Origin: Prevotella sp.
GTDB taxonomy: Bacteria; Bacteroidota; Bacteroidia; Bacteroidales; Bacteroidaceae
Assembly (NCBI GenBank): GCA_017428925.1
Contig: JAFRPY010000077.1
Coordinates: 1-64,000, forward strand
DNA: 64,000 nucleotides
Reading direction: 5' to 3'
A program made the position numbers and the translations under genes. Positions 1 to 64,000 of this stretch are shown one piece after another. Each line of letters begins with the position of its first letter. Positions within the stretch are counted from its first letter, which is position 1. The notes beneath the pieces are model-generated. The model searched no databases, had not been told where the DNA came from, and worked only from the letters and a program-made list of their open reading frames with translations.

Positions 1-140
1 ACCGCTCCATCGATAACTTTGCCACAAACCTGCTTGCGGGACTTATTGCGTACAACCTGCTGCCAAAGAAACCATCAATGAACATTGAAATCATTGACAA
101 AAGCAGAATTCTTGCATAAGGCTTAAGTCGAACTCACGTT
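1..140 (+). mobile_element. Right end of an IS982-like insertion sequence (partial)
   Basis: The window opens inside an insertion sequence. It holds the last codons of a transposase and about 20 bp of terminal sequence (GCTTAAGTCGAACTCACGTT at 121-140), which has the look of an IS terminal inverted repeat. The next sequence is the interrupted gene at 139-894, so the outer boundary of the element is probably near 139-140. The left end is outside the window, so the inverted repeat and target duplication cannot be checked here. Confidence 0.6.
3..119 (+). CDS. IS982-family-like transposase, C-terminal fragment
   Basis: An open frame runs in from the window edge and stops at TAA 117-119. The 38 residues begin RSIDNFATNLLAGLIAYN and continue with a PKKPS motif. 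That matches the C-terminal end of IS982-type DDE transposases as I remember them (R-S-x-x-N-F, G-L-I-A-Y, P-K-K-P-S). Only the tail is visible, so catalytic residues cannot be checked. It lies about 20 bp from the presumed IS end, the normal position for this gene. Family assignment is from motif recall only; another DDE family is possible. Confidence 0.6.
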   Translation, partial: RSIDNFATNLLAGLIAYNLLPKKPSMNIEIIDKSRILA

Positions 141-894
141 ATGTTACTTTGCCATCTCCTAGCACATCATCTTTATTTGCATCTGTAACTTGTGTATCTC
201 CTACCCATAAATTGTATTTTGCAACTTTTTCAATTACTACGCCAAAAGCCGTTGTAGTTGTATTTTTGTAACAAATACAATCTTTATAGCCATATTTATC
301 AATATCTATTATTTCTGCACCTACTGGCTCTGTTATAGTTAATGCTGAGTTTATTGTAATAGTACCTTTTGAAAATATATAACCTGTAGTTTCAACTTTT
401 CCAACATTTTCTCCAATTGAAATATTACCATTACATTCAATATAAACATTAGTATTATAAGTATTAGTATCACTCTTATTCACTTTAAGAACACCACTAT
501 CAATAGTCAAATTACCATTATCTACCAATAGGTAGTGTTCTAATGTAATATTACCATCAAGTTTAAGATTTCCGTTCAAAACATAGATGCTACAATCGCC
601 ACCTTCAATGGTAACATTTCCAGTTATGTTTAAATCTATACCATTTGATTGAATTAGAACTTTATGATAATCTTTTAAAGTATTTCCTACTACTGACTGT
701 GTAATCGTTGCATTATTAAATGTTAATGTACTTGTTTCAGAATTGTAACTTACCTTCCCATCACCAAGCACATTACTCGCATTCGCACTCGTCACCTGCA
801 CACTGCCAACCCATAAGTTATAGGTTTCTTGTGCCCATGCCCCCGATGCTATCGCCACGAGAGCCAACAAAAGAGTAAAGATTCTTTTTCTCAT
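139..894 (-). pseudogene. Secreted repeat protein truncated by the insertion sequence
   Basis: 251 residues with a clear signal peptide (MRKRIFTLLLALVAIASGAWAQ). The mature part begins with a block YNLWVG..QVT.AN...VLGDGKV at about residue 25. It continues with beta-rich, Asn/Thr/Ile-rich sequence resembling a right-handed beta-helix or carbohydrate-binding-like repeat. The same YNLWVG block starts again at about residue 228 and is cut off right after GDGKV. The stop codon (139-141) lies at the insertion-sequence boundary, so the reading frame was ended by the insertion and the original protein was probably longer. Base composition is AT-rich compared with neighbours. Function unknown; likely exported to the cell surface. 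Confidence 0.75.
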
Positions 895-928
895 AGTCGT
901 TATTTTTGTTCAGTTAATATTTTGCCAA

Positions 929-936
929 CAAAGATA
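929..936 (-). promoter_or_regulatory. -7 promoter element of the truncated secreted-protein gene
   Basis: TATCTTTG on the minus strand fits the Bacteroidetes -7 consensus TAnnTTTG, 34 bp before the start codon at 894. No TTTG is found at the usual 19-20 nt; the nearest TTTTG is 25 nt away and belongs to a TTTTGTCAGTC repeat (957-968). This suggests a promoter that needs an activator. Confidence 0.55.
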
Positions 937-968
937 TAAGGAAAGTCAACAAGTGGACTGACAAAACA

Positions 969-1010
969 AGAAAATCGACTGACAAAACGCGTTTTGTCAG
1001 TCGATTTTCT
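969..1010. repeat. 42-bp perfect palindrome between the AraC gene and the secreted-protein gene
   Basis: Two perfect 21-bp arms meet with no loop at 989/990. Each arm contains TTTTGTCAGTC (or its complement), and a third copy of the complement GACTGACAAAAC lies at 957-968. The palindrome begins 16 bp after the stop of the AraC-type regulator gene and 33 bp upstream of the -7 box of the next gene. It could be a regulator operator or an RNA hairpin ending the regulator transcript; the third half-site favours an operator. Confidence 0.8.
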
Positions 1011-1025
1011 ACTATTTTCGCAAAT

Positions 1026-2672
1026 TTATCGACCAGTCTTCGATGTTATCCACTCCTTGGGCGACAGTCCGGTGGTGGCCTTGAAGACGCGGAAGAAGGT
1101 GCGCTCGTTGGCAAAGCCCGACTTGACGTAGAGGTTCACAACCTTCTCGTCGGGCGAGGCGAGCATCAGCTGTTTGGCGTGTTCAATGCGGAAGGTGTTG
1201 AGGTATTGCGAGAACGAACAGCCCTTCATGGCGTTGATGCAGTCGGAGATATAACGGCTGTTGGTGCCGACGCGGACGGCTATGTCGTTAAGTTTGAGGT
1301 CGGGATTGAGGAACAACTGCTCATTTTTCACGATTTCATCGATTTTTTCCAGTAGTTTCTTTCCCGTTTCGGCATCGCTTGGTGCCGATGTTTCTGCTGT
1401 GGGTATGCTCTTGCGCCTGCGCTGCAACCTGATGACAATGATGATGATTGCCATTACGGCGAGGATGGCCAGTATGCACAAAGTCCAACACCACCACGAA
1501 GCGGTTTCCGAGAAACGCCCCCGTTCACCAATATGTACGACGTAGGCGGTGGCATGCGGCTCGAAATGATCATCATAGATTCCGCCTGCAAATATCAAGT
1601 CACCCTCTTCGGTTAGCACCGGACGTGTGCGGGCCGATAGGAACTTCGGACCGGTGTAGTAAATGGTGACAGGTGCCGGCGACTGTGAATAGTCGATGCG
1701 GGCCACGTAGAGGCGGTAGTCTTTGTCGCAGCCCGTCAGATAGAAACGCTGCGACAGCGTGTCGGCCACGGGATAGGTCAGCCATTCTATTTTACCCCCT
1801 TTCCCCTCCATGGGCAGCTTGCCGTCGGTAGGCAGCAGGTCGAACTCCGTTCCTCGGACACGCGCTATGGCCACCTGTCCCTTGCTGTTCTGCACAGGGA
1901 AAAGATAGGCATACTTGCCCTTGTCCTCGTTACCGATGAATGCTGGCCGCATGGGGTCGCACTCGTTGTGCATTGTGTAGGGGCGCCAGGTGTCGAAAAG
2001 CGGCACATGCAGCGATTCCCCCTTGAGCCGGTCAACAACAATTGTGTCGATAGGGCAGCCCTTGTCATCCATCGCGCCCACGATGAGCACATCGTCGGCC
2101 GCATAACGGAACATCAGCGGGTAGGTACGGGGTGTGGACACTTCCTTGACAAAAGAGAAGTGTTTTGTGCCGTCGAACACCTCCACGGCATCGTCAGCAT
2201 ACCAGTTGCCGCTGATGATGACATGGCCGTCGGCCAACGCTGTGGCTGTGGCCCGTGCCCGCTTTTTGTTCAGGCATCCGAAACCGCGGAAACTGTGCGT
2301 CGCGGGGTCGTAGCACTCCACGCCGAAGGTCTGGCCGATGCCCATCGGCTGCTCGTGTCCGCCGGCAATCATCACCTGTCCCGATTTCTGTATCCATGCA
2401 AAGCCGTTGTCGTGGGTATATACGGTATTCACCTGGTGCCATTTCCCGTCGCTGAAGTATTCTGCTGTCTGTGTGGGCACAAAGTCCGAGGTGTGTCCGC
2501 CCACCACGACGACCTCGCCGCCAACGTAGAATGCCGAATGGCTGAATCGTGGTGTGTTGAGGTTGGGCAGTCGTTCGGTCTCTGCTTTCACCATCCGGCA
2601 TGGGTTTGTTGCTGCATTCAAGTGGATGGCAACAATGCTCAGCAGGATGGTTATGACATGTCTGGTTTTCAT
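1026..2672 (-). CDS. Membrane-spanning one-component regulator: kelch-like propeller sensor plus AraC-type DNA-binding domain
   Basis: 548 residues. A signal peptide (about 1-21) is followed by a periplasmic region with kelch-like repeats (VGGEVVVVGGH, SGQVMIAGGHEQP, LIFAGGIYDD), consistent with a beta-propeller. One membrane helix (about residues 394-417, rich in I/V/L) leads to a basic stretch RLQRRRK and a C-terminal AraC-type helix-turn-helix region ending with FANERTFFRVFKATTGLSPK, the typical second HTH. The arrangement implies that a periplasmic ligand is sensed and the signal passed across the inner membrane to DNA. The ligand is unknown. The next gene on the same strand is the truncated secreted protein, with a palindrome between them, so that gene is a plausible target. 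ATG start at 2672. Confidence 0.85.
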   Translation of the reverse strand: MKTRHVITILLSIVAIHLNAATNPCRMVKAETERLPNLNTPRFSHSAFYVGGEVVVVGGHTSDFVPTQTAEYFSDGKWHQVNTVYTHDNGFAWIQKSGQVMIAGGHEQPMGIGQTFGVECYDPATHSFRGFGCLNKKRARATATALADGHVIISGNWYADDAVEVFDGTKHFSFVKEVSTPRTYPLMFRYAADDVLIVGAMDDKGCPIDTIVVDRLKGESLHVPLFDTWRPYTMHNECDPMRPAFIGNEDKGKYAYLFPVQNSKGQVAIARVRGTEFDLLPTDGKLPMEGKGGKIEWLTYPVADTLSQRFYLTGCDKDYRLYVARIDYSQSPAPVTIYYTGPKFLSARTRPVLTEEGDLIFAGGIYDDHFEPHATAYVVHIGERGRFSETASWWCWTLCILAILAVMAIIIIVIRLQRRRKSIPTAETSAPSDAETGKKLLEKIDEIVKNEQLFLNPDLKLNDIAVRVGTNSRYISDCINAMKGCSFSQYLNTFRIEHAKQLMLASPDEKVVNLYVKSGFANERTFFRVFKATTGLSPKEWITSKTGR

Positions 2673-2692
2673 GCTTACTGAGATTTTGGCGC

Positions 2693-2700
2693 CAAAAGTA
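2693..2700 (-). promoter_or_regulatory. -7 promoter element of the kelch/AraC regulator gene
   Basis: TACTTTTG on the minus strand, 20 bp before the ATG at 2672. No good -33 TTTG is visible at the expected distance. Confidence 0.45.
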
Positions 2701-2703
2701 ATA

Positions 2704-2738
2704 AAAATTCTTGATTCTTGATTCCCGATTCTTCATTT
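2704..2738. repeat. Heptamer tandem array (5 x 7 bp) between divergent genes
   Basis: AAAATTC, TTGATTC, TTGATTC, CCGATTC, TTCATTT follow each other with a strict 7-bp period. It lies between the regulator at 2672 and the sufB promoter. It is one of a series of short-period arrays found at gene boundaries across this window. Confidence 0.6.
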
Positions 2739-2797
2739 TTTTTGTATCTTTTGAGAAGATACTTTCGTTCGACAATGAAAATTAAAATGATTTTTAT

Positions 2798-2828
2798 TTT
2801 GCATTGTGCTCACTAAATCGTATCTTTG
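2798..2828 (+). promoter_or_regulatory. suf operon promoter
   Basis: TTTG at 2798-2801, a 19-nt spacer, and TATCTTTG at 2821-2828: a complete Bacteroidetes-type promoter. A TTG codon in frame with sufB falls inside the -7 box, so translation cannot start there. The first usable start is ATG 2847, giving a leader of only about 12 nt. Confidence 0.8.
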
Positions 2829-2846
2829 CACGAAATTAGGAAGTTC

Positions 2847-4328
2847 ATGGAAGAAAAGAACCAATATGTGCGACAGGTGGCGGAGCAGAAGTATGAGTTC
2901 GGTTTCACCACAGATGTACATACTGAAATCATAGAGAAGGGGCTGAACGAGGACATCGTCAGGCTCATCTCTGCCAAGAAGGGTGAGCCGGAATGGATGC
3001 TCGACTTCCGCCTGAAGGCGTTCCGCTACTGGCAGGAACAGACCGAACCCCGATGGGGACATGTACACGTGCCGCCCATCGACTATCAGGCCATCAGCTA
3101 CTATGCCGACCCGACCCCCTCCAAACCTCCCCGGGGGGAGGCTTCGGGGTACCCCCCCTCAGGGGATACGGAGGGGGGGCTTGACCCTAAGCTTGTCGAG
3201 ACTTTCGACAAATTGGGCATTCCCTTGGAAGAGCGGCTGGCCCTGAGCGGCAATACCGCCGTGGATGCCATCATGGACTCGGTGAGCGTGAAGACCACCT
3301 TTAAGGAGAAACTGCGCGAGAAGGGGGTGATTTTCTGTTCCATCGGCGATGCCATCAAGGAGCATCCCGACTTGGTGAGGCAGTATCTGGGTACGGTGGT
3401 TCCCTATCGTGACAATTTTTATGCTGCGTTGAATTCGGCTGTCTTTAGCGACGGTTCATTTGTGTATATTCCCAAGGGTGTGCGCTGTCCGATGGAACTG
3501 AGCAGTTATTTCCGCATCAATGCCCGTAACACGGGACAGTTCGAGCGCACGCTGATTATTGCCGACGATGATTCGTACGTCAGCTATTTGGAAGGCTGTA
3601 CGGCTCCGATGCGCGACGAGAACCAACTGCATGCGGCCATCGTGGAGATTGTGGTGATGGACCGTGCCGAAGTGAAATACTCCACTGTTCAGAACTGGTA
3701 TCCCGGCGATGAAAATGGTAAGGGTGGTGTGCTGAATCTTGTGACCAAGCGTGGCGACCTGCGCGGCGTTGATTCGAAACTCTCGTGGACCCAGGTGGAA
3801 ACGGGAAGTGCCATTACGTGGAAATATCCATCGTGTGTGTTGCGGGGCGACAATTCTGTGGCCGAATTCTATTCCGTTGCCGTGACCAATAACTATCAGG
3901 AGGCCGACACAGGCACGAAGATGATTCATATCGGGCGCAATACCAGGAGCACCATCATCTCGAAGGGCATATCCGCCGGACACTCGCAGAACTCCTACCG
4001 CGGACTGGTGCGTGCGGCATCGACTGCCGATAACGCTCGTAACTATTCGAGTTGCGACTCGCTGCTATTAGGCTCCGACTGCGGTGCCCACACTTTCCCC
4101 TATATGGATGTACATAACGATACGGCAATCTTCGAGCACGAGGCCACGACGAGTAAAATCAGCGAGGACCAGCTGTTCTATTGCAACCAGCGCGGCATCC
4201 CCACCGAGCAGGCTGTCGGCCTGATTGTCAACGGCTATGCCAAGGAAGTGTTGCAGAAACTGCCTATGGAGTTTGCTGTTGAGGCTCAGAAACTGTTGAG
4301 CGTCTCGTTGGAAGGTACGGTGGGGTGA
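2847..4328 (+). CDS. sufB: Fe-S cluster scaffold protein SufB
   Basis: 493 residues. SufB is the core of the SufBC2D scaffold that assembles iron-sulfur clusters in the cytoplasm. Family hallmarks include the N-terminal [11 protein letters not shown] segment, FRLKAFRYW, the beta-helix core ([20 protein letters not shown]) and the C-terminal [18 protein letters not shown] region. First gene of sufBCDS. The start is set at ATG 2847 because the upstream in-frame TTG lies in the promoter. Odd point: residues about 89-112 ([13 protein letters not shown] through GGL) are encoded by a GC-rich palindromic element (3113-3181) inserted in the linker before the conserved [11 protein letters not shown]; it keeps the frame open. 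A variable linker exists here in relatives, so the insertion is probably tolerated. Confidence 0.97.
3113..3181. repeat. GC-rich palindromic element inside sufB
   Basis: About 69 bp containing two nested inverted repeats (CCTCCCCGGGGGGAGG and CCCCCCCTCAGGGGATACGG with a following G run). It is in frame within sufB and adds roughly 23 residues rich in Pro, Gly and Ser. Similar elements recur at 5713, 7619, 22951, 37038, 60513, 61168, 61391, 62079 and 62747. Confidence 0.75.
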
Positions 4329-4349
4329 GTGAAGAATCGGGCTTAAAGT

Positions 4350-4413
4350 CGAAATGTCGTAATGACGAAATGTCGTAATAACGTAATGACGTAATAACGA
4401 AAAAACGAAATAA
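4350..4413. repeat. Octamer tandem array (8 x 8 bp) between sufB and sufC
   Basis: Eight consecutive 8-bp units: CGAAATGT, CGTAATGA, CGAAATGT, CGTAATAA, CGTAATGA, CGTAATAA, CGAAAAAA, CGAAATAA. It ends 6 bp before the sufC start codon, in the operon's only sizeable gap. The same octamer family occurs at 6570, 8909 and 47907. Confidence 0.8.
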
Positions 4414-4419
4414 AAAACA

Positions 4420-5166
4420 GTGTTAGAAGTCAAGAATTTGCACGCCAGGATTGGCGATAAGGAAATATTAAGGGGCATCGACCTCGTGATAAAGGATGGT
4501 GAGACGCATGCCATCATGGGACCTAACGGTTCGGGAAAATCGACGCTGAGTGCTGTTCTCGTGGGTAATCCGCTCTATGAGGTTACTGAGGGCGAGGCGT
4601 GGTTCAATGGCAAGAACCTGCTGGAGATGAAGCCAGAGGACCGTGCACACGAGGGACTGTTCCTCTCGTTTCAGTATCCTGTGGAAATTCCTGGTGTGTC
4701 GATGACCAACTTCATGAAGGCCGCCATCAATGCCAAGCGACAGTATGAAGGCAAGGAGCCGCTGAAGGCTGCCGACTTCCTCAAACTGATGCGCGAGAAG
4801 CGAAAGATTGTAGAACTGGATGCAAAACTCTCCAACCGTTCTGTAAACGAAGGCTTCAGCGGCGGAGAGAAGAAGCGGAACGAGATTTTCCAGATGGCCA
4901 TGCTCGAACCGAAACTGTCTATTCTCGACGAGACAGACTCTGGTCTTGACGTTGATGCCATGCGCATTGTGGCCGAGGGCGTGAACAAGCTGTCGACGCC
5001 TGAAACATCGTGCATTGTCATCACTCACTACGACCGTCTGTTAGAGATGATTCGTCCACAGTATGTGCACGTGCTCTATAAAGGACGGATAGTGAAGACA
5101 GGTGGCCCTGAACTTGCGCGTGAGATTCAGGAACATGGCTACGACTGGATAAAGGAGACGTTATAA
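4420..5166 (+). CDS. sufC: Fe-S assembly ATPase SufC
   Basis: 248 residues. ABC-type ATPase of the SufBCD scaffold; ATP binding and hydrolysis drive rearrangement of the complex during cluster assembly. Walker A GPNGSGKST (about residues 34-42), the SufC-type insert VEIPGVSMTNF, signature FSGGEKKRNE, and Walker B/D-loop LSILDETDSGLDVDA are all present. The start is GTG at 4420, immediately after the octamer array; the sequence begins MLEVKNLHARIGDKEILRGI as in other SufC proteins. Length matches the family. Co-transcribed with sufB and followed after 23 bp by sufD. Confidence 0.97.
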   Translation: MLEVKNLHARIGDKEILRGIDLVIKDGETHAIMGPNGSGKSTLSAVLVGNPLYEVTEGEAWFNGKNLLEMKPEDRAHEGLFLSFQYPVEIPGVSMTNFMKAAINAKRQYEGKEPLKAADFLKLMREKRKIVELDAKLSNRSVNEGFSGGEKKRNEIFQMAMLEPKLSILDETDSGLDVDAMRIVAEGVNKLSTPETSCIVITHYDRLLEMIRPQYVHVLYKGRIVKTGGPELAREIQEHGYDWIKETL

Positions 5167-5187
5167 TGTAGAATGTAGAGTGTAGGA
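5167..5187. repeat. Heptamer tandem array (3 x 7 bp) between sufC and sufD
   Basis: TGTAGAA, TGTAGAG, TGTAGGA fill almost the whole 23-bp gap between the two genes. Confidence 0.55.
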
Positions 5188-5189
5188 TT

Positions 5190-6551
5190 ATGAATACTTC
5201 TGTCCAGCAGTATATTGACTTGTATAGGCAAGCTGAAGGTATTATAAAGGCTCATTCTGCGGAGCCCATGAATGCTGTACGCGATGGGGCTTTCGCCGAC
5301 TTTCAGCGACTGGGTTTCCCCTCGAAGAAGGAGGAACGCTATAGGTATACAGATATGGCTGCACTCTTTGAGCCGGATTATGGCTTGAACCTGAACCGAT
5401 TTGAGATTCCTGTGGATCCCTATCAGGCCTTCCGATGTGATGTGCCAAATCTCAGCACGTCCCTCTATTTCGTGGTTAATGACAGTTTCTATAATAAAGC
5501 ACTCCCTCAGGCGCATTTGCCGGAAGGTGTAATCATCGGCTCGCTGCGGGAAAATGTGGATTCTTTCAATCAATATTATGGCCGATTGGCCAAGACCTCA
5601 GAAGATGCCATAACGGCCCTCAACACGATGCTGGTGCAAGATGGGCTGTTGGTCTATGTGCCTAAGAATGTGAAAGTCGACCGTGCTATCCAAGTCATCA
5701 ACATACTGAAAGCTCCCTCCCTTAAGGGAAGTGCAGGGGAGCAGGCTCCCTTTATGGTGAACCGTCGGGTGCTGATTGTCCTGGAAGAAGGTGCCGAGGC
5801 GAAGTTCCTGTTTTGTGATCATGCCGCCGACGACTGTCATTTCCTGACGACGCAAGTCATAGAGGCTTTTTTGGGCGATAATGCCAAACTGGATCTTTAT
5901 TGTATGGAGGAGACACATGCGAAAAACATACGCGTGAGCAATGTCTATATTGATCAGCAGCGGAACAGCCGGGTGAACCATAATGTCATTACCCTCCACA
6001 ATGGCATTACGCGCAACAAACTCAATCTGGAACTGAATGGGGAAGGTGCGGAATGCTCTTGCAATGGTTGTGTGATAGCCGATAAACAACAGCATGTGGA
6101 CAACAATACGCTGATTACGCACAAGGTTCCGCACTGTACTTCGAACCAGCTTTATAAATACGTGCTTGACGAGAAGGCCACAGGTGCCTTTGCCGGACGG
6201 GTGCTCGTGGAGCACGGGGCACAGGAAACTACATCGCAGATGACCAACCAGAATCTCTCTGCCTCGAAGTCGGCTCGAATGTACACCCAGCCCATGCTTG
6301 AAATCTATGCCGACGACGTGAAGTGTGCCCACGGATCCACCGTAGGCCAGCTCAACGATGCGGCACTGTTCTATATGCAGCAGCGAGGGATTGCGGTCAA
6401 GGAGGCTAAGCTCCTTTTGGAGTTTGCCTTTATCAACGAGGTCATCGACAAGATGGAACTCGCTCCTCTTCGCGACCGTCTCCACTATCTTGTGGAGCAG
6501 CGTTTCCGTGGGCAGCTCTCTAAGTGCGAGGGCTGCAAGCTTTGCCGGTGA
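5190..6551 (+). CDS. sufD: Fe-S assembly protein SufD
   Basis: 453 residues. Partner of SufB in the SufBC2D scaffold. SufD-family features are the N-terminal helical region with RYRYTDMAALF, the beta-helix core, KCAHGSTVGQLNDAALFYMQQRGI, and the C-terminal KCEGCKLCR tail. Residues about 175-187 (PSLKGSAGEQAPF) come from a small palindromic GC-rich insertion (5713-5750) just before the conserved strand RRVLIVLEEGAEA; the frame is kept. Third gene of the operon; the gap to sufS is filled by another octamer array. Confidence 0.96.
   Translation: MNTSVQQYIDLYRQAEGIIKAHSAEPMNAVRDGAFADFQRLGFPSKKEERYRYTDMAALFEPDYGLNLNRFEIPVDPYQAFRCDVPNLSTSLYFVVNDSFYNKALPQAHLPEGVIIGSLRENVDSFNQYYGRLAKTSEDAITALNTMLVQDGLLVYVPKNVKVDRAIQVINILKAPSLKGSAGEQAPFMVNRRVLIVLEEGAEAKFLFCDHAADDCHFLTTQVIEAFLGDNAKLDLYCMEETHAKNIRVSNVYIDQQRNSRVNHNVITLHNGITRNKLNLELNGEGAECSCNGCVIADKQQHVDNNTLITHKVPHCTSNQLYKYVLDEKATGAFAGRVLVEHGAQETTSQMTNQNLSASKSARMYTQPMLEIYADDVKCAHGSTVGQLNDAALFYMQQRGIAVKEAKLLLEFAFINEVIDKMELAPLRDRLHYLVEQRFRGQLSKCEGCKLCR
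5713..5750. repeat. GC-rich palindromic element inside sufD
   Basis: TCCCTCCCTTAAGGGAAGTG followed by CAGGGGAGCAGGCTCCC. The inverted repeat is CCCTTAAGGG with outer CTCC/GGGAG pairing. It is in frame and adds about 13 residues. Confidence 0.6.
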
Positions 6552-6569
6552 TTTTTTCGGTATTTTTTT

Positions 6570-6601
6570 CGTTATTACGTCATTACGTTATTACGTCAAT
6601 T
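6570..6601. repeat. Octamer tandem array (4 x 8 bp) between sufD and sufS
   Basis: CGTTATTA, CGTCATTA, CGTTATTA, CGTCAATT, with an exact 8-bp period. It is the complement-oriented form of the array before sufC. It ends at the base before the sufS ATG (6602). Confidence 0.8.
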
Positions 6602-7843
6602 ATGTACGATATCAACAAGGTGCGGGATGATTTCCCGATATTGAGCCGCGAGGTGTATGGCAAGCCGCTCATCTATCTCGACAATGGAGCGACGACTCAG
6701 AAACCGCGCCAGGTGGTGGAGGCGCTCATGGATGAATACTACAATGTGAATGCCAACGTGCATCGCGGCGTCCATTTCCTGTCTCAACGTGCTACCGATT
6801 TGCATGAAGAGGCTCGCAAGAAGGTGCGCCAGTTTATTAATGCCCGTAAAGTAGAGGAGATTGTTTTTACCCGTGGCACTACCGAGAGCATTAACCTGGT
6901 GGCGCAGACGTTCTGTGAATCGCAGATGAAGGCAGGCGACGAGGTGATTATCTCGGCAATGGAACATCATTCTAACATTGTTCCCTGGCAACTGCAGGCT
7001 GAAAAACGAGGCATCGTGCTGAAGGTGATACCGATGACCGATGACGGACAACTGAGACTTGACGAATATGAACAGTTGTTCTCCGAGCGAACCCGGTTAG
7101 TGAGTTGTACTCAGGTGAGCAATGTTCTGGGGACGGTGAATCCCGTGAAGGAGATGATAGCCATTGCTCATCGTCACGGTGTGCCTTTCATGGTGGATGG
7201 TGCGCAGAGTGCACCTCATCTGAAGATAGACGTGCAGGATATGGAATGTGACTTTTTCGCCCTGAGTGGACACAAGATGTACGGCCCTACGGGTGTCGGT
7301 GTGCTTTACGGAAAGGAGGAATGGCTGGACAAGCTGCCGCCGTATCAGGGTGGGGGAGAGATGATTGCCACCGTGAGTTTCGAGAAGACTACCTTCGAGC
7401 GTCCACCACTGAAGTTTGAGGCGGGTACGCCCGACTATGTGGCCACAACGGGGCTGGCCCGTGCCATCGACTACCTGAATGCCTTAGGCATGGAGAACAT
7501 CATGGCCTATGAACAGGAACTGACGCGCTATGCCATGGAACAGTTAGGACAAATAGAAGGAATGGTGATATATGGCCCCACTACAAACCACGATGCCGTA
7601 ATCAGTTTTAATGTGGCTTCCCCCCATGGGGGGAGTGAAGGGGGGCTTATTCACCACATGGACATGGGGACGCTGCTCGACCGTCTGGGAATTGCCGTGC
7701 GTACAGGTCATCATTGCGCCCAGCCGCTGATGGATCGTCTTGGCATCCTTGGAACCGTCAGGGCTTCTTTTGCCTTGTATAACACGAAGGACGAGGTTGA
7801 CCATCTTGTGGCTGGCATCCGTCGCGTCAGTCAGATGTTCTAA
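6602..7843 (+). CDS. sufS: Cysteine desulfurase SufS
   Basis: 413 residues. PLP-dependent enzyme that takes sulfur from L-cysteine for cluster assembly. Visible features: N-terminal YLDNGATTQKP, SAMEHHSNIVPWQ, the PLP-lysine motif ALSGHKMYGPTG, and the loop with the catalytic cysteine RTGHHCAQPLM. An upstream in-frame extension is mostly octamer-repeat sequence and is not counted, so the start is ATG 6602. Residues about 340-349 (SPHGGSEGGL) are encoded by a palindromic insertion (7619-7648) between VISFNVA and IHHMDMGTLLDRLGIAVRTGHH, close to the active-site loop. The partner SufE is not in this operon. The 3' end overlaps the opposite-strand gene at 7840 by 4 bp. Confidence 0.97.
   Translation: MYDINKVRDDFPILSREVYGKPLIYLDNGATTQKPRQVVEALMDEYYNVNANVHRGVHFLSQRATDLHEEARKKVRQFINARKVEEIVFTRGTTESINLVAQTFCESQMKAGDEVIISAMEHHSNIVPWQLQAEKRGIVLKVIPMTDDGQLRLDEYEQLFSERTRLVSCTQVSNVLGTVNPVKEMIAIAHRHGVPFMVDGAQSAPHLKIDVQDMECDFFALSGHKMYGPTGVGVLYGKEEWLDKLPPYQGGGEMIATVSFEKTTFERPPLKFEAGTPDYVATTGLARAIDYLNALGMENIMAYEQELTRYAMEQLGQIEGMVIYGPTTNHDAVISFNVASPHGGSEGGLIHHMDMGTLLDRLGIAVRTGHHCAQPLMDRLGILGTVRASFALYNTKDEVDHLVAGIRRVSQMF
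7619..7648. repeat. GC-rich palindromic element inside sufS
   Basis: CCCCCCATGGGGGG is a perfect palindrome, followed by AGTGAAGGGGGGC. It is in frame, adds about 10 residues, and is the third such insertion in one operon. Confidence 0.65.
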
Positions 7844-8103
7844 AACAGATGCCGGTAGCGTCTTAATGCTAAGTAGAACCAAAGACAGCATGCGGCGCGG
7901 AGCAGCAGACTGTAGTCGGCAGGCATGACGCCGGCGAAAAAGGCTGTTTGTACTTCGATGAGCGACCATGTCTGGCGCTTGTTGATGTCGCGTTCCAACA
8001 CTGACGAATAGTATTGGCGCAGCCACTCCATGGGGCGGTTTGCGACTTTCTTCACATTTTCCACGAGCATCCATGTGCCCTGCAAGGTGATTTGCTTTTC
8101 CAT
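7840..8103 (-). CDS. Small conserved hypothetical protein
   Basis: 87 residues with no signal peptide. The sequence (GTWMLVENVKKVANRPMEWLRQ, then LLLRAACCLWFYLALRRYRHLF) has a Trp-rich N-terminal part and a hydrophobic stretch near the C terminus with basic residues after it. That could be one membrane helix or a buried helix. It converges on sufS with a 4-bp overlap and diverges from rnhB. I recognise it only as the sort of short uncharacterised protein common in Bacteroidales; no function can be given. The complete frame and absence of an alternative gene here support it as real. Confidence 0.55.
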   Translation of the reverse strand: MEKQITLQGTWMLVENVKKVANRPMEWLRQYYSSVLERDINKRQTWSLIEVQTAFFAGVMPADYSLLLRAACCLWFYLALRRYRHLF

Positions 8104-8117
8104 ATTGCTATATTTCT

Positions 8118-8153
8118 TTTAAACTTTAACCTATAACCTTTAAACTTTTAACC
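8118..8153. repeat. Heptamer tandem array between the 87-aa gene and rnhB
   Basis: TTTAAAC, TTTAACC, TATAACC, TTTAAAC, TTTTAACC: five units of 7-8 bp, starting 15 bp upstream of the 87-aa gene's start codon. Confidence 0.6.
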
Positions 8154-8161
8154 AAAGTTTC

Positions 8162-8192
8162 TTGTTTCGTTGGCAAAATTAGACTACCTTTG
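8162..8192 (+). promoter_or_regulatory. rnhB promoter
   Basis: TACCTTTG at 8185-8192 is a good -7 box. A weak -33 (TTG at 8162-8164) lies 20 nt upstream. The rnhB start is 81 bp downstream. Confidence 0.6.
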
Positions 8193-8272
8193 TGCACGAT
8201 ATGTTCAAAACTGCAACTTTTTTGTTAACGAATCGTTAAACTTTTGCTGAAACACTCTTGATTTGTTCTTTT

Positions 8273-8896
8273 ATGTTAAAAAGCTATTATAACGAAGGAA
8301 AGATAGAGGCGGGATGCGACGAGGCTGGACGGGGATGTCTGGCGGGGAGTGTCTATGCCGCAGCCGTGATTTTCGCAGCTGATTATCAGAACGAGGCCAT
8401 TAACGACTCCAAGCAGCTCACCGACCGTCGTCGTCACGAGTTGCGCGAGATGATTCAGCGTGATGCGTTGGCATGGGCAGTGGGAGTGGTCACTCCCGCG
8501 GAGATTGACAAAATCAATATCCTTAATGCCTCGATTCTGGCCATGCACAGGGCTCTTGACCAGCTGAAGATACGGCCTGAGGCCATCATTGTGGATGGGA
8601 ACAGGTTTAAAACGTATACCCACCCTCAGCAGGGATGGGTTCCTCACACCTGTATCGTAAAAGGCGATGCCAAATATCTCTCCATTGCAGCCGCCTCGAT
8701 ATTGGCCAAAACCTATCGTGATGACTATATGGATCGTTTGGCTGAGGAATATCCGCAGTATGACTGGGCATCAAACAAGGGCTATCCCACAAAGAAACAT
8801 CGTGAGGCCATCAAGGCCTTTGGTGTTACTCCCTACCACCGTTTGAGCTATAATCTTCTGGGCGACGGCCAGTTGGATATTCCCTTTGAGTTTTGA
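8273..8896 (+). CDS. rnhB: Ribonuclease HII
   Basis: 207 residues. Cleaves RNA in RNA-DNA hybrids and removes single ribonucleotides from DNA. Motifs include EAGCDEAGRGCLAGSVYAAAVI (D and E metal ligands), INDSKQLT, IIVDGNRF and the aspartate-containing segment SILAKTYRDDYM, followed by KGYPTKKHREAIKAFGVTPYHRLSY. Length is normal for the family. ATG 8273 is chosen over an upstream in-frame TTG at 8258 because the conserved domain starts almost at once. Confidence 0.95.
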   Translation: MLKSYYNEGKIEAGCDEAGRGCLAGSVYAAAVIFAADYQNEAINDSKQLTDRRRHELREMIQRDALAWAVGVVTPAEIDKINILNASILAMHRALDQLKIRPEAIIVDGNRFKTYTHPQQGWVPHTCIVKGDAKYLSIAAASILAKTYRDDYMDRLAEEYPQYDWASNKGYPTKKHREAIKAFGVTPYHRLSYNLLGDGQLDIPFEF

Positions 8897-8908
8897 TGAT
8901 GTTATTTT

Positions 8909-8958
8909 CGTCATGACGTTATGACGTCATCCCGTCATAACGAAAAAATCCCCCCCCC
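8909..8958. repeat. Octamer array plus C9 tract upstream of the WYL regulator
   Basis: CGTCATGA, CGTTATGA, CGTCATCC, CGTCATAA, CGAAAAAA (8909-8948, period 8) is followed by a run of nine C at 8950-8958, which ends 9 bp before the WYL gene start. Long homopolymers at this position can vary by slippage. Confidence 0.7.
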
Positions 8959-8967
8959 AAGAAAACA

Positions 8968-9879
8968 ATGCGCCACGACAAATTAGAACAACAGCTCAGT
9001 CTCTTGCTTATGCTTACTCAAGGCAGAAGCTACACCGTGGGACAGATTTGCGAGATGTTACGGCTCTCGCCCAGAAATGTTTACTATTATCTTGACTTCT
9101 TCCGCGAGACGGGATTCATCGTGGAGAAAAACGCAGGCGGCTATTGCATCGACCGTAGCTCGCCTTTTCTGCGCCAGCTCACCGACAATATCGCGTTTAC
9201 CGAAGACGAGGTTATCGCCATGTCCCGTTTACTAAACAAAGTGGAAGAGGATGCCGTGGTGAGAAACTTGAAACGGAAGCTGGCTCGCTTCTACGACCTC
9301 GACATACTGAACGACCAGCAACTTGTGGAACAACAGGCGAAGGCCGTCAATGCCTTGGCATACGCCATCAGAATGAGGAAAATGGCCGTGCTTCGTGGGT
9401 ATTCCTCTGGTCACAGCCAGACGCAGCGCGACCGTCTTGTGGAGCCTTTCCTGCTGATGAACAATAATCAGGACGTGCGCTGCTATGAGCCTTCATCCAA
9501 ACAGAACAAAACCTTCAAGGTGGCACGTATGCAGTCCGTTGACGTGCTCGACGAAGAGTGGAAAAACAAGTCGCGCCATAAGCAGGTGTTCATCGATGTG
9601 TTTATGTTCAGCAGCGATAATCCTGTTGAGGTCGCCCTTCGCATGGGCACGCTGGCCGCCAATTTGTTCAGGGAGGAATATCCTGCGGCAATACCCTATA
9701 TGAAACGGGAAGACGACAGCCGTTGGCTGCTTCGTCTTCCCGTTTCGAGCTATCAGGGAATCTGTCGTTTCGTATTAGGTCTTTTTGATGACATAGAAAT
9801 TTTGGGCGACGATGGATTTAAGCAGTTCGTCTCCGAGAAAATTCATCATTTGACCACTTTCTTGCCGTCGATGATGTAG
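8968..9879 (+). CDS. WYL-domain transcriptional regulator
   Basis: 303 residues. The N-terminal winged HTH (about 5-60: LLMLTQGRSYTVGQICEMLRLSPRNVYYYL) is of the HTH_11/DeoR-like kind. The middle and C-terminal parts have the WYL-type fold: AVLRGYSSGHSQTQRDRLVEPFLLM, CYEPSSKQNKTFKVARMQSV, and a C-terminal extension with RWLLRLPVSSYQGICRFVLGLF. WYL regulators often sense nucleic acid or nucleotide ligands; the ligand here is unknown. The last 34 bp overlap the M6 protease gene on the other strand. A C9 tract lies just before the start. Confidence 0.85.
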   Translation: MRHDKLEQQLSLLLMLTQGRSYTVGQICEMLRLSPRNVYYYLDFFRETGFIVEKNAGGYCIDRSSPFLRQLTDNIAFTEDEVIAMSRLLNKVEEDAVVRNLKRKLARFYDLDILNDQQLVEQQAKAVNALAYAIRMRKMAVLRGYSSGHSQTQRDRLVEPFLLMNNNQDVRCYEPSSKQNKTFKVARMQSVDVLDEEWKNKSRHKQVFIDVFMFSSDNPVEVALRMGTLAANLFREEYPAAIPYMKREDDSRWLLRLPVSSYQGICRFVLGLFDDIEILGDDGFKQFVSEKIHHLTTFLPSMM

Positions 9880-12023
9880 ATGCCATGCGGCAGCTGACCT
9901 TCTGTTGCCACCCGTCGGCCATCAAGCGTATAGATGCCTGTGCGATGGGTAGGTGTCTTGGTCGTTTGCAGTTCGCTTATGCCGGTAGTGGCAGGCACAT
10001 AGGCCATCACTTCGTCGAGGAAGAATCGATTGTTAGAGCCTGCGGGAGTGAAGGTAAGCTTCACGCTGCCGTAGCCCGTAAATGTCGTGGTATAGGTTCC
10101 CCATTTTTGGTTCGCCAGTTTAAAACTGCTGTCGCCCGTGATGGTAGCACCATCCTCGCCAAAAATCTTGAGTGTGGTGCTTTCTGTGCCCCAGGCAGCA
10201 GCTTTGAATGTGAGCGTTGTTTCACCGTCAATGTCGAACGATGGAGTGGTGGCTGAGCCTACAGCACTTCCTGTTCCGAATCGTGCACATTGATTGCATC
10301 CGCCGGCTTTGTTTGCCGTCCAGCCATCGTTGTCGTAAGCTACAGTTGATGTACCGATACTTCCGTTCCATTTTCCGTCATTGCCACCCGTTCCTTCTGT
10401 CTGGTCAAAAGTCTCCTTAAAGATGGTTTTGCCTTCTGTCGAACCACCGCCGCTGGAAGTATCCATAGCGAACTGGAACGCAATGGTTTTGTCGCTGTTT
10501 TGGGTGATGCCGGTAACCTTCTTGTTCAGATACATGCTGCCGTCGGTATTCGTGTGGTAGACGGTGGCTGCCGGTGTCGAACGCTTGGAGAAGCTGTCAA
10601 GTTTCTCGTAGGGATAGGTGTCGGTAGCCATATCGATGAACGAGTAGTATCTGTAACCATCGTAGGTGACATATTCCTTTTTGTTGTCGGCTGCAATCCA
10701 CGTCAGGCATTCGTGTCCTTTTCCATTGGAATAATAACCCGAAGTGGTGTTTACCGAGTTGTTTTTCCATACGTCTTCGTAGTAGTCCACATGCAGGATA
10801 AGCAGTCCGCTACCGGGTAATTCTTTATCCCATCCCGTGAACTGCCGGTTCTCTAACAGGTAGTATTCCGTATCGCAGTTGTCGTTACGCATGATGTAGC
10901 AGTCGCCGTTTTCGCTGATGGCCTTCATGTCCGTGATGGCGGTATCGCTTTTCAGTTCAATAGGCTCTTTCCATCCTGCCACCCATCGCTCGTAGCTGGT
11001 ATATTCAGGCGGACAGAAGCTGTCGCCGTTGTAGGCTCCGGCATCCATCAGGTCCCAGTAGCCCATACCAGAGTTCAGGTATTCGGTGTCGTACATGTCG
11101 GGATAGCCAAGACAATGCGAAAACTCATGGCAGATGTTACCGATGCCGGCAATCTTGCCCTCCATGTCAATCTCATTGCTGCACGCATACGTGTCGATGG
11201 TAATGCCGTTATAGGTTTGGGGGCCTACGTTTGGCTCTATTTCCGCTTCCTCAGTCAGTGTGTATTCATGGGGCCAGATTACATAACTTGGGCCTCCATC
11301 GGCTTCGCCCTTGCCGGCATAGAGGATATACACCTGATCAACCTCGTTGTCGCCGTCCCAGTCGTAGGCCGAAAAGTCGGTGGTGTCCTTGATGGCTTCC
11401 AATGCCGAGATGACCATCTCACCGGGATGTTCGTCGTTTCCGTATGCGTCATTGCTGCCGTAGTAGCTTTGTTCCTTCTTCAGCCTCACGGGACCGCAGA
11501 TATCGAACGAAAGTTCAAAGGTTCCGTAGCTTTGCGAATAGAAATAGTCCGACACAGAGCCAATAAAATTGCCGTATTTCAGGTTTTTCTCATTGGCAAT
11601 GCGATTATACAGGGCTTTGTCGTGTCCTTCCTTGAAATAAGTGTCACTGAACTCTACGAGAATGATGAGTCCTTTCTTCTTTCCAACATATGGAGAGGCC
11701 TTTTTCGCATTTCTCCGGCCATTGGGAACAATCTGCTGCCTTGCAATTCTGGCATTGCGGTGCTTTTGTGCTGCATTACGGTGCTGAAGGCCTTTTTTCT
11801 TCAGCTCACCGATGTCGGCTTTCACGTATATCCCGTTTTGTTCCACGTAGGCATTTCCCTCGCCATCGGCGAAATAATGCAGATGCTCGTCGCCCACCAG
11901 GGTAACGGTCTTTTGTGTCCCGTCGGCGAGTGTGATGGTTTTCTTGACACCGTGCTTGGCGGGAACAGCCAGCACTATGGCTGCAATTACCATTAGGGGC
12001 AGTATGGTTAGTATTCTTTTCAT
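9846..12023 (-). CDS. Secreted M6-family metalloprotease with C-terminal sorting-type tail
   Basis: 725 residues. Signal peptide (about 1-19), an N-terminal pro-region (YFADGEGNAYVEQNGIYVKAD), then a catalytic domain with the zinc motif HEFSHCLGYPDMYD (His about 299). Further M6 (immune inhibitor A-like) features are GLIILVEFSD, SYGTFELSFDICGPV and GYWDLMDAGAYNG. Residues about 545-665 look like a jelly-roll module (KETFDQTEGTGGNDGKWNG). The end, TGIYTLDGRRVATEGQLPHG then IYIIDGKKVVK, resembles type IX secretion C-terminal sorting domains of Prevotella secreted proteins. Last gene of the susC-susD operon reading on the minus strand. It probably digests protein outside the cell, and the SusCD pair could import the peptides. 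Confidence 0.88.
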   Translation of the reverse strand: MKRILTILPLMVIAAIVLAVPAKHGVKKTITLADGTQKTVTLVGDEHLHYFADGEGNAYVEQNGIYVKADIGELKKKGLQHRNAAQKHRNARIARQQIVPNGRRNAKKASPYVGKKKGLIILVEFSDTYFKEGHDKALYNRIANEKNLKYGNFIGSVSDYFYSQSYGTFELSFDICGPVRLKKEQSYYGSNDAYGNDEHPGEMVISALEAIKDTTDFSAYDWDGDNEVDQVYILYAGKGEADGGPSYVIWPHEYTLTEEAEIEPNVGPQTYNGITIDTYACSNEIDMEGKIAGIGNICHEFSHCLGYPDMYDTEYLNSGMGYWDLMDAGAYNGDSFCPPEYTSYERWVAGWKEPIELKSDTAITDMKAISENGDCYIMRNDNCDTEYYLLENRQFTGWDKELPGSGLLILHVDYYEDVWKNNSVNTTSGYYSNGKGHECLTWIAADNKKEYVTYDGYRYYSFIDMATDTYPYEKLDSFSKRSTPAATVYHTNTDGSMYLNKKVTGITQNSDKTIAFQFAMDTSSGGGSTEGKTIFKETFDQTEGTGGNDGKWNGSIGTSTVAYDNDGWTANKAGGCNQCARFGTGSAVGSATTPSFDIDGETTLTFKAAAWGTESTTLKIFGEDGATITGDSSFKLANQKWGTYTTTFTGYGSVKLTFTPAGSNNRFFLDEVMAYVPATTGISELQTTKTPTHRTGIYTLDGRRVATEGQLPHGIYIIDGKKVVK

Positions 12024-12036
12024 ATTATTCCGTCAA

Positions 12037-12702
12037 TCAGTTGATGAAGTCGAGAATCTTTGCCAGACTATCGGCGTCCTTCCACTTGATTTTGTTGGCT
12101 TTCAGGAACGCTTTCCATTCGTCGGCCTTGCTGTCCTTGAAATACTTGTCGAGTCCTTTCTTGGTGGCTTCCACTTGCTCACCGTTGATGACGAAATAGT
12201 ATTCCGTCTTGATGGAGATAATGCTGCCGTCGTTCTTCTCTTGCAGCATGCGGCCCAGTTCCGGCTTGTCCAGTCCGCCGATGTCGAGTGACGAGAGATC
12301 ACGGGCAGCCGACGAATTCAGGCTGGCACCGTAGGCTCCAGTACCTTGTATGAGCGAGTCGAAGTCGCCTTTTTCCAGTTTCAGCAACGCGTCGTCGCCT
12401 TTCGAGGCGCAGAGTTTCATCAGTTTCCTGCCGGAATACAGGTAGGCATCATCTCCGATTTCCACGCGGATTACGTTCTTGTCGCTGCTCTCGAAGATTT
12501 TTCCATCGGCAGAGATATAGTGCAGTACGTTGCCCAGCAGATGGATGTTCAGCTTGGCTGCGGTCTTCTTGTTACCGTCAAAATAGATGGTTCCGTCGGT
12601 GAAGTTCTCATAGACGTATGGCCACTTGGTGTTCGGTTCATACTGTGCCGAGGCTGACAGTGTGAACAGCGTCACGGCGATGAGGGATAATATTTTCTTC
12701 AT
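12037..12702 (-). CDS. Secreted hypothetical protein of the SusCD-protease operon
   Basis: 221 residues with a typical signal peptide (MKKILSLIAVTLFTLSASAQ). The mature part has many short beta strands (GTIYFDGNKKTAAKLNIHLLG, LHYISADGKIFES, EIGDDAYLYSGRKLMKL) and a basic, helical C terminus. I do not recognise the family. It lies 13 bp before the M6 protease gene and after the C10 protease gene in the same direction, so it is probably an accessory periplasmic or surface protein of this locus, perhaps a protease chaperone or inhibitor; that role is inference from position only. Confidence 0.65.
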   Translation of the reverse strand: MKKILSLIAVTLFTLSASAQYEPNTKWPYVYENFTDGTIYFDGNKKTAAKLNIHLLGNVLHYISADGKIFESSDKNVIRVEIGDDAYLYSGRKLMKLCASKGDDALLKLEKGDFDSLIQGTGAYGASLNSSAARDLSSLDIGGLDKPELGRMLQEKNDGSIISIKTEYYFVINGEQVEATKKGLDKYFKDSKADEWKAFLKANKIKWKDADSLAKILDFIN

Positions 12703-12737
12703 AATCTGATAGTGATAAGTAGATGAACTTTTTTATT

Positions 12738-12823
12738 ATATGAACAACGAATTATACGAATTTTACGAATTGCTCAAGTTATTTCTTCGTTTAATTCGCT
12801 TAATTCGTTTAATTCGTTGTTAA
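12738..12823. repeat. Nonamer-based long inverted repeat between two operon genes
   Basis: The left arm has three 9-bp steps of ACGAATT (AACGAATTA, TACGAATTT, TACGAATTG). The right arm has the complement (TTCGTTTAA, TTCGCTTAA, TTCGTTTAA, TTCGTTGTT). Read as minus-strand RNA, the arms can form a long imperfect hairpin after the C10 protease gene, with A-rich sequence following. It may attenuate, stabilise or process the operon mRNA. Confidence 0.65.
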
Positions 12824-12825
12824 AT

Positions 12826-14394
12826 TTATTTGATAACCTTGATGGTGCTGACGCTGCCGTCGGCCATCCGCTTGCGGACGATGTTGATGCCTTGCTGCAT
12901 ATTGTTCAGCTGAGCACCAGCAGCTGTGTAATAGTTTTTTCCGGTAATCATATTGGCCTCCTTCACATCGATGATACCCGAAGCGTCGGCCAGCTTGATG
13001 GTGAAGTTGCGCGTCACCGAACCGTTGTTCTTGGTGTTGGTCGCGGTGATAGTGATATTGATTTCACTGCCGTAGTCTTCCTCTGTGAGAACTTCGGTGG
13101 TAACCAGTTGGCCATTTTCCACTTTGAATGGTGCAGGCATCGTGGTATGGAACACTACATTGTATTCGCCCATCACCTTGAACGTATAGGTGGGGTTCTT
13201 GGCTTCGCTCTCCACCGTCACGTCGCCCACCACTGTTCCTACAGGCTGGCTGTAGGCCACGACCTTTTTCGACAGGTATATGTTGCTGGGTTTATCCGAT
13301 GGCGGTCTCACGTTCACCACGGCGCTCTGGCCACTGGTATAATTCGTATCCATGGTGTTGTCTTTAAGTGCGTCCAGAGAGAAGTAGCCGTTGCCAGCAC
13401 CTCCCCAACCCCAGTTCACGCTGAAGAACTCGCCGTCGTAGCCATCTAGGTTGAAGCAGTGCCCGTAGCTCTTCACGGGATCTGCACCGCAGTAGATGAC
13501 AGCGCGCCCGTTGGTTATTTCGTCGATGATAAGTTGTTTCCAGTTGCCTTCGTAACTGTCGCGATAATATACGGCAGCTACATCAGGATATTTGAAATAG
13601 GTCTTCAATGCTCCCGGTATCGCACTCTCGTGGGCACCTGATCCTCCAGGAGCGTAGTTCATGTTCACTGATACGCCACAATGCCATAGTAGACGAGCCA
13701 CCTCGTCCTTGCTATTTGCACCAGTCATGATGGCATCCCAGTTGTAGGGATCAGCTTTGTCATAGTCAACGTATAGGGTGCCATAGTTTGCTGAGACATA
13801 GGCATGATAGCCTTGAGGACTGTCGGGATACTGGTGTACGCTCATGGCCTGCGCCATCCCTACGGCCACGCAGCCCACCACCACATTGTCGGGTGTGTAT
13901 TTAGCATAGCTGCCGCTCTGGTTCCAGTTCACCTTGATGAGTGGTTTGACTACGGTTGCAGCGCGTCGCGGAGCACGGCGTACATCGCTGCCTGTTGGTC
14001 GGGATGCCTGTTCCCATCCGGCATGGCGGCTGCCGTTGAGTCGGGCATTATCGCGAATCTGCTTGCTATAGATATCAAGCATGTATTTCATGTTCTCGGG
14101 TTGTCCTTCGGTCTCAAAAGTTCCATCGGGACTATAGCCTAAAAGTGGTGACGACATATCGTCGGCTGAAATCAGTGCCCAGCCTCCCTTGCTGAAACTG
14201 ACCACATAGTAGCTGGCCTGCCCTTCGTAGCTGACGGTTTTCACATCTTTCACTTCATCGTCGAAGCCGTCCACTTTCTGCAACATCATCTGTTTGGCTA
14301 CAGCTGCTGCCTTCGAGGAGGTTACCTCAGTAGCTTGGCCCTGTATGGTCAATGCCAGCCCCAGCATCATCAGTGTAATCTTTTTTGTCATCAT
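12826..14394 (-). CDS. Secreted C10-family cysteine protease (streptopain-like)
   Basis: 522 residues. Signal peptide (about 1-21), an inhibitory prodomain of the Spi/PrtT type (SSKAAAVAKQMMLQKV ... YYVVSFSKGGWALISADDMS), then a C10 catalytic domain. Catalytic Cys about 175 is in VGCVAVGMAQAM; His about 312 is in SYGHCFNLDGYDG, followed by FSVNWGWGGAGNGYF. After the protease domain comes an Ig-like stretch and the tail NYYTAAGAQLNNMQQGINIV, a type IX sorting-like end. It is expected to be activated by removal of the propeptide outside the cell. Part of the susC-susD operon. A terminator-like hairpin lies upstream. Confidence 0.92.
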   Translation of the reverse strand: MMTKKITLMMLGLALTIQGQATEVTSSKAAAVAKQMMLQKVDGFDDEVKDVKTVSYEGQASYYVVSFSKGGWALISADDMSSPLLGYSPDGTFETEGQPENMKYMLDIYSKQIRDNARLNGSRHAGWEQASRPTGSDVRRAPRRAATVVKPLIKVNWNQSGSYAKYTPDNVVVGCVAVGMAQAMSVHQYPDSPQGYHAYVSANYGTLYVDYDKADPYNWDAIMTGANSKDEVARLLWHCGVSVNMNYAPGGSGAHESAIPGALKTYFKYPDVAAVYYRDSYEGNWKQLIIDEITNGRAVIYCGADPVKSYGHCFNLDGYDGEFFSVNWGWGGAGNGYFSLDALKDNTMDTNYTSGQSAVVNVRPPSDKPSNIYLSKKVVAYSQPVGTVVGDVTVESEAKNPTYTFKVMGEYNVVFHTTMPAPFKVENGQLVTTEVLTEEDYGSEINITITATNTKNNGSVTRNFTIKLADASGIIDVKEANMITGKNYYTAAGAQLNNMQQGINIVRKRMADGSVSTIKVIK

Positions 14395-14422
14395 TCTCTT
14401 CTTACCTCAATTTATAAACGCT

Positions 14423-14464
14423 AAAAATCCCCTTTCTCCCCACGCATGGAGGGGAAGAAGGGGA
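14423..14464 (-). terminator. GC hairpin with T run after the 14483 lipoprotein gene
   Basis: Read on the minus strand: TTCCCC...CTCCATGCGTGGGGAGAAAGGGGA followed by TTTTT. The hairpin plus T run lies directly after the stop at 14483 and before the C10 protease start, so it probably causes partial termination or attenuation within the operon, giving less protease mRNA than SusC/SusD mRNA. Confidence 0.6.
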
Positions 14465-14482
14465 ATTTGATATTAGAAATGG

Positions 14483-16108
14483 TTACTTTCTTACAGACTT
14501 CTTCAAATTACGGCCAGCCTTGTGAATCTTCATTTTTTTAGCCTTGGCCTTAGCTTTAGCCTTACTTGCTGCATCCTTTACAGGAGAAATCAGAGATACT
14601 TTTGCAACATCAACCCATCCCTTATCATCAGGATCAGCGACGTTGATAACATAAATACCCCACAGTCCATCACCTGTCAACGTTCCATCTGGATTGATGG
14701 TGAATGTAGCAGCGTCAGTACCGTCAGCTGTATAGAACAACACCTGATAGGTTCCTTCTTCATCAGTCATTGTGCCTAATACCTGATCGTCAGGAATGAT
14801 AAGTTTTCCGCTGCTAAGGTCATAGGTTCCCTCAATCACAGCGTTTTCTAAGAACAGTCCTTTAATCAGCAGACCTTTTTCCTTTTCAGCATTCTTCTCA
14901 ATCGTGATACCACCCATGCTTGAAGCTGAGCCGTCCTCCGACCAGTAAGAAATGTAAAGAATGCTAAAGTTACCCAGAATCATGTCGAGCGTGGGGGCGA
15001 AGAACAGCCAGCTGACTTCCTCAGCCATGAATTCCTCGTTAGGATTGCCGCAGACGTCGTAGATGGTTCCTTCGGCCAAAGCTACCTTGATGACGTCGCC
15101 AGCGTCTGGCTTCACAGGCAGGGTGAAGGTCAGCGTCTTGCCGCTAACGCTCCACTGTTTGGCGGTCAGGTTGTGGATGGTGGTCTTCTTTTCGTTGATG
15201 TAAATCACCTTCACGGCACCGTCATCCACGGCCTCGTCGTTGCGATAGATGTTGAACGGCATCTCTATCTCACCCTTGAATTCCTCGAAGTTGGCAACTA
15301 ATGCCCCGTTCTCAGGGCTGATGATGTTTTCATCGCTAATCTCGAACGGAACCAGCGTGTTGCGGTTATAGATTCCAACGAATCTTCCCGTGTTCATGTT
15401 CAGATAGCTATTGAAGGCAGAACACTTGTTTCCGTAACCGTCAACAAATGCACCTGCTTCCCATGAAAGGGTAAGGAATGCTCCGGCAGGAGTGTTGGGT
15501 GCCACAACGGTGAGAACGTCGTCTTCTATAGAAATCTCGAGTTCTTCCTCGGGGACAGTTACGGGATTGGTGATGTCCCATTCCTGATAGTAGGTGACGA
15601 TAATCTTGCCGTCGCCGCGAGAAACGTCCTCGCTGAACTGCACTGTGAAAGACTTGGCATCGGCATCGGCATCTGCGTCTACGGGACCGGGAGCACCGAC
15701 ATCAGAAGTCTTGATGCTGCTGTTGGTCACAGGACCAGTGATACCCTTGTCGTTGCAAGCCACGGCATACACCTGATAGGTGGTGTTGGGCATTGCTGTG
15801 GTAATGGGCAGTGTGAGCGTGGGGCTTTCCGACGTTTTTACTACAGCATTTCCGTATCCGCCTTTAAGCAAGGTTGCTGCGTCAACATCTTCTGCCACGT
15901 CGTTAGCATCGATGATGAATGCATAGTAGGTTGCTCCCGCCGCAGGCGTCAGCGTTACGTTGAACGCTGAGTCTGTGGGGGCTACTGCTTGAAGATCAAT
16001 CGAGATGGAAGGTCCATCGCCATAGTTCTCGGTTACGGGGTCGTCCCATGTAGTACAACTGGTCAGCACGAGAACCGACATCAATAAGCAATATAATACT
16101 TTCTTCAT
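14483..16108 (-). CDS. Surface lipoprotein of the SusCD operon (SusE/F position)
   Basis: 541 residues. Lipoprotein signal MKKVLYCLLMSVLVLTSC. Residues about 30-130 look like a fibronectin/Ig-type domain (TPAAGATYYAFIIDANDV ... NTTYQVYAVACNDKGITG), then an Ala/Asp repeat (VDADADADA), two Ig-like bacterial segments (FTVQFSEDVSRGDGKI; WSVSGKTLTFTLPVKPDAGD) and a C-terminal beta-rich domain. The tail is unusually basic (KAKAKAKAKKMKIHKAGRN). An in-frame TTG upstream (16120) is less likely than ATG 16108. Its position after SusD and a Calx-beta lipoprotein suggests a substrate-binding surface protein; the substrate is not evident. Confidence 0.75.
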   Translation of the reverse strand: MKKVLYCLLMSVLVLTSCTTWDDPVTENYGDGPSISIDLQAVAPTDSAFNVTLTPAAGATYYAFIIDANDVAEDVDAATLLKGGYGNAVVKTSESPTLTLPITTAMPNTTYQVYAVACNDKGITGPVTNSSIKTSDVGAPGPVDADADADAKSFTVQFSEDVSRGDGKIIVTYYQEWDITNPVTVPEEELEISIEDDVLTVVAPNTPAGAFLTLSWEAGAFVDGYGNKCSAFNSYLNMNTGRFVGIYNRNTLVPFEISDENIISPENGALVANFEEFKGEIEMPFNIYRNDEAVDDGAVKVIYINEKKTTIHNLTAKQWSVSGKTLTFTLPVKPDAGDVIKVALAEGTIYDVCGNPNEEFMAEEVSWLFFAPTLDMILGNFSILYISYWSEDGSASSMGGITIEKNAEKEKGLLIKGLFLENAVIEGTYDLSSGKLIIPDDQVLGTMTDEEGTYQVLFYTADGTDAATFTINPDGTLTGDGLWGIYVINVADPDDKGWVDVAKVSLISPVKDAASKAKAKAKAKKMKIHKAGRNLKKSVRK

Positions 16109-16132
16109 AATAATACTCAATTAAAAATGTTA

Positions 16133-16990
16133 CTATTTCTTGGTGGCAATGACGTCTCCTAAGTTGGCTTCATACCATGACGATCCATTAGAGCAGCCCC
16201 ATCCTTCAACGATATGCAGCTTAGCTCCATTGTCAAGAATCTCAATGGTAAGGTTCTTTCCTGAGCTATACATTTCTCCTGAGAGGTCGGCATTGTCACA
16301 GACATAGAGGATAATCGGGTTACTGGATGCGGTATATCCAGTCTCTTGTCCGGCAGGAACAGAGATGATAGTCTTCTCGTCGTTCACGAAGCCATAGAAT
16401 GATTTCGGTGTGTAGCCTGCAGAAGAGAACCACGGTGTCAGGAGATCCTTAATCCATACCTTGTGGTCATCATCATTGTCGCGGGTAATTGTACCAACTA
16501 TGTCATAGCTGTCACCCCAATTGTCGGTGATATTGGCAGCATAATCGTTGAACAAGAAGTTCAGCGGGTGTTCATCGTCAGCGATTCTTACCACACATTT
16601 CTTGCTGGCTCCCAGTTTTACGCCAGATTCTTTCAATACGAGTGTAAATGCGCGTGAACCAGTGTATTCTTCGTCATTGGTCACTTTTATTACGACATTT
16701 TGTGTGGGATTCTCCTTGTTGAAAGAAAGTTTCTTGTTTTCAATTGTAAAATCCCTACCTTCTACAGCAGTGCTGTCAATAACCTCCACCTCGATTTCTG
16801 CAGAGAGACCGGCTCTTGAAGTGTAAAGCACGGGAATCTTTACGTCGTCACCACCTTCCTGTGCTGACACTGCGGAGCTGCTGAAAGCAACGAAGGCATT
16901 GGAGTCATCAAACTCAGGCATTTCGTTGATATTGCAGGAAGCCAGCACAAGAGCGGCCACCATGCCTAATGCTAATTTGAATATTTTCAT
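16133..16990 (-). CDS. Surface lipoprotein with Calx-beta-like domain
   Basis: 285 residues. Lipobox LASC at about residues 16-19. Residues about 30-135 fit a Calx-beta fold (SAQEGGDDVKIPVLYTSRAG, AVEGRDFTIENKKLSF, VVIKVTNDEEYTGSRAFTLVL), often seen in Bacteroidales surface proteins. The C-terminal half (FNDYAANITDNWGDSYDIVG ... VEGWGCSNGSSWYEANLGD) resembles a ligand-binding module. It lies 20 bp after susD on the same strand, the usual place for SusE-like accessory binding proteins. It probably sits on the outer face of the outer membrane. Confidence 0.75.
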   Translation of the reverse strand: MKIFKLALGMVAALVLASCNINEMPEFDDSNAFVAFSSSAVSAQEGGDDVKIPVLYTSRAGLSAEIEVEVIDSTAVEGRDFTIENKKLSFNKENPTQNVVIKVTNDEEYTGSRAFTLVLKESGVKLGASKKCVVRIADDEHPLNFLFNDYAANITDNWGDSYDIVGTITRDNDDDHKVWIKDLLTPWFSSAGYTPKSFYGFVNDEKTIISVPAGQETGYTASSNPIILYVCDNADLSGEMYSSGKNLTIEILDNGAKLHIVEGWGCSNGSSWYEANLGDVIATKK

Positions 16991-17010
16991 AATCGTATCT
17001 GCTTATTTAA

Positions 17011-18432
17011 TTAAAATCCTTCGTTCTGAACCATGTTCGGGTTAGCATCCATCTCACGTTTCGGGATAGGCATAGCCCAACGCTTGTCGGGGAACGGAAT
17101 GTTGCGGTTAGCCTCGGTGGCATCGTAGTCTGTACGGGTAACGCCAATGCCATTACGAGCGAGGTCGTAGATGAAATGGCCTTCGAATGCCAGTTCCTTG
17201 CGGCGCTCCTGGAGCACAGTCGTCTTAGAGGGTGAGGGAGCCGTAGCGTTGCGAGCTTCGGCGATGGCCCTCAGGTCGCTTTCAGCAGTAACTCCACTGA
17301 TGCTTGCACCATTAATGATAGCTTCAGCACGGTTGAGGTACATCTCGGAGAGACGGATGATGGGCACGTTGGTCTCGTAGGGAACGGCACCGGCCTTGCC
17401 CTTGTACTTCGAGGTGAAGTTATCGTTCTCGTTCTTGAAGAAGAGTTCGGCGCGGATGTCGCCTTCCTCATAGAGGTCTACCAGGTCGGTAGTGGCACAG
17501 ATGTCACCATAGCCGTCAACAGCAGTGATATAAGGCAGGTGGCTCCAACCTGAGTCGTCCCAGTATTCATTCTTCTTGGAACCGTAGACTTCCAGGATGA
17601 TTTCACCGTAGCTGTCGCCGATGGCAGCCTGATACATATTGATGTAGTCTTCGCCGGTGGCGAGCGAGTACTTCTTGTTGTTGATTACCTTTGTGGCATA
17701 GTCGGCAGCCTTCTGCCACTGACCCATGTAAAGGTAAACGCGTGAGAGCAGGGCCTGGATGGCAGCCTTGCTGGCTACAGCCTTCTTGTCGCTGGCATCG
17801 CTGCGGGTGAAGTCATCGCTCATCAGGCTTTCGGCCTCGGTCAGGTCGGCAACCACTTGGTCGTAGACCTCGGTCACAGTGTTACGGGCAGGGCTTCCGT
17901 TTTCGGTAATGAGCACCACGGGAACACCCAGGCTGTTAGGCTGTGAAGTGTAAGGCTGTGCGTAGGTGATGACCAGGTCGAAGTGGCAGAGCGCACGGAT
18001 GAAGAGTGCCTCGGCTTTCAAGTTGTCCACATCTTTCTGTGTGACGTCGCCTGTTACCTTGCCTTCCAGGTTGTTGATCACGTTGTTGGCGCGAGCAATG
18101 GTATAGTAGGCATACGTCCAAAGCGAAGAGGTTTGGCTTTCAGTGTAGTTCCAAGGTACATCTTGGCGATAGCGTCCTGATCCGGCTACTGATGTCGGAT
18201 TCTTGGCGTTTCCGCTGCGCAGTTCGCCTTGCAGGATGAATTGTCCGTCGTACCAGTCACTGCTCTGGAACATACCATAGAGTGCAGCGCCTGCATTGCT
18301 CAGGCTTTCGAATTTCGAGAATGTCAGTTCGTTGCTCTGTTTCAGTTCGGGCTCTTCGTTTAAGAAATCGCTGCAAGAGCTGAAGACGCCGATTGCTGAC
18401 AGAAGCGTAATTCCCAATAATATCTTTTTCAT
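17011..18432 (-). CDS. SusD/RagB-family outer-membrane lipoprotein
   Basis: 473 residues. Signal with lipobox SSC (Cys about 20) and then SDFLNEEPELKQSNELTFSK. TPR-like helical SusD features include YTIARANNVINNLEG, AEALFIRALCHFDLVITYAQ, SRVYLYMGQWQKAADYATKVI, and the C-terminal RLSEMYLNRAEAI, EARNATAPSPSK and ERRKELAFEGHFIYDLARNG. SusD proteins cap the SusC channel and bind the substrate. Here the pair is followed by proteases, which suggests RagAB-like peptide uptake rather than a glycan; this is inference. Confidence 0.95.
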   Translation of the reverse strand: MKKILLGITLLSAIGVFSSCSDFLNEEPELKQSNELTFSKFESLSNAGAALYGMFQSSDWYDGQFILQGELRSGNAKNPTSVAGSGRYRQDVPWNYTESQTSSLWTYAYYTIARANNVINNLEGKVTGDVTQKDVDNLKAEALFIRALCHFDLVITYAQPYTSQPNSLGVPVVLITENGSPARNTVTEVYDQVVADLTEAESLMSDDFTRSDASDKKAVASKAAIQALLSRVYLYMGQWQKAADYATKVINNKKYSLATGEDYINMYQAAIGDSYGEIILEVYGSKKNEYWDDSGWSHLPYITAVDGYGDICATTDLVDLYEEGDIRAELFFKNENDNFTSKYKGKAGAVPYETNVPIIRLSEMYLNRAEAIINGASISGVTAESDLRAIAEARNATAPSPSKTTVLQERRKELAFEGHFIYDLARNGIGVTRTDYDATEANRNIPFPDKRWAMPIPKREMDANPNMVQNEGF

Positions 18433-18462
18433 AATCTTATCCTTGTTTTTGATGTTTCTGAT

Positions 18463-21447
18463 TTAGAAAGACAAATCCAGACCGAGTACGAAACTCTTGG
18501 TGACAGGGTATACACCGTAGCCCATACCGTCGACGCCGCGCTCAGGATCCCAGAAGTTCACATCGTGGAAGGTGAAAACGTTCAGGCCGCTGGCATAGAC
18601 GCGTGCACTGCTGAAGCCGATCTTGCGGAGCAGGCTGGCGGGAACATTGTAGGACAGGGTGATGTCCTTGATACGGAAGTAGTCGCCCTTCTCAATGAAG
18701 CGGTTCGACGAGAAGCTGTTGGAGTTGGTAGTATTACCGGCGATTGGCTTCGGGTTGCAGCCAGTGTCGCCCGGTTTCTTCCAGTAGTTCAGCAGGCCTT
18801 TCTGCTGGTTCATTGTCATCTGGGCACCGTCACTGGTGAAGTAGCGGTTCTCAATGATGAGCACTTTGTTGCCGCCCTTGAATTCGCCGACAACGCTCAG
18901 TGAAAGGTCTTTCCATGTCAGTGTGGTGTGTACACCACCGGTGTAGGTGGGTTCAGGACTGCCGCTCTTCACGTAGGCAGCATCATTGTAGTCGTTGGTC
19001 AGTTCGCCGTCTTCGGTACGCCAGAGGGCCTCACCGTTCACGGGGTTCACGCCAACATAGTCTTTCAGCCAGAATGTGAACAGCTTTTCGCCCACGATGT
19101 GCTTCAGACGAGAGTCTTCAGAATAGTTCATCTCTTCGTCGCCAGCCAGTTCGAGGATCTTCGACTTGTTGTGTGCAATGTTGAATCCGGCATTCCACTT
19201 CCAGTCGCCCTGGTCGATGATGTCGGCGTCGAACTGGAACTCAATACCCGTGTTGCGCATTGAACCGATGTTGGTATAGGCAGAGTTGAAACCAGTGGTT
19301 GATGACTGTGCCTTGCTGAGCAGCATGTCGGTGGTCTTACGGTTGTAGACATCGATGCTACCCGAGAAGCGCTTCAGGAAGCGGAAGTCGAGACCGAGGT
19401 TCCAAGTGTAGTTGCGCTCCCATGACAGGTCGTCGTTGGCAGGAGTAGAGGGACGCAGACCGGTAACACCGTTGTAGGCAGAAGAGGTATATGTACCGAA
19501 CTGCTGGTAATGACCGATGTTGTTGTTACCGTTTACACCATAGCTGGCGCGCAGCTTCAAGGTGTTCAGCCAAGTAAGGTTCTGCATGAACTTCTCGTTG
19601 TGGATGTTCCAAGAAGCACCCACCGACCAGAAGGTACCCCACTGGTTGTTCTTACCGAACAGTGAGCTACCGTCGGCACGGATACTGGCCTGCAGGAAGT
19701 AGCGAGAAGCGTAGTTGTAGTCAAGGATACCGAACCATGACATCATCGTGTCGGTATAGGTGTCGTATTCAATGTTGTAGCTGTCAGTGCTACCTGAGTT
19801 GACATAAGGAATGTCGGGATTCAGGTTGGTTGCATACTGATACTGCAGCCAGTAGTACTTGTGGAAGGCTTCCTGACCAGCCAGCACGCGAACGCTGTGG
19901 TCGCCATACTGATCTTGGAAGGTAGCTGTGTTAGAGGTAGTCAGCACACGGTACTGATACTCTTCGGTCTGCAGCACGGGATAACCGCTCTCGTAGTCGT
20001 TAGATTCGAGTGACCAGTAGCGGCGGTCCTCGTTGAAGCTCATTTCAGCAGCATTGTTGGTCTTCAGTGTCAGCTGCTTGATGGGTTTCCACTCCAGGTA
20101 GATGCTACCGTTGAACTTGTACTTCTTCGACCACTGGTCGTCGTACTGTGCAGTAGCGCGCGGGTTGGTGTTGGAGTTCTCTGAAATTCTAACATAGTGT
20201 GATCCGTCTGCGTTGTAGGCAGGTGTCCAAGGCAGGATGGTCATTCCGGCGAAAGCGGGGTTAGAATAGTAGAGGCTCTGCATGGGAACGTCCTCACCAT
20301 AGAGGTAACCCACGTTCACGCGTACGCCGGTGGTCAGATACTTGTTGATCTGGTGGTCGGCGTTGACACGGGCCTGGATACGCTTGAAGTCGATTCCGTA
20401 GTAAACACCCTCATTGTCGTGATAAGAAACAGAGTTATAGTACTTTGTGCGGGCAGAACCACCGCTCATGGTGAGTTCATACTCCTGCAGATGACCTGTA
20501 CGGCTCAGGTGGTCCATCCAGTTGGTCTGCGGGCGAGTGAGCAGCTCGTAGGGACGATAGTAGTTGGCACCTGCTGTGGGATCATCGGGATCCTTTCCGG
20601 CATTCCTGACAGCCTGGCGCTGGTATTCCAGCAGCTCTTGTCCGGTCATCATGCCGAAGTCGTTATCGTTGGCCAGTGTGGAAACACCATACTTGGCGCG
20701 AACGGTGAACTTGCTCTTGCCTTCTTTACCACTCTTGGTGGTGATCAGGATCACACCGTTGGCAGCACGGCTACCGTAAACTGATGCTGCTGCAGCATCC
20801 TTCAGCACGGTAATGTTGTCGATGTCGTCGGGGTTGATGGCGGCAATCGGGTTACTGGTATTGGTCATCTGTGAGTCGTCACCGCTCATGATGGGAATAC
20901 CGTCGACCACGTACAACGGGTTGTTGCCTGCGTTAATTGAACTGGTACCACGGATGCGGATACTTGAACTAGAACCCGGCTGACCAGAACTCTGGGTCAC
21001 CATCACACCGGCCATCTTACCGCTCAGCATCTTGTCGAGCGAAGTGGCAGGGATGTCGGCAATGTCTTTTGCCTTCACGCTGGTGATAGAACCCGTCTTG
21101 GCCTCGCGGCGCTGCGTTCCGTAACCCACCACGATCACCTCGTCGAGGGCTTCGGCATCGCTCGTGAGTTCGATGCGCATTTTTGTACCTTTAGCGGCAA
21201 CTTCAATGGGCTCCATGCCCACGTAGGTCACTCGAATGGTGCTTTTGCCTTCGGGAATCGAAAGCTCGAACTTACCATTCACGTCGGTAACGGTTCCCTG
21301 GTTGGTGCCTGGCACTTGCACTGTGGCACCTATCACGGGTTGGCCGTCTTCATGAGATACTACGGTTCCGCTAACTTTCGTTTGAGCCATGGCCATTCCA
21401 ACAAACAGGAATAGCGAGGCTAAAATCAGAGTTACTCTTTTTTCCAT
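18463..21447 (-). CDS. SusC/RagA-family TonB-dependent transporter
   Basis: 994 residues. Signal peptide (about 1-21), carboxypeptidase-regulatory-like domain (about 24-95: VSGTVVSHEDGQPVIGATVQ), TonB-box-like EALDEVIVVGYGTQRR, plug domain with the SusC signature GSSSSIRIRGTSSINAGNNP and LYVVDGIPI, then a large beta-barrel ending in KSFVLGLDLSF with C-terminal Phe. It pumps a ligand across the outer membrane using TonB energy, with the SusD lid encoded next. A complete promoter precedes it. First gene of an operon of seven genes reading toward 9846. Confidence 0.96.
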   Translation of the reverse strand: MEKRVTLILASLFLFVGMAMAQTKVSGTVVSHEDGQPVIGATVQVPGTNQGTVTDVNGKFELSIPEGKSTIRVTYVGMEPIEVAAKGTKMRIELTSDAEALDEVIVVGYGTQRREAKTGSITSVKAKDIADIPATSLDKMLSGKMAGVMVTQSSGQPGSSSSIRIRGTSSINAGNNPLYVVDGIPIMSGDDSQMTNTSNPIAAINPDDIDNITVLKDAAAASVYGSRAANGVILITTKSGKEGKSKFTVRAKYGVSTLANDNDFGMMTGQELLEYQRQAVRNAGKDPDDPTAGANYYRPYELLTRPQTNWMDHLSRTGHLQEYELTMSGGSARTKYYNSVSYHDNEGVYYGIDFKRIQARVNADHQINKYLTTGVRVNVGYLYGEDVPMQSLYYSNPAFAGMTILPWTPAYNADGSHYVRISENSNTNPRATAQYDDQWSKKYKFNGSIYLEWKPIKQLTLKTNNAAEMSFNEDRRYWSLESNDYESGYPVLQTEEYQYRVLTTSNTATFQDQYGDHSVRVLAGQEAFHKYYWLQYQYATNLNPDIPYVNSGSTDSYNIEYDTYTDTMMSWFGILDYNYASRYFLQASIRADGSSLFGKNNQWGTFWSVGASWNIHNEKFMQNLTWLNTLKLRASYGVNGNNNIGHYQQFGTYTSSAYNGVTGLRPSTPANDDLSWERNYTWNLGLDFRFLKRFSGSIDVYNRKTTDMLLSKAQSSTTGFNSAYTNIGSMRNTGIEFQFDADIIDQGDWKWNAGFNIAHNKSKILELAGDEEMNYSEDSRLKHIVGEKLFTFWLKDYVGVNPVNGEALWRTEDGELTNDYNDAAYVKSGSPEPTYTGGVHTTLTWKDLSLSVVGEFKGGNKVLIIENRYFTSDGAQMTMNQQKGLLNYWKKPGDTGCNPKPIAGNTTNSNSFSSNRFIEKGDYFRIKDITLSYNVPASLLRKIGFSSARVYASGLNVFTFHDVNFWDPERGVDGMGYGVYPVTKSFVLGLDLSF

Positions 21448-21512
21448 AAATACTCTCTCTCGTTAAATGATATTAAATAGTTAATTAGGTATTCAATTCG
21501 ATATGTAGATTG

Positions 21513-21544
21513 CAAAAGTAAGATAATTTTTTATATTTCGCAAA
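21513..21544 (-). promoter_or_regulatory. susC operon promoter
   Basis: On the minus strand, TTTG (21541-21544), a 20-nt spacer and TACTTTTG (21513-21520). The start codon follows about 65 nt after the -7 box. Confidence 0.75.
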
Positions 21545-21892
21545 CTTTTTTGCAAAAAACTCGTATTTTACCCCCACATTCCTTCATTTTTTCTAATTTT
21601 TCTACCTTTTTGTTAACGTTTCAGGATAAAAAGTGTTAACGGAACACAACTGTTTTTGGACATTTTTATTCGCAATAAATTCATTATTCCCCTTATACAT
21701 TATTATAATAATAGTATCTCTGCGATTTTTAATTCAACACAGAGACACAAAAGTAATTTAGTCTAAATTACTTACCAATTTAGTCTAATTTACTTAGTAA
21801 TTTAGTCTAAATTACTTTGCTAATCATAATGATTTGATTTTCGGTTCATACGGATGACTGTAATTGCTGTCAATATGTTATGTTTTGTGGCG
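21545..21892. other. Intergenic region between the M43 protease gene and the susC promoter
   Basis: 348 bp, very AT-rich, with no open frame of note. It contains the 22-bp dyad array at 21751-21820 and a T-rich tract. No regulator gene lies next to it, so control of the susC operon probably acts from elsewhere. Confidence 0.6.
21751..21820. repeat. 22-bp dyad array, three copies
   Basis: Units start at 21755, 21777 and 21799 with an exact 22-bp period. Each has a near-palindromic 15-mer AATTTAGTCTAAATT and a 7-bp spacer (ACTTACC, ACTTAGT, ACTTTGC). The middle unit is slightly degenerate. With flanking bases the first unit forms a 23-bp palindrome. The same array with a central A instead of T occurs at 62580-62671. 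Confidence 0.85.
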
Positions 21893-23044
21893 CTATTGCT
21901 GCCAGGGCGACGGCGGACAGTTGGAGAGACGGGGACGGAACAGGGTGGGGGAGGCATCGATGGACGAACTGCTGCGGGTTCCGGATTCCTCAAGCCTGAC
22001 TCCGGGCATCAGCGGACAATAGTTCAGCACGTGGCGCGTGCGGTTGCGCTGCTGTTTCGAAAACGTGCTGCCCAGCGTATAGATGTAGTCCATGATGTTG
22101 TCGGCGTAGTATTCTTCGCCCGTAGTGCATTCCGTGCGGGCCGGGAGGTCGTAGAAACTGGTGATGAAAAGGCGTTCCTGGGGGGTGAGGTTTTCCAGAA
22201 AATCGCTGACGGTCTTTGTGTAGGCGTTGTAGTCGCACGACTTGGTGTCGCTGCAGTAGTCGGTATCGTCGCAGCCGTTCTCAGAAAACGAGTGGAGCAG
22301 TCCGAGGTAGTGGCCCAGCTCGTGGGCCAAAGTCTGCCAGATGCAATCGGGGTTGACATATCCCCATTTCTGGTTTTGGTCGACGAACCTGTTGTTCAGG
22401 CATATTCCCCAAGGATTGGAAAACCGTTTCACGCGGTCGAAAAACGAGGGTATCGTGTCTTCCAGTCCCTCCAGTGGATGCAATGTGGTCATAACGGGCA
22501 TCACCGAGACGCCTTTAGTAATCTGCTCTTCCTCGTCGGAAAACTTGAACAGGAAGATGTTGATGAATTTTTTCAGGTTCTGGGTGTATTCGCCGTAGGA
22601 TGAGCTTTTGTAGAGGAAGTCCTTGTAGTTGTAGTCGTCGAAGTTGACTTCGTGGCGCAGCACGCCCGGCTCGCCCATGGTTTTCCCATCTTCGTCGGCA
22701 GTGGCCATCTTGAAGGTGATGTTCATGCCGTTACGCTTATAGAGTGCGTTCACGCTGTCGATAATCAGGCTCAGCCGTGCCTGACTGGGATATTGCAGCG
22801 CATCATTCTTGTCTTTGTAGAGCACATGGAAGACGACGGGCAACTCGTATTCGTAGTCGTCGCTGATGGAAGTTGCCGTCTCGTTGGTAGTGCTACTGCT
22901 GGTAGATACTTCGTCGTTGTTGCCGCAAGCGGTTAGGATGAGGAAAAGAAAGGCCCACCCCCACCCCTCCCAAAGGGAGGGGAGATTTAACTGCCAAAGG
23001 GAGGGGAGATTTCGTTTGCGAATGATTGGATTTTTTCTGTTCAT
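21893..23044 (-). CDS. M43-type (pappalysin/cytophagalysin-like) lipoprotein zinc protease
   Basis: 383 residues from ATG 23044. Lipobox LTAC with Cys40. The zinc motif HELGHYLGLLH (first His about 241) and the downstream NIMDYIYTLG Met-turn are typical of M43 metzincins, as are paired cysteines (CDDTDYCSDTKSC) after the motif. Earlier in-frame codons up to 23080 are less likely as start. Odd point: residues about 12-31, which form the front of the signal peptide, are encoded by a palindromic element (22951-23012) with two copies of the peptide NLPSLW. The hydrophobic core after it, AFLFLILTAC, still makes a lipoprotein signal. The C-terminal tail (RSSSSIDASPTLFRPRL) looks low-complexity. Probably a surface or periplasmic protease. 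Confidence 0.88.
   Translation of the reverse strand: MNRKNPIIRKRNLPSLWQLNLPSLWEGWGWAFLFLILTACGNNDEVSTSSSTTNETATSISDDYEYELPVVFHVLYKDKNDALQYPSQARLSLIIDSVNALYKRNGMNITFKMATADEDGKTMGEPGVLRHEVNFDDYNYKDFLYKSSSYGEYTQNLKKFINIFLFKFSDEEEQITKGVSVMPVMTTLHPLEGLEDTIPSFFDRVKRFSNPWGICLNNRFVDQNQKWGYVNPDCIWQTLAHELGHYLGLLHSFSENGCDDTDYCSDTKSCDYNAYTKTVSDFLENLTPQERLFITSFYDLPARTECTTGEEYYADNIMDYIYTLGSTFSKQQRNRTRHVLNYCPLMPGVRLEESGTRSSSSIDASPTLFRPRLSNCPPSPWQQ
22951..23012. repeat. GC-rich palindromic element inside the protease signal peptide
   Basis: On the minus strand it contains two copies of CTCCCCTCCCTTTGG, then GGAGGGGTGGGGGTGGGCC. It includes the palindrome CCCTCCCTTTGGGAGGG and a G-rich tail. It lies in frame in the signal-peptide region of the M43 protease. 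Confidence 0.75.
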
Positions 23045-23176
23045 GGAAAAATGGCGTAGCGGAAATAAATGTGGCGACAACTGCCTGTGCAGCCATCGCC
23101 ACTGTATGCTTTACTCGAGAATAAAGAGTCGGTTTGAATTGATAATTCTTAATCGCAGCGAAGCGAGAATAATGCT

Positions 23177-23204
23177 TAATTCTAAACTCTAAATTCTAAA
23201 CTCT
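23177..23204. repeat. Heptamer tandem array at the end of the coiled-coil protein gene
   Basis: TAATTCT, AAACTCT, AAATTCT, AAACTCT: four 7-bp units running up to the minus-strand stop codon at 23204-23206. Confidence 0.6.
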
Positions 23205-23629
23205 TAAAGCTTTTTCTGCAGTTTGTTGGCTTTTTCAGCCTTCTTCAGTGCCTTCTCGTGAGCCTTGGCTGCCTTTACGCGGGCTTTGGCCACCTTTACG
23301 GCGTCAGCGTTTTCGGCTTCCAGTTCGTTGAGTTTTTTCTGGGCCTTTTCGTAGTCCTTCTGGGCGTCTTCAGCATCTTCCTTGGCCTTGTTGGCTTTTT
23401 CTATGGCCTTCTGCTGCTTTTCAATCTTTTTCCTTTCCTTTTCAGCCTGCTTTTCTTTTTTCTTGGCTTCCTTCTGTTGTTTTTCCAACTCCTTGGCGGC
23501 TTTCTGCTGCTGTTTCAGCTCTTTTGCTTGCTGCTCAGGAGTAAGTACTTGCTGTGCATTTGCTCCTACCACACCGAAGAGGAAGAGCATGGTAACCATA
23601 ACGGCTAATTTCTGGATGAATTTCTTCAT
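23204..23629 (-). CDS. Small secreted coiled-coil protein, Lys/Glu/Gln-rich
   Basis: 141 residues. Signal peptide with a cut after about residue 25 (FGVVGANAQQ), then a nearly continuous highly charged helix of K, E, Q and A residues, predicted to be coiled coil up to the end (KAHEKALKKAEKANKLQKKL). No enzyme motif. Similar short exported coiled-coil proteins occur in Bacteroidales without known function; a periplasmic structural or chaperone-like role is possible. Stands alone between the M43 protease and the SDR gene. Confidence 0.75.
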   Translation of the reverse strand: MKKFIQKLAVMVTMLFLFGVVGANAQQVLTPEQQAKELKQQQKAAKELEKQQKEAKKKEKQAEKERKKIEKQQKAIEKANKAKEDAEDAQKDYEKAQKKLNELEAENADAVKVAKARVKAAKAHEKALKKAEKANKLQKKL

Positions 23630-23839
23630 TTTCTTTCAATTTTAAGGTGTTAAAGTAACCGACTATTCGGTTACGGATGCAAATTTAAACAAAAAAATTG
23701 ATACAGTGAAAAGAATAAGGGCAAAAAAATGCAAATTCTGTGTTAGATTTTTGAAGATTTTTGTTCGTTTTTACTTATCTTTATTTCATTTTACTCAATG
23801 AAGGTAGGCGGCATCTCAACAAAAAAAGAAAAGGTTTTC

Positions 23840-23870
23840 TTTGTTTTGTCTTCGATTTGCACTACCTTTG
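23840..23870 (+). promoter_or_regulatory. SDR gene promoter
   Basis: TTTG 23840-23843, a 19-nt spacer, TACCTTTG 23863-23870. The ATG at 23886 follows only 15 bp after the -7 box, so the leader is very short. Confidence 0.75.
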
Positions 23871-23885
23871 CCGAAAATTTTGGAT

Positions 23886-24641
23886 ATGAATAAGATAGTG
23901 TTGATTACGGGCGCGACAAGCGGTATCGGACTTGGGTGCGCAAGGAAATTCGCAGAGAATGGCGACAAGGTGATTCTGACAGGCCGAAAAGAACAGCGGT
24001 TGGCGGAAATTGCCCGGGAACTGACGGAGAAGGGGGCACAGGTGCTGACGCTGGTGTTCGATGTGAGAGACCGCGAAAAGGCGATGCAGCTGATGGCCGC
24101 ACTACCCGATGAATGGCGCGAGATTGACGTGCTGGTGAACAATGCCGGTCTGGCTCTGGGAATGGAGCGTGAGCATGAGGGAAATCTGGATGACTGGGAA
24201 ACGATGATTGATACCAACATTAAGGGATTGCTCACAATGACGAAGCTGGTGGTGCCGGGAATGGTTGAGCGGGGACGCGGACACGTTATAAACATTGGTT
24301 CGGTGGCGGGTGATGCTGCCTATGCTGGCGGCAACGTTTATTGTGCCACCAAGGCAGCCGTGAAAGCACTGACCGACGGGTTGCGCATCGATGTGGCCGA
24401 CACCCCAGTCCGTGTGACCAACCTGAAGCCAGGACTTGTGGAGACCAATTTCAGCAATATCCGCTTCCGTGGCGATACCGAACGTGCTGCCAAACTGTAC
24501 ACAGGCATCAAGCCACTGACCGGCGATGATATCGCCGACGTGGCCGTCTATGCGGCAAATGCTCCTGCCCATGTACAGATTGCCGAAGTGCTGATACTTG
24601 CTACCCATCAGGCCAGCCCCAGTATTATTGTCAGGAAATAG
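23886..24641 (+). CDS. Short-chain dehydrogenase/reductase (YdfG-like)
   Basis: 251 residues. Classical SDR with Rossmann motif TGATSGIGLGCA (about 8-19), NNAGLALG, catalytic Ser in GSVAGDAAYAGGN and YxxxK in YCATKAAVKAL. The following PGLVETNF and the length fit the YdfG/3-hydroxy acid dehydrogenase branch, which oxidises serine- or 3-hydroxypropionate-like acids with NADP. GRK after the second strand would favour NADP. ATG 23886 is used because the promoter lies just upstream and an earlier in-frame start falls inside it. Monocistronic. Confidence 0.92.
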   Translation: MNKIVLITGATSGIGLGCARKFAENGDKVILTGRKEQRLAEIARELTEKGAQVLTLVFDVRDREKAMQLMAALPDEWREIDVLVNNAGLALGMEREHEGNLDDWETMIDTNIKGLLTMTKLVVPGMVERGRGHVINIGSVAGDAAYAGGNVYCATKAAVKALTDGLRIDVADTPVRVTNLKPGLVETNFSNIRFRGDTERAAKLYTGIKPLTGDDIADVAVYAANAPAHVQIAEVLILATHQASPSIIVRK

Positions 24642-24679
24642 GGAACCGTGATTGTAGCTTCATGTAATTTGTCGCGTTT

Positions 24680-26596
24680 CTATTTCTTTTGCTGTTGATT
24701 GGCAAAGGAACCGAAATAATTCAGGCAGACATCGCGCCACTGGCGGGCATTCTCAAGTTGGAGTCCGAGCCGCTCATTGACTTCGTTCCATCGCTGCATG
24801 TCGTCCTTGAAATAGGGTTTCATGTTGTCCCAAATCAGGCAGAAGCGCTCCACATCGCGAACGCCGCTGTTGTATTTCTCTTGCATTTCCTGCCAGAGGG
24901 TGAGTCCGCTGCGCATCTGATAATCCCAGGGCACATGATGGAACCAGAGCAGATATGTATCGGGACAAGTGCTCAGGTCGTTGTAGACTTCGTTCCACGG
25001 TTCGCCGTACTGGCTGACGGCATCTGAACCTGCCGAACTGCGGTCGAAGCCAATGCCTTGGGCATCGGCCTTGTGGTAATATACGGGACACCACTCGATG
25101 GGATATTCGGCCTTGAAACCGTCGGGTTCTGGTCCGTAGTGGTGGTCGAACTTGAAAATATGATGCAGTCCGAGCGGCATCATATAGTTCACGCAGGCCT
25201 CGCGGCTCTCCATCATCACGCGCTGCATGGGTTCTACGAATCCCGTTTCGGAAGTGAACGTCTGGCGGAGCCACTCACGGGCAATGCGCACACTCTTGAG
25301 GAAAGGATCCCATGCCAGGCGGCCAAAGGCATACCAGTTGGCCTGTGAAAAATGGTGCCCACACCAGTTGGCATCATCACCAATGTTGGCAACACCGGCA
25401 ATACCGCGGAGTTTGTTGGGATGAACATAAGAGAAAAATTCGCGCCACATCGGGGCAAGATAGACCAGATGGATTGACTGTCCGAGGTATTCTTGCGTAA
25501 TTTGCAGTTCCACCATATTGGGCGTTTGCTTGATTTGGTCGAAAATCGGACTATAGGGTTCGCGTGGCTGGAAATCGAGCGGGCCGTTCTTGGTCTGCAG
25601 GATGACGTTGTCGCGGAACTGTCCGTCGAGCGGCTGGAATTCCGAAACGGCCTGTTTTACACGGTCTTCACCCTTGTGCTTGGCACCATAGACGAAGCAT
25701 CGCCACATGACGATACCCCCATGGGGCTTCAGCGCGTCGGCAATCATGTTGGCACCGTCGGCATGCGAGCGGTTGTAGTCGAAAGGTCCGGGCTGGCCTT
25801 CAGAGTTGGCCTTTACCAGGAATCCTCCGAAATCGGGAATCAGCCGATAAATCTCGTCAGCCTTTTTCTTCCACCACTTTTTCACGCTTGCGTCGAGCGG
25901 GTCGGCCGTCTTGGTTTCTTTCAAGGCCATTGGTGTGGCGAAGTTGATGCTCAGATAGACACGAATGCCGTATGGCCGCAGGATATTGGCTATGCGGGTC
26001 ACTTCCTGAAGATAGGGCTTCGTCAGCATCTTCGGTGAGGCATTCACGTTGTTAAGTACTGTTCCGTTGATGCCGATGCTGGCGTTGGCACGGGCATATT
26101 GCACCAGCCGCTCGATGTTGAGTACCGAGTTTTTCCCCAGTTTGCCATCAGCCCAGAATATGCTCTTGCCGGCATAGCCGCGCTCGATGCTTCCATCGAG
26201 GTTGTCCCAGTGGTTCAGCAGCCTGATTTGATAAAAAGGTTCGCTCTTGATGCCTTTCTTCGGCAGTGTGCTTTCTGTCTTTTGCAGTCGCAACAGTTCA
26301 TACGCACCATAAAGCAGTCCGATATCGTTAGTGGCCGTGATGGTGTCGTTCCTGATCATGAAACCGTCCTCGATGAGGGGTTGGGATAGATTGTCGCTCA
26401 CCACCAGCGTAACCTGCTTGCCTTTGTAGAAGTCTGTCAGCTCGCGCACGGCGATGTCGATGGTTGGTGACTTTCGGTTGGTGACCACTTGGCATGTGTT
26501 CACTTTGTCGTAACGCAGCCACAACTGTGATCCGTCTTCGGCTTTGGTTATCAGACAGCCTGTGAGGGCAAAAATCAAACAAAGAATTCTATTCAT
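24680..26596 (-). CDS. GH67 alpha-glucuronidase
   Basis: 638 residues with an N-terminal signal peptide (about 1-19). GH67 enzymes remove 4-O-methylglucuronic acid from the non-reducing end of xylo-oligosaccharides. Family sequence blocks are clear: RLLNHWDNLDGSIERGYAGK, ANASIGINGTVLNNVNA, GFLVKANSEGQPGPFDYNR, NGPLDFQPREPYSPIF, ELQITQEYLGQ. By spacing to characterised members, the acid is Glu266 and the catalytic pair is Asp341 and Glu369. It probably acts in the periplasm. Downstream of the GH115 gene (27-bp gap), same direction, within the xylan locus; cluster members of this type have been called xynF-like in Prevotella bryantii. Confidence 0.95.
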   Translation of the reverse strand: MNRILCLIFALTGCLITKAEDGSQLWLRYDKVNTCQVVTNRKSPTIDIAVRELTDFYKGKQVTLVVSDNLSQPLIEDGFMIRNDTITATNDIGLLYGAYELLRLQKTESTLPKKGIKSEPFYQIRLLNHWDNLDGSIERGYAGKSIFWADGKLGKNSVLNIERLVQYARANASIGINGTVLNNVNASPKMLTKPYLQEVTRIANILRPYGIRVYLSINFATPMALKETKTADPLDASVKKWWKKKADEIYRLIPDFGGFLVKANSEGQPGPFDYNRSHADGANMIADALKPHGGIVMWRCFVYGAKHKGEDRVKQAVSEFQPLDGQFRDNVILQTKNGPLDFQPREPYSPIFDQIKQTPNMVELQITQEYLGQSIHLVYLAPMWREFFSYVHPNKLRGIAGVANIGDDANWCGHHFSQANWYAFGRLAWDPFLKSVRIAREWLRQTFTSETGFVEPMQRVMMESREACVNYMMPLGLHHIFKFDHHYGPEPDGFKAEYPIEWCPVYYHKADAQGIGFDRSSAGSDAVSQYGEPWNEVYNDLSTCPDTYLLWFHHVPWDYQMRSGLTLWQEMQEKYNSGVRDVERFCLIWDNMKPYFKDDMQRWNEVNERLGLQLENARQWRDVCLNYFGSFANQQQKK

Positions 26597-26623
26597 AATA
26601 TGTTTACTCTTATCTATAAAGCA

Positions 26624-29086
26624 TTATTCAAACTTTCGCGGAGATTCCTCGCCGTAAAGGTATTGCTGGTGATAACCGCCGAGGTCTATCACTATTTTCT
26701 CCAGGATGATATTGGGATCCTTTGGGGCAAACTTCAGGGTATGTATGCCTTTGGCCATCGGGAATCTGACCTTGCTCTCCACCACCCTTCGGGCAACCGT
26801 CGGGTAGTAGATGCTATAGATATTTTCCGGCTTTTCGTTGAGGTTGGAGTTGAAATTTATAATCTGGGGAGTTCCTCCATCCACACTGACTTCATATTCC
26901 AGTCCGCCCTTGTTAAGATAATCGAGCGTTGACTTCACAATGACATAAACAGTTGCCTGCTGACAGTCGCCAGTGGTTTCCCATTTGTAGAGCAGACTGC
27001 CTCCGTCGATGCGGACACCGCTCAGCGTACGTCCCATGCCGGGAATCACCAGCAGCGGAGAGCCGTCCGCTTCGTCTTTCTGATAATAGTGCTCTGCTTC
27101 AATGGCCACATAGCCGTCTTTTTCCGTGAAAACATTGCCACCCTCCTGCTCCTTGATCCTGTTGACGGCAGGCATCACGTCAGCCTTTGCGAAATCATCG
27201 TTCCAGGAACGATAGCCGATGTGCTTCTGTGTCATCATGCCATTCCATTTGCCACCAGACATTTCTTGATTATAGTAGGCGCAGAGTGTTGAGTCTTTTT
27301 TGAAACAACGAATCACTTCGTCAGCCCAACGGTTGCATTCCGGATTCTGTTCCTTATAAAGTTTTTGGTTCATGGCATGGGCATAATACATCTGATGCAG
27401 GTTGCTCATGGCCTGGACCGGGAACAAAATAATCTGCCGGTAAGCATCATGATATTCCGATGAAATGGACGAAAATTGCTCCAAAGCCGCAATTTCGAGA
27501 CTTTGGTATTCACTGATAACTCGCGGCCATTCATCCAAGGCATAGGTTCCGGCATCCAGCATCTCTGCCGTACTGCGGCCGTTGATTTTACTGATATGGT
27601 TCAGCAGCCGGGCAGCTTCAGGTCCCTGTTTCTCGCCAAAGGTTTCTATGCAGAAAGCGGTCGTATGTGTTCCGACGACATCGTGACTTACAGAACCGGG
27701 TTTCCATGCCATGTCCATGAACAACTGGATAGGATATTCCATGGGTTTCAGGTCGCCGACATTCAAAATCCACATGCGGTCGATGCCATTGTTGTAGGCC
27801 AGGGAGAGCTGTTCCCACATGTTCTGCGAAGGTGTCACATTCAGCCACTTTGAGTTTCGGGGAGCACCGACGTAGTCCACATGATAATATAGTCCCCATC
27901 CGCCTTTATGCTTACGCTCCTGTGCGTTGGGCACACGGCGCACATTGCCCCAGTTGTCATCGCAAAGCAGGATCAGCACATCGTCGGGCACTTTCATGCC
28001 CTTGTCATAATAGTCGAGCACTTCTTTATACAAAGCCCATACCTGAGGTGTTTCTTTGGCAGGACGTTTGGTCACGTCGGCAATAATCTGACGCTGGTTT
28101 TTCACGATACGCTCCATCAGTTTCGTATCTGCTTCTTCGCCCATTGCCTCGTCGCCGTCTCCGCGCATACCAATGGTCACCACATCATCTGTGCCTTTTA
28201 TACGTTCAATACCTTCACGGAAAAAACGGTCGAGATTCTGCTGGTTGGTATTATAGTTCCATGCGCCCCATCCCTTTCGGTTGCGTGCATACTCCTGATG
28301 ATTGCGGGCCATGGGCTCGTGGTGGGAAGTCCCCATCATTATACCCATTTCGTCGGCTGTCTTCAGATTTTCGGGGTCATCGGCATAGAAAGCCCAACCC
28401 CACATGGCCGGCCACATGAAGTTGCCTTTCAGGCGCAGAATCAATTCAAACACTTTCTCGTAGAAACGGTGGTCGCCATAGTTTGTTTCGAAAGTGTTTT
28501 TTACCCACGATGTCAGACATGGAGCCTCGTCGTTGAGAAAAATGCCGCGATAGCGCACGGCAGGCTCACCGTCGGTGTATGTTCCTTTTTTGATAAAAAT
28601 GGAAGGATGATGCTGTATGGGAACGTCGGCCCAGTAATACCAAGGAGAAACTCCCAGCTGCCGCGACACTTCGTAGATGCCATAAATCGTTCCGCGGCGG
28701 TCGCTGCCGGCAATAATCAACTGCTTGTCCGTGGCTGTGATGAGAAACATCTCGGTTTTCCCTTTGAGCATTTTAGCATCAAAAATGCGATTTTTCGCCA
28801 TTTCATCGATGATTTTGCTACTTCCTAAGGTTCCTGCAACAATGGTGGCCGAAGATTCCTGCCCGATAATGACTTCTGCTCCACAGACGGCTTTAAGGTC
28901 TGTGCAAAGGTTCTGGGCAGCTCGGTGTACGCCCCGTTGCTCATTATCGGCAATTCCGATTATTGTCCGGTTGTTCTGATTGAGTTGGAAATCACCCTTG
29001 TCGAAGTCAACAAAGTTTGTTGCTGCACGGCATGTGGTAGCCGCCAGGAATAGGATGGAGATTGTAAACGAATGAGTAAGTCGCAT
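26624..29086 (-). CDS. GH115 xylan alpha-1,2-glucuronidase
   Basis: 820 residues from ATG 29086. Signal peptide (about 1-21). GH115 features: a GH20-like N-terminal domain, YRGIFLNDEAPCLTSWVKNT, LKGNFMWPAMWGWAFYADDP, MGTSHHEPMARNHQEY, VTIGMRGDGDEAM and DRMWILNVGDLKPMEYP, and a C-terminal beta-sandwich (YVAIEAEHYYQKDEADGSPL). GH115 enzymes remove internal as well as terminal methylglucuronic acid from polymeric xylan, so it complements the GH67 next door. A -7 box lies just upstream, divergent from the esterase gene. An earlier in-frame start lies beyond this promoter and is not used. Confidence 0.95.
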   Translation of the reverse strand: MRLTHSFTISILFLAATTCRAATNFVDFDKGDFQLNQNNRTIIGIADNEQRGVHRAAQNLCTDLKAVCGAEVIIGQESSATIVAGTLGSSKIIDEMAKNRIFDAKMLKGKTEMFLITATDKQLIIAGSDRRGTIYGIYEVSRQLGVSPWYYWADVPIQHHPSIFIKKGTYTDGEPAVRYRGIFLNDEAPCLTSWVKNTFETNYGDHRFYEKVFELILRLKGNFMWPAMWGWAFYADDPENLKTADEMGIMMGTSHHEPMARNHQEYARNRKGWGAWNYNTNQQNLDRFFREGIERIKGTDDVVTIGMRGDGDEAMGEEADTKLMERIVKNQRQIIADVTKRPAKETPQVWALYKEVLDYYDKGMKVPDDVLILLCDDNWGNVRRVPNAQERKHKGGWGLYYHVDYVGAPRNSKWLNVTPSQNMWEQLSLAYNNGIDRMWILNVGDLKPMEYPIQLFMDMAWKPGSVSHDVVGTHTTAFCIETFGEKQGPEAARLLNHISKINGRSTAEMLDAGTYALDEWPRVISEYQSLEIAALEQFSSISSEYHDAYRQIILFPVQAMSNLHQMYYAHAMNQKLYKEQNPECNRWADEVIRCFKKDSTLCAYYNQEMSGGKWNGMMTQKHIGYRSWNDDFAKADVMPAVNRIKEQEGGNVFTEKDGYVAIEAEHYYQKDEADGSPLLVIPGMGRTLSGVRIDGGSLLYKWETTGDCQQATVYVIVKSTLDYLNKGGLEYEVSVDGGTPQIINFNSNLNEKPENIYSIYYPTVARRVVESKVRFPMAKGIHTLKFAPKDPNIILEKIVIDLGGYHQQYLYGEESPRKFE

Positions 29087-29110
29087 AGGTTTTGATATTA
29101 TAATATTTTG

Positions 29111-29118
29111 CAAAGTTA
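29111..29118 (-). promoter_or_regulatory. -7 element for the GH115-GH67 operon
   Basis: TAACTTTG on the minus strand, 25 bp before the GH115 start. No TTTG at the usual distance upstream, which may mean activation by a regulator such as the hybrid two-component systems known for Prevotella xylan loci; none is encoded here. Confidence 0.6.
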
Positions 29119-29201
29119 GTCTTTTTATGCATATTTTTCTCATTTTGTACTTGAAAAAAAACAAAATGAAACATAAAAAAATGTATGCGTTACAAATTTA
29201 A

Positions 29202-29232
29202 TTGGTTGTGTCACGCAGATGAATTAATTTTG
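29202..29232 (+). promoter_or_regulatory. Promoter of the esterase-symporter-xylanase-GH43 operon
   Basis: TTGG 29202-29205, a 19-nt spacer, TAATTTTG 29225-29232, 25 bp before the esterase ATG. It diverges from the GH115 promoter, so both halves of the xylan locus share an approximately 170-bp control region. Confidence 0.65.
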
Positions 29233-29256
29233 CAAACAGTTAAACTATTCAACATC

Positions 29257-30426
29257 ATGAAGCGTATTGCAACATTCATTCTTTTTGGGCTTATTATTGG
29301 TTTTTCACAGCAAGTTGTTGCCGACGACGGCTGGGTGGGCACCTGGGCGACGGCAGTAGAACCGACCACCATGAAGGACATGCCGGCTTTCTCATTGGCC
29401 AACAGGAGCATCCGCCAGGTGGTACATGTTTCGCTCGGCGGCAGCGAACTTCGTTTGCAGTTAAGCAATGTCTACAGTTCCGTTCCCGTCGAAATCAAGT
29501 CGGTTTTCGTGGCTGATGCCAAAGAAGGCAGTGAAATTGATGTTCGCACAGCCCGTTATCTGAAGTTCAATGGCAAGCAGAAATGCGTGATAAAGGCCGG
29601 CGATTCCATTTACAGCGACGTCTTCAGCTATCCGCTGAAGCCTCTCCAGCGACTTGCCATCACGGTGTGCTACGGTGATTCTGTTCCAGAGTGCGGCACT
29701 TCGCACCGCGGTTCGCGCACAACATCCTACATTTATAATGGAACGGCGAAGCCTAAGACCCGCTTTGTGGGGACCGAGGATGTTGAACACTGGTACAACA
29801 TTGCGGCCCTTGACGTTAAGGTCGATGCTCCAGTAATAGCCTGTTTAGGCAATAGTATCACCGACGGGCGTGGGACAACCACCAATGCCCAGAACCGCTG
29901 GACCGATTTCATGGCTGAGGCTTTGGGTGGCCAGATGGGTGTCCTGAATCTGGGAATCGGCGGCAACTGCGTGTTGCGTAACGGACTTTCCGACCCTGCC
30001 GTGAAGCGTTTCGATCGCGACATCCTCGGCCAGCGCGGAGTGAAGACGCTGATTATTTTCGAAGGCGTGAATGACATCGGCGGTTCCATTGGCAACGCCG
30101 AACAGGTGGCCCAGGAACTGATCAAGGTCTATGGTGAGATGATCGACAAGGCCCACGCTCAGGGCATCAAGGTTTATATGGGCACGATAACACCGTTCGG
30201 AAAAAGTTTCTACGACAGCCGCTTCCACGAGGCCGCCCGTCTGGTGGTCAACGACTGGATACGTTCAAACAAGAAAGCCGACGGCATCATCGATTTCGAT
30301 GAGTTGGTGCGTGATCCCCAGCATCCGACGCAGCTCATAGAAGAATACAGTGACGACTGGCTCCACCTCAATCCCCAAGGCTATGAGGCCATGGGCAAGT
30401 TTGCCGCCGAACAGATTAGCAAATAA
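29257..30426 (+). CDS. Secreted SGNH/GDSL esterase of the xylan locus
   Basis: 389 residues. Signal peptide (about 1-22). An N-terminal beta domain (GWVGTWATAVEPTTMKDMPA) precedes an SGNH hydrolase domain: nucleophile Ser200 in GNSITDGRG, oxyanion Gly in GIGGN, Asn in EGVNDIGG, and Asp367-x-x-His370 in DDWLHLNPQGY. SGNH enzymes in xylan clusters usually remove acetyl or other esters from xylan. The start at ATG 29257 is set by the signal peptide and promoter. First gene of an operon with the GPH symporter, GH10 and GH43 genes. Confidence 0.9.
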   Translation: MKRIATFILFGLIIGFSQQVVADDGWVGTWATAVEPTTMKDMPAFSLANRSIRQVVHVSLGGSELRLQLSNVYSSVPVEIKSVFVADAKEGSEIDVRTARYLKFNGKQKCVIKAGDSIYSDVFSYPLKPLQRLAITVCYGDSVPECGTSHRGSRTTSYIYNGTAKPKTRFVGTEDVEHWYNIAALDVKVDAPVIACLGNSITDGRGTTTNAQNRWTDFMAEALGGQMGVLNLGIGGNCVLRNGLSDPAVKRFDRDILGQRGVKTLIIFEGVNDIGGSIGNAEQVAQELIKVYGEMIDKAHAQGIKVYMGTITPFGKSFYDSRFHEAARLVVNDWIRSNKKADGIIDFDELVRDPQHPTQLIEEYSDDWLHLNPQGYEAMGKFAAEQISK

Positions 30427-30448
30427 TTAAATCTTTATAAAAACAATT

Positions 30449-31849
30449 ATGGAAACAAACATTTCGACAAGCGAAACCAAGGGTTTCTACAAACTTTCAT
30501 GGCTCCAGCGCATCGGCTTCGGCTCGGGCGATCTGGCGCAAAACCTTATCTTTCAAGTTATTTGTACTTACCTGCTATTCTTCTACACCGACATTTATGG
30601 CCTTACCCCATCGGCGGTGGCCGTCATGTTCCTTGTAGGTAATGTTGCCAACGTGATTTGGGACCCGATAGTGGGTACGCTGATTGACAAAAGTAATCCC
30701 CGTTACGGAAAATACCGCTCATACCTGCTTTATGTCGGTATACCTCTGTCGGGATTTGCCATTTTGTGTTTCTACAACGGTTTTGCACCGTCATTGATTT
30801 ACGCATACGTCACCTATATTTCCATGCAGTTGCTCTATACGTTTATCAATGTTCCTTACGGAGCGCTCAACTCCTCGCTTACCCGCGATACCGAAGAAAT
30901 CACCATACTTACCTCAGTACGTATGTTCATGGCCAACCTTGGCGGCTTGGCCGTAAACTCTGGCCTTCCGCTGTTTATCGCCTTGATAGCCGGCGCACCG
31001 TCCGACAGCCTTCCCAAGGATTCATCGGCATGGTTCATCACGATGACCATTTATGCCATTGTAGGTTTCTGCCTGCTCGTGTTCTGTTTCAGCCAGTGTA
31101 AGGAGCGCGTGGTGATGGACAAGAAGGATACAGAAAATGTTAAGGTCAGTGACCTTTGGATGGAGTTTGTCCGCAACCGTCCGTTGCGCGTCCTGGCATT
31201 TTTCTTCATCACCGCCTTTGCGATGATGTCGGTGGGCAATGCTGCAGGTGCCTATTTCATCAACAGCAACCTGCACGGCTCAGCACAGGAATTGTCTATA
31301 TTCATGGCACTCGGTTCCATACCTGCGTTTATATTTATGCCGCTTGTTCCTTGGTTCAAGCGTATGGTTGGCAAGAAAAATATGTTTTACCTCTTCCTCG
31401 GTGCTGCCATCATAGGCATGGCCATGCTCTATTTTATCTCAAAGATGGAACACCCCAGCATGATGATGATTTATATTGCTCAGTTCATCAAGTCGACGGG
31501 CGTGATCGTGGCTACAGGCTATATGTGGGCACTGGTTCCTGAAGTGATTTCATACGGCGAATTCACAACGGGCCGCCGCATCTCGGGAATTGTCAATGCT
31601 TTGACGGGACTGTTCTTCAAGGCCGGTATGACTTTCGGAAGCATCGTCGGCCCCGCTGTATTGGCATACGTCGCCTACAACCCCGATTCAATCGACCAGA
31701 CACCTTTGGCCGAAGAGGGTATTCTGTGGCTCGTCTGCGTCATCCCTGCCATTCTGCTTGGTCTCGCCATCTTTATCATCTCTAAGTACGAACTGACTGA
31801 CGAGGTAATCGACGATATCAACAAGAAGATTGAGGAACGTAACAAATAA
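30449..31849 (+). CDS. GPH-family sugar:cation symporter for xylo-oligosaccharides
   Basis: 466 residues with about 12 membrane helices. Glycoside-pentoside-hexuronide symporter family: RIGFGSGDLAQNLIFQ at the N terminus, NVIWDPIVGTLIDKSNPRYGK in the first cytoplasmic loop, and EFTTGRRISGIVNALTGLF in the second half. It should carry xylose oligomers, possibly released by the xylanase, across the inner membrane with Na+ or H+. Lies between the esterase and GH10 genes; the comparable Prevotella bryantii gene was named xynD, from memory. The 3' end is separated by 7 bp from the GH10 start. Confidence 0.93.
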   Translation: METNISTSETKGFYKLSWLQRIGFGSGDLAQNLIFQVICTYLLFFYTDIYGLTPSAVAVMFLVGNVANVIWDPIVGTLIDKSNPRYGKYRSYLLYVGIPLSGFAILCFYNGFAPSLIYAYVTYISMQLLYTFINVPYGALNSSLTRDTEEITILTSVRMFMANLGGLAVNSGLPLFIALIAGAPSDSLPKDSSAWFITMTIYAIVGFCLLVFCFSQCKERVVMDKKDTENVKVSDLWMEFVRNRPLRVLAFFFITAFAMMSVGNAAGAYFINSNLHGSAQELSIFMALGSIPAFIFMPLVPWFKRMVGKKNMFYLFLGAAIIGMAMLYFISKMEHPSMMMIYIAQFIKSTGVIVATGYMWALVPEVISYGEFTTGRRISGIVNALTGLFFKAGMTFGSIVGPAVLAYVAYNPDSIDQTPLAEEGILWLVCVIPAILLGLAIFIISKYELTDEVIDDINKKIEERNK

Positions 31850-31856
31850 AAAATCG

Positions 31857-33047
31857 ATGCACAGATTTTTAGTATTCGTATTTGCTGTAGGCATGACAGC
31901 CTCAGTGCAGGCACAGTCGCTGGCAGAGGCCTATCGTGACTACTGGTACACCGGTGTTAGCGTAAACCAGTGGCAGGTGGAGGCCGACCTCAGTGGACAG
32001 AACAAGCACGATGTGACTGGGTTTATCTCTGGTGACCAGACCAAAGACTGGGACATCATTGCCCGCAACTTCAACTTCGTGGTAGCCGAGAACTGCATGA
32101 AGTGTGAAGTCGTTCATCCCCAGGAAGGTGTCTATGACTTCACCCTCGCCGACCAGTTTGTCAACAAGGCAAAGGCCGCCGGCATGCGTGTGCTGGGACA
32201 TGCCCTCATCTGGCATTCCCAGTGTGCACCCTGGTTCCATTTCGACAAGGACGGCAAACCCGTATCCCGTGAAGTGCTGAAGAAACGGATGCGAGAGCAT
32301 ATCTATACCATCGTGAGCCACTTCAAGGGCCGTGTGGATGCCTGGGATGTGGTAAACGAAGGTTTTGAAGACGACGGAACCCCTCGCAAGAGCCTTTTCT
32401 GGCAGATTCTCGGCACCGACTACATCCCCCTGGCCTTCCAGTATGCGCATGAGGCCGACCCCAATGCTGAGCTCTACTACAACGACTTCTCGATGAACAA
32501 GCCCACGAAGGTGGAGGGCGTCTGCCGCTTCTTCCGTCCGCTCATCGAGCAGGGGCTGCCCGTCACAGCCATCGGCATGCAGGGCCACATGATTCTCGAA
32601 GATAATGTCGATAACAGCGTTATCAAGCAGTACGACCATAGCATCAATACCATTGCGGCTTTGGGAGTTCCCACGTTCTTCTCCGAACTCGACCTCTCCG
32701 TGTTGCCCAATCCCTACGGATTCTCTGGTGCCAACATCAACGACCGCTTTTCCTACTCACCGGAAAAAGATCCCTTCAAAAACGGGCTCACCAAAGAGAA
32801 AGAGGCCGAAATCAACCAGTTTTGGGTGGATTTCTACAAGATGCTGATTTCACATAAGGACAACATTATCCGTGTAAATTTCTGGTGCCTCAACGATGCG
32901 AACTCCTGGCGTAACGATTTTCCCATCAAGGGACGCACCGACTACGCTACACTCTTCGACCGCCAGAATCAGCCCAAAGGCATGGTTCAGGAAATTATCA
33001 ACTTAGTTCAACCTCAACAAACAACAAAGAAAAATAAAAGAAAATAA
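31857..33047 (+). CDS. xynA: GH10 endo-1,4-beta-xylanase
   Basis: 396 residues. Signal peptide (about 1-18: MHRFLVFVFAVGMTASVQA). TIM-barrel GH10 with LIWHSQCAPWF, acid/base Glu168 in DAWDVVNEGFED and nucleophile Glu277 in TFFSELDLSVLP. The C terminus is lysine-rich (TTKKNKRK). It cuts the xylan backbone or large xylo-oligosaccharides, probably in the periplasm. ATG 31857 gives a proper signal peptide and a 7-bp gap to the symporter gene; an in-frame ATG at 31830 would overlap it. Product, order and neighbours match the xynA-xynB pair of Prevotella bryantii. Confidence 0.95.
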   Translation: MHRFLVFVFAVGMTASVQAQSLAEAYRDYWYTGVSVNQWQVEADLSGQNKHDVTGFISGDQTKDWDIIARNFNFVVAENCMKCEVVHPQEGVYDFTLADQFVNKAKAAGMRVLGHALIWHSQCAPWFHFDKDGKPVSREVLKKRMREHIYTIVSHFKGRVDAWDVVNEGFEDDGTPRKSLFWQILGTDYIPLAFQYAHEADPNAELYYNDFSMNKPTKVEGVCRFFRPLIEQGLPVTAIGMQGHMILEDNVDNSVIKQYDHSINTIAALGVPTFFSELDLSVLPNPYGFSGANINDRFSYSPEKDPFKNGLTKEKEAEINQFWVDFYKMLISHKDNIIRVNFWCLNDANSWRNDFPIKGRTDYATLFDRQNQPKGMVQEIINLVQPQQTTKKNKRK

Positions 33048-33049
33048 CT

Positions 33050-34087
33050 ATGGCAAAACTACCTCGTTATTTATTCCCGAGTGACTATATGGCTGACCCC
33101 TCGGCCAATGTGTTTAACGATCGCCTCTACATCTATCCCAGCCACGACTGGGATGCCGGCGAGTGCTTCGACGACGACGGCGGCCACTTTCAGATGAAAG
33201 ACTACCACGTGCTGTCGTGGGCCGATGTGGAAAACGACGATGCCACCGACCATGGCGTCATTCTCGACGTGAAGGATGTGCCCTGGGCAGAGAAGCAGAT
33301 GTGGGACAACGATGTCGTTGAGAAAGACGGCAAGTACTACCTCATCTTCTCGGCAAAGGCTTACGACGGTGTGTTCCGCCTCGGTGTTGCTGTTGCCGAC
33401 AAGCCCGAAGGTCCGTTCAAGCCGATGGAGCAGCCCATCCGCGGTTCGTTCTCTATCGACCCCTGTGCCTTCAAAGATGACGACGGACAGATTTATGTCT
33501 ATTTCGGTGGACTTTGGGGCGGTCAGTTGCAGTGGTGGCGTCCGCTCTATCACGGCTTCGATACCATCCCCGGCAAGTATGGCGACCAGAACGGTCTTGT
33601 TGACCTGGGTGCAGCCCCCGACCATAAGTCAGAGCTGTTTGCCAAGCCCGAAGCCTTCGCCATTCCCAGCAATGTGGTGCGCATGAGCGACGATGTGTTG
33701 CAGTTTGCAGAGGCTCCACGCCCCGTTCTCATTCTCGACAAGGACGGCCAACCCTTGAAGGCCAGCGATCCTCACCGCTTCTTCGAAGCCTCGTGGATGC
33801 ACAAATACAACGGCAAGTACTATTTCTCTTACTCCACGGGCGACAGCCACTACCTGTGCTATGCCATCGGCGACAATCCTTACGGACCGTTCACCTATCA
33901 GGGCGTTATCCTCGATCCCGTCGTCGGCTGGACAACCCATCACAGCATTGTCCAGTTTAAGGGCCAGTGGTACTTGTGCTATCACGACTGCGTACCCAGC
34001 AACGACGTCACCCACCTTCGTTCACTGAAGATTCAGCGCCTGTTCTACAATGAGGACGGCACCATCCAGAAAGTGGTGAACGAGTAA
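33050..34087 (+). CDS. xynB: GH43 beta-xylosidase/alpha-L-arabinofuranosidase
   Basis: 345 residues without a signal peptide, so cytoplasmic. Five-bladed propeller GH43 residues: base Asp16 (MADPSANVF), pKa-modulating Asp137 (SIDPCAFKDDD) and acid Glu246 (FFEASWMHKYNGKYYFSYST). The FxYNEDGTI end is typical of this subfamily. It likely trims xylo-oligosaccharides brought in by the symporter. It starts 3 bp after the xylanase stop, so the two are translationally linked. The last 67 bp occur again at 34988-35054, with only synonymous differences, beyond a toxin-antitoxin pair. Confidence 0.94.
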   Translation: MAKLPRYLFPSDYMADPSANVFNDRLYIYPSHDWDAGECFDDDGGHFQMKDYHVLSWADVENDDATDHGVILDVKDVPWAEKQMWDNDVVEKDGKYYLIFSAKAYDGVFRLGVAVADKPEGPFKPMEQPIRGSFSIDPCAFKDDDGQIYVYFGGLWGGQLQWWRPLYHGFDTIPGKYGDQNGLVDLGAAPDHKSELFAKPEAFAIPSNVVRMSDDVLQFAEAPRPVLILDKDGQPLKASDPHRFFEASWMHKYNGKYYFSYSTGDSHYLCYAIGDNPYGPFTYQGVILDPVVGWTTHHSIVQFKGQWYLCYHDCVPSNDVTHLRSLKIQRLFYNEDGTIQKVVNE

Positions 34088-34100
34088 GAAGTTAAAGTAA

Positions 34101-34140
34101 TCGGGAGGTATGCCGTCGTGCATACCTCCCGAATTATTTT
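34101..34140 (+). terminator. Rho-independent terminator of the xylan operon
   Basis: Perfect 13-bp stem TCGGGAGGTATGC / GCATACCTCCCGA with a 6-nt loop, followed by ATTATTTTAC. It lies 13 bp after the GH43 stop codon. Confidence 0.85.
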
Positions 34141-34192
34141 ACTCAAAGCATTTTACTTTTGGTGTAACACTATTTGTGCGATCACTCCTGCA

Positions 34193-34558
34193 CTAAACTC
34201 CCAACACAACTGCAGGATCAATATTAAGTTGTCTGCTTAATTCTCTTCCAATCTTCAATGATGGCTCGCTTTTACCATTCATAATCTCACTAACACGGGC
34301 ATTGCTAAGGCCAAGCATCTCGGCCAACTTTGACTGATTGATGCCCATTTCGTAAAGACGCAGTTTTATTACATCAACCAAAGAAGGTTTACCTATTGGA
34401 TAATGAATGTCTTCGTATTCTTCCACCATATCTGAAATCATATCCAACTCCAGATAATTCTTGTCATCCACAGGTGTTTCATCGTTGACCAGTGGAAGCA
34501 GTTCTTCTATACGACTCAATGCTGCACGATAAGCAGCCTCGTTCTTTATCTGTGCCAT
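34193..34558 (-). CDS. higA: HigA-family antitoxin (HTH)
   Basis: 121 residues. An N-terminal helical region that would bind the toxin (LSRIEELLPLVNDETPVDDK) and a C-terminal XRE-type HTH (VIKLRLYEMGINQSKLAEML, SNARVSEIMNGKSEPSLKIG). Antitoxin of a type II system; also represses its own operon. Encoded 3 bp after the toxin gene, in the toxin-first order typical of higBA. It lies between two copies of the GH43 3' end. Confidence 0.9.
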   Translation of the reverse strand: MAQIKNEAAYRAALSRIEELLPLVNDETPVDDKNYLELDMISDMVEEYEDIHYPIGKPSLVDVIKLRLYEMGINQSKLAEMLGLSNARVSEIMNGKSEPSLKIGRELSRQLNIDPAVVLGV

Positions 34559-34561
34559 AAT

Positions 34562-34858
34562 CTATATGTTTTTAATGTCCTTAATTGCGTTATATTCCTT
34601 ATGTGTTCCAACGAAACGGATATATATCGTCTTTGGTGTAAACTGTATTAAAACAATTAAACGAAAATCGTTTCCTTTGATATTGAATACATAACGTTGA
34701 TTACCCACAGCATCTACGCTATTGAATGTATTTTTAATATCAGCAAAACAAGTCCATTCTGCTTTTTTCGTTTTCTCGTACCACTCCTCCAAGGCTATTT
34801 TGGCCTGAGGTTCTCTAGTATAGTATTCTACTAATGTACTTCTTGATATAATTCTCAT
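34562..34858 (-). CDS. higB: HigB-family mRNA interferase toxin
   Basis: 98 residues from ATG 34858. Family blocks: MRIISRSTLVEYY, ALEEWYEKTKKAEWTCFADI, NTFNSVDAVGNQRYVFNIKG, NDFRLIVLIQFTPKTIYIRF, VGTHKEYNAI. HigB toxins cut mRNA on translating ribosomes. A frame extension to 34879 is disfavoured because the promoter -7 box sits at 34877-34884. Confidence 0.9.
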   Translation of the reverse strand: MRIISRSTLVEYYTREPQAKIALEEWYEKTKKAEWTCFADIKNTFNSVDAVGNQRYVFNIKGNDFRLIVLIQFTPKTIYIRFVGTHKEYNAIKDIKNI

Positions 34859-34876
34859 TGCATACACTTTTGTCTG

Positions 34877-34907
34877 CAAAGATAAATGGATTTTTCCGAA
34901 TTACAAA
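34877..34907 (-). promoter_or_regulatory. higBA promoter
   Basis: On the minus strand, TTTG (34904-34907), a 19-nt spacer and TATCTTTG (34877-34884): a full-consensus Bacteroidetes promoter, 18 bp before the toxin start. Confidence 0.8.
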
Positions 34908-34987
34908 ATATTTTTCAGGAAATCTAAAAACAAAAGGGTTATTCCCCTAACTTCCAAACAATCAGACTGCAAAGTAAAACGGAATAT

Positions 34988-35054
34988 TTCACTGAAGATC
35001 CAGCGCCTGTTCTACAATGAGGACGGCACCATCCAAAAGGTTGTGAACGAGTAA
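34988..35054 (+). pseudogene. Orphan 3' end of a second GH43 gene
   Basis: 67 bp matching the end of the GH43 gene (34021-34087) with four mismatches. In frame it reads SLKIQRLFYNEDGTIQKVVN E and stop, identical in protein. All four changes are third-codon synonymous (ATT/ATC, CAG/CAA, AAA/AAG, GTG/GTT). No homology is seen upstream of 34988. It is followed by its own terminator. It is a remnant of a diverged allele or paralogue rather than a fresh duplication. Confidence 0.85.
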
Positions 35055-35059
35055 CATAT

Positions 35060-35091
35060 AAATGGGATGTGTCAATTGGTACATCCCATTT
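35060..35091 (+). terminator. Terminator after the orphan GH43 end
   Basis: 11-bp stem AAATGGGATGT / ACATCCCATTT with a 10-nt loop, followed by TCG and TTTG. Its sequence differs from the terminator at 34101, so the two GH43 ends did not arise by copying the whole 3' region. Confidence 0.7.
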
Positions 35092-35134
35092 TCGTTTGAC
35101 AATGATGAAGTGTTTTGACTATTTATAAGATGGT

Positions 35135-36541
35135 TTAGTCCTGTCCGCTCTTCCTCGCTTCATCGAACTTAGCTTTCATGGTCGGATTTTGGTATGTCAG
35201 TTTCTTGATGGTCAGTTCTTCTGCCTTACTGTTTGCTAAACGGAGATTATTCTCAGAACCCAACAGGTTGGCCTTGATTTTCTGAAGATGGTCGATGCTC
35301 TTGTCTATTTCCTCGATGGCCCGCTGGAATTTTTCGGAGGCCAGACGGTAGTTGTTGGCAAATCGTTCCTTGAAATCGTTCAGTTTGGTCTCAAAGTTGG
35401 TGACGTCGACCGACTGGCTCTGCGCCATCACCAGTTGCCGTTGCAATGCGATGCTTTTCTTCGATGTCTGTACCAATAGGGTGATAATCGGGATGAAGAA
35501 CTGAGGGCGGATGACGTACATCTTGGGATAGCGGTGGCTCACGTCTACTATTCCCGTGTTGTAAAGCTCGCTGTCGGGTTCAAGCATCGACACAAGGACG
35601 GCAAACTCGCAGCCTTTTTGCCGGCGGTCTTCATCCAACTTCTTCAGGAAGTCTTCGTTGCGATGCTTCGTGGCCGTCTCGTCCATCTCGTTCTTCATTT
35701 CGAACATGATGGAGATGTATTCAAAATCGCCGTCGAAATCCCGGAAGATGAAGTCGCCTTTTGACCCACCCGACGCATCGTTGTCTTTCTCGAAATAGGC
35801 GTAGGGCATAATGGGGCGGATGGTGGTGTTGAAAAGGGTGTTGCAATGCGCTTCCAAGGTCTCGCCCACCATCTTCGTCGACATGCGTGTCTTCAAGTCC
35901 TTGTAGTAATCCACCATTTCCTGTTTCTGGCGCAACTGCAGTTCATAGCCTTTGCGGATGTCCTGCTCGCGGCGCATGGAGTCGTTCTTTTCGGCATCAA
36001 GCATGCCCTTCCAAGATGCTATTTCGTTGTCTTTCTGTTGAATCAGCTGAGTAGCCTTGTTCTGTTCTTTCAGCACAGCCACTTGCGTCTGGCTTTGGCT
36101 CTGAGCCACCTGTCCATGTAACTGCAATATTTCGGCATCTTTTGCCGCCAACAACTTATCAAACTCGGCTTGTTTTGACGAAGCGACGCCCTTTATTTTC
36201 TCCTCCAGGCGTGCAATCTCGGCATTCTTCTCGGCCATTGCCTTCTGTAGTTCAGCTTCCTTAGCCGTTGAAGCACTTTTTACCTGTTCTTCCAAACGTG
36301 CAATCTCCGCACTCCGCTTTTCCAATTCCTGCTCTTTCTCATGGAGCTGTCGTTGAAAAGTTTGCTCGGCCTGCAGCTTGTCAGCCTGACGTTGCAACCG
36401 CTGCTGTCGCTCCAGTTCCTCAGCCCGTCGCTGGACCTCAGCCAAGAACTCTTTGTTCCGGATTTGGCTCACCACAGAAGCATAACTGGCTTCGTCAACA
36501 GAAAACACCTTGCCACAATTAGGACATTTTATTTCGTTCAT
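35135..36541 (-). CDS. DUF2130 protein: zinc-binding N terminus, coiled coil, nuclease-like C terminus
   Basis: 468 residues. Starts with a short treble-clef-like segment ([11 protein letters not shown]; only CxxC is visible), then a long coiled coil (about 35-215). The C-terminal DUF2130 domain carries [17 protein letters not shown] and [10 protein letters not shown], which read as the D...ExK residues of the PD-(D/E)XK nuclease superfamily. The rest ([32 protein letters not shown]) fits DUF2130. The function of the family is unknown; a nucleic-acid-related role is inferred from the motif. Monocistronic, with its own -7 box. Confidence 0.88.
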
Positions 36542-36596
36542 TCTCTTTTTGTTAGATGATTCTATTAATAACTTCCATCAGATTGACTTAATGGTA

Positions 36597-36604
36597 CAAA
36601 GGTA
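36597..36604 (-). promoter_or_regulatory. -7 element of the DUF2130 gene
   Basis: TACCTTTG on the minus strand, 56 bp before the start codon at 36541. The -33 region is weak. Confidence 0.5.
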
Positions 36605-36917
36605 GTGATTTATTTTCAAATTTTGATGTTCATCGTTATATAATCATTGTTTTTTACGTTCGTTTACACTTGGAAATGGGGCGGGGCGGTAGTTTAAGGA
36701 TGGGTAGGGAAATCTAAATAAATGTAAGTGTTTTTCTTAATTTTTCAAGCGATAATATCCTAAAAAAACAGATTGTTTTTTTTGAAAAAAGCTAAGGGCG
36801 GAAAGCAAAAATAGTGAGATTCATGCTCAAAAAATAAGGATTTGAACACGAAATAAACAGGATTTCATTTTCAAAAGATAAGGATTTGATGCGCAACTCA
36901 GGCAGAGTTGTACAATA

Positions 36918-36954
36918 AAGCCCTATGATTTGCCGATGAAATCATAGGGCTTTT
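36918..36954. terminator. Strong hairpin, probably bidirectional terminator
   Basis: AAGCCCTATGATTT / AAATCATAGGGCTT with a 7-nt loop, followed by TTTTCT on the plus strand and by TTTATT on the minus strand. No gene lies directly before it; it may serve the TPR regulator gene, 320 bp away on the minus strand, or be a remnant. Confidence 0.65.
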
Positions 36955-37037
36955 CTGGTCCTCAAAAACAGCGAATTTAACGAATTATTATGGACAAAAT
37001 CTAAATAAATTAAAACAACGAATTTGACGAATTTATA

Positions 37038-37073
37038 CTCCCCTCCTTAAAAGGAGGGGCCAGGGGTGGTTGA
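37038..37073. repeat. GC-rich palindromic element, intergenic copy
   Basis: CTCCCCTCCTTAAAAGGAGG then GGCCAGGGGTGGTTG. The inverted repeat CCCCTCCTT/AAGGAGGGG plus a G-rich tail has the same design as the copies inside genes. Confidence 0.75.
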
Positions 37074-37219
37074 TGATCCGTGTATAATAATCATTTTTTT
37101 ATTAAGATTTGTGAAGATTTTTGTTTGAAAAATTGAAAGGGAAACAGAGTTGTAAGATTTCTTTTTATTTTGCCGAGACTATGCAAAGATAAGGCACGAG
37201 CGACCAGTGAGTTTGGACA

Positions 37220-37274
37220 TTTTACTTTTTTACCCTTTTACTTTTTTACCTTTTTACCTTTTTACCCTTTTACC
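37220..37274. repeat. TTTTAC(C/T) tandem array at the end of the TPR regulator gene
   Basis: Seven units of 7-9 bp: TTTTACTT, TTTTACCC, TTTTACTT, TTTTACC, TTTTTACC, TTTTTACCC, TTTTACC. It abuts the minus-strand stop codon at 37276. Confidence 0.65.
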
Positions 37275-37275
37275 T

Positions 37276-38856
37276 TTATTTCATCTTGCTGTTGATGCGC
37301 GAGCGGGTGGAGCGCATGGTGCTTTCGCTGATGCCCATGACGCGCATAATTTCTTCGTCGGTGCGGCCTTCGTGTTCCATGATGGCGAAGAACATGTATT
37401 TGGGCGATAGGCGGTCGTAGTCGGTCTGCAGGTCGTTCACGTAGGCGAGGTCCTTCAGTTTGTAGTATTCTATGAAGTCGGTGTAGTCGGCCTTTCCCCA
37501 TCGCACGGTGGTTGCACCTTGTTGCAGCGAGTCGTATAATCGTTTCCCGTTGGCCAGTATGCCGGCCTGCCGTTGCTGCAGCTCGCTGATTTTCCTGTTC
37601 AGCCTTGCCACCTCCTTGGTGTTCTGCTGTCCGCTGGTTTCCAGTTCTTCAGCCTTCCGTGTGTAGTCGGCCAGTTGCGCCCGGGTTTCGGCCAATTCCT
37701 TGGCGGCTTTCATTCCGCGGTAGCTGTAATAGCCGAGACCGGTTATCAGAAGTCCGCCGATGACCACGATGACCAGCCCCCATCCATAAACCTTATTCCA
37801 TAGTTCCTGCTCTGCCCGTTCTTTGTCGTACTTGGCCTGTATCTCGGCAAGACGTTCTTGTTCCTGAGTGTCGTAGTAGCGTTTTTGCCACGCCATAGCG
37901 CTATCTGCCAATGCGTTGGCCTGTTCATAGTCTTTCCGTTCCATACATTGCTGCCGCATGGCGTTGAAGATGTCCACCCTCATGGTGTTCATTTTCGTGA
38001 GGCGAGTGCGGTAGAGTGCCTGCTCCCACATTTCGCGTACTTTTTCCATGCTGTCCTCGCGGAGGTAGATGTTGGCAAGAGTTTTGTAGGCATTGGGTAT
38101 TCCTTTTATGGCAATGGCTTTTTTCAGATAAGCCTTGGCCAACTGCGGGTCATCCTTTTCATAGATTCTTCCAAAATCATAGAAAAGGTAGGGTAGATTT
38201 ATTGTGTCTTGGAGTGAGAGTAACGATGAACATTGGTTGGCGCAAATGAGTGCGCTGTCTTTTTGCCCTGTTTCAAAATAACAGGTGATTAAATATAGCA
38301 ATGCAGCACCTTGTCTTCTCTTACTTCCAATAGTCCGTGAGATTTCTAATGCTTTTAAAGCGTATCGTTTGCTTAATTCATATTCATAAGCGTCACCGTT
38401 ATAATATGAGAGTTTGTCGTATATTTTATGTCTTAATAGTAAGTTGTCCGTTTTTTCGGCCAATTCTTCTGCTTGTTTCAATAAATGAATTGTTTGCTTA
38501 ATTCTGTTTTTATTGAATGTCGTAACACCTTTATAAAAAAGTGCACGGGCCAGTTTCTCGTTGTCATTAATGGTTTCATAATATCTAAGGCTATAGTTGA
38601 TACCGCTGTCTGATTTCGTCGGAATCCTGTTCCTATAGTTTGTTTCGGTCTGTACAAGGAAATAATAAGCCGAGTCTTTGCGGCTCCGCAAGTATTCCTG
38701 TGGAATCATCTCAAACAGGTTTTTTGCCGAGTCTACCTTGTCGTGGCTTAATAACGTGTCAATCATTGCAAGTTGCTCCTCTACATGGTTCCTGTCATGG
38801 CAGCCAGTAAGGAGCATCAGAATCCAAAAGAATATTAAAAAAGAGTTCGTCTTCAT
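37276..38856 (-). CDS. Membrane-anchored TPR regulator with C-terminal helix-turn-helix
   Basis: 526 residues. N-terminal lipoprotein-type signal (LLTGC, Cys about 19), then TPR-like helical repeats (about 25-330). One membrane helix follows (about 358-380: VYGWGLVIVVIGGLLITGLG), a cytoplasmic coiled coil (about 385-450), and a C-terminal segment with EHEGRTDEEIMRVMGISEST, MRSTRSRIN, which looks like a LuxR/sigma-type HTH. The TPR part would be periplasmic and the HTH cytoplasmic, so it resembles a one-component transmembrane sensor-regulator. It is divergent from the small-peptide module at 39174, a likely target. A signal-anchor rather than a cleaved lipobox would better fit a protein that also spans the membrane. 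Confidence 0.8.
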   Translation of the reverse strand: MKTNSFLIFFWILMLLTGCHDRNHVEEQLAMIDTLLSHDKVDSAKNLFEMIPQEYLRSRKDSAYYFLVQTETNYRNRIPTKSDSGINYSLRYYETINDNEKLARALFYKGVTTFNKNRIKQTIHLLKQAEELAEKTDNLLLRHKIYDKLSYYNGDAYEYELSKRYALKALEISRTIGSKRRQGAALLYLITCYFETGQKDSALICANQCSSLLSLQDTINLPYLFYDFGRIYEKDDPQLAKAYLKKAIAIKGIPNAYKTLANIYLREDSMEKVREMWEQALYRTRLTKMNTMRVDIFNAMRQQCMERKDYEQANALADSAMAWQKRYYDTQEQERLAEIQAKYDKERAEQELWNKVYGWGLVIVVIGGLLITGLGYYSYRGMKAAKELAETRAQLADYTRKAEELETSGQQNTKEVARLNRKISELQQRQAGILANGKRLYDSLQQGATTVRWGKADYTDFIEYYKLKDLAYVNDLQTDYDRLSPKYMFFAIMEHEGRTDEEIMRVMGISESTMRSTRSRINSKMK

Positions 38857-38875
38857 AAATGTTTTAGTTTTGTGG

Positions 38876-38883
38876 CAAAGGTA
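38876..38883 (-). promoter_or_regulatory. -7 element of the TPR regulator gene
   Basis: TACCTTTG on the minus strand, 19 bp before the start codon. No clear -33. Confidence 0.55.
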
Positions 38884-38980
38884 CTAAAATTAATTCAAAT
38901 GGCACTGAAAAACCAATTCTTTTCATTATTTCATGCTCTGTGATAATATGTTTTTGTTGCTTTTAAGTATTGTGAGACTC

Positions 38981-38999
38981 TGTTGCATTTTATGCAACA
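38981..38999. promoter_or_regulatory. Palindrome between the TPR regulator and the peptide module: candidate operator
   Basis: TGTTGCAT TTT ATGCAACA has perfect 8-bp arms. It lies in the 317-bp gap between the divergent genes, 66 bp upstream of the -33 element of the 39174 promoter. The rest of the gap is AT-rich with no gene. Confidence 0.5.
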
Positions 39000-39065
39000 T
39001 ATTTATAGTCAGGCAGATAGTTTCATTATTGCTTGCAGCGTGCACTTGAAAAAATTCAGGAATAA

Positions 39066-39097
39066 TTTGGGATTATGGCTTTTCATTTCTAAATTTG
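39066..39097 (+). promoter_or_regulatory. Promoter of the small-peptide/C10/MauE module
   Basis: TTTG 39066-39069, a 20-nt spacer, TAAATTTG 39090-39097; the first gene starts 76 bp downstream. Confidence 0.7.
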
Positions 39098-39173
39098 TAT
39101 TGTGAAAAGGCTCCTCGCTTGTATAAATGAAGAATATATAGGGGCAAGTTACTAACTATAAAAAACAATTAGA

Positions 39174-39545
39174 ATGAAAAAAAGTTTATTGATGTTTTTG
39201 TTAGGCGGTATGATATTGATGCCTGTATGTGTGAAAGCCCAAGAAAACGGTGGAGGATTTGGTTCTGGTAATAACCCAGATAATCCAAACAGTCCTCCAA
39301 ACAATCCTTGTGTGTATATCACCTCTAACCAGAGTTGTAGTTTTGTAACAGTATACTTTGTGTCGTCGGTGGAAGGTGCTGAAATTATTGTTTGTTTGGA
39401 TGGCGATGAGGTTGACAGTCTTATTGTTACAGCAGCAGCTGGCACTCGAGTTCCGTTCTACTTACCTGCATACGGTACAGGCGCACTGGCTATCTACGTC
39501 AGACGCGGCACAACATTGCTTGCATATTATTGCGCGACCATATAG
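39174..39545 (+). CDS. Small secreted Cys-containing protein, first gene of the module
   Basis: 123 residues. Signal peptide (about 1-22, MPVCVKAQ). A Gly/Asn/Pro-rich linker (ENGGGFGSGNNPDNPNSPPN) leads to a beta-rich domain with four cysteines (NPCVYITSNQSCSF ... EIIVCLDGDEVDS ... AYYCATI). It resembles the short DUF3244-like proteins found next to C10 proteases and could be a substrate, inhibitor or secreted product of the module; that is inference. AT-rich compared with neighbouring housekeeping genes. Confidence 0.7.
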   Translation: MKKSLLMFLLGGMILMPVCVKAQENGGGFGSGNNPDNPNSPPNNPCVYITSNQSCSFVTVYFVSSVEGAEIIVCLDGDEVDSLIVTAAAGTRVPFYLPAYGTGALAIYVRRGTTLLAYYCATI

Positions 39546-39639
39546 AAATCAATAAAATACAGTATTTATAATCATTAGGACACAATGTTCGATGAAGAAT
39601 AGGAATAAATCTTTTATCAACAGAATAATAGTAAATACA

Positions 39640-40905
39640 ATGAAAAGGATTATAAAAATTGCTTTTGTCTCAGTTTTAATTTGCAGTGCGTTATTCACAG
39701 TCTATTCATGCACTGAATATGATGATTCGGTGAACGAAGTAAATAAATTCAGTGAGTTGCAATTTCATCGCATTACCGCAGAACAAGCAAAAGAGAATGC
39801 TCTGGTCTTTTTGGAAAACTTTGCTAATTCAACAAGGGCAACGAAAAAAACTTTGACAGTATCAGAGGTAAAAGCCATCAGTAAAAGTACTGGCAAAACT
39901 CGTTCTTCAGAAAGTTCAATTAATTTGGATACACTTTTTTATGTCGTAAATTTCGATGACAACCAAGGTTTTGTAATCGCGGCATCAGATGACAGGGAAA
40001 CGCCAGTGTTTGCATATGTTGAAGAAGGTAACTATGAAGAAGAAACCTCAAACAATGGTTATGAGGCTTTCATGGATGCCCTTATTGACTATGAAATTAA
40101 TGCCCAAACGCTACCCGAGTTGCCTCATGACATAGATAGATCCCCTCTTGACACTGGAGGACAAGGTGTAGATAATCCTCATCCTGACAAATTTGAAGTA
40201 ATGTATCCGCTACTTAAAACGAAATGGGATCAGACAATGTTCAACACTTATTGTCCAGGTGTTTATACGGGCTGCGTTGTAACTGCTATATCTCAAATAT
40301 GTTCTTATCTGAAGAATCCAATTAACATTTCATGGGCATATAATGGTTATGGAAATCAATGCACAATGGAATGGGATAGAATTGTAAATGAAAGTGTTTT
40401 AGGGTTTGGTTACCTCAATAGTCCAGACCTTTGTTCTCAGGTATCCAATTTGATGCGTTTCTGGGGCTTGGCTTTTGATGCGGAATATGAAGATGGTGGC
40501 ACGGGTGTAGACAGTGATAAAGCTATTTCTAAAATGCAGGAATTAGGTTTTAATGCTACAGACCTTTCCGATTATGATGCGAAAAACGTGATGAATGACC
40601 TCAAAAAAGGTAATCGTATCATTTTTATGCGCGGCAATGCAAGATACTATCATGTTGGATTTATCTTTAGAAAATATGTAGATGGTCATGCATGGGCAGT
40701 TGACGGATATATACACTCCGTCAAGAATAACAAGGAATCTATCTATATTCATTGTAATTGGGGATGGGGCGGAAGTCAAAATGGGTATTTCCTTAGTGAT
40801 GTGTTGAATGCAGAGGAAGGTCCTGTGTATAGTGACAATGCAAATTTAATCACAAGGTCTTCAAACTATCAATATAGGCTTAAAACTTCAACAATATGCA
40901 AATAA
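39640..40905 (+). CDS. C10-family cysteine protease, lipoprotein
   Basis: 421 residues from ATG 39640; an in-frame ATG at 39592 would put a basic extension before the signal. Lipobox VYSC. A prodomain (ITAEQAKENALVFLENFANS ... FVIAASDDRETPVFAYVEEG) precedes the protease domain. The catalytic Cys is about 212 (YTGCVVTAISQICSYL) and the His about 350 (VDGHAWAVDGYIHS), followed by HCNWGWGGSQNGYF. Unlike the C10 protein at 12826 there is no C-terminal sorting tail; it is membrane-anchored, as described for some Bacteroides C10 proteases. Overlaps the next gene by 10 bp. Confidence 0.9.
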   Translation: MKRIIKIAFVSVLICSALFTVYSCTEYDDSVNEVNKFSELQFHRITAEQAKENALVFLENFANSTRATKKTLTVSEVKAISKSTGKTRSSESSINLDTLFYVVNFDDNQGFVIAASDDRETPVFAYVEEGNYEEETSNNGYEAFMDALIDYEINAQTLPELPHDIDRSPLDTGGQGVDNPHPDKFEVMYPLLKTKWDQTMFNTYCPGVYTGCVVTAISQICSYLKNPINISWAYNGYGNQCTMEWDRIVNESVLGFGYLNSPDLCSQVSNLMRFWGLAFDAEYEDGGTGVDSDKAISKMQELGFNATDLSDYDAKNVMNDLKKGNRIIFMRGNARYYHVGFIFRKYVDGHAWAVDGYIHSVKNNKESIYIHCNWGWGGSQNGYFLSDVLNAEEGPVYSDNANLITRSSNYQYRLKTSTICK

Positions 40906-41495
40906 AACACTTTTGGCTTTTAGTTTTAATGCTCCCCATCTTGTGGGCATGCAGTAGCGAAGAAGTGGGAGAAGATAACATGACGCCAGCTATTGGTACA
41001 TCATACGTCAGGTTTGTATCGCCCACAGGTAAAAACATCTTGGACTCTCTGAAAGTTCTTAATCCCGATGAGAGAAAAACTGCAGATTTCGATTCTAATC
41101 TGGTTGACATAACGGTTATTCGCAAGAGTGACAATGAGCCGCTATGGTTAAGAAAGAATCTTTTCTATGCCTGCAAGCAGACTGGAACGGAATTCGAACA
41201 AGACGAAACTGTCATTGAGTTGTATTGGACGGATTTCATGGTTATGAATATTGAGAGCCGTCCTATGAAATATAACGATGTCTATGAGGTGCAGATGAAA
41301 AGTCCGAAAATCTTCGGCAACAATGATGTCCACGCTATAAGATGGTATATTGCCGTTACGGGCAGAGCTTACGATGCGTATAAGTGTGAGGTGGATGGGA
41401 AAGAAGTGTCGCTTGTCGACGATCCTTTCTATAAACAGCAATTTAAATTAGGTCATCACGGAGTGGCGGGCTTCATTACGGTCAACTGCGATTAG
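40896..41495 (+). CDS. Lipoprotein encoded with the C10 protease
   Basis: 199 residues. Lipobox LWAC, then a beta-rich domain (TSYVRFVSPTGKNILDSLKV, LVDITVIRKSDNEPLWL, YNDVYEVQMKSPKIFGNNDV, HAIRWYIAVTGRAYDAYKCE). Its gene overlaps the protease gene, implying translational coupling. I do not recognise the family with certainty; such lipoproteins occur beside C10 proteases in Bacteroides, where small staphostatin-like inhibitors are known, so an inhibitor or membrane partner is possible. Confidence 0.65.
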   Translation: MQIKHFWLLVLMLPILWACSSEEVGEDNMTPAIGTSYVRFVSPTGKNILDSLKVLNPDERKTADFDSNLVDITVIRKSDNEPLWLRKNLFYACKQTGTEFEQDETVIELYWTDFMVMNIESRPMKYNDVYEVQMKSPKIFGNNDVHAIRWYIAVTGRAYDAYKCEVDGKEVSLVDDPFYKQQFKLGHHGVAGFITVNCD

Positions 41496-41627
41496 ATGAA
41501 AACTGCTGCCGTAGCTGTAATAAAAAGATAATAATCAAACCGGTACGATTATATCAGAACCCTGACTGTATAAATAAAGGGGAGGAAACCGAAAATCCAA
41601 AGAGTAGGCATTTAAAAATATAAAGTT

Positions 41628-41822
41628 ATGAAAACATTAAAATTATTTGCTGTTTGCTGTGGCATGCTGCTGGCAGGTGTTGTTTCAACTACCAAGACTA
41701 CAGCTCAAGTTATTGATCCAGGTGGTTTAGACACAGGAGTCAACTGTGTAGGAGATGATGGAACTTGCTTGGTCGTAAAGAAAGGAAATTTGACATTCGT
41801 TTTTTCTGGAGAAAAGCAATAA
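41628..41822 (+). CDS. Secreted Cys-pair peptide precursor (NVEALA-like)
   Basis: 64 residues. Hydrophobic signal (MKTLKLFAVCCGMLLAGVVS) and a short mature part with one cysteine pair, TGVNCVGDDGTCLVVKKGNL, ending FSGEKQ. Size, signal and Cys pair recall the NVEALA-type precursors of Bacteroidales, which are also found near MauE-like genes, but the NVEALA motif itself is absent. A hairpin follows that could protect its mRNA. Likely the small product that the membrane genes downstream act on. Confidence 0.6.
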   Translation: MKTLKLFAVCCGMLLAGVVSTTKTTAQVIDPGGLDTGVNCVGDDGTCLVVKKGNLTFVFSGEKQ

Positions 41823-41847
41823 TTCCATATTAATTTTAAACTTATTA

Positions 41848-41883
41848 CTGAAGAGAAACACACTTCAATATGTTTCTCTTCAG
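41848..41883 (+). terminator. Intra-operon hairpin after the Cys-pair peptide gene
   Basis: Perfect 12-bp stem CTGAAGAGAAAC / GTTTCTCTTCAG with a 12-nt loop, without a T run. Placed 26 bp after the peptide stop, it may be a weak terminator or an mRNA-stabilising end that raises peptide over MauE expression. Confidence 0.6.
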
Positions 41884-41940
41884 TTGACCACGGTAGGCGA
41901 AACGCTCCCCAGCGAAGGGTGAATTACATGTTTGTAATAT

Positions 41941-41946
41941 AGGAGG
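41941..41946 (+). promoter_or_regulatory. Unusually strong Shine-Dalgarno site before the MauE-like gene
   Basis: AGGAGG ends 8 bp before ATG 41955. Bacteroidota genes rarely show this motif, and no other gene in the window has one as good. It supports ATG 41955 over an internal ATG. Confidence 0.6.
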
Positions 41947-41954
41947 TTCTTATC

Positions 41955-42392
41955 ATGGAGTATTATGATAAAATTAAGGTTATAATGGTGAAGCTATATT
42001 TATATCGTATCCTATTGTTTTCCATATTGGCTTTTCTTGGATATACGTTGGTGAACAAAACATCCAACTTTTATTCTTTCACGCTGAATATTGCCAGGAC
42101 GGGTCTGTTTCAAGGTGTTTGGGTGGACATTGTCGCTTGTTATGCATTGATGGCAGAATTCACCTGTATTGCCCTACTTCTGTACAAGCCAAAAGTCGGA
42201 GCCGTTGTATCGATTTTTGTTATGCTGTCGTTTTCAGCCTATATTATCTTCCTTAGGACTTTAGGCAGGTATGTAATCTGCGGTTGCGGTGGCATTCTCA
42301 ACGGTTTGACCTTCCACTGGCACATTCTGATAAATTTTCTCATCATCTCGTCCCTTATTTTTATTTATCATTATGAAAGTAAAAAACAATAG
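41955..42392 (+). CDS. MauE/DoxX-like redox-associated membrane protein
   Basis: 145 residues with four predicted membrane helices. The sequence YVICGCGGILNGLTFHWHIL is the conserved Cys-containing loop of MauE-like proteins, which are linked with thiol-disulfide chemistry in other systems. In this module the natural partners are the Cys-pair proteins at 39174 and 41628, so it may help form their disulfides; this is inference. Overlaps the next gene by 20 bp. Confidence 0.8.
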   Translation: MEYYDKIKVIMVKLYLYRILLFSILAFLGYTLVNKTSNFYSFTLNIARTGLFQGVWVDIVACYALMAEFTCIALLLYKPKVGAVVSIFVMLSFSAYIIFLRTLGRYVICGCGGILNGLTFHWHILINFLIISSLIFIYHYESKKQ

Positions 42393-43215
42393 TCGCTGGC
42401 TTTACGTCTTAGTTTTGGGTGCCACACTTTTCATCTCAATGGTCTATCTGTTTATCTCCCACGAGCGGATTCGAACAAAAAATTATGTTTTTACCCGTAA
42501 TATTGCAGATAGTCCAAAGGCAGAGATTATATCTACGGAGACTATGCCAGCGCAACATGGCAATAATTCAAAGTATAAAATTTTAGTCGGTGACAAAGAA
42601 TGTCTTATTAAAACTATTACGATAGACTCTATGAATTCCCTTGCCGCAATGGTCAAATCCGACTCGTTGTCTAACCCTGCGGGTATATATAGATACGACA
42701 ATGTAAGAAATAAGGTTGACATGAGCGAATGCCTCGTAGAATTCGATCTTCCCGACCAGTATGATGACACAGCTCAGCGGCTATTAGCTTACGATGGAGT
42801 GTTCTTCGAATCTGAGGATATTATTACGTTTAACTTCCTGCTTTTTCCAGATATATATGTGCTTACGAAAGACGGAAGGCTGGTTACCCATCTGAAGACG
42901 AAAGACGGTGCTCCTGCTCCCCATGTTGTCAAATATAAAAAATTCAACACATTGGATCAAGGCAATGCATATTACACCAATGCCGCTTCGTTTGCGATAG
43001 GAGAGAAACTGTATGTTCTGTCTTTCTTATGCCCTAAGCAATTGGGCAAATATACCATCGACTGTTATGACATGGGCACGAAAAGCTACGAATATAGTTT
43101 TTACGTTGAAAATGACACAGAAGAGGATAATACGTTTGTCCGCGAAATAAAGGTCGCAGGAAATATTGTTACCATAACAACCGTAAAAAATAGAACGAAA
43201 TTTAAAATACTATAG
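42373..43215 (+). CDS. Membrane-anchored periplasmic protein, possibly propeller-like
   Basis: 280 residues. One N-terminal membrane helix (about 10-29, LYVLVLGATLFISMVYLFIS) and a periplasmic part with repeating beta-strand patterns (DIYVLTKDGRLVTHLKTKDG, EKLYVLSFLCPKQLGKYTID, CYDMGTKSYEYSFYVEND). These blocks recall the 6-bladed propeller proteins commonly seen beside NVEALA-type precursors and MauE genes, but the protein is shorter and I cannot assign it firmly. Translationally coupled to the MauE-like gene. Confidence 0.6.
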   Translation: MKVKNNSRWLYVLVLGATLFISMVYLFISHERIRTKNYVFTRNIADSPKAEIISTETMPAQHGNNSKYKILVGDKECLIKTITIDSMNSLAAMVKSDSLSNPAGIYRYDNVRNKVDMSECLVEFDLPDQYDDTAQRLLAYDGVFFESEDIITFNFLLFPDIYVLTKDGRLVTHLKTKDGAPAPHVVKYKKFNTLDQGNAYYTNAASFAIGEKLYVLSFLCPKQLGKYTIDCYDMGTKSYEYSFYVENDTEEDNTFVREIKVAGNIVTITTVKNRTKFKIL

Positions 43216-43305
43216 ATGAAGTTATCAGACTGTTAATATATGCGATTATCTGTTTGATTTCTAGGTATTGCAGAGTCTTTATATTATAACTATAGGGTGA
43301 AGAAA

Positions 43306-45348
43306 ATGAAAAAAGTATATATTTTATTGTTGATAATGTTTGATGGAACGGCATTTGCTGTAGCTGAAAACCACGAAGGCGACACCACCGTCGTAGAGAA
43401 ACAGGCCGAACTGCAGGAGGTGAAGGTTATGGGGTATCGTCGCATTGCACAGGACGATGCCAAGAAAACCGTCTATCAGCTGAGCCGCACGCTGCCGAAG
43501 AATACGACTACTGATGTGGCTCTGATGGAGTTGCCCGAGTTGCAAAAGGGCAGTGCAGGATTCAGTATCAACGGAAACGACCGGCCCTGCCGGCTGCTGA
43601 TAGATGGCATCGACGCTAATATGAAAGAGTTAGAGAGCCTGAAAGCCTCAGACGTGAGCCGCGTGGAGATTAAGAATATCTCGGCCGATGGAAACCAGTA
43701 TGGCGGGGAAATCAATATCATCCGTAAGCGACGTGACAGGATGCTGAACGGATCTGTAAGTTATTCGAACGGTACGTTGCGTGAATTCGAGTCGCTGTAC
43801 CCCACGATATCTTATCGCGACGGCAAGTTGGAGATTTACACCGTTGGAACGCTTCTGCACAACAATCAGGAGGGCAGCATGCGGCTGGAACGAGTAACGG
43901 CAGACAACACACGCAGAATATACACTATGTACAGCGACAATTCTATCTGGCAGTACTATGGGATGGTAAAGGCTGGCTACGAGTTTTCTCCCAAGCTGAG
44001 TACCTACGCTTCGTACACATATTCGGGATTTGGCACGAAAACCCAGAAAAGATTCGAGGATATCATAGACAACAACCAGAACGGCGATGAGACAGAGATG
44101 ACCAAAGGTAAGAATGAAAGCAAAGATGATGTGGGCAGTTATTTGGTGAATGTCGTTGTTAAAATGACGCATGACAAGAATAATAGACTGTTCCTGAAAG
44201 GACGCTTCCACTCATACAAAAACGGCTACCAGATGGAAAATATTGATGACAGCCGATATGAATCAAAGATGAACGAGTATAGCATAGAGGCTCTGCAGGA
44301 AATGGACAGCCTGCGGCTGTTTGGAGGCTGGCACGACATGAACATAGGGCTTCGAGGGGTTTTTCGCGACAATAAGTCGATGGGGCGCAAAGCTACTGGC
44401 AACAATGTTTATATGGCCTACGTGAACGATAACATAAAACTCTCGAAGCGACTGTCGCTCTACTGGCAGCTGAAGGCCGACTGTGAGGAATACCTGCTGA
44501 CCGGCCACACCAAGCGAGAGTTAGCCATGCTGCCATCGGTTATACTGAACTACAGCATGCCCAAGAGCAGTCTGAAGTTGTCAGCAGAACGCTTTGTTTT
44601 TCGACCCAGCATCGACTACTTGAACACTAACAGGTATTACTCGAGCGAGGTGAGCCAGACCTATGGAAACGCTGACCTCAACTCGCAATACATGCAGCGC
44701 GTGCAGCTATCCTACGGACAACAGGTGAAGGGTGCGCAACTGAACTTCGGCATTGGATACCGATACGCGACGGATATTATAATGGACATTTACGGAGCCG
44801 ACCTGAACAGCACCACTTATATGAATGCCGGATATAGCAACCTGACCACACTGACGGCCAGTTACATGCAGCCGCTATTCAAAAACAGGCTGATACTGAA
44901 CGCTTCGGCAGCGTTAAAATATTACGATGACCGGATAGACAGCAAGCTGAAGGGAAGTGTACAGAGCACCGATGTCAATGGATGGGGTTTCGACGCGTCG
45001 GCCTATGTCCGCTATGTCTCGACAAAGGGATGGATGTATTTGGTCAATGGCAGCCTTAGCACAAACATCTACGACATCAATGCGCGGAAAACCAGTGTAC
45101 CGATATTAACGCTGTCGGTATCGAAGTCGCTGCTGAAAGACTGTCTTACCTTGTCAGCTCGTGTGCAGGGTGTTCCCAAAATGAAACAGACCACACACTA
45201 TCACTTCCGCACTGAATGGCAACGGACGGAATTTGAGACAAACATGTCGAACATCATCCTGACGGCCAAATGGAATTTTGGAAAGCGATTCACTAAGCGC
45301 GACATGGGTACCTCAATCTCGGTGAACGACATTACGACCAAAGAGTAG
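43306..45348 (+). CDS. Outer-membrane beta-barrel protein with plug-like N terminus
   Basis: 680 residues from ATG 43306 (a GTG at 43297 is also in frame). Signal peptide, then a TonB-box-like segment (AELQEVKVMGYRRIAQDD), a plug-like region (DVALMELPELQKGSAGFSIN, CRLLIDGIDANMKELESLKA, SDVSRVEIKNISADGNQYGG) and a barrel. It lacks the carboxypeptidase-like N domain and is much shorter than SusC. Similar barrels lie in Bacteroidales small-peptide clusters. It may carry the module's peptide across the outer membrane. GC content is higher than in the five genes before it. Confidence 0.75.
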   Translation: MKKVYILLLIMFDGTAFAVAENHEGDTTVVEKQAELQEVKVMGYRRIAQDDAKKTVYQLSRTLPKNTTTDVALMELPELQKGSAGFSINGNDRPCRLLIDGIDANMKELESLKASDVSRVEIKNISADGNQYGGEINIIRKRRDRMLNGSVSYSNGTLREFESLYPTISYRDGKLEIYTVGTLLHNNQEGSMRLERVTADNTRRIYTMYSDNSIWQYYGMVKAGYEFSPKLSTYASYTYSGFGTKTQKRFEDIIDNNQNGDETEMTKGKNESKDDVGSYLVNVVVKMTHDKNNRLFLKGRFHSYKNGYQMENIDDSRYESKMNEYSIEALQEMDSLRLFGGWHDMNIGLRGVFRDNKSMGRKATGNNVYMAYVNDNIKLSKRLSLYWQLKADCEEYLLTGHTKRELAMLPSVILNYSMPKSSLKLSAERFVFRPSIDYLNTNRYYSSEVSQTYGNADLNSQYMQRVQLSYGQQVKGAQLNFGIGYRYATDIIMDIYGADLNSTTYMNAGYSNLTTLTASYMQPLFKNRLILNASAALKYYDDRIDSKLKGSVQSTDVNGWGFDASAYVRYVSTKGWMYLVNGSLSTNIYDINARKTSVPILTLSVSKSLLKDCLTLSARVQGVPKMKQTTHYHFRTEWQRTEFETNMSNIILTAKWNFGKRFTKRDMGTSISVNDITTKE

Positions 45349-45427
45349 TGTTTTGGCGATGGGTAGTGGGTGGACAGGCAACGATGAGAAAACGAGAATC
45401 TTACTATATATGGAAAAAGCAATCCCC

Positions 45428-46501
45428 TCAAATTAGCCGCTTCAGATGGCATACCATAAGTTGGCCTTCGTCGTCGCGCAAGTGGAGGCTGTTGCCGTGG
45501 CAGTAGCGGAAGAAACGGCACGTGGCGCAGTCGTCGGTGCGTTTCCATTCATCGGTGCGGTGGGGCTGGTAGCGGTTTTGCCAGACATCCCAGAACTGGT
45601 CTTGGTAGATGTTGCCTTGATGGTAGCCGGAACGGATGCTAGCACAGGCGGCAATGGCGCCGTCGGCCATGACAGAGCCCACGGTGATTCCAGCCTGACA
45701 GAAGAAGGGGAGGTCGCGCACCTCGCCTTCATAGTTGCCTACAAATCCCGAACATCCGTATGAGGCGTGGATTTCTCCTTCGCTGCGCGTCTGACGGATG
45801 AAGTCGAGCATGCCCCGGTATTCCTCGTTGCTGAGTCGCATCAGAGGGTCGTTGGCAGCCCTTCCGGCCGGGAAGATGCTGAACAACCGCCAGGCCTTCA
45901 CGCCTTTCTGGATAAGGAAGTCGCGGATTTCGGACAGGTGGGGATAGTTGCGGCGGTTGACGCAGGTGACCACATCGAACTTGATGAGCGGCTCGGCCAC
46001 CAGCAAATCGAGGGCCTGACTGGCCCGCTGGAAACTCTCGTTGTGGCCGCGCATCCAGTTGTGGTCGTCGGCCAGTCCGTCGATGCTGAGGGCAACGGTA
46101 TAGAGATGGGCATCGAAGAGGCTTCGGAACCGTTCGGGGGTGAGCAGGAATCCGTTGGTGACCATGCCCCAGGCAAATCCGCGCTCGTGGAATCCGCGTC
46201 CGCATGCTTCCAGGTCGTTGCGCATCAGCGGTTCGCCGCCGGTAACGATGATGAAGACCTTGGACGGGTCGGTATGGGCGGCAACGTTGTCGAGCACGCC
46301 GAAGAAGTATTCGCGGGGCATGTCGGGCGTCTCCATGATTTTGCGGCAGTCGCTTCCGCAATGGCGGCAGTGCATGTTGCAGCGCAGCGTGCACTCCCAG
46401 AACAATTGGCGAAGGGGGTGACGGTTGATGAGGTCGCGCCTGATGACGCGTTCCATCTCCAGCGCCATGCGGTGCTTCAGGCTTAGCTTGTAGTCGTTCA
46501 T
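45428..46501 (-). CDS. Radical SAM/SPASM enzyme (rSAM/lipoprotein-system type)
   Basis: 357 residues. The 4Fe-4S cluster motif is C41-NMH-C45-RH-C48 in FWECTLRCNMHCRHC, followed by GSDC. GGEPLMR and ALSIDGLADDHNWMRG are typical radical SAM blocks. The C terminus has SPASM-type cysteines (CAACASIRSG, CATCRFFRYC). The whole sequence resembles the Bacteroidales family known as the radical SAM enzyme of the rSAM/lipoprotein system; its usual small lipoprotein partner is not visible here. The start ATG at 46501 lies 2 bp after the rseP stop, so it is co-expressed with housekeeping genes. It converges with the barrel gene of the peptide module. A longer frame upstream overlaps rseP and is rejected. 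Confidence 0.85.
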   Translation of the reverse strand: MNDYKLSLKHRMALEMERVIRRDLINRHPLRQLFWECTLRCNMHCRHCGSDCRKIMETPDMPREYFFGVLDNVAAHTDPSKVFIIVTGGEPLMRNDLEACGRGFHERGFAWGMVTNGFLLTPERFRSLFDAHLYTVALSIDGLADDHNWMRGHNESFQRASQALDLLVAEPLIKFDVVTCVNRRNYPHLSEIRDFLIQKGVKAWRLFSIFPAGRAANDPLMRLSNEEYRGMLDFIRQTRSEGEIHASYGCSGFVGNYEGEVRDLPFFCQAGITVGSVMADGAIAACASIRSGYHQGNIYQDQFWDVWQNRYQPHRTDEWKRTDDCATCRFFRYCHGNSLHLRDDEGQLMVCHLKRLI

Positions 46502-46503
46502 GT

Positions 46504-47877
46504 TTACATATACCCGAGCCAGCGGAGGATGTCGTTGAGGTTGGCCACCACCATCAGCAGGATGAGGATGCCAAAGCCAACGTATTCGGCGCGGATAAGG
46601 AAGGTTTCCGAGGGCTTGCGGCCCGTAATCATCTCGTAAAGCAGGAACAGCACATGGCCGCCGTCGAGGGCGGGGATGGGCAGGATATTCATGAAGGCAA
46701 GGATGATGGAAAGGAAGGCGGTCATGCGCCAGAACATCATCCAGTCCCATGTGGGCGGGAAGAGGCTTCCGATGGCCCCGAAACCACCGAGCGACTTGGC
46801 ACCGTCGGCCGTTGCCACATACTTCAGGTCGCTCACGTAGCCGCGCAGTACGTTGATGCCGTACTTGATGCCGGCAGGGAAACTCTCGAAGAAACTGTAG
46901 GAAACTTCCTTTGGCTTGTAGTAGGTGGAAATACTGGTCTGGGTTACGCCAATCTTCAGGTCTTCGGTAAGCACCATCTGGGCGGTGTCGCGACTGGTGA
47001 CGATGGTTGCCGTGCGGATTTTCAGGCTGTCGCCGGCCGTCTTGGCATTAGCCATCATGTCGCTGAGGACTCCTACCTGATTGGTGAACTCGTTCCAGCT
47101 GTCGATGGCCTTTCCGTTGACGGATAGAATCTTGTCGCCCTTCTTTATTCCTGCCTTATCGGCTGGTGACCCCGGCATGACGCTATCGATTTCGGCTGGG
47201 ATAAACGGACGGCAGAAAGCTGGTTCGGTCTTGAGCATGTTCAGCAGACTGAGGTCCTCAGGTATGTTGATGCTGACAGGCCTGCCGTCGCGTTTCACCT
47301 GGACGGTCTTGGCATCGGCGATATGGCGGTATACATCGACGTCGAAGCGTTCGAAGGTCTTTCCGTCGTAGCCGATGAGCACGTCGTGGTCGCGGAATCC
47401 GATGGCCTTGGCCTCGTCGTTGAACTTAAAGCCCATGGTCATGTCCTGGGTGGTGAAATAGCTGTCTCCCCAGTGGAACATCACCATACTGTAGATGAAG
47501 AGGGCGAGAAGGAAGTTCACCAGCACGCCTCCAATCATGATGAGCAGTCGCTGCCATGTGGGTTTGGTCCGGAATTCCCAGGGTTGCTCGGGCTGTGCCA
47601 TCTGCTTGGTGTCGAAACTCTCGTCGATCATGCCGGCAATCTTGCAATAACCGCCCAGCGGCAACCATCCGGCACCGTACTGGGTGTCGCTGTTCTTGGG
47701 TTTGAACTTAAAGAGGGAACCGTCCCATTTGCCTATGCCGACGTCGAAGAACATGTAGAATTTTTCTACACGAACACCGAAGAGCTTGGCAAAAAAGAAG
47801 TGGCCGCCCTCGTGTAACAATACCAGGAGGGAAATGGCCAGAACGAATTGTAACAGTCTTATCAAAAATACTTCCAT
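46504..47877 (-). CDS. rseP: Site-2 protease RseP
   Basis: 457 residues. Intramembrane zinc protease: HEGGH zinc motif in helix 1 (VLLHEGGHFFFAKLFGVRVE), the GYCKIAGM region, PDZ domain (about 225-300: PGSPADKAGIKKGDKILSVN) and the NILPIPALDGGHV motif in the C-terminal membrane part. In other bacteria it releases anti-sigma factors and clears signal-peptide remnants. It follows dxr, an arrangement common in Bacteroidota. Confidence 0.95.
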   Translation of the reverse strand: MEVFLIRLLQFVLAISLLVLLHEGGHFFFAKLFGVRVEKFYMFFDVGIGKWDGSLFKFKPKNSDTQYGAGWLPLGGYCKIAGMIDESFDTKQMAQPEQPWEFRTKPTWQRLLIMIGGVLVNFLLALFIYSMVMFHWGDSYFTTQDMTMGFKFNDEAKAIGFRDHDVLIGYDGKTFERFDVDVYRHIADAKTVQVKRDGRPVSINIPEDLSLLNMLKTEPAFCRPFIPAEIDSVMPGSPADKAGIKKGDKILSVNGKAIDSWNEFTNQVGVLSDMMANAKTAGDSLKIRTATIVTSRDTAQMVLTEDLKIGVTQTSISTYYKPKEVSYSFFESFPAGIKYGINVLRGYVSDLKYVATADGAKSLGGFGAIGSLFPPTWDWMMFWRMTAFLSIILAFMNILPIPALDGGHVLFLLYEMITGRKPSETFLIRAEYVGFGILILLMVVANLNDILRWLGYM

Positions 47878-47906
47878 TTCTTATTTTTTTTCGAGAATTT
47901 TTTTGG

Positions 47907-47946
47907 CGTTGTGACGTGATGACGTGATGACGTTGTGACGTGGTGA
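47907..47946. repeat. Octamer tandem array (5 x 8 bp) between dxr and rseP
   Basis: CGTTGTGA, CGTGATGA, CGTGATGA, CGTTGTGA, CGTGGTGA in exact 8-bp steps. Same family as the arrays at 4350, 6570 and 8909, with G in place of some A. Confidence 0.8.
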
Positions 47947-47954
47947 CGGATTCT

Positions 47955-49103
47955 TTATTTTAGGAAATCGGATGCGATGCGACGGGCTTCGGCATCGGTC
48001 TGTACGTAAACGTCGTAGTCGGGATGTGAATTAAACGTGGTTTTCTGCATGGTCTGCTCGATGATTTCACCCATCTGGAGGAATCCGCAGCGGTCTTCGA
48101 GGAAGGCGCGGTTGACAATCTCGTTGGCTGCATTGACGATGCAGGGCATGTTGCCGCCCTGGCGGATGGCCTCGAATGCCAGTGCCAGACAACGGAATTT
48201 CTGCAAGTCGGGCTCGAAGAATTCCAGCGGATGACTGAAGAGGTTGAGCCGCTGTCCGCTCAACGGCAGACGGTCGGGATAGGAGAACGCATACTGGATG
48301 GGCAGACGCATGTCGGGAACGCCGAGCTGTGCCTTCACTGAACCATCGACAAACTGCACAGCCGAATGGACAATGCTTTGCGGATGAACCAGTACCTGAA
48401 TCTTTTCGGCAGGCACGCCGAAGAGCCATTTGGCCTCGATGACCTCGAATCCCTTGTTCATCATCGATGCGGAGTCGATGGTTATCTTTGCCCCCATGTC
48501 CCAGGTGGGATGTTTCAGGGCGTCGGCTTTGGTGACGTGAGCAATCTCGTCCATGGATTTCAGACGGAAGGGACCGCCCGAAGCCGTGAGCAGAATCTTC
48601 TCTATCTCGTTGTCGCCTTCGCCTACGATGCTTTGAAAAATGGCCGAATGCTCACTGTCGACGGGCAGGATGGGCGTATGATACTCATTGGCTAACTGGC
48701 AAATCAGTTCGCCGGCCACCACGAGCGTCTCCTTATTGGCCAGACAGATTTTCTTGCGGGCCTTGATGGCATGAATAGTGGGGGAGAGTCCGGCGAACCC
48801 AACCATGGCAGTAAGTACCATGTGGATAGGCTCAGCCTCCACAATCTCGTCGAGTGCACGCTGTCCTGCATAGACTTTCACATCGGTTTCGGCCAGTGCT
48901 TCTTTCAGCGGCTCGTAGTAGGTTTCGTTGGCAATGATCACTGCGGCAGGCTGGAATTCACGTGCCTGCCGGGCAAGCAGTTCCCATCGGCTGTTGGCCG
49001 TCAGCGCATAAACTTCATAGCGGTCGCTATGTTCGCGAATGACGTCGAGAGCCTGTGTTCCGATGCTTCCTGTGGAACCTAAAATGCATATCTGGAGTTT
49101 CAT
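47955..49103 (-). CDS. dxr: 1-deoxy-D-xylulose 5-phosphate reductoisomerase
   Basis: 382 residues. Second step of the MEP isoprenoid pathway, NADPH-dependent. N-terminal NADPH site ILGSTGSIGTQALDVI, KARKKICLANKETLVVAGEL, PVDSEHSAIFQ (metal-binding D and E), LTASGGPFR, KITIDSASMMNKGFEVIEAK, PDMRLPIQYAFSYP. Normal length. The start codon lies within a heptamer array shared with the gap to rimM. Confidence 0.97.
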   Translation of the reverse strand: MKLQICILGSTGSIGTQALDVIREHSDRYEVYALTANSRWELLARQAREFQPAAVIIANETYYEPLKEALAETDVKVYAGQRALDEIVEAEPIHMVLTAMVGFAGLSPTIHAIKARKKICLANKETLVVAGELICQLANEYHTPILPVDSEHSAIFQSIVGEGDNEIEKILLTASGGPFRLKSMDEIAHVTKADALKHPTWDMGAKITIDSASMMNKGFEVIEAKWLFGVPAEKIQVLVHPQSIVHSAVQFVDGSVKAQLGVPDMRLPIQYAFSYPDRLPLSGQRLNLFSHPLEFFEPDLQKFRCLALAFEAIRQGGNMPCIVNAANEIVNRAFLEDRCGFLQMGEIIEQTMQKTTFNSHPDYDVYVQTDAEARRIASDFLK

Positions 49104-49129
49104 AATTTATAATTCATAGTTCATACTCT
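49102..49129. repeat. Heptamer tandem array (4 x 7 bp) between rimM and dxr
   Basis: ATAATTT, ATAATTC, ATAGTTC, ATACTCT; its first units touch the dxr start codon (49101-49103) and the last touches the rimM stop. Confidence 0.6.
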
Positions 49130-49668
49130 TATAGGTCAAGCAGTCCTTCGGGAAGGGCTACCCTGATTTCCCGTTTGTCGTTGTCGATGCCTTTGATGAA
49201 TTCGTCGGCAGCGGGGATGAGCACGGGAGAGCCTGAAGCAGAGCCACCCTGCATGTCGGTCTTCATCACTTCGAAGAGGATGTTCTCGGTGGAATCGTCG
49301 AAGCCGGTGATGACTCCTATTTCACGACTGTCGGCATCGTTGATGAGCCGGTAACCGATGATGGCTGCCATGGAAGGCTCGTCGGCATTGTCGGAAAGCC
49401 GCCGCTCGAAAAACACTTCGCTATTGGTCAGTTCACGAGCGGCATCCTGAGTGTCGATGTCTTCGAGTTTCAACAAAGCGGACTCGTCGGAACGGAAACG
49501 GTATTCTTCGATAAAGAATGGAACGAGAATGCCCTCCACCTCAATGATGAGGTAGTCGGCATCTGTGCGGTCGAACACGTCGTCGGTGAACTGAAAGGAA
49601 ATTTCTCCCTTCACGCCATGGGGTTTTCCCAGCCTGCCTATCTTGTAAACGTCTTCTTTCCTGATCAT
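49129..49668 (-). CDS. rimM: Ribosome maturation factor RimM
   Basis: 179 residues. Helps 30S subunit maturation by binding protein S19. N-terminal RimM domain (YKIGRLGKPHGVKGEISFQF) and C-terminal PRC-barrel (GVITGFDDSTENILFEV ... VLIPAADEFIKGIDNDKREI). The first codon overlaps the murA stop by 1 bp. Confidence 0.95.
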   Translation of the reverse strand: MIRKEDVYKIGRLGKPHGVKGEISFQFTDDVFDRTDADYLIIEVEGILVPFFIEEYRFRSDESALLKLEDIDTQDAARELTNSEVFFERRLSDNADEPSMAAIIGYRLINDADSREIGVITGFDDSTENILFEVMKTDMQGGSASGSPVLIPAADEFIKGIDNDKREIRVALPEGLLDL

Positions 49669-51014
49669 CAGTTGTCAACACGGGTTATCTTTGCTCCTAA
49701 GGCATTGAGCCGGGCCTCGATGTCTTCGTAGCCACGGTCTATCTGGGCGATATTGTCGATGCGGCTGGTGCCGTTGGCGGAAAGTGCGGCAATGAGCAGG
49801 GCGATACCGGCACGGATGTCGGGGCTTGTCATGCGTCCGGCCCGCAGTATCTTCTTGTGGTCGTGGCCTACGACTACAGCGCGATGGGGGTCGCAGAGAA
49901 TAATCTGTGCGCCCATGTCGATGAGTTTGTCGACAAAGAACAGACGGCTCTCGAACATCTTCTGATGGAAAAGTACCGAACCGCGGGCTTGAGTGGCAAC
50001 GACGAGCAACACAGAGAGCAGGTCGGGCGTTAGTCCCGGCCAGGGCGCGTCGGCAATGGTCATGATGGAACCGTCGATAAAGGAGTCGATGACATAATGG
50101 GGCTGACGCGGAATTACCAGGTCGTCGCCATCGGTCTTGATTTTCAGGCCGAGCCGACGGAACGTATCGGGAATGATGCCAAGGTCTTTCAGCGAGACGT
50201 TCTTGATGCGGATGCCGTCGCCCACCATAGCCGCCATGCCGATAAACGACCCCACCTCGATCATGTCGGGCAGTATTACGTGGTCGGCACCGTGAAGGCG
50301 GTCGGTTCCCACGATGGTAAGCAGGTTGCTGCCGATGCCCGAAATCTCTGCGCCCATCTTGTTAAGCATGTGGCAGAGCTGTTGCAGGTAAGGCTCGCAG
50401 GCAGCGTTATAGATGGTGGTTGTGCCTTTGGCGAACACGGATGCCATGATGATGTTGGCCGTGCCGGTCACCGACGCCTCGTCGAGATGCATGTAGCAGC
50501 CTTTCAGTCCCGTGGAGCCGTTATCCGTCTTTTGCAACTTGTTCTTGCCCGTATGAATCTCATAGACGTTCCGGTCGGTATTGAAGTCGAAATAGGCACC
50601 GAGGTTCTTAAAACCCAGGAAATGGGTGTCGAGGCGGCGGCGCCCAATCTTGTCGCCTCCGGGTTCGGCCACGATGGCCTTGCCGAAGCGTGAGAGCAGC
50701 GGGCCGATCATCAGCACCGAACCGCGCAGGGCGGCGCATTTCTTCACGAACTCATCACTTTCCAGATAGGCCAGATTCACTTCATCAGCCTGAAAGGTAT
50801 ATTCGTTGCGCGACAGACGCTCGACTTTCACGTTGATGTCGCGGAGCAACTGGATGAGGTTGTTTACATCCAGGATGTCGGGGATGTTATGAATGGTGAC
50901 GGGCTCACTGGTGAGCAGCGTGGCACAGATTACCTGCAAGGCCTCGTTTTTGGCACCTTGGGGCGTAATGGTTCCGCTGAGCGTGTGCCCTCCTTCTATG
51001 ATGAATGACTGCAT
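49668..51014 (-). CDS. murA: UDP-N-acetylglucosamine 1-carboxyvinyltransferase
   Basis: 448 residues. First committed step of peptidoglycan synthesis. GTITPQGAKNEALQVICATL carries the substrate-binding KN pair, followed by RRLDTHFLGFKNLGA, GTANIIMASVFAKGTTTIYN and PWPGLTPDLLSVLLVVATQA. The position of the usual active-site Cys loop reads LHGADHV-like sequence in a divergent form; in this branch of Bacteroidales MurA the loop is known to vary, so I do not judge activity from it. Coupled to both neighbours by 1-bp overlaps. Confidence 0.94.
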   Translation of the reverse strand: MQSFIIEGGHTLSGTITPQGAKNEALQVICATLLTSEPVTIHNIPDILDVNNLIQLLRDINVKVERLSRNEYTFQADEVNLAYLESDEFVKKCAALRGSVLMIGPLLSRFGKAIVAEPGGDKIGRRRLDTHFLGFKNLGAYFDFNTDRNVYEIHTGKNKLQKTDNGSTGLKGCYMHLDEASVTGTANIIMASVFAKGTTTIYNAACEPYLQQLCHMLNKMGAEISGIGSNLLTIVGTDRLHGADHVILPDMIEVGSFIGMAAMVGDGIRIKNVSLKDLGIIPDTFRRLGLKIKTDGDDLVIPRQPHYVIDSFIDGSIMTIADAPWPGLTPDLLSVLLVVATQARGSVLFHQKMFESRLFFVDKLIDMGAQIILCDPHRAVVVGHDHKKILRAGRMTSPDIRAGIALLIAALSANGTSRIDNIAQIDRGYEDIEARLNALGAKITRVDN

Positions 51015-51619
51015 TAGCGGCGTTTTCTTTTGCTGACAGTTTGTTGAACGGACGGGTTAATGTCTACAGACTCGAATTTGAACGTTTCGAGGTCGAGCTG
51101 GATTTTGCCGTTGGTGAAGCGTGCCAGGTCGCTGGCAATCTTTTCATCGTCGGCCGAACCGTTACTCCACTGGTAGAGGTTGCGCTTCATCTGATTGGCA
51201 GTCTGCCGCACCAGTTCGTCGCGCTCGGCACCTTCGGGCATGTTCTGCAACTTTTCGAAAAGTTCGAACATCATTTTTCCGTAATGGCGCACGGGAATGT
51301 CTGCCATGGGATAGCCGAGCGGTTCTGGCTTGTGGGCTATCTGAGTTGCCCCAGAGATGTCGTAAGGCCAGTCGATGTCGAGTTGGAAATTACTCATGAT
51401 GGCCAGATGGTCCCACAGTTTCCGCTTGTAGTCGGGATTCTCCCTGTTTTGCGGCGACATACGGTCCATGATGGCCACGATGGTTTCTGCACAACGCTGC
51501 CGTTCTTCTTTGTCGGCAATGGTCTGTGCGTAGTCCACCATATCCTGTACTTCACGTCCGTATTCGGGCAGCACGAGCTTCTCCCGCTGAGTGTTGTAGT
51601 CTAATCCTTCTATATTCAT
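51014..51619 (-). CDS. DUF4290 protein
   Basis: 201 residues, cytoplasmic, mostly helical. Characteristic blocks: LDYNTQREKLVLPEYGREVQ, DRMSPQNRENPDYKRKLWDH, ADIPVRHYGKMMFELFEKL and RNLYQWSNGSADDEKIASDL. DUF4290 is found in Bacteroidota next to murA; the function is unknown. Its basic end (VSKRKRR) is notable. Stop and murA start overlap as TAATG. Confidence 0.9.
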   Translation of the reverse strand: MNIEGLDYNTQREKLVLPEYGREVQDMVDYAQTIADKEERQRCAETIVAIMDRMSPQNRENPDYKRKLWDHLAIMSNFQLDIDWPYDISGATQIAHKPEPLGYPMADIPVRHYGKMMFELFEKLQNMPEGAERDELVRQTANQMKRNLYQWSNGSADDEKIASDLARFTNGKIQLDLETFKFESVDINPSVQQTVSKRKRR

Positions 51620-51642
51620 ATTTCAAGTTCTGGTTTTCAATT

Positions 51643-52335
51643 TCAAAGCAGTTTCTTGGGCATTTTTGCCACGAAGTCCTTCAGGTAAAAAGGAACGAAA
51701 TAGGCGGTGTCCTCGTATTGCTCCTGCAGATAGTTGCGCTCGGCCAGTGGCTGCATGTATTTGGCCAGCGGCTCAATGTCCTTGATGTACCGGGCATTGG
51801 GATGGTTGATGGTCTCCATGCACTTGGCCGCTCCGTTGCCGAAGAAATAGACCGGATGCTTGTCGAGATACTCCCTGTAGGTATCAGCATCGACAATGTC
51901 GGCCTGGATGGGTCTGACCTCTTTCAAGGCACGCGTATAAAGGGCTGCATAGACTTCCATGCGCCGTGCATCGAGCATCGGACAGAGCAGCGCGTCTTCC
52001 TCTTCAATCATTTCACGCAACAGCACAGGGACACAGACCAGCTTCAGCGTAGGTACTGAGAGCAGGGGAATGTCGAGAGCGTAGCAGATGCCCTTGGCCA
52101 TCGAAGTGCCAATGCGCAGTCCCGTGTAAGAACCGGGGCCACAGCTGACGGCAACTGCATCGAGCGGAATGGCATGGCTGTTGATGAAAGAGAGTGCCTC
52201 GTCAACATATACACCCAAGTTTACCGAGTGGTTATGGCCCGAGTGGTCTTCTTTGCTGAAGATAACTTTCGAGTCTTCAGAGACCGCCACACTGCACACA
52301 TCGGTGCTTGTTTCTATATGTAAAATACACGCCAT
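51643..52335 (-). CDS. tsaB: tRNA threonylcarbamoyladenosine protein TsaB
   Basis: 230 residues. Partner of TsaD in the t6A tRNA modification. ILHIETSTDVCSVAVSED, GPGSYTGLRIGTSMAKGICY and MLDARRMEVYAALY are family blocks. ATG 52335 is preferred over an in-frame TTG at 52341. A -7 box lies 26 bp upstream, divergent from the yicC promoter. Confidence 0.94.
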   Translation of the reverse strand: MACILHIETSTDVCSVAVSEDSKVIFSKEDHSGHNHSVNLGVYVDEALSFINSHAIPLDAVAVSCGPGSYTGLRIGTSMAKGICYALDIPLLSVPTLKLVCVPVLLREMIEEEDALLCPMLDARRMEVYAALYTRALKEVRPIQADIVDADTYREYLDKHPVYFFGNGAAKCMETINHPNARYIKDIEPLAKYMQPLAERNYLQEQYEDTAYFVPFYLKDFVAKMPKKLL

Positions 52336-52361
52336 AATCAAATATCTTCGAAATAATTGTG

Positions 52362-52369
52362 CAAAAATA
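52362..52369 (-). promoter_or_regulatory. -7 element of the tsaB-murA-rseP gene run
   Basis: TATTTTTG on the minus strand, just before tsaB. Confidence 0.5.
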
Positions 52370-52391
52370 CGTATTTTCCACCAAAAAGTAG

Positions 52392-52399
52392 TAATTTTG
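52392..52399 (+). promoter_or_regulatory. -7 element of the yicC-gmk-nadD operon
   Basis: TAATTTTG, 27 bp before the yicC start; the -33 is weak. Together with the tsaB element it forms a compact divergent promoter region. Confidence 0.55.
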
Positions 52400-52426
52400 C
52401 AGAAAATTTAACGTAAATCAAGAAGT

Positions 52427-53302
52427 ATGATACAATCTATGACCGGGTACGGCAAGTCTGTCGTAACCTTCAAGGATAAGAAAATCAATGTTGAGATAAA
52501 GTCGCTCAACTCCAAGACACTCGACCTCAGCACGCGCATAGCTCCCCTCTACAGAGAGAAGGAAATGGAGATTCGCCAGATGGTATCGAAGGCGCTGATA
52601 CGCGGAAAGGTAGACGTCAATGTGTGGATTGAGAAGGAAGCGGGCGTAGATGCCACACCTATCAACGGGGCACTCTTGGAAAACTATTTCTGGCAGATGA
52701 AGGACATTTCGGCAAAGACAGGTATTCCCGAACCCGCCGACTGGTTCACCACGCTGATGCGTTTGCCCGATGTGCTTACAAAAACCGAGGTGGAAGTGCT
52801 TTCCGAACAGGAATGGGAGGTGGTATGCCGTGCCGTCGACCAGGCTCTGCATAATATTGTGGAATTCCGCATACAGGAAGGTGCCGCACTCCAAAAGATG
52901 TTCACCGAGAAAGTGGATAATATCGCCGCCCTGCTGGAAAGTATCGAGCCATATGAGAAGAGCCGCGTTGAGAAAATCCGTAGCCGTATTATCGACGGAC
53001 TGAAGACCATTCCCGAGGTGGAATACGACAAGAACCGACTGGAGCAGGAACTCATCTACTATATCGAGAAACTCGACATCTCGGAGGAGAAACAGCGACT
53101 GGCCAACCACCTGAAGTATTTCCGTGAGTCGATGGACGAGCCTGCCGGACAGGGAAAGAAACTGGGATTCATCGCTCAGGAGATGGGACGCGAAATCAAC
53201 ACTACGGGTTCGAAAAGCAACAACGCCGAGATGCAGAACATCGTGGTGAAGATGAAAGACGAACTGGAACAAATCAAGGAACAAGTCTTAAACGCATTAT
53301 AA
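52427..53302 (+). CDS. yicC: YicC-family endoribonuclease-like protein
   Basis: 291 residues. MIQSMTGYGKSVVTFKDKKI at the N terminus and NTTGSKSNNAEMQNIVVKMK with DELEQIKEQVLNAL at the end are typical YicC_N and DUF1732 blocks. The family is now regarded as RNases acting on small RNAs. Just before gmk, as in many bacteria. Confidence 0.94.
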   Translation: MIQSMTGYGKSVVTFKDKKINVEIKSLNSKTLDLSTRIAPLYREKEMEIRQMVSKALIRGKVDVNVWIEKEAGVDATPINGALLENYFWQMKDISAKTGIPEPADWFTTLMRLPDVLTKTEVEVLSEQEWEVVCRAVDQALHNIVEFRIQEGAALQKMFTEKVDNIAALLESIEPYEKSRVEKIRSRIIDGLKTIPEVEYDKNRLEQELIYYIEKLDISEEKQRLANHLKYFRESMDEPAGQGKKLGFIAQEMGREINTTGSKSNNAEMQNIVVKMKDELEQIKEQVLNAL

Positions 53303-53306
53303 TATA

Positions 53307-53909
53307 ATGAAAAAGGGCAAACTACTCATTGTCTCAGCCCCCAGCGGCAGCGGCAAGTCAACGATTGTGAACTGGTTGATGAAAGAACATCCAGAACTGA
53401 ATCTGACTTTCAGCGTCTCTTGTACCAGCCGCGCTCCACGAGGCACTGAGCAGAACGGCGTGGAGTATTTCTTCATCACCGCTGATGAATTCCGTGAAAA
53501 GATTGCAAGGAATGAGTTCCTGGAATACGAAGAGGTTTACGAAGACCGTTTTTACGGCACCCTGAAATCGCAGGTCGACGAAAAGACGGCCCAGGGGCTG
53601 AATGTGGTGTTCGACGTGGATGTGAAAGGTGGCATAAACATCAAGAAACACTATCGCAAGAGAGCCATGAGTATCTTCATCCAACCGCCTTCGATAGCCG
53701 AATTGCGTCGCCGTCTGGAAGGCCGTGGAACGGATACTCCCGAGGTCATCGAACAGCGTTTGGCCAAAGCCGAATACGAGCTGACTTTTGCTCCGAAGTT
53801 CGACCATGTGGTTGTCAACGACGATTTGGCCACAGCTGAGGCTGAAGCCTTGAAATTGGTGGAGGATTTCCTTAAAAACACCAACAATCCACCATCACCC
53901 AACACCTAA
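53307..53909 (+). CDS. gmk: Guanylate kinase
   Basis: 200 residues. Converts GMP to GDP. P-loop SAPSGSGKST (about 9-18), SCTSRAPRGTEQNGVEYFFI, EYEEVYEDRFYGT, FDVDVKGGINIKK. The last residues (NTNNPPSPNT) are encoded by a heptamer repeat that continues to nadD, so the protein's C terminus has been extended by repeat sequence. Confidence 0.96.
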   Translation: MKKGKLLIVSAPSGSGKSTIVNWLMKEHPELNLTFSVSCTSRAPRGTEQNGVEYFFITADEFREKIARNEFLEYEEVYEDRFYGTLKSQVDEKTAQGLNVVFDVDVKGGINIKKHYRKRAMSIFIQPPSIAELRRRLEGRGTDTPEVIEQRLAKAEYELTFAPKFDHVVVNDDLATAEAEALKLVEDFLKNTNNPPSPNT

Positions 53910-53921
53910 CACCCAACACCC
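53896..53921. repeat. CACCCAA heptamer array from the gmk end to nadD
   Basis: CACCCAA, CACCTAA, CACCCAA, CACCC; the stop codon of gmk lies inside the array, which ends at the base before the nadD ATG. Confidence 0.65.
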
Positions 53922-54497
53922 ATGAACATCGGTCTTTTCGGCGGTTCCTTCAACCCTATCCACAACGGACACGTCTGGTTGGCTGAGGCCCTGCTTCGGG
54001 AGACAGCCCTCGATGAAGTGTGGTTCATGGTGTCGCCCCAGAATCCGCTGAAACAGAACAGCCAGTTGCTCGATGACGGTCAGCGGTATCGTTTTGTCCA
54101 GTTGGCCCTAAAGGATCATCCTCGACTGAAAGCCTGCGACTACGAGTTCCATCTGCCTAAGCCCTCATACACTTGGAACACGTTGCAGTCCCTGGAAAAA
54201 GACTTCCCACAACACGCTTTTACCTTGCTCATCGGGGGCGACAACTGGGAACTGTTTCCCAAATGGTATCGTTATGAAGACCTGATGCGCGATTATCCCA
54301 TCGTGGTCTATCCCCGGAAAGGTGCCACCGTAGATTTCCAGCCAGCCGCTTCGTCTAATGTTTCCTTTGTGAACGTTCCCCTTATTGATATCAGCAGTAC
54401 GATGATACGCGAGCGGCTGCGTCAGGGGAAAAGCATCCGCGGACTGGTGCCCGCCCCTGTGGCATCGGTTATTGAGCAAGAACACATGTATGGGTAA
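53922..54497 (+). CDS. nadD: Nicotinate-nucleotide adenylyltransferase
   Basis: 191 residues. NAD synthesis from nicotinate mononucleotide. GLFGGSFNPIHNGHVWLAEA holds the nucleotidyltransferase HxGH-type site, followed by LLIGGDNWELFPKW and the C-terminal ISSTMIRERLRQGKSIRGLV. Length fits the family. Third gene of the operon. Confidence 0.96.
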   Translation: MNIGLFGGSFNPIHNGHVWLAEALLRETALDEVWFMVSPQNPLKQNSQLLDDGQRYRFVQLALKDHPRLKACDYEFHLPKPSYTWNTLQSLEKDFPQHAFTLLIGGDNWELFPKWYRYEDLMRDYPIVVYPRKGATVDFQPAASSNVSFVNVPLIDISSTMIRERLRQGKSIRGLVPAPVASVIEQEHMYG

Positions 54498-54595
54498 CCG
54501 TTCCCTTTTCGGGCTATTCCATTCCTAAAATCACAAAAACATTGCCGTTTTCTGCATTTCTGCAAATGTGGGAAACGGTTTTTCTCGTTTAGTAT

Positions 54596-54603
54596 TACCT
54601 TTG
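54596..54603 (+). promoter_or_regulatory. -7 element of the coiled-coil lipoprotein gene
   Basis: TACCTTTG 57 bp before ATG 54660. Confidence 0.6.
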
Positions 54604-54659
54604 TCTTTACATATATCTACTGATATAACTATTCCCAAATCTATAAAACTAAAAGTAAT

Positions 54660-55526
54660 ATGAAAAAAATCATTTGGATTCCTATGGTATGCGCTTTGCT
54701 GTTAGGCATGAGCGCTTGTAAGTCAAAGGGTGGCAGCAGCGCATTTATGGACAGCGACTCGTTGGTTGCCATCAACCAGCAGCAGGCTGCCGAACTTGAA
54801 GGTATGAATGCCATTCTCGACGAGATCTCGTTGATGATGGACAGTATGGCTGTACAAGAAGGTCTGCTCTTCCTTGACGGAAAAAGTGAAGTGACCAACA
54901 ACCGTTTGCAGATTAAGAACAACGTGAAGGCCTTTGCACAGTTGGTGGCCCGTCAGAAAGAAAAGATGAAGGATATTGAAGAGCGTCTGGGCAAGAGTAC
55001 TGCCAGTATGGAGAAACTGCAGAAATTCGTCACATTGCTCAAGGCTCAGATTGATGACAAGGAAGATGAAATCGTGCTGCTCGAGCAACAACTCGACGAC
55101 CAGACACTCGACATCGACCACCTGCGCAACAGCCTGTGGCGTGCTGGTAACAAGATTGACCAGCAGCGTGACCAGATTTACGAGCAGCAGGATATCATGG
55201 ACGCACAGGACAAGATTATCAACGAGTGCTATTATCTGGTAGGCACCAAGTCACAGCTGAAAGAATGGGGCATACTGAAGGGCGGAAGCATCTTCAAGAA
55301 GAGCAAGGCCGACATGGGTAATGTGCCGCAAGAGATGTTCCATCCTGTTGACATCCGCAATTTCAAGAGTCTCGACCTGAAAGGAAAGAATGTGAAACTC
55401 ATTTCTCCTGCTCCCGACGGCTCCTATGAAATCGTTGACAACGGCAATGGCAACTACGTGCTGAACATACTTGATGCCACAAAGTTCTGGAGTGTTTCCA
55501 ACTATCTGGTAGTGAGATGTGACTAA
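54660..55526 (+). CDS. Coiled-coil lipoprotein
   Basis: 288 residues. Lipobox SAC (Cys about 20). A long coiled coil (about 35-190: QQQAAELEGMNAILDEISLM ... IYEQQDIMDAQDKIINECYY) and a short C-terminal globular part ending in KFWSVSNYLVVRCD. I recognise it as a conserved Bacteroidales lipoprotein of unknown function; a role at the cell envelope is likely. 18 bp before the LysM gene and probably co-transcribed. Confidence 0.75.
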   Translation: MKKIIWIPMVCALLLGMSACKSKGGSSAFMDSDSLVAINQQQAAELEGMNAILDEISLMMDSMAVQEGLLFLDGKSEVTNNRLQIKNNVKAFAQLVARQKEKMKDIEERLGKSTASMEKLQKFVTLLKAQIDDKEDEIVLLEQQLDDQTLDIDHLRNSLWRAGNKIDQQRDQIYEQQDIMDAQDKIINECYYLVGTKSQLKEWGILKGGSIFKKSKADMGNVPQEMFHPVDIRNFKSLDLKGKNVKLISPAPDGSYEIVDNGNGNYVLNILDATKFWSVSNYLVVRCD

Positions 55527-55544
55527 TTACATAAAGGTGTTATT

Positions 55545-56486
55545 ATGAGGAAAATATTGTTTCTCTTTGTCATGTGGCTGGCGGTTCAGACCGCCAGCGC
55601 ACAGATTGCTGCCAAGTATCAGGTTCATCGGGGTGACACCTATGCCTCGATAGCCGAGAAATTCGGCATGACAGAGGGCGAGCTCCGCCGGAAAAATTCG
55701 GGAAAGCGTCACCTGTATGCCGGCATGACAATCAATGTCGTCGATTATTATAATGGCCGTCCTGCGCGAATTTCCAGCCCTCGCGAAAGCTACGATGACA
55801 GGGTAGACATGGATAATTATGACAGCGCTGAGTCCAGTTACGGCAGTTATTCCAATTCGTTCCTTGACGATCCGGATTTCCAGGAGGCACAGCGTCTGGA
55901 AAAGATGCACAAGTTCAAGGATGCCGCCAAACTCTATTCCAAGGTCATCGACCGCAATCCTTCGGCAGTATTGTTCTTCACGCGTGGCGTGTGCTATTAC
56001 CAGAACAAGAAATGGAAAAAAGCCATTTCCGACTTTGAGTATGCGCTGAATGCGAGAGATGCCAACGCTACACTCAGAAGTGAGTGCGAACGCTATCTTG
56101 ACAGTGCCTACGAACAGCGGGCCATTTCACAGGAGCGCTCGGCTAATACCTGGGCTGGTATTCTGACGGGCGTCGTGGCTGTGGGTGCGGTGGCCGATGC
56201 GCTCTCCCACGACAAAAAAGACCATGGCAAGGGGAATCGCGACGGACATCAGGCCAATGGTGGACAGCAGCGTGGCGGCGACCGTCAGCAGGCCGGTGGG
56301 CAGCAGCGTGGCGGCGACCGTCAGCAGGCCGGTGGACAACAACGCGGAGGCGACCGTCAGCAGGCTGGAGGACAGCAACGCGGCGGCAACAACCGCCAGC
56401 AGACCAGTGGCCAGCAACGAGGTGGTAATCGCCCGCAGGGCCAGCGCGGTAACGATGAGCGCAGAGGTCAGCGGAACAGGGACTGA
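55545..56486 (+). CDS. LysM/TPR exported protein with Gly-Gln-Arg repeat tail
   Basis: 313 residues. Signal peptide (about 1-20); LysM domain (about 24-66: YQVHRGDTYASIAEKFGMTE) for peptidoglycan binding; TPR-like part (about 110-190: KMHKFKDAAKLYSKVIDRNP, LFFTRGVCYYQNKKWKKAIS). A short hydrophobic stretch (AGILTGVVAVGAVADAL) and a low-complexity tail follow, with near-perfect 12-residue repeats of GGQQRGGDRQQA. The tail comes from a 36-bp DNA repeat that may vary in copy number. The LysM suggests a cell-wall-bound protein. Confidence 0.8.
   Translation: MRKILFLFVMWLAVQTASAQIAAKYQVHRGDTYASIAEKFGMTEGELRRKNSGKRHLYAGMTINVVDYYNGRPARISSPRESYDDRVDMDNYDSAESSYGSYSNSFLDDPDFQEAQRLEKMHKFKDAAKLYSKVIDRNPSAVLFFTRGVCYYQNKKWKKAISDFEYALNARDANATLRSECERYLDSAYEQRAISQERSANTWAGILTGVVAVGAVADALSHDKKDHGKGNRDGHQANGGQQRGGDRQQAGGQQRGGDRQQAGGQQRGGDRQQAGGQQRGGNNRQQTSGQQRGGNRPQGQRGNDERRGQRNRD
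56262..56408. repeat. 36-bp coding tandem repeat in the LysM protein gene
   Basis: Three 36-bp units (56262, 56298, 56334) and a 39-bp variant (56370) encode GGQQRGGDRQQA-type repeats. The first two units are nearly identical in DNA, a sign of recent copying. Confidence 0.85.
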
Positions 56487-56506
56487 CCTTTTTCTAAACA
56501 TAATAC

Positions 56507-56546
56507 AAGAGAGCCGCCTGCTGATTTCCCGGCAGGCGGCTCTCTT
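56507..56546. terminator. Bidirectional terminator between convergent genes
   Basis: Perfect 15-bp stem AAGAGAGCCGCCTGC / GCAGGCGGCTCTCTT with a 10-nt loop, T-rich on both sides. It serves the LysM gene (plus) and the 56563 gene (minus). Confidence 0.85.
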
Positions 56547-56562
56547 ATTGTTATTATGTCAC

Positions 56563-56949
56563 TTAATAGCGACGGCGGTCATAGTCACGGCGACGGTCTG
56601 CCGGACGACGGTCGTATCCGCGGCGCGGACTGTCGTATCTGGGACCTGGTGCCGGACGACGGTCATATCCCGGACGCGGTCCGTGGTGGTGGCGTCCCAT
56701 GTAAATGTCCCACTGGCGGTCAGAGAGGACACGGCGATAGGCACGGTCACGTCCCTCGGGACCTATTTCTCGCCGGGCGAAGCGCAGATTGATTCCGTAG
56801 ATTCGGTCATACTGGCCTCTGGTCAGGCCCACGCGGCGGTCAACACTGTTAGTCATTCTGCGTGCTTCTTCCTTGATGCGCGGCGGCTGAGCCGTCACAG
56901 ATAATGAAAGGAACAGCGCGAAAACGAATAAAGCAATTCTTGTTTTCAT
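56563..56949 (-). CDS. Small secreted Arg/Tyr/Pro-rich protein
   Basis: 128 residues. Signal peptide (MKTRIALFVFALFLSLSVTA), a short helical domain (NSVDRRVGLTRGQYDRIYGI, ARREIGPEGRDRAYRRVLSD) and a low-complexity basic tail with RRPxPGPRYDSPRRGYDRR-type repeats. Probably periplasmic. I do not recognise a function; the helical part resembles the LTxxQ-type motifs of Spy/CpxP-like proteins, which is only a hint. Confidence 0.65.
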   Translation of the reverse strand: MKTRIALFVFALFLSLSVTAQPPRIKEEARRMTNSVDRRVGLTRGQYDRIYGINLRFARREIGPEGRDRAYRRVLSDRQWDIYMGRHHHGPRPGYDRRPAPGPRYDSPRRGYDRRPADRRRDYDRRRY

Positions 56950-57005
56950 AAATCTGTAATTTTAACTGGTAAATAAAGTTATTAACTATGTATTATATAT
57001 ATTTG

Positions 57006-57013
57006 CAAAGTTA
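57006..57013 (-). promoter_or_regulatory. -7 element of the Arg/Tyr-rich protein gene
   Basis: TAACTTTG on the minus strand, 57 bp before ATG 56949. Confidence 0.5.
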
Positions 57014-57086
57014 TAGTAAAAGCCATAAAAACGTTTCCCGTTTCAACAGAAAAGTGTCCTAAATTTGCAGAAATGCCGTTTTAGGG

Positions 57087-57117
57087 TTTTCATATTCGCA
57101 AATTTGGTGTAAATTTG
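57087..57117 (+). promoter_or_regulatory. Promoter of the 7TM-AraC gene, close enough for a leaderless mRNA
   Basis: TTTT 57087-57090, a 19-nt spacer, TAAATTTG 57110-57117. The first in-frame ATG (57122) lies only 4 bp after the -7 box, about where transcription should begin. Either the mRNA is leaderless or translation starts at ATG 57152. Confidence 0.6.
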
Positions 57118-57121
57118 CAAC

Positions 57122-58282
57122 ATGTTTACTACAATAGTCATTTTCCTTCCCATGTATGTGTCGGCCATTTTGGCCGCCTTCCTTGCGGTTGAGCTTGTTG
57201 ATCGCTATCAGTGGGTGAAATCTTTGCTGCTGGCATTCTTGATTGCCTGCACCTTCCTTTATGCGGGGCACGCAATATATTTCTCTTACTACACCAACCT
57301 GATACCCGTTTCTGATACGATATATAGCTTCTGCAACCTTGCCGTCTATCCCCTTTATTTCATCTATGTGGTGAACCTGACGGAAAAGCGCCCCCATCAC
57401 TATTACTATTGGCTCTCCCTTTTGCCGGCGGTTATCTGTTCGTTGGCCATGGGCTGCTGCTATGTGCTGATGGATTCGGCCGAGTGTTCCAGGTTCATTG
57501 AAGACTATCTCTACAATAACGATTCTTCGGAACTTTCCGGAACCGCACTCTATGCCGTTTGGGTGCATGTTGTGTCGAAGATTCTGTTCGGGGTGCAGAT
57601 TATTCCCATCCTGGTGTTTGGCATGAAGAAAATCAACCGGTACAATAAGAATGTGAGAAGCTACTATGCCGACACCGACACCCGGTTGCTGGTGCATATC
57701 AAGGTGCTCTACATCATTTTCTTCGTCACCTCCACGGTTTCATTTGTCAGCAACATCATCGGCCGCCACAGTTTCCTGGATTCTCCTGACATGGTTGCCA
57801 TTCCTTCGGTGCTTTTCTCCATGCTGATATTCACGCTTGCCTATGTGGGTATCAAGCGCGATTTCACGGCCGATGATATGGAGCAGGAGATGGCCGCCGA
57901 CCCTGAACTGCCGGTAGAACCTGTTGTGAGAAAGGCCGCGAATTCTTCGAAGGATCTCTGCCGCAGGATAGAACAGGTGATGAAAGACGAGAAAATGTTT
58001 CTGCGCAACGACTTGAAAATCAGCGACCTTTCACTGCGTCTAGGATCAAACCGCAATTACATCTACAATGCCATTAACGTGGAAATGGGTGTTTCCTTTT
58101 CCGATTATATCAACCGCCAGCGCATCGACTATGCGGTTGCGATGATGCGTGAGCATCCCGACATGCCAGTCAACGAGGTCTACCTGAAAACGGGTTTTTC
58201 CTCTTCGAGTTCCTTTTACCGAAATTTCAGGCTATATATGGGCTGTACGCCCAAAGAATATGTGGAAAAGGCAAAGTTTTAG
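57122..58282 (+). CDS. Membrane AraC-family regulator (multi-TM sensor)
   Basis: 386 residues. N-terminal 7-TM-like region (about 1-245: FLPMYVSAILAAFLAVELVD, FLIACTFLYAGHAIYFSYYT, ILFGVQIIPILVFGMKKINR, YIIFFVTSTVSFVSNIIG, SVLFSMLIFTLAYVGIKRDF), an acidic linker, then an AraC DNA-binding domain (about 285-385). Its helix-turn-helix segments are LKISDLSLRLGSNRNYIYNA and VYLKTGFSSSSSFYRNFRLY with the end MGCTPKEYV. The ligand is probably membrane or periplasmic. The gene lies just upstream of the phosphoethanolamine transferase-like gene and may control it. The start could also be ATG 57152. Confidence 0.85.
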   Translation: MFTTIVIFLPMYVSAILAAFLAVELVDRYQWVKSLLLAFLIACTFLYAGHAIYFSYYTNLIPVSDTIYSFCNLAVYPLYFIYVVNLTEKRPHHYYYWLSLLPAVICSLAMGCCYVLMDSAECSRFIEDYLYNNDSSELSGTALYAVWVHVVSKILFGVQIIPILVFGMKKINRYNKNVRSYYADTDTRLLVHIKVLYIIFFVTSTVSFVSNIIGRHSFLDSPDMVAIPSVLFSMLIFTLAYVGIKRDFTADDMEQEMAADPELPVEPVVRKAANSSKDLCRRIEQVMKDEKMFLRNDLKISDLSLRLGSNRNYIYNAINVEMGVSFSDYINRQRIDYAVAMMREHPDMPVNEVYLKTGFSSSSSFYRNFRLYMGCTPKEYVEKAKF

Positions 58283-58290
58283 CCTGCACA

Positions 58291-58322
58291 TTTGGCAGTT
58301 TCGAAAATAATCACTAATTTCG
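58291..58322 (+). promoter_or_regulatory. Promoter of the phosphoethanolamine transferase-like gene
   Basis: TTTG 58291-58294, a 20-nt spacer, TAATTTCG 58315-58322 (one mismatch to TAnnTTTG). Confidence 0.55.
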
Positions 58323-58344
58323 CCCGCAAAATCTGACACACGCA

Positions 58345-60201
58345 ATGAGAAAGCGAAAAGAAAACATCTTAGTGAGACTTTTGGGATTGTTCTTTCATCC
58401 TATACGCCAAAACAGTGCCTTTTTCCTGTTTATGTTTTTGCTCGGAACGATATGCACGTTTGCCGTGGTGCCCGATCGTCCCAAGGCCCATGCCTATCCC
58501 CTGTGGTGGGCAGAGCTGTTTGCCGATGTCTATCTGCTTTGCGTGTTGTTGTCGATTCTGCCCAAGGTCGTAAGGAAATGGGTGAAGCGCATCTTCTATG
58601 TCATAGCCTATGGCGCAGCCATTGCCGACGTGTTCTGCTTCTCCAAGTTCGACTCTACGCTTACCCCGACGATGATGTTGCTGGTCGGAGAAACCAATGG
58701 CCGTGAGGCTGCCGAGTTCCTTTCCACCTTCCTTTCGCCTTCAATCATATTCGGACGCACCGGTTGGGTGCTGTTGCTTCTGCTTGTCCATGTGGTGTGG
58801 AGCATCTTCTGGTGGCGCAAGACCAAACCGAGTCATTCTTACCGCTATCGCGAATACCACCGGCCCGCAGGACCTCAGCTGACTCCCGAGGCCGACCGCG
58901 TGATGAAAGTGGTGATGGGACTGGCCTGTGCTGCATTCTTCGGATATTGCGTTTGGCAGACCTGGCCTAACAAGCAGGCCATGTCGCGGCTGATGTCGTA
59001 CGACCGCATCGGCGATGTGGAACACGAACTCACCAAGCCCGACAAGGCCAATCTCTACCTGCCAGTCTATCGCCTTGCCTTCTCGCTCTATGCCAATCGT
59101 CTTACCTCTACCCAGGTGGACACCATCATCGAGCGCGAAGACCATGTCGACGTGGATTCCTGTTCGTTCAAGAGTGCTAACATCGTGCTTATTTTCGGTG
59201 AGAGCTACAACAAGAGCCATGCCCAGCTCTATGGTTACGACAAGCCGACAACGCCCCGACAGCTGGAACGCGCCAAGAACGGCGAGATATATCCTTTCAC
59301 CGATGTTGTCGCCCCGTGGAACCTGACCAGTTTCGTCTTCAAACACCTGTTTTCGCTCTATTGCGTCGGCGACAGTGGCGAGTGGAGCGACTACCCGCTG
59401 TTCCCCGAAGTGTTCCGCAAGGCAGGTTATCACGTGACATTCCTCACCAATCAGTTCCTGCCACAGGCCAAAGAGGCCGTCTATGATTTCTCCGGCGGTT
59501 TCTTCTTGAATAATCCCGAGTTGTCGAAGGCAATGTTCGACACCCGTAACGACAAGCTGAGCTATTTCGACGAAGGACTGCTAAACGACTACGACCGGCT
59601 GAAGGGAGAGAATACCGACCACAATCTTATCATCTTCCACCTGAAAGGCCAGCACGTAGATTACCGCACCCGTTGCCCGAAGTCGAAGATGAAGTTCAAG
59701 CCCGCCGACTATGACCGTCCGAAACTGAATGCTTCAGAGCTTCAGCGGTTGGCTTGGTACGATAACTCATTGCTCTACAACGACTCCATCGTCGACCAGA
59801 TCATCCGTCGCTTCGAGCAGCAGGAGGCCATCGTGTTCTATGTTCCCGATCATGGCGAGCAGGTCTACGACAACGATGTGCACTTCATTTGCCGCAACCA
59901 TGCGTCGGAAATCAATGCCCACATGGCACGCTATGAATACGAAATCCCGTTCTGGGTTTATATGTCGCCATCCTACAAGGAGGCGCATCCCGACGTGGTT
60001 TGGCAGGTGGAGCAGGCGCAGCATAAGCCGTTCATGACCGATGCCCTGGCCCACATGCTGGTCTATCTGGGGGGTATTCATACGAAGTCTTATCGCCGTG
60101 AGCTCAATCTGTTGAGCATCAAGTACGATGAGGCCCGAAAGCGCATACTGAAAGACAAGACCGACTACGACGTTGTCATAAAAGGGGAAATGGGAAAATG
60201 A
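58345..60201 (+). CDS. Phosphoethanolamine transferase-like membrane enzyme
   Basis: 618 residues. Five or so N-terminal membrane helices (about 20-215) and a periplasmic sulfatase-fold domain (about 270-600). Blocks: IVLIFGESYNKSHAQLYGYD with metal-binding Glu, VVAPWNLTSFVFKHLFSLYC with the likely nucleophile Thr, HLKGQHVDYRTRCPKSKMKF, and YVPDHGEQVYDN with Asp/His metal ligands. This fits the EptA/CptA type that decorates lipid A or core with phosphoethanolamine and so can reduce sensitivity to cationic peptides; the exact acceptor is not known. The last codons and the next gene's start lie in an 8-bp tandem repeat. Likely an operon with the two acyltransferase genes. Confidence 0.85.
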   Translation: MRKRKENILVRLLGLFFHPIRQNSAFFLFMFLLGTICTFAVVPDRPKAHAYPLWWAELFADVYLLCVLLSILPKVVRKWVKRIFYVIAYGAAIADVFCFSKFDSTLTPTMMLLVGETNGREAAEFLSTFLSPSIIFGRTGWVLLLLLVHVVWSIFWWRKTKPSHSYRYREYHRPAGPQLTPEADRVMKVVMGLACAAFFGYCVWQTWPNKQAMSRLMSYDRIGDVEHELTKPDKANLYLPVYRLAFSLYANRLTSTQVDTIIEREDHVDVDSCSFKSANIVLIFGESYNKSHAQLYGYDKPTTPRQLERAKNGEIYPFTDVVAPWNLTSFVFKHLFSLYCVGDSGEWSDYPLFPEVFRKAGYHVTFLTNQFLPQAKEAVYDFSGGFFLNNPELSKAMFDTRNDKLSYFDEGLLNDYDRLKGENTDHNLIIFHLKGQHVDYRTRCPKSKMKFKPADYDRPKLNASELQRLAWYDNSLLYNDSIVDQIIRRFEQQEAIVFYVPDHGEQVYDNDVHFICRNHASEINAHMARYEYEIPFWVYMSPSYKEAHPDVVWQVEQAQHKPFMTDALAHMLVYLGGIHTKSYRRELNLLSIKYDEARKRILKDKTDYDVVIKGEMGK

Positions 60202-60247
60202 GAAATGGAGAAAATGAGAGAATGAGAAATGGAGAAAATGAGAAATG
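60184..60247. repeat. Octamer tandem array (8 x 8 bp) across the gene junction
   Basis: GGGGAAAT, GGGAAAAT, GAGAAATG, GAGAAAAT, GAGAGAAT, GAGAAATG, GAGAAAAT, GAGAAATG. It covers the stop codon of the transferase (60199-60201) and both possible start codons of the next gene (60229, 60238). Confidence 0.75.
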
Positions 60248-61383
60248 GGGAGTTTTTGAGCCGCACTGAATCGGCGACGCTGCGCGGCATCGCCATTCTC
60301 GGCATTATTCTTCACAACTACTGTCATTTCCTGAATTTTGCCGTTAAGGAGAACGAGTATAAATTCGATGCAGCGCGCCCCATGCAGTTTCTCGACCGCC
60401 TTGTATCCCTCGACAGCGACCTGTTCATCCATTTCTTTTCCTTCTTTGGACACTATGGTGTCCCCATCTTCCTTTTCATCAGCGGATATGGATTGGTGAA
60501 GAAATATGAAGCCTACCCCCACCCCCTCCCCAAGGGAGGGGAGTCTGTCAGCGCAAAAGAAGCCTTCCCTTCGGGGAGGTTTGGAGGGGCTTTCATTAAA
60601 TACCATTTCCTCAAGCTGTTCCGCCTGATGATTATCGGATATCTGGTGTTCATCGGTGTTTATTTGCTTCGCCATTCCGATGGTGCCCAGGTATATTCGT
60701 GGGACCATGTGCTCACGCAGCTCACCATGACCATCAACTTCCTCTATTTCGATCCCGACCACATCATCAAGCCCGGTCCCTATTGGTTTTTCGGGTTGAT
60801 GCTTCAGCTGTATGTGCTCTACATTCTGGTCATTCACCGTTGGCGGAACCATTGGCTGCTGTTGGCATTGGCGTTGGGTTCAGTCGTGCTGGAAGGATGC
60901 TTTGTCGATAGTCAGGATTGGCTCAACTACGTGCGCTACAATTTCGTCGGCGGACTGTTGCCTTTCTGTATGGGTGTGTGGGTAGCGAGGAAAGAGGAGA
61001 GAGGAGAGAGGAGCGAGGAGAGTAATCCCCTGGCTCTTACCGCTTCACTTTTGGTTTCCGCTCTTTTCGTCCTTTTCGGCAGTCTGAACTTTTTTACATG
61101 GCTGTTCGTTCCCGTTTTTGTGGTAACGGGTGCCATTGCCACAATAAAATTAATGTCTCATCTCCGTAACTCCCTCCCTTTGGGAGGGTTAGGGGTGGGC
61201 CCCTGGTTCGGCAGCATATCCGCGGCCCTCTTTGTGATGCATCCCGTGATGCGTGAACTGATTATCGGCCATTACCGCAAGGTCGACATTTATGGTGGCA
61301 TCGCCATCTACCTGCTCTCGTGCGTGGCCCTTGCCATGCTACTAAAATGGATTTTGCAATTTATCCCCAAACCCAAATTATAG
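60229..61383 (+). CDS. Acyltransferase-3-family membrane protein with palindromic insertions
   Basis: 384 residues with about ten membrane helices. Acyltransferase_3 features: TLRGIAILGIILHNYCHFLN with the catalytic-type His, and GVPIFLFISGYGLVKKY. It probably O-acylates a surface glycan or lipid. Three pieces are repeat-encoded: residues about 95-122 (a palindromic element, 60513-60594, containing ESVSAKEAFPSGRFGG), about 254-264 (RKEERGERSEE, from a GAGAGGA heptamer array) and about 314-326 (SLPLGGLGVGPW, element at 61168). All keep the frame. The start codon lies in the octamer array; ATG 60229 or 60238. Confidence 0.82.
   Translation: MEKMRNGEFLSRTESATLRGIAILGIILHNYCHFLNFAVKENEYKFDAARPMQFLDRLVSLDSDLFIHFFSFFGHYGVPIFLFISGYGLVKKYEAYPHPLPKGGESVSAKEAFPSGRFGGAFIKYHFLKLFRLMIIGYLVFIGVYLLRHSDGAQVYSWDHVLTQLTMTINFLYFDPDHIIKPGPYWFFGLMLQLYVLYILVIHRWRNHWLLLALALGSVVLEGCFVDSQDWLNYVRYNFVGGLLPFCMGVWVARKEERGERSEESNPLALTASLLVSALFVLFGSLNFFTWLFVPVFVVTGAIATIKLMSHLRNSLPLGGLGVGPWFGSISAALFVMHPVMRELIIGHYRKVDIYGGIAIYLLSCVALAMLLKWILQFIPKPKL
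60513..60594. repeat. 82-bp palindromic element inside the first acyltransferase
   Basis: Hairpin CCCTCCCCAAGGGAGGGG, a connector TCTGTCAGCGCAAAAGAAGC, and a second hairpin CTTCCCTTCGGGGAGG with TTTGGAGGGGC. The same connector occurs in reverse orientation in the element at 62079-62225. Confidence 0.85.
60985..61019. repeat. GAGAGGA heptamer array inside the first acyltransferase
   Basis: GCGAGGA, AAGAGGA, GAGAGGA, GAGAGGA, GCGAGGA; encodes a charged Glu/Arg loop between membrane helices. Confidence 0.65.
61168..61206. repeat. GC-rich palindromic element in the first acyltransferase, second copy
   Basis: CTCCCTCCCTTTGGGAGGG then TTAGGGGTGGGCC. The G-rich half has four G runs (GGG A GGG TTA GGGG T GGG), a G-quadruplex pattern. 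Confidence 0.8.
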
Positions 61384-61390
61384 CCCGCTC

Positions 61391-61430
61391 TCCCAACTCC
61401 CTCCCTATAGGGAGGGCAGGGGTGGGTCTC
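61391..61430. repeat. GC-rich palindromic element in the gap between the two acyltransferase genes
   Basis: CTCCCAACTCCCTCCCTATA then GGGAGGGCAGGGGTGGG. It fills most of the 53-bp gap and ends 6 bp before the next ATG, so it forms the leader of that gene. Confidence 0.8.
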
Positions 61431-61436
61431 CTTTTT

Positions 61437-62585
61437 ATGAACTGGAACGACCTCAGCCGATACCGCGCACCACTGATGGGTTTTGCAATGCTCATCGTCA
61501 TGCTTTTCCATGTACCCCTGTCGCGCAACGATTTGTTCTACGGACTGATGCGTTGCGGCAACAACGGAGTCGACATGTTCCTTTTCCTCAGTGGAATCGG
61601 ACTGTGGTATTCGTGGACGAAGAAAATCCCCCTTAGGGGGAATGATTCTTCACTCTTCACTCTTCACTCTTCACTTATTCTAAATTTCTACTACCGCCGC
61701 TTCCTGCGCCTATATCCCGCATGGCTCATCATTGCCAGTCTTTATTATATCCCTCAGTACTGGCCCAATGGTGGCGGCTATAGCCCCAATCTGTTCCATC
61801 TCGTGGCCAATATTTTGGTGGGGTGGAGTTTTTGGCGCATCGACGACCTGACGTTTTGGTTCGTTCCGGCCATCATCGTGCTCTATCTTATTGCCCCCTT
61901 CTATATGATGTTCATCCAGCGCAACCGCGTATGGCGCTGGCTTCCGTTAGTAATGATTTTGTGGTACCTGTTGGTGCGCGACTGGCCTCCGCTATGGGGT
62001 GCCGTGGGCCATGTGGAAATCTTCTGGAGCCGCATCCCCGTCTTCCTGCTGGGCATTAATGCTGGAGAGTGGGTAAAAACCCACCCCCTAACCCCCTCAG
62101 GGGAAACCCACCCCCTAACCCCCTCCCGAAGGGATGGGGAAGGCCCATCCAAACCTTCCCAAAGAGAAGGCTTCTTTTGCGCTGACAGGCTCCCCTCCCT
62201 TGGGGAGGGGTTGGGGGTGGGCCTTATTTTCCTCCTTTCCATCTGGTACTGCGTTTATATTGAGGGCCATCGCCACGGTGCCTTTCCCCCGGCTGCCGAG
62301 CGCATGGTATATATTCCCTTGGCCGTCAGCACGATGTTTTTGATGTGTCAGGTCTTCCGGCATACACCCTCATGGCTGCTCCGTGCTTTCACCTTCGTGG
62401 GAGGCATTTCGCTTGAAATCTATCTCGTACATGTCCAGTTTGTGCTGGTCTATATCAAGTCCTACCGACTGGGCTATTGGCCCACCTTCCTGCTGCTACT
62501 CGCCATCAGCATTCCCCTGGCATGGATGCTCAGTAGGCTTGTTGGATGGCTTGTCAATAAGTTCCTGCCAAGAGGCGAAAAGTAA
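61437..62585 (+). CDS. Acyltransferase-3-family membrane protein with a large palindromic insertion
   Basis: 382 residues from ATG 61437; a longer frame would run through the palindromic element and overlap the previous gene. About ten membrane helices. YRAPLMGFAMLIVMLFHVPL (catalytic-type His) and NGVDMFLFLSGIGLWYSW are family blocks. Two repeat-encoded insertions are visible: residues about 64-80 (IPLRGNDSSLFTLHSSL, from a small palindrome and a TTCACTC array) and about 215-263 (a 147-bp composite element, including HPLTPSGE, HPLTPSRRDGEG and CADRLPSLGEGLGVG). Both are in loops and keep the frame. Tandem paralogue of the preceding gene. Confidence 0.82.
   Translation: MNWNDLSRYRAPLMGFAMLIVMLFHVPLSRNDLFYGLMRCGNNGVDMFLFLSGIGLWYSWTKKIPLRGNDSSLFTLHSSLILNFYYRRFLRLYPAWLIIASLYYIPQYWPNGGGYSPNLFHLVANILVGWSFWRIDDLTFWFVPAIIVLYLIAPFYMMFIQRNRVWRWLPLVMILWYLLVRDWPPLWGAVGHVEIFWSRIPVFLLGINAGEWVKTHPLTPSGETHPLTPSRRDGEGPSKPSQREGFFCADRLPSLGEGLGVGLIFLLSIWYCVYIEGHRHGAFPPAAERMVYIPLAVSTMFLMCQVFRHTPSWLLRAFTFVGGISLEIYLVHVQFVLVYIKSYRLGYWPTFLLLLAISIPLAWMLSRLVGWLVNKFLPRGEK
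61627..61676. repeat. Small palindrome and TTCACTC heptamer array inside the second acyltransferase
   Basis: ATCCCCCTTAGGGGGAAT (palindrome CCCCCTTAGGGGG) is followed at 61649-61676 by TTCACTC x3 and TTCACTT, each 7 bp. Confidence 0.7.
62079..62225. repeat. 147-bp composite palindromic element inside the second acyltransferase
   Basis: Two copies of CCCACCCCCTAACCCCCTC, then CCCGAAGGGATGGGG, and a half that is the reverse complement of the 60513 element (GCTTCTTTTGCGCTGACAGG between two GC hairpins), ending in GGGGAGGGG TT GGGGG T GGG. It adds about 49 in-frame residues. Confidence 0.85.
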
Positions 62586-62671
62586 TTTAGACTAAATTAC
62601 TTACCAATTTAGACTAAATTACTTTGCAATTTAGACTAAATTACTTTGCAATTTAGACTAAATTACTTTTT
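62580..62671. repeat. 22-bp dyad array, four copies
   Basis: Units start at 62584, 62606, 62628 and 62650 with an exact 22-bp period: AATTTAGACTAAATT followed by ACTTACC, ACTTTGC, ACTTTGC and ACTTTTT. It begins at the stop codon of the acyltransferase gene. Same design as 21751-21820, with central A instead of T. Confidence 0.88.
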
Positions 62672-62746
62672 CGTTCTGGATGATTTGTTTTTCCGCTGAT
62701 GGACAAACATCCAAAATAATCTCACAAAAACAGCGAATGCGAATAA

Positions 62747-62780
62747 CTCCCCTCCCCTTGGGAGGGGTAGGGGTGGGCCT
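62747..62780. repeat. GC-rich palindromic element, intergenic copy
   Basis: CTCCCCTCCCCTTGGGAGGG and GTAGGGGTGGGCC; the G-rich half (GGG A GGGG TA GGGG T GGG) is a G-quadruplex pattern. Context before and after resembles the copy at 37038. Confidence 0.8.
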
Positions 62781-62957
62781 TAAACGGAAAGATTTGTGGC
62801 AGATTTTTGAAGATTTTTGTTTAAAAAAGTGTAGGGGTGCTGAGTAGCTACTTTGATGTTTTAAAATGTTAAGGAAAACAAAATTCCCCGTAAATTATAA
62901 TATGTTAACAAGAATAAGATTTTTATTATAATTTAAAGAAATTTTATGAGAATGGCG

Positions 62958-62965
62958 TATCTTTG
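62958..62965 (+). promoter_or_regulatory. -7 element for the 63088 gene and fimbrillin-like gene
   Basis: TATCTTTG; weak -33. Leader of about 115 nt to ATG 63088. Confidence 0.6.
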
Positions 62966-63087
62966 CAATTAGTATTATGCAGTGATATTATCAACTTAGA
63001 ATAAACTCGATCTTAGCGGAGATGATGAATATTTTACTCCGTTGCGACTATACGTTTAATGTAAATAATAATAAACGCTATATAGTA

Positions 63088-63333
63088 ATGAAGAAAAAAC
63101 GATTAGAACCCTATTTGCAACCCGCCGTCGACACGATACAGATGCACGGTGGGGAGACGGTGCTGGATGCAGTTTCCGGCAGGACAAGCATCACAGACCT
63201 TGACACAGGACAGGACCTTGGCACCGACGCTACCGGCGGCGCCAAGGAAGGCTTCACATTCTGGCAGGACGACGACGAATTCCTGTCGTCAATAGAAAAC
63301 ACAACCCTCAGACTATCAAGTAATGAAGAATAA
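63088..63333 (+). CDS. Small hypothetical protein upstream of a fimbrillin-like gene
   Basis: 81 residues from ATG 63088 (an in-frame ATG at 63022 exists but the closer one fits the usual start MKKKRLEPYLQPAVDTIQMH). No signal peptide. Acidic and Gly/Asp/Thr-rich (SITDLDTGQDLGTDATGGAK). No family recognised. Its last codons overlap a possible start of the lipoprotein gene at 63323, or lie 1 bp before ATG 63335, so the two are probably translated together. Confidence 0.6.
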   Translation: MKKKRLEPYLQPAVDTIQMHGGETVLDAVSGRTSITDLDTGQDLGTDATGGAKEGFTFWQDDDEFLSSIENTTLRLSSNEE

Positions 63334-63334
63334 C

Positions 63335-64000
63335 ATGAAAACGACAAAAATCATAATGGCTGCCGCTATCACGGCTGTGCTCGCGGCATGCTCCGTGGAG
63401 AGCGACTTACAGTCGCAACAGCAAAAACGTGGCAACTACGGCGAGGAAATTCCCGTCACCGCCAACCGCGAAGACGCCGGAACGCGCGCCGGACTCAATC
63501 CATCGAGTCCGAAGAAGAGCATCTGGCAGGAGGGTGACCAGCTCACCATCTGGACCGGCGAGGGATTCACTGAGGATAACATGTCGACAGGAAGTTTCAC
63601 CCTGAAAAACGGGGCTGGAACCAATGCCGCCATCTTCTGGGGACGACTGAAATACACCGATTTCCCCGACGATGACACCCCGCTCACCGCCGTGGTCGAC
63701 AATGGCGCCGACATGGTGGATTGCTCGTCGGGAACCGAGGCCGTAGTTGATTTCTCCACACAGCAGTATGCCACAGCCGAGTCGGTGCTGCATTACGATG
63801 TGCTCTACGGAACGGCCACCTATGGCAACCGCGATTTTCAGTTCAGTCACACCATGAGTTTCGTGCGCTGGACCATATCGGTCAGCGGCATCACCGAGGC
63901 AACTACATGTTCCATCGTGCTGAGTGCCGGCGGACTGTGCAATACGGCCACGCTCGATCTCGCCACGGGTACGCTGACGGCTGGCAACGAGGGTAACATC
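63335..64000 (+). CDS. Fimbrillin-like lipoprotein, N-terminal part (runs off the window)
   Basis: 222 residues visible. Lipobox LAAC (MAAAITAVLAACSVES). The mature part has the pattern of Bacteroidales fimbrillin-family proteins (TRAGLNPSSPKKSIWQEGDQ, LTIWTGEG ... DFQFSHTMSFVRWTISVSG). An N-terminal TRA-x and WxxGDxL segment followed by FxHxMSxxRWTIS is common in FimB/Mfa-type shaft or minor-fimbria proteins. The start could also be ATG 63323, overlapping the preceding stop. The frame is still open at 64000. Confidence 0.75.
   Translation, partial: MKTTKIIMAAAITAVLAACSVESDLQSQQQKRGNYGEEIPVTANREDAGTRAGLNPSSPKKSIWQEGDQLTIWTGEGFTEDNMSTGSFTLKNGAGTNAAIFWGRLKYTDFPDDDTPLTAVVDNGADMVDCSSGTEAVVDFSTQQYATAESVLHYDVLYGTATYGNRDFQFSHTMSFVRWTISVSGITEATTCSIVLSAGGLCNTATLDLATGTLTAGNEGNI

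Follow-up and report, generated by a model that had tools for sequence, protein, structure and literature searches.

Prevotella repeats with a hairpin and a mirror-matched third tract, found in frame inside conserved genes

Among described repeats, the BoxC/PIT/TM_ECO elements come closest in build to those considered here. In the sections of PMC4666352 drawn on, a unit consists of a C-rich arm, a loop of 3-6 nt, a G-rich arm, a 3-nt loop and a second G-rich tract; copies are many, their numbers differ strongly between relatives, and no transposase has been found, features which the Prevotella repeats share. TM_ECO forms a triplex in vitro but no stable triplex in vivo, and the main text of that source contains no mention of Bacteroid or Prevotella. 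GTAG/CGTC REPs and REPINs are likewise short hairpins, with inverted dimers and, in other phyla, some genic copies (passages of PMC3733652 and PMC6006769). The Rickettsia palindromic elements (RPEs) resemble the Prevotella repeats in inserting into unrelated conserved genes that stay open (as related in part of PMC3733652, which classes RPE-4 and RPE-6 under the CGTC repeats). A preliminary description had drawn the same parallel with Rickettsia; in-frame insertion in genes agrees with it, but the analogy is one of behaviour only.

The window, a 64-kb stretch of Prevotella DNA, had been described as holding the palindrome CCCTCCC..GGGAGGG at ten places. G/C-rich inverted repeats are indeed found at all ten, some of them degenerate, and they share an alignable consensus; a repeat family is confirmed. 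The exact stem lies at or near six of them (22965, 60524, 61172, 61399, 62193 and 62750; 6 matches versus 0 in 100 shuffles), while the others differ or are degenerate. As an account of the element, however, the inverted repeat is incomplete. A unit runs from a pyrimidine (C/T) arm through a short loop to a purine (A/G) arm and on, past a spacer of some 3 nt, to a second G-rich tract that mirrors the right arm. As far as its sequence tells, the palindrome is one part only of a three-tract unit of intrastrand-triplex (BoxC/PIT/TM_ECO) type, and not a GTAG-REP. A finder for the full anatomy (arm, loop, arm, spacer, mirror tract, with one mismatch tolerated in stem and in tract) gave 17 matches in the window, against 1, 2, 1, 0 and 0 in five codon-block shuffles and 1 in the reversed sequence. 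Fourteen of the 17 were kept; 14437-14465 was dropped as likely chance, and 61391-61415 and 62120-62142 because they overlap better matches. Rfam at its gathering threshold gave no match at any element, the sole match in the window lying elsewhere. The gene labels given earlier are upheld by domain matches (SufBD, Aminotran_5, Peptidase_M43 and two Acyl_transf_3). The elements and the genes concerned are as follows.

2847..4328, + strand: sufB with an in-frame dimer insertion at residues ~89-111 (SUFBD_core; ortholog comparison)
3116..3141, - strand: left half of the sufB dimer, CCTCCCC/GGGGAGG, TTT, mirror GGAGGGG (finder)
3151..3176, + strand: right half of the sufB dimer, degenerate (finder)
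5190..6551, + strand: sufD with a degenerate in-frame element (SufBD_N and core; ortholog comparison)
5716..5738, + strand: the degenerate sufD element (profile 11.9 bits; finder, one mismatch in stem and tract)
6602..7843, + strand: sufS with an in-frame element (Aminotran_5; ortholog comparison)
7619..7645, + strand: the sufS element, TCCCCCC/GGGGGGA, GTGA, mirror AGGGGGG (finder)
22954..22982, - strand: element in the M43 gene, near the ORF start (finder; Peptidase_M43 domain)
37040..37071, + strand: intergenic element CCCCTCCTT/AAGGAGGGG, CCA, mirror GGGGTGGTT (finder)
60229..61383, + strand: acyltransferase 1, two in-frame insertions (Acyl_transf_3)
60512..60541, - strand: one half of dimer copy 1 (finder; dimer comparison)
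60563..60589, + strand: other half of dimer copy 1, one stem mismatch (finder; dimer comparison)
61172..61199, + strand: single element in acyltransferase 1 (strict stem and finder)
61320..62585, + strand: acyltransferase 2, three in-frame elements (Acyl_transf_3; ORF from GTG, true start uncertain)
61399..61427, + strand: element between the acyltransferase genes or at the start of the second (strict stem and finder)
62107..62139, - strand: acyltransferase 2 element, one stem mismatch (finder)
62144..62170, - strand: one half of dimer copy 2 in acyltransferase 2, one stem mismatch (finder; dimer comparison)
62192..62221, + strand: other half of dimer copy 2 in acyltransferase 2 (finder; dimer comparison)
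62749..62777, + strand: intergenic element (strict stem and finder)

Several copies proved to be built differently from what had been supposed. The sufB copy at 3113 is an in-frame insertion as claimed, but a dimer of another sub-family; the sufS copy is also in frame, and its stem is not CCCTCCC..GGGAGGG. The copy at 60513 is not solitary but half of a dimer with its partner at 60563-60589, and at 62079 there are three elements (62107, 62144 and 62192) instead of one. At 62080-62105 there is an apparent further degenerate element, outside the finder output. Intergenic placement holds for the elements at 37040 and 62749; for the 61391 copy it depends on the second acyltransferase beginning with the ATG at 61437, and another in-frame ATG lies at 61347, before the 61399 element. 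In the M43 ORF, the element at 22951 is followed by LTAC, which we take to be lipobox-like.

The repeats are abundant in the draft genome and widespread in the genus. The strict stem matches 149 times in the former, against once in a reversed control, and the stem joined to a GGGGTGGG tract matches in 165 of 299 genus genomes, up to 209 times per genome, with a total of 1 match in the reversed control. A second-round profile at a threshold of at least 10 bits gave 54 matches in 426 kb of the own genome, a sample whose stretches come mostly from contigs carrying strict stems and which gives no basis for density, and 57 in the relative G016, with one reversed-control match in each sample. Of the 145 purine-arm hairpins (290 strand-wise entries, since palindromic stems read on both strands), 130 have a second tract that mirrors the right arm, with G facing G and T or A facing A; each hairpin was scored in whichever of two orientations, and at whichever of five spacers, gave the best match. 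The spacer is 3 nt in 98 of the 130 mirrored hairpins and 1, 2, 4 or 5 nt in the rest. With the spacer fixed at 3, orientation set by G content and one majority sequence per arm class, arm and tract were 77% compatible across 33 arm classes, whereas permutations averaged 62% and reached at most 71%, none of 5000 attaining the observed value; as the arm classes share descent, this test overstates their independence. The covariation peaks at a spacer of 3 (0.77, versus 0.54-0.61 at 1, 2, 4 and 5).

Set against the portion of PMC4666352 used here, the arms are mostly 7-8 nt with many arm sequences, whereas those of TM_ECO are 9 nt, and TM_ECO is always intergenic in E. coli MG1655, while 18 of 47 Prevotella blocks lie in coding frames. 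Of 394 fetched loci, 4 contain the exact TM_ECO pattern, CCCTCNCCCN3-6GGGNGAGGGN3GGGNGAGGG, and each of these comes from the viral collection; with at most one mismatch per tract the pattern matched once in 111 Prevotella-side sources. The Prevotella elements are not members of the narrow TM_ECO sequence family. Unlike the GTAG/CGTC REPs in the passages cited (PMC3733652, PMC6006769), they have a mirror tract 3' of the hairpin and no firmly linked RAYT; no more than 7 of 130 elements bear the GT[AG]G tag, and CGTC occurs in 0 of 130. The absence of CGTC also separates them from RPE-4 and RPE-6 in a comparison of the tag alone.

The claim that a Bacteroidales repeat family lies in frame inside conserved genes is well founded. 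In the 426-kb sample, the 18 of 47 blocks in frame inside genes compare with 72% of random sites; for G016 the figures are 1 of 33 blocks and 55%. Of the 58 own elements, 25 lack stops in every one of the six frames, and another 12 in five of them. Genes with in-frame copies include those for Fe-S assembly and of topoisomerase III and rRNA methyltransferase type, and the same repeats are intergenic elsewhere. Most SufB, SufD and SufS orthologs examined are without the inserted segments. The SufB tract is common to L018 and L070, the other 53 of 55 loci having none or a different tract there (by eye); the SufD site holds other elements in two other species (L026 and L041); and SufS shows an 8-residue insertion relative to its best solved relative (one alignment). 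For acyltransferase 1, the first loop is shorter in 12 of 13 usable orthologs and longer in L247, and the second is clearly shorter in 6 of 13 and about equal in 7 of 13 (both by eye); with ortholog lengths so variable, the insertion status at these two places is less clear.

Elements occur as single units (71 of 98 blocks) or as inverted dimers, and 20 of the 24 two-element blocks have their mirror tracts outward (feet-out); an earlier profile with a wider distance gave 21 of 33 close pairs feet-out. Moreover, whole dimers recur in different genes. Dimer copy 2, of 80 bp, lies in the gene next to that of copy 1, oppositely oriented and 91% identical to it; another two dimers, of 67 bp and 94% identity, lie in UbiA-type and HAD-type genes. 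Both pairs sit in open frames. In the complete genome G141 the same two-loop dimer was counted by eye at 8 sites, spread from 0.58 to 2.90 Mb, with a spacing of 79-85 bp, and locus L151 carries a tandem array of four units at 66-bp spacing.

The Prevotella repeats are a new branch of the BoxC/PIT-type class, with in-frame copies. With a probability of roughly 0.6, we read them as interspersed, non-autonomous units of intrastrand-triplex architecture that spread as single units and as feet-out dimers. A single-stranded unit could fold as a hairpin with the third strand in its groove (G.G-C, T.A-T and A.A-T triads), and this triplex-type fold may be what the spreading machinery recognises. Spreading would proceed via a single-stranded DNA form on which an enzyme acts in trans, most likely one of HUH/Y1 type. 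As the elements are poor in stop codons, they are read through in most frames, so that insertions of a multiple of three would survive; the survivors would sit in permissive protein loops as Pro/Gly/Ser/Glu-rich segments. Target-site duplication was not above control (mean longest match 3.20 vs 3.11, with element borders approximate), as expected of single-strand transposition. No exact filled/empty site pair was found at nucleotide level among the relatives compared, which are too divergent for one. Also against this reading, a strand bias relative to GC skew was looked for by eye and none was apparent, and TM_ECO itself gave no stable triplex in vivo (PMC4666352).

The alternative that survives best, though we regard it as unlikely, needs no dedicated enzyme: a stable fold would stall replication, and template switching or end-joining repair would copy the element, mainly nearby. 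The clusters with the L151 array, the near-identical dimer pairs in neighbouring genes and the failure to find an enzyme among the candidates examined are all consistent with it, as is the link of TM_ECO with local instability reported in part of PMC4666352. It does not readily account for the same dimer loops and spacing at distant sites of G141.

Less probable still is that these are ordinary REP/REPIN elements whose mobiliser is a RAYT (TnpA-REP) recognising a GT[AG]G-footed hairpin. Element size, dimers and patchy distribution would fit, and subclass 2.4 RAYTs are abundant in Bacteroidetes according to the section of PMC6006769 consulted. An element lies within the ~1.5 kb flank in 6 of 60 Y1 loci and on both sides in 2 of 60, the similar L191 and L193, where feet-out elements flank a RAYT-like reading frame with a stop. 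RAYT-like class A1, present in 24 of 299 genomes (E < 1e-20), goes with more elements (median 15.5 vs 1, p 0.001). However, the 10 nt 5' of the hairpin contain GT[AG]G in just 5 of 130 elements on the foot strand and 2 of 130 on the other, class A1 is absent from 55 of the 65 genomes with at least 20 copies (drafts included), and several of its loci carry their own, different GTAG repeats, for which it was rejected as mobiliser. In one set of 20 Y1 loci, the profile places an element in 4, none closer than ~0.8 kb to the Y1 frame. The own genome has two Y1 genes, both weak candidates: one has an element ~440 bp past its 3' end (missed by the profile), which is not above expectation from sample density, and the other has none within 4 kb. 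Long Y1 class A2 is accompanied by at least 20 copies in 56 of 167 genomes, versus 8 of 131 where it is absent (uncorrected for phylogeny). It is absent from the own genome and was likewise set aside: 14 of 28 loci have their own hairpins, and just 2 of 30 have an element close by. The earlier proposal of a RAYT-like transposase acting in trans is not supported: no transposase was tied to the elements among the own Y1 genes and the class A1 and A2 loci.

An origin of the dimers as MITEs, moved by a cut-and-paste (DDE) transposase and with the G-rich tracts as terminal inverted repeats, is very unlikely. Inverted dimer ends such as CAGACCCACCCCC / GGGGGTGGGTCTG in L135 would suit such elements, but the lack of excess target-site duplication, borders being approximate, and the preponderance of single units do not. 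We give about as little credit to the sequence being kept for a G-quadruplex (G4) and not a triplex. Short-loop G4 motifs do concentrate on the elements, always on the foot strand: 36 of the 40 motifs in the own 426 kb lie there, as do 21 of the 22 in 400 kb of G016. However, the motif is present in no more than 36 of the 54 own elements and 21 of the 57 from G016; some sub-families, for example AGGGGAGG.CA.GGAGGGGT (L026), fall short of four GGG runs with the mirror intact; and arm-tract covariation is not required by a G4. Finally, ancestral linkers conserved at protein level are a scarcely credible account of the coding copies in SufB, SufD and SufS, for although L018 and L070 have the SufB insertion in common and the two acyltransferase loops vary in length, most Suf orthologs are without the segments, other elements occupy the SufD site and the same repeats are intergenic elsewhere.

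Under the preferred reading of non-autonomous triplex-type units, one may tentatively go further, to a possibility that we place below even odds: the triplex-compatible fold itself could be what an undescribed system of single-strand DNA mobility recognises. The covariation would then result from an enzyme or replication fork acting only on the three-stranded fold, and the system would have inserted peptide segments into housekeeping proteins in some Prevotella lineages. With many sub-families whose arms differ and whose third tract is still matched, the repeats provide comparative evidence that three-strand compatibility is maintained, and not the hairpin or G-richness alone. Their in-frame copies in housekeeping-type genes amount to a natural protein-insertion experiment, and a genus whose species range from 0 to 209 pattern matches is good ground for finding the enzyme.

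The preliminary description had listed ten copies of a CCCTCCC...GGGAGGG palindrome in the window. G/C-rich inverted repeats are indeed present at all ten places, although some of the copies are degenerate. The exact stem (CCCTCCCN{0,20}GGGAGGG) matches 6 times in the window and 0 times in 100 dinucleotide shuffles. With a loop of 0-8 nt it occurs 149 times in the draft source genome (3.56 Mb, 85% complete), against 1 match for the reversed pattern. The copies could also be built into a profile as proposed, with 68 matches at >=10 bits in 426 kb of the source genome (counted before both-strand matches were merged) and 0 in the reversed sequence. A second-round profile gave 54 merged matches against 1 reversed in this sample, and 57 against 1 in a relative, G016. 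The nearest SufB relatives by identity are in assemblies titled Prevotella or Prevotellaceae, several of them from the rumen, with the top one at 95% protein identity. The stem accompanied by a second tract is present in 165 of 299 genomes of the genus (range 0-209 matches; 1 match overall in the reversed control). Outside the genus it was found in 21 of 292 sampled Bacteroidia genomes, the raw tally of 22/295 including three genus members, among which the source genome matches.

This second tract is G-rich, lies on one side of the stem and is mostly GGGGTGGG at a distance of 2-3 nt. On the better-matching side, GGGGTGGG accompanies 38/38 distinct stems of the source sample and 32/32 in G016 with at least 6 of its 8 positions matched, in a count without a separate control. 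The tract is no fixed tag but mirrors the right arm, as in the following examples (arm, spacer, tract):

GGGAGGGG-ttg-GGGGTGGG
GGGGAGG-ttt-GGAGGGG
GGAGAGGGG-ttg-GGGGTGAGG
AAGGAGGGG-cca-GGGGTGGTT
GGGGGAG-cag-GAGGGGG

In a set of 145 distinct purine-arm hairpins, drawn from the window, 55 sufB loci (L018-L072) and 58 further stretches (L127-L184), a mirror tract scoring >=0.85 accompanies 130, of which 99 are perfect and 98 have a spacer of 3; the other 15 fall below the threshold. Covariation between arm and tract was evaluated with one majority sequence for each of 33 arm classes and the spacer fixed at 3. The pairings of purine-motif triads (G on G, and either A or T on A) fit at 186 of 242 positions, while compatibility at spacers 1, 2, 4 and 5 was 0.54-0.61 and tracts permuted among the arm classes (5000 times) reached a mean of 0.62 and a maximum of 0.71. 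Where the arm has A, the tract has A or T at 34 of 54 positions (permuted mean 0.30, maximum 0.50). As the arm classes share descent, this strong evidence is not fully independent.

The element sequence doubles as a G-quadruplex motif. Of the short-loop motifs of this kind, 36 of 40 in the 426 kb of source genome fall on elements, as do 21 of 22 in 400 kb of G016, on the tract strand in every case; shuffled controls gave 2 and 1, respectively. However, the motif is carried by just 36/54 source and 21/57 G016 elements, and the covariation between arm and tract, predicted by a triplex, is not required by a quadruplex.

Some copies lie within genes. As had been claimed, SufB, SufD and SufS of the window have extra in-frame segments relative to the orthologs at L018-L072, not all of which reach sufD and sufS. 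The sufB segment is common to the window, L018 and L070, and L036 has a different element there. At the SufD site, L026 carries a dimer of a different sub-family and L041 a different single element; the SufS segment is absent from the best solved relative, the one alignment examined. The in-frame insertions claimed for acyltransferase 1 are a weaker case, because both places are loops of variable length: by eye, the first is shorter in 12 of 13 usable orthologs and longer in the remaining one, and the second is clearly shorter in 6 and of similar length in 7. The copy in the M43 protease lies close to the start of the reading frame, upstream of a lipobox-like motif. Two elements lie at or in an apparent lipoprotein signal peptide:

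window 22954-22982, the M43 copy, NLPSLWEGWGWAFLFLILTAC
L151 14985-15025, CFILPSLGGVGGGFTSC

In the 426-kb source sample, 18 of 47 blocks lie in reading frames whose coding signal, judged by hexamer score rather than proteomics, is present to either side of the block; of 2000 sites placed at random, 72% do. For G016, the figure over 14 of 20 stretches is 1 of 33 against 55%. Genes are thus under-represented as sites, yet far more tolerated in the source genome than in G016. Tolerance is helped by composition, since all six frames are open in 25 of 58 source elements and five frames in a further 12. A Pfam scan of 12 further carrier reading frames of the source genome gave pectinesterase, saccharopine dehydrogenase-type, helicase, radical SAM, glycosyltransferase, UbiA, HAD, amylase/pullulanase-type, topoisomerase, sulfatase and RsmF-type matches, and none for one frame. 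The G016 carrier (L155 7528-8580) has its element between DUF559 and guanylate kinase domains of one open frame, possibly a read-through joining two genes.

The loci of the hairpin set hold 98 blocks (elements <180 nt apart merged), of which 71 consist of one element, 24 of a pair and 3 of more than two. Mirror tracts face outward in 20 of the pairs (others: 2 --, 1 ++, 1 +-), and in 21 of 33 profile-based pairs within 250 bp (8 --, 3 ++, 1 +-). An 80-bp dimer in acyltransferase 1 recurs in acyltransferase 2, 91% identical and in opposite orientation. Similarly, a 67-bp dimer in a UbiA-type gene (L137) has a 94% identical copy in the adjoining HAD-type gene, and in G141, a complete genome, one type of dimer, recognised by its two loops and a spacing of 79-85 bp, was counted by eye at 8 sites (0.58-2.90 Mb). 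Opposite to Prevotella, motif loci from a viral collection (83/120; L275-L357) have inward tracts in 12 of 16 close pairs (12 +-, 3 -+, 1 ++); their median GC of 0.67 indicates hosts mostly other than Prevotella. Four elements form a tandem array with 66-bp spacing at L151 19329-19543. In G016 (one contig, 3.17 Mb), none of the 52 readable strict stems (53 counted) falls in the arc 1.17-2.80 Mb, which makes up about half of the chromosome and includes dnaA at 2.587 Mb; six 20-kb samples of the arc (L159-L164), containing no N, hold no element. Copies in G141 are more widely scattered. Other features found were an AT-rich double palindrome, AAGTAATTTAGNCTAAATTACTT, with its two halves 44 bp apart, and an RNA:

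window 21750-21818, AT-rich double palindrome
window 62579-62647, AT-rich double palindrome
L138 near 14178 and 18744, AT-rich double palindrome
window 41579-41610, DUF805b RNA (RF02914, cis-regulatory; Rfam match, 39.8 bits), with a reading frame downstream

The suggestion that a RAYT-like or other transposase acts in trans found no enzyme to attach to: none is tied to the element among the Y1 genes of the source genome and the classes A1 (RAYT-like) and A2 (long Y1-type). One of the two source Y1 genes has an element ~440 bp past its 3' end, which is unremarkable given the element density of the sample, and the other has none within 4 kb. Target duplications did not exceed the control. With moderate confidence, we consider single-strand DNA mobility supplied in trans the likelier means by which the elements would spread, the main rival being enzyme-free spreading linked to replication. 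Class A1, present in 24/299 genomes at E <1e-20, has NHIH and YIxxNP motifs resembling RAYT subclass 2.4 as outlined in PMC6006769. At two similar loci, L191 and L193, elements with outward mirror tracts flank an A1 reading frame that contains a stop; this, the best lead for a RAYT link, counters our preferred reading. Element numbers are higher in genomes that have A1 (median 15.5 vs 1, p 0.001). However, several A1 loci have GTAG-tagged repeats of their own. Such hairpins at RAYT-like genes (L188, L189, L190, L192 and L196), differing in sequence (e.g., GTAGGGGCAGACCCCCGTGTCTGCCC), are REP families distinct from the triplex-type elements. Class A2, a long Y1/HUH-type family with a weak PF01797 match and a conserved C-terminal part, has matches in 173/299 genomes of the genus (167/298 besides the source at E <1e-15), and >=20 element copies occur in 56/167 genomes with it against 8/131 without, kinship ignored. 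It was rejected as mobiliser, being absent from the source genome, with an element nearby at 2 of 30 loci and recurrent hairpins of its own (e.g., CAAGCGG..CCGCTTG, ACGTCAG..CTGACGT) beside the gene at 14 of 28 (L215-L242).

Palindromes within genes are known from other repeat families (PMC3733652). The TM_ECO repeats, in E. coli MG1655 always intergenic, form a triplex in vitro, and no transposase was found for them, according to PMC4666352, the main text of which does not mention Bacteroid or Prevotella. Among the open-licence papers listed, judged by title, nothing else was pertinent beyond these two and PMC6006769. The Prevotella repeats have the three-tract architecture in common with TM_ECO but not its narrow sequence. 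They are a real and unusual variant, in Bacteroidota, of the class of intrastrand-triplex repeats. Comparison among them gives evidence for the three-tract rule, and they insert in frame into conserved genes.
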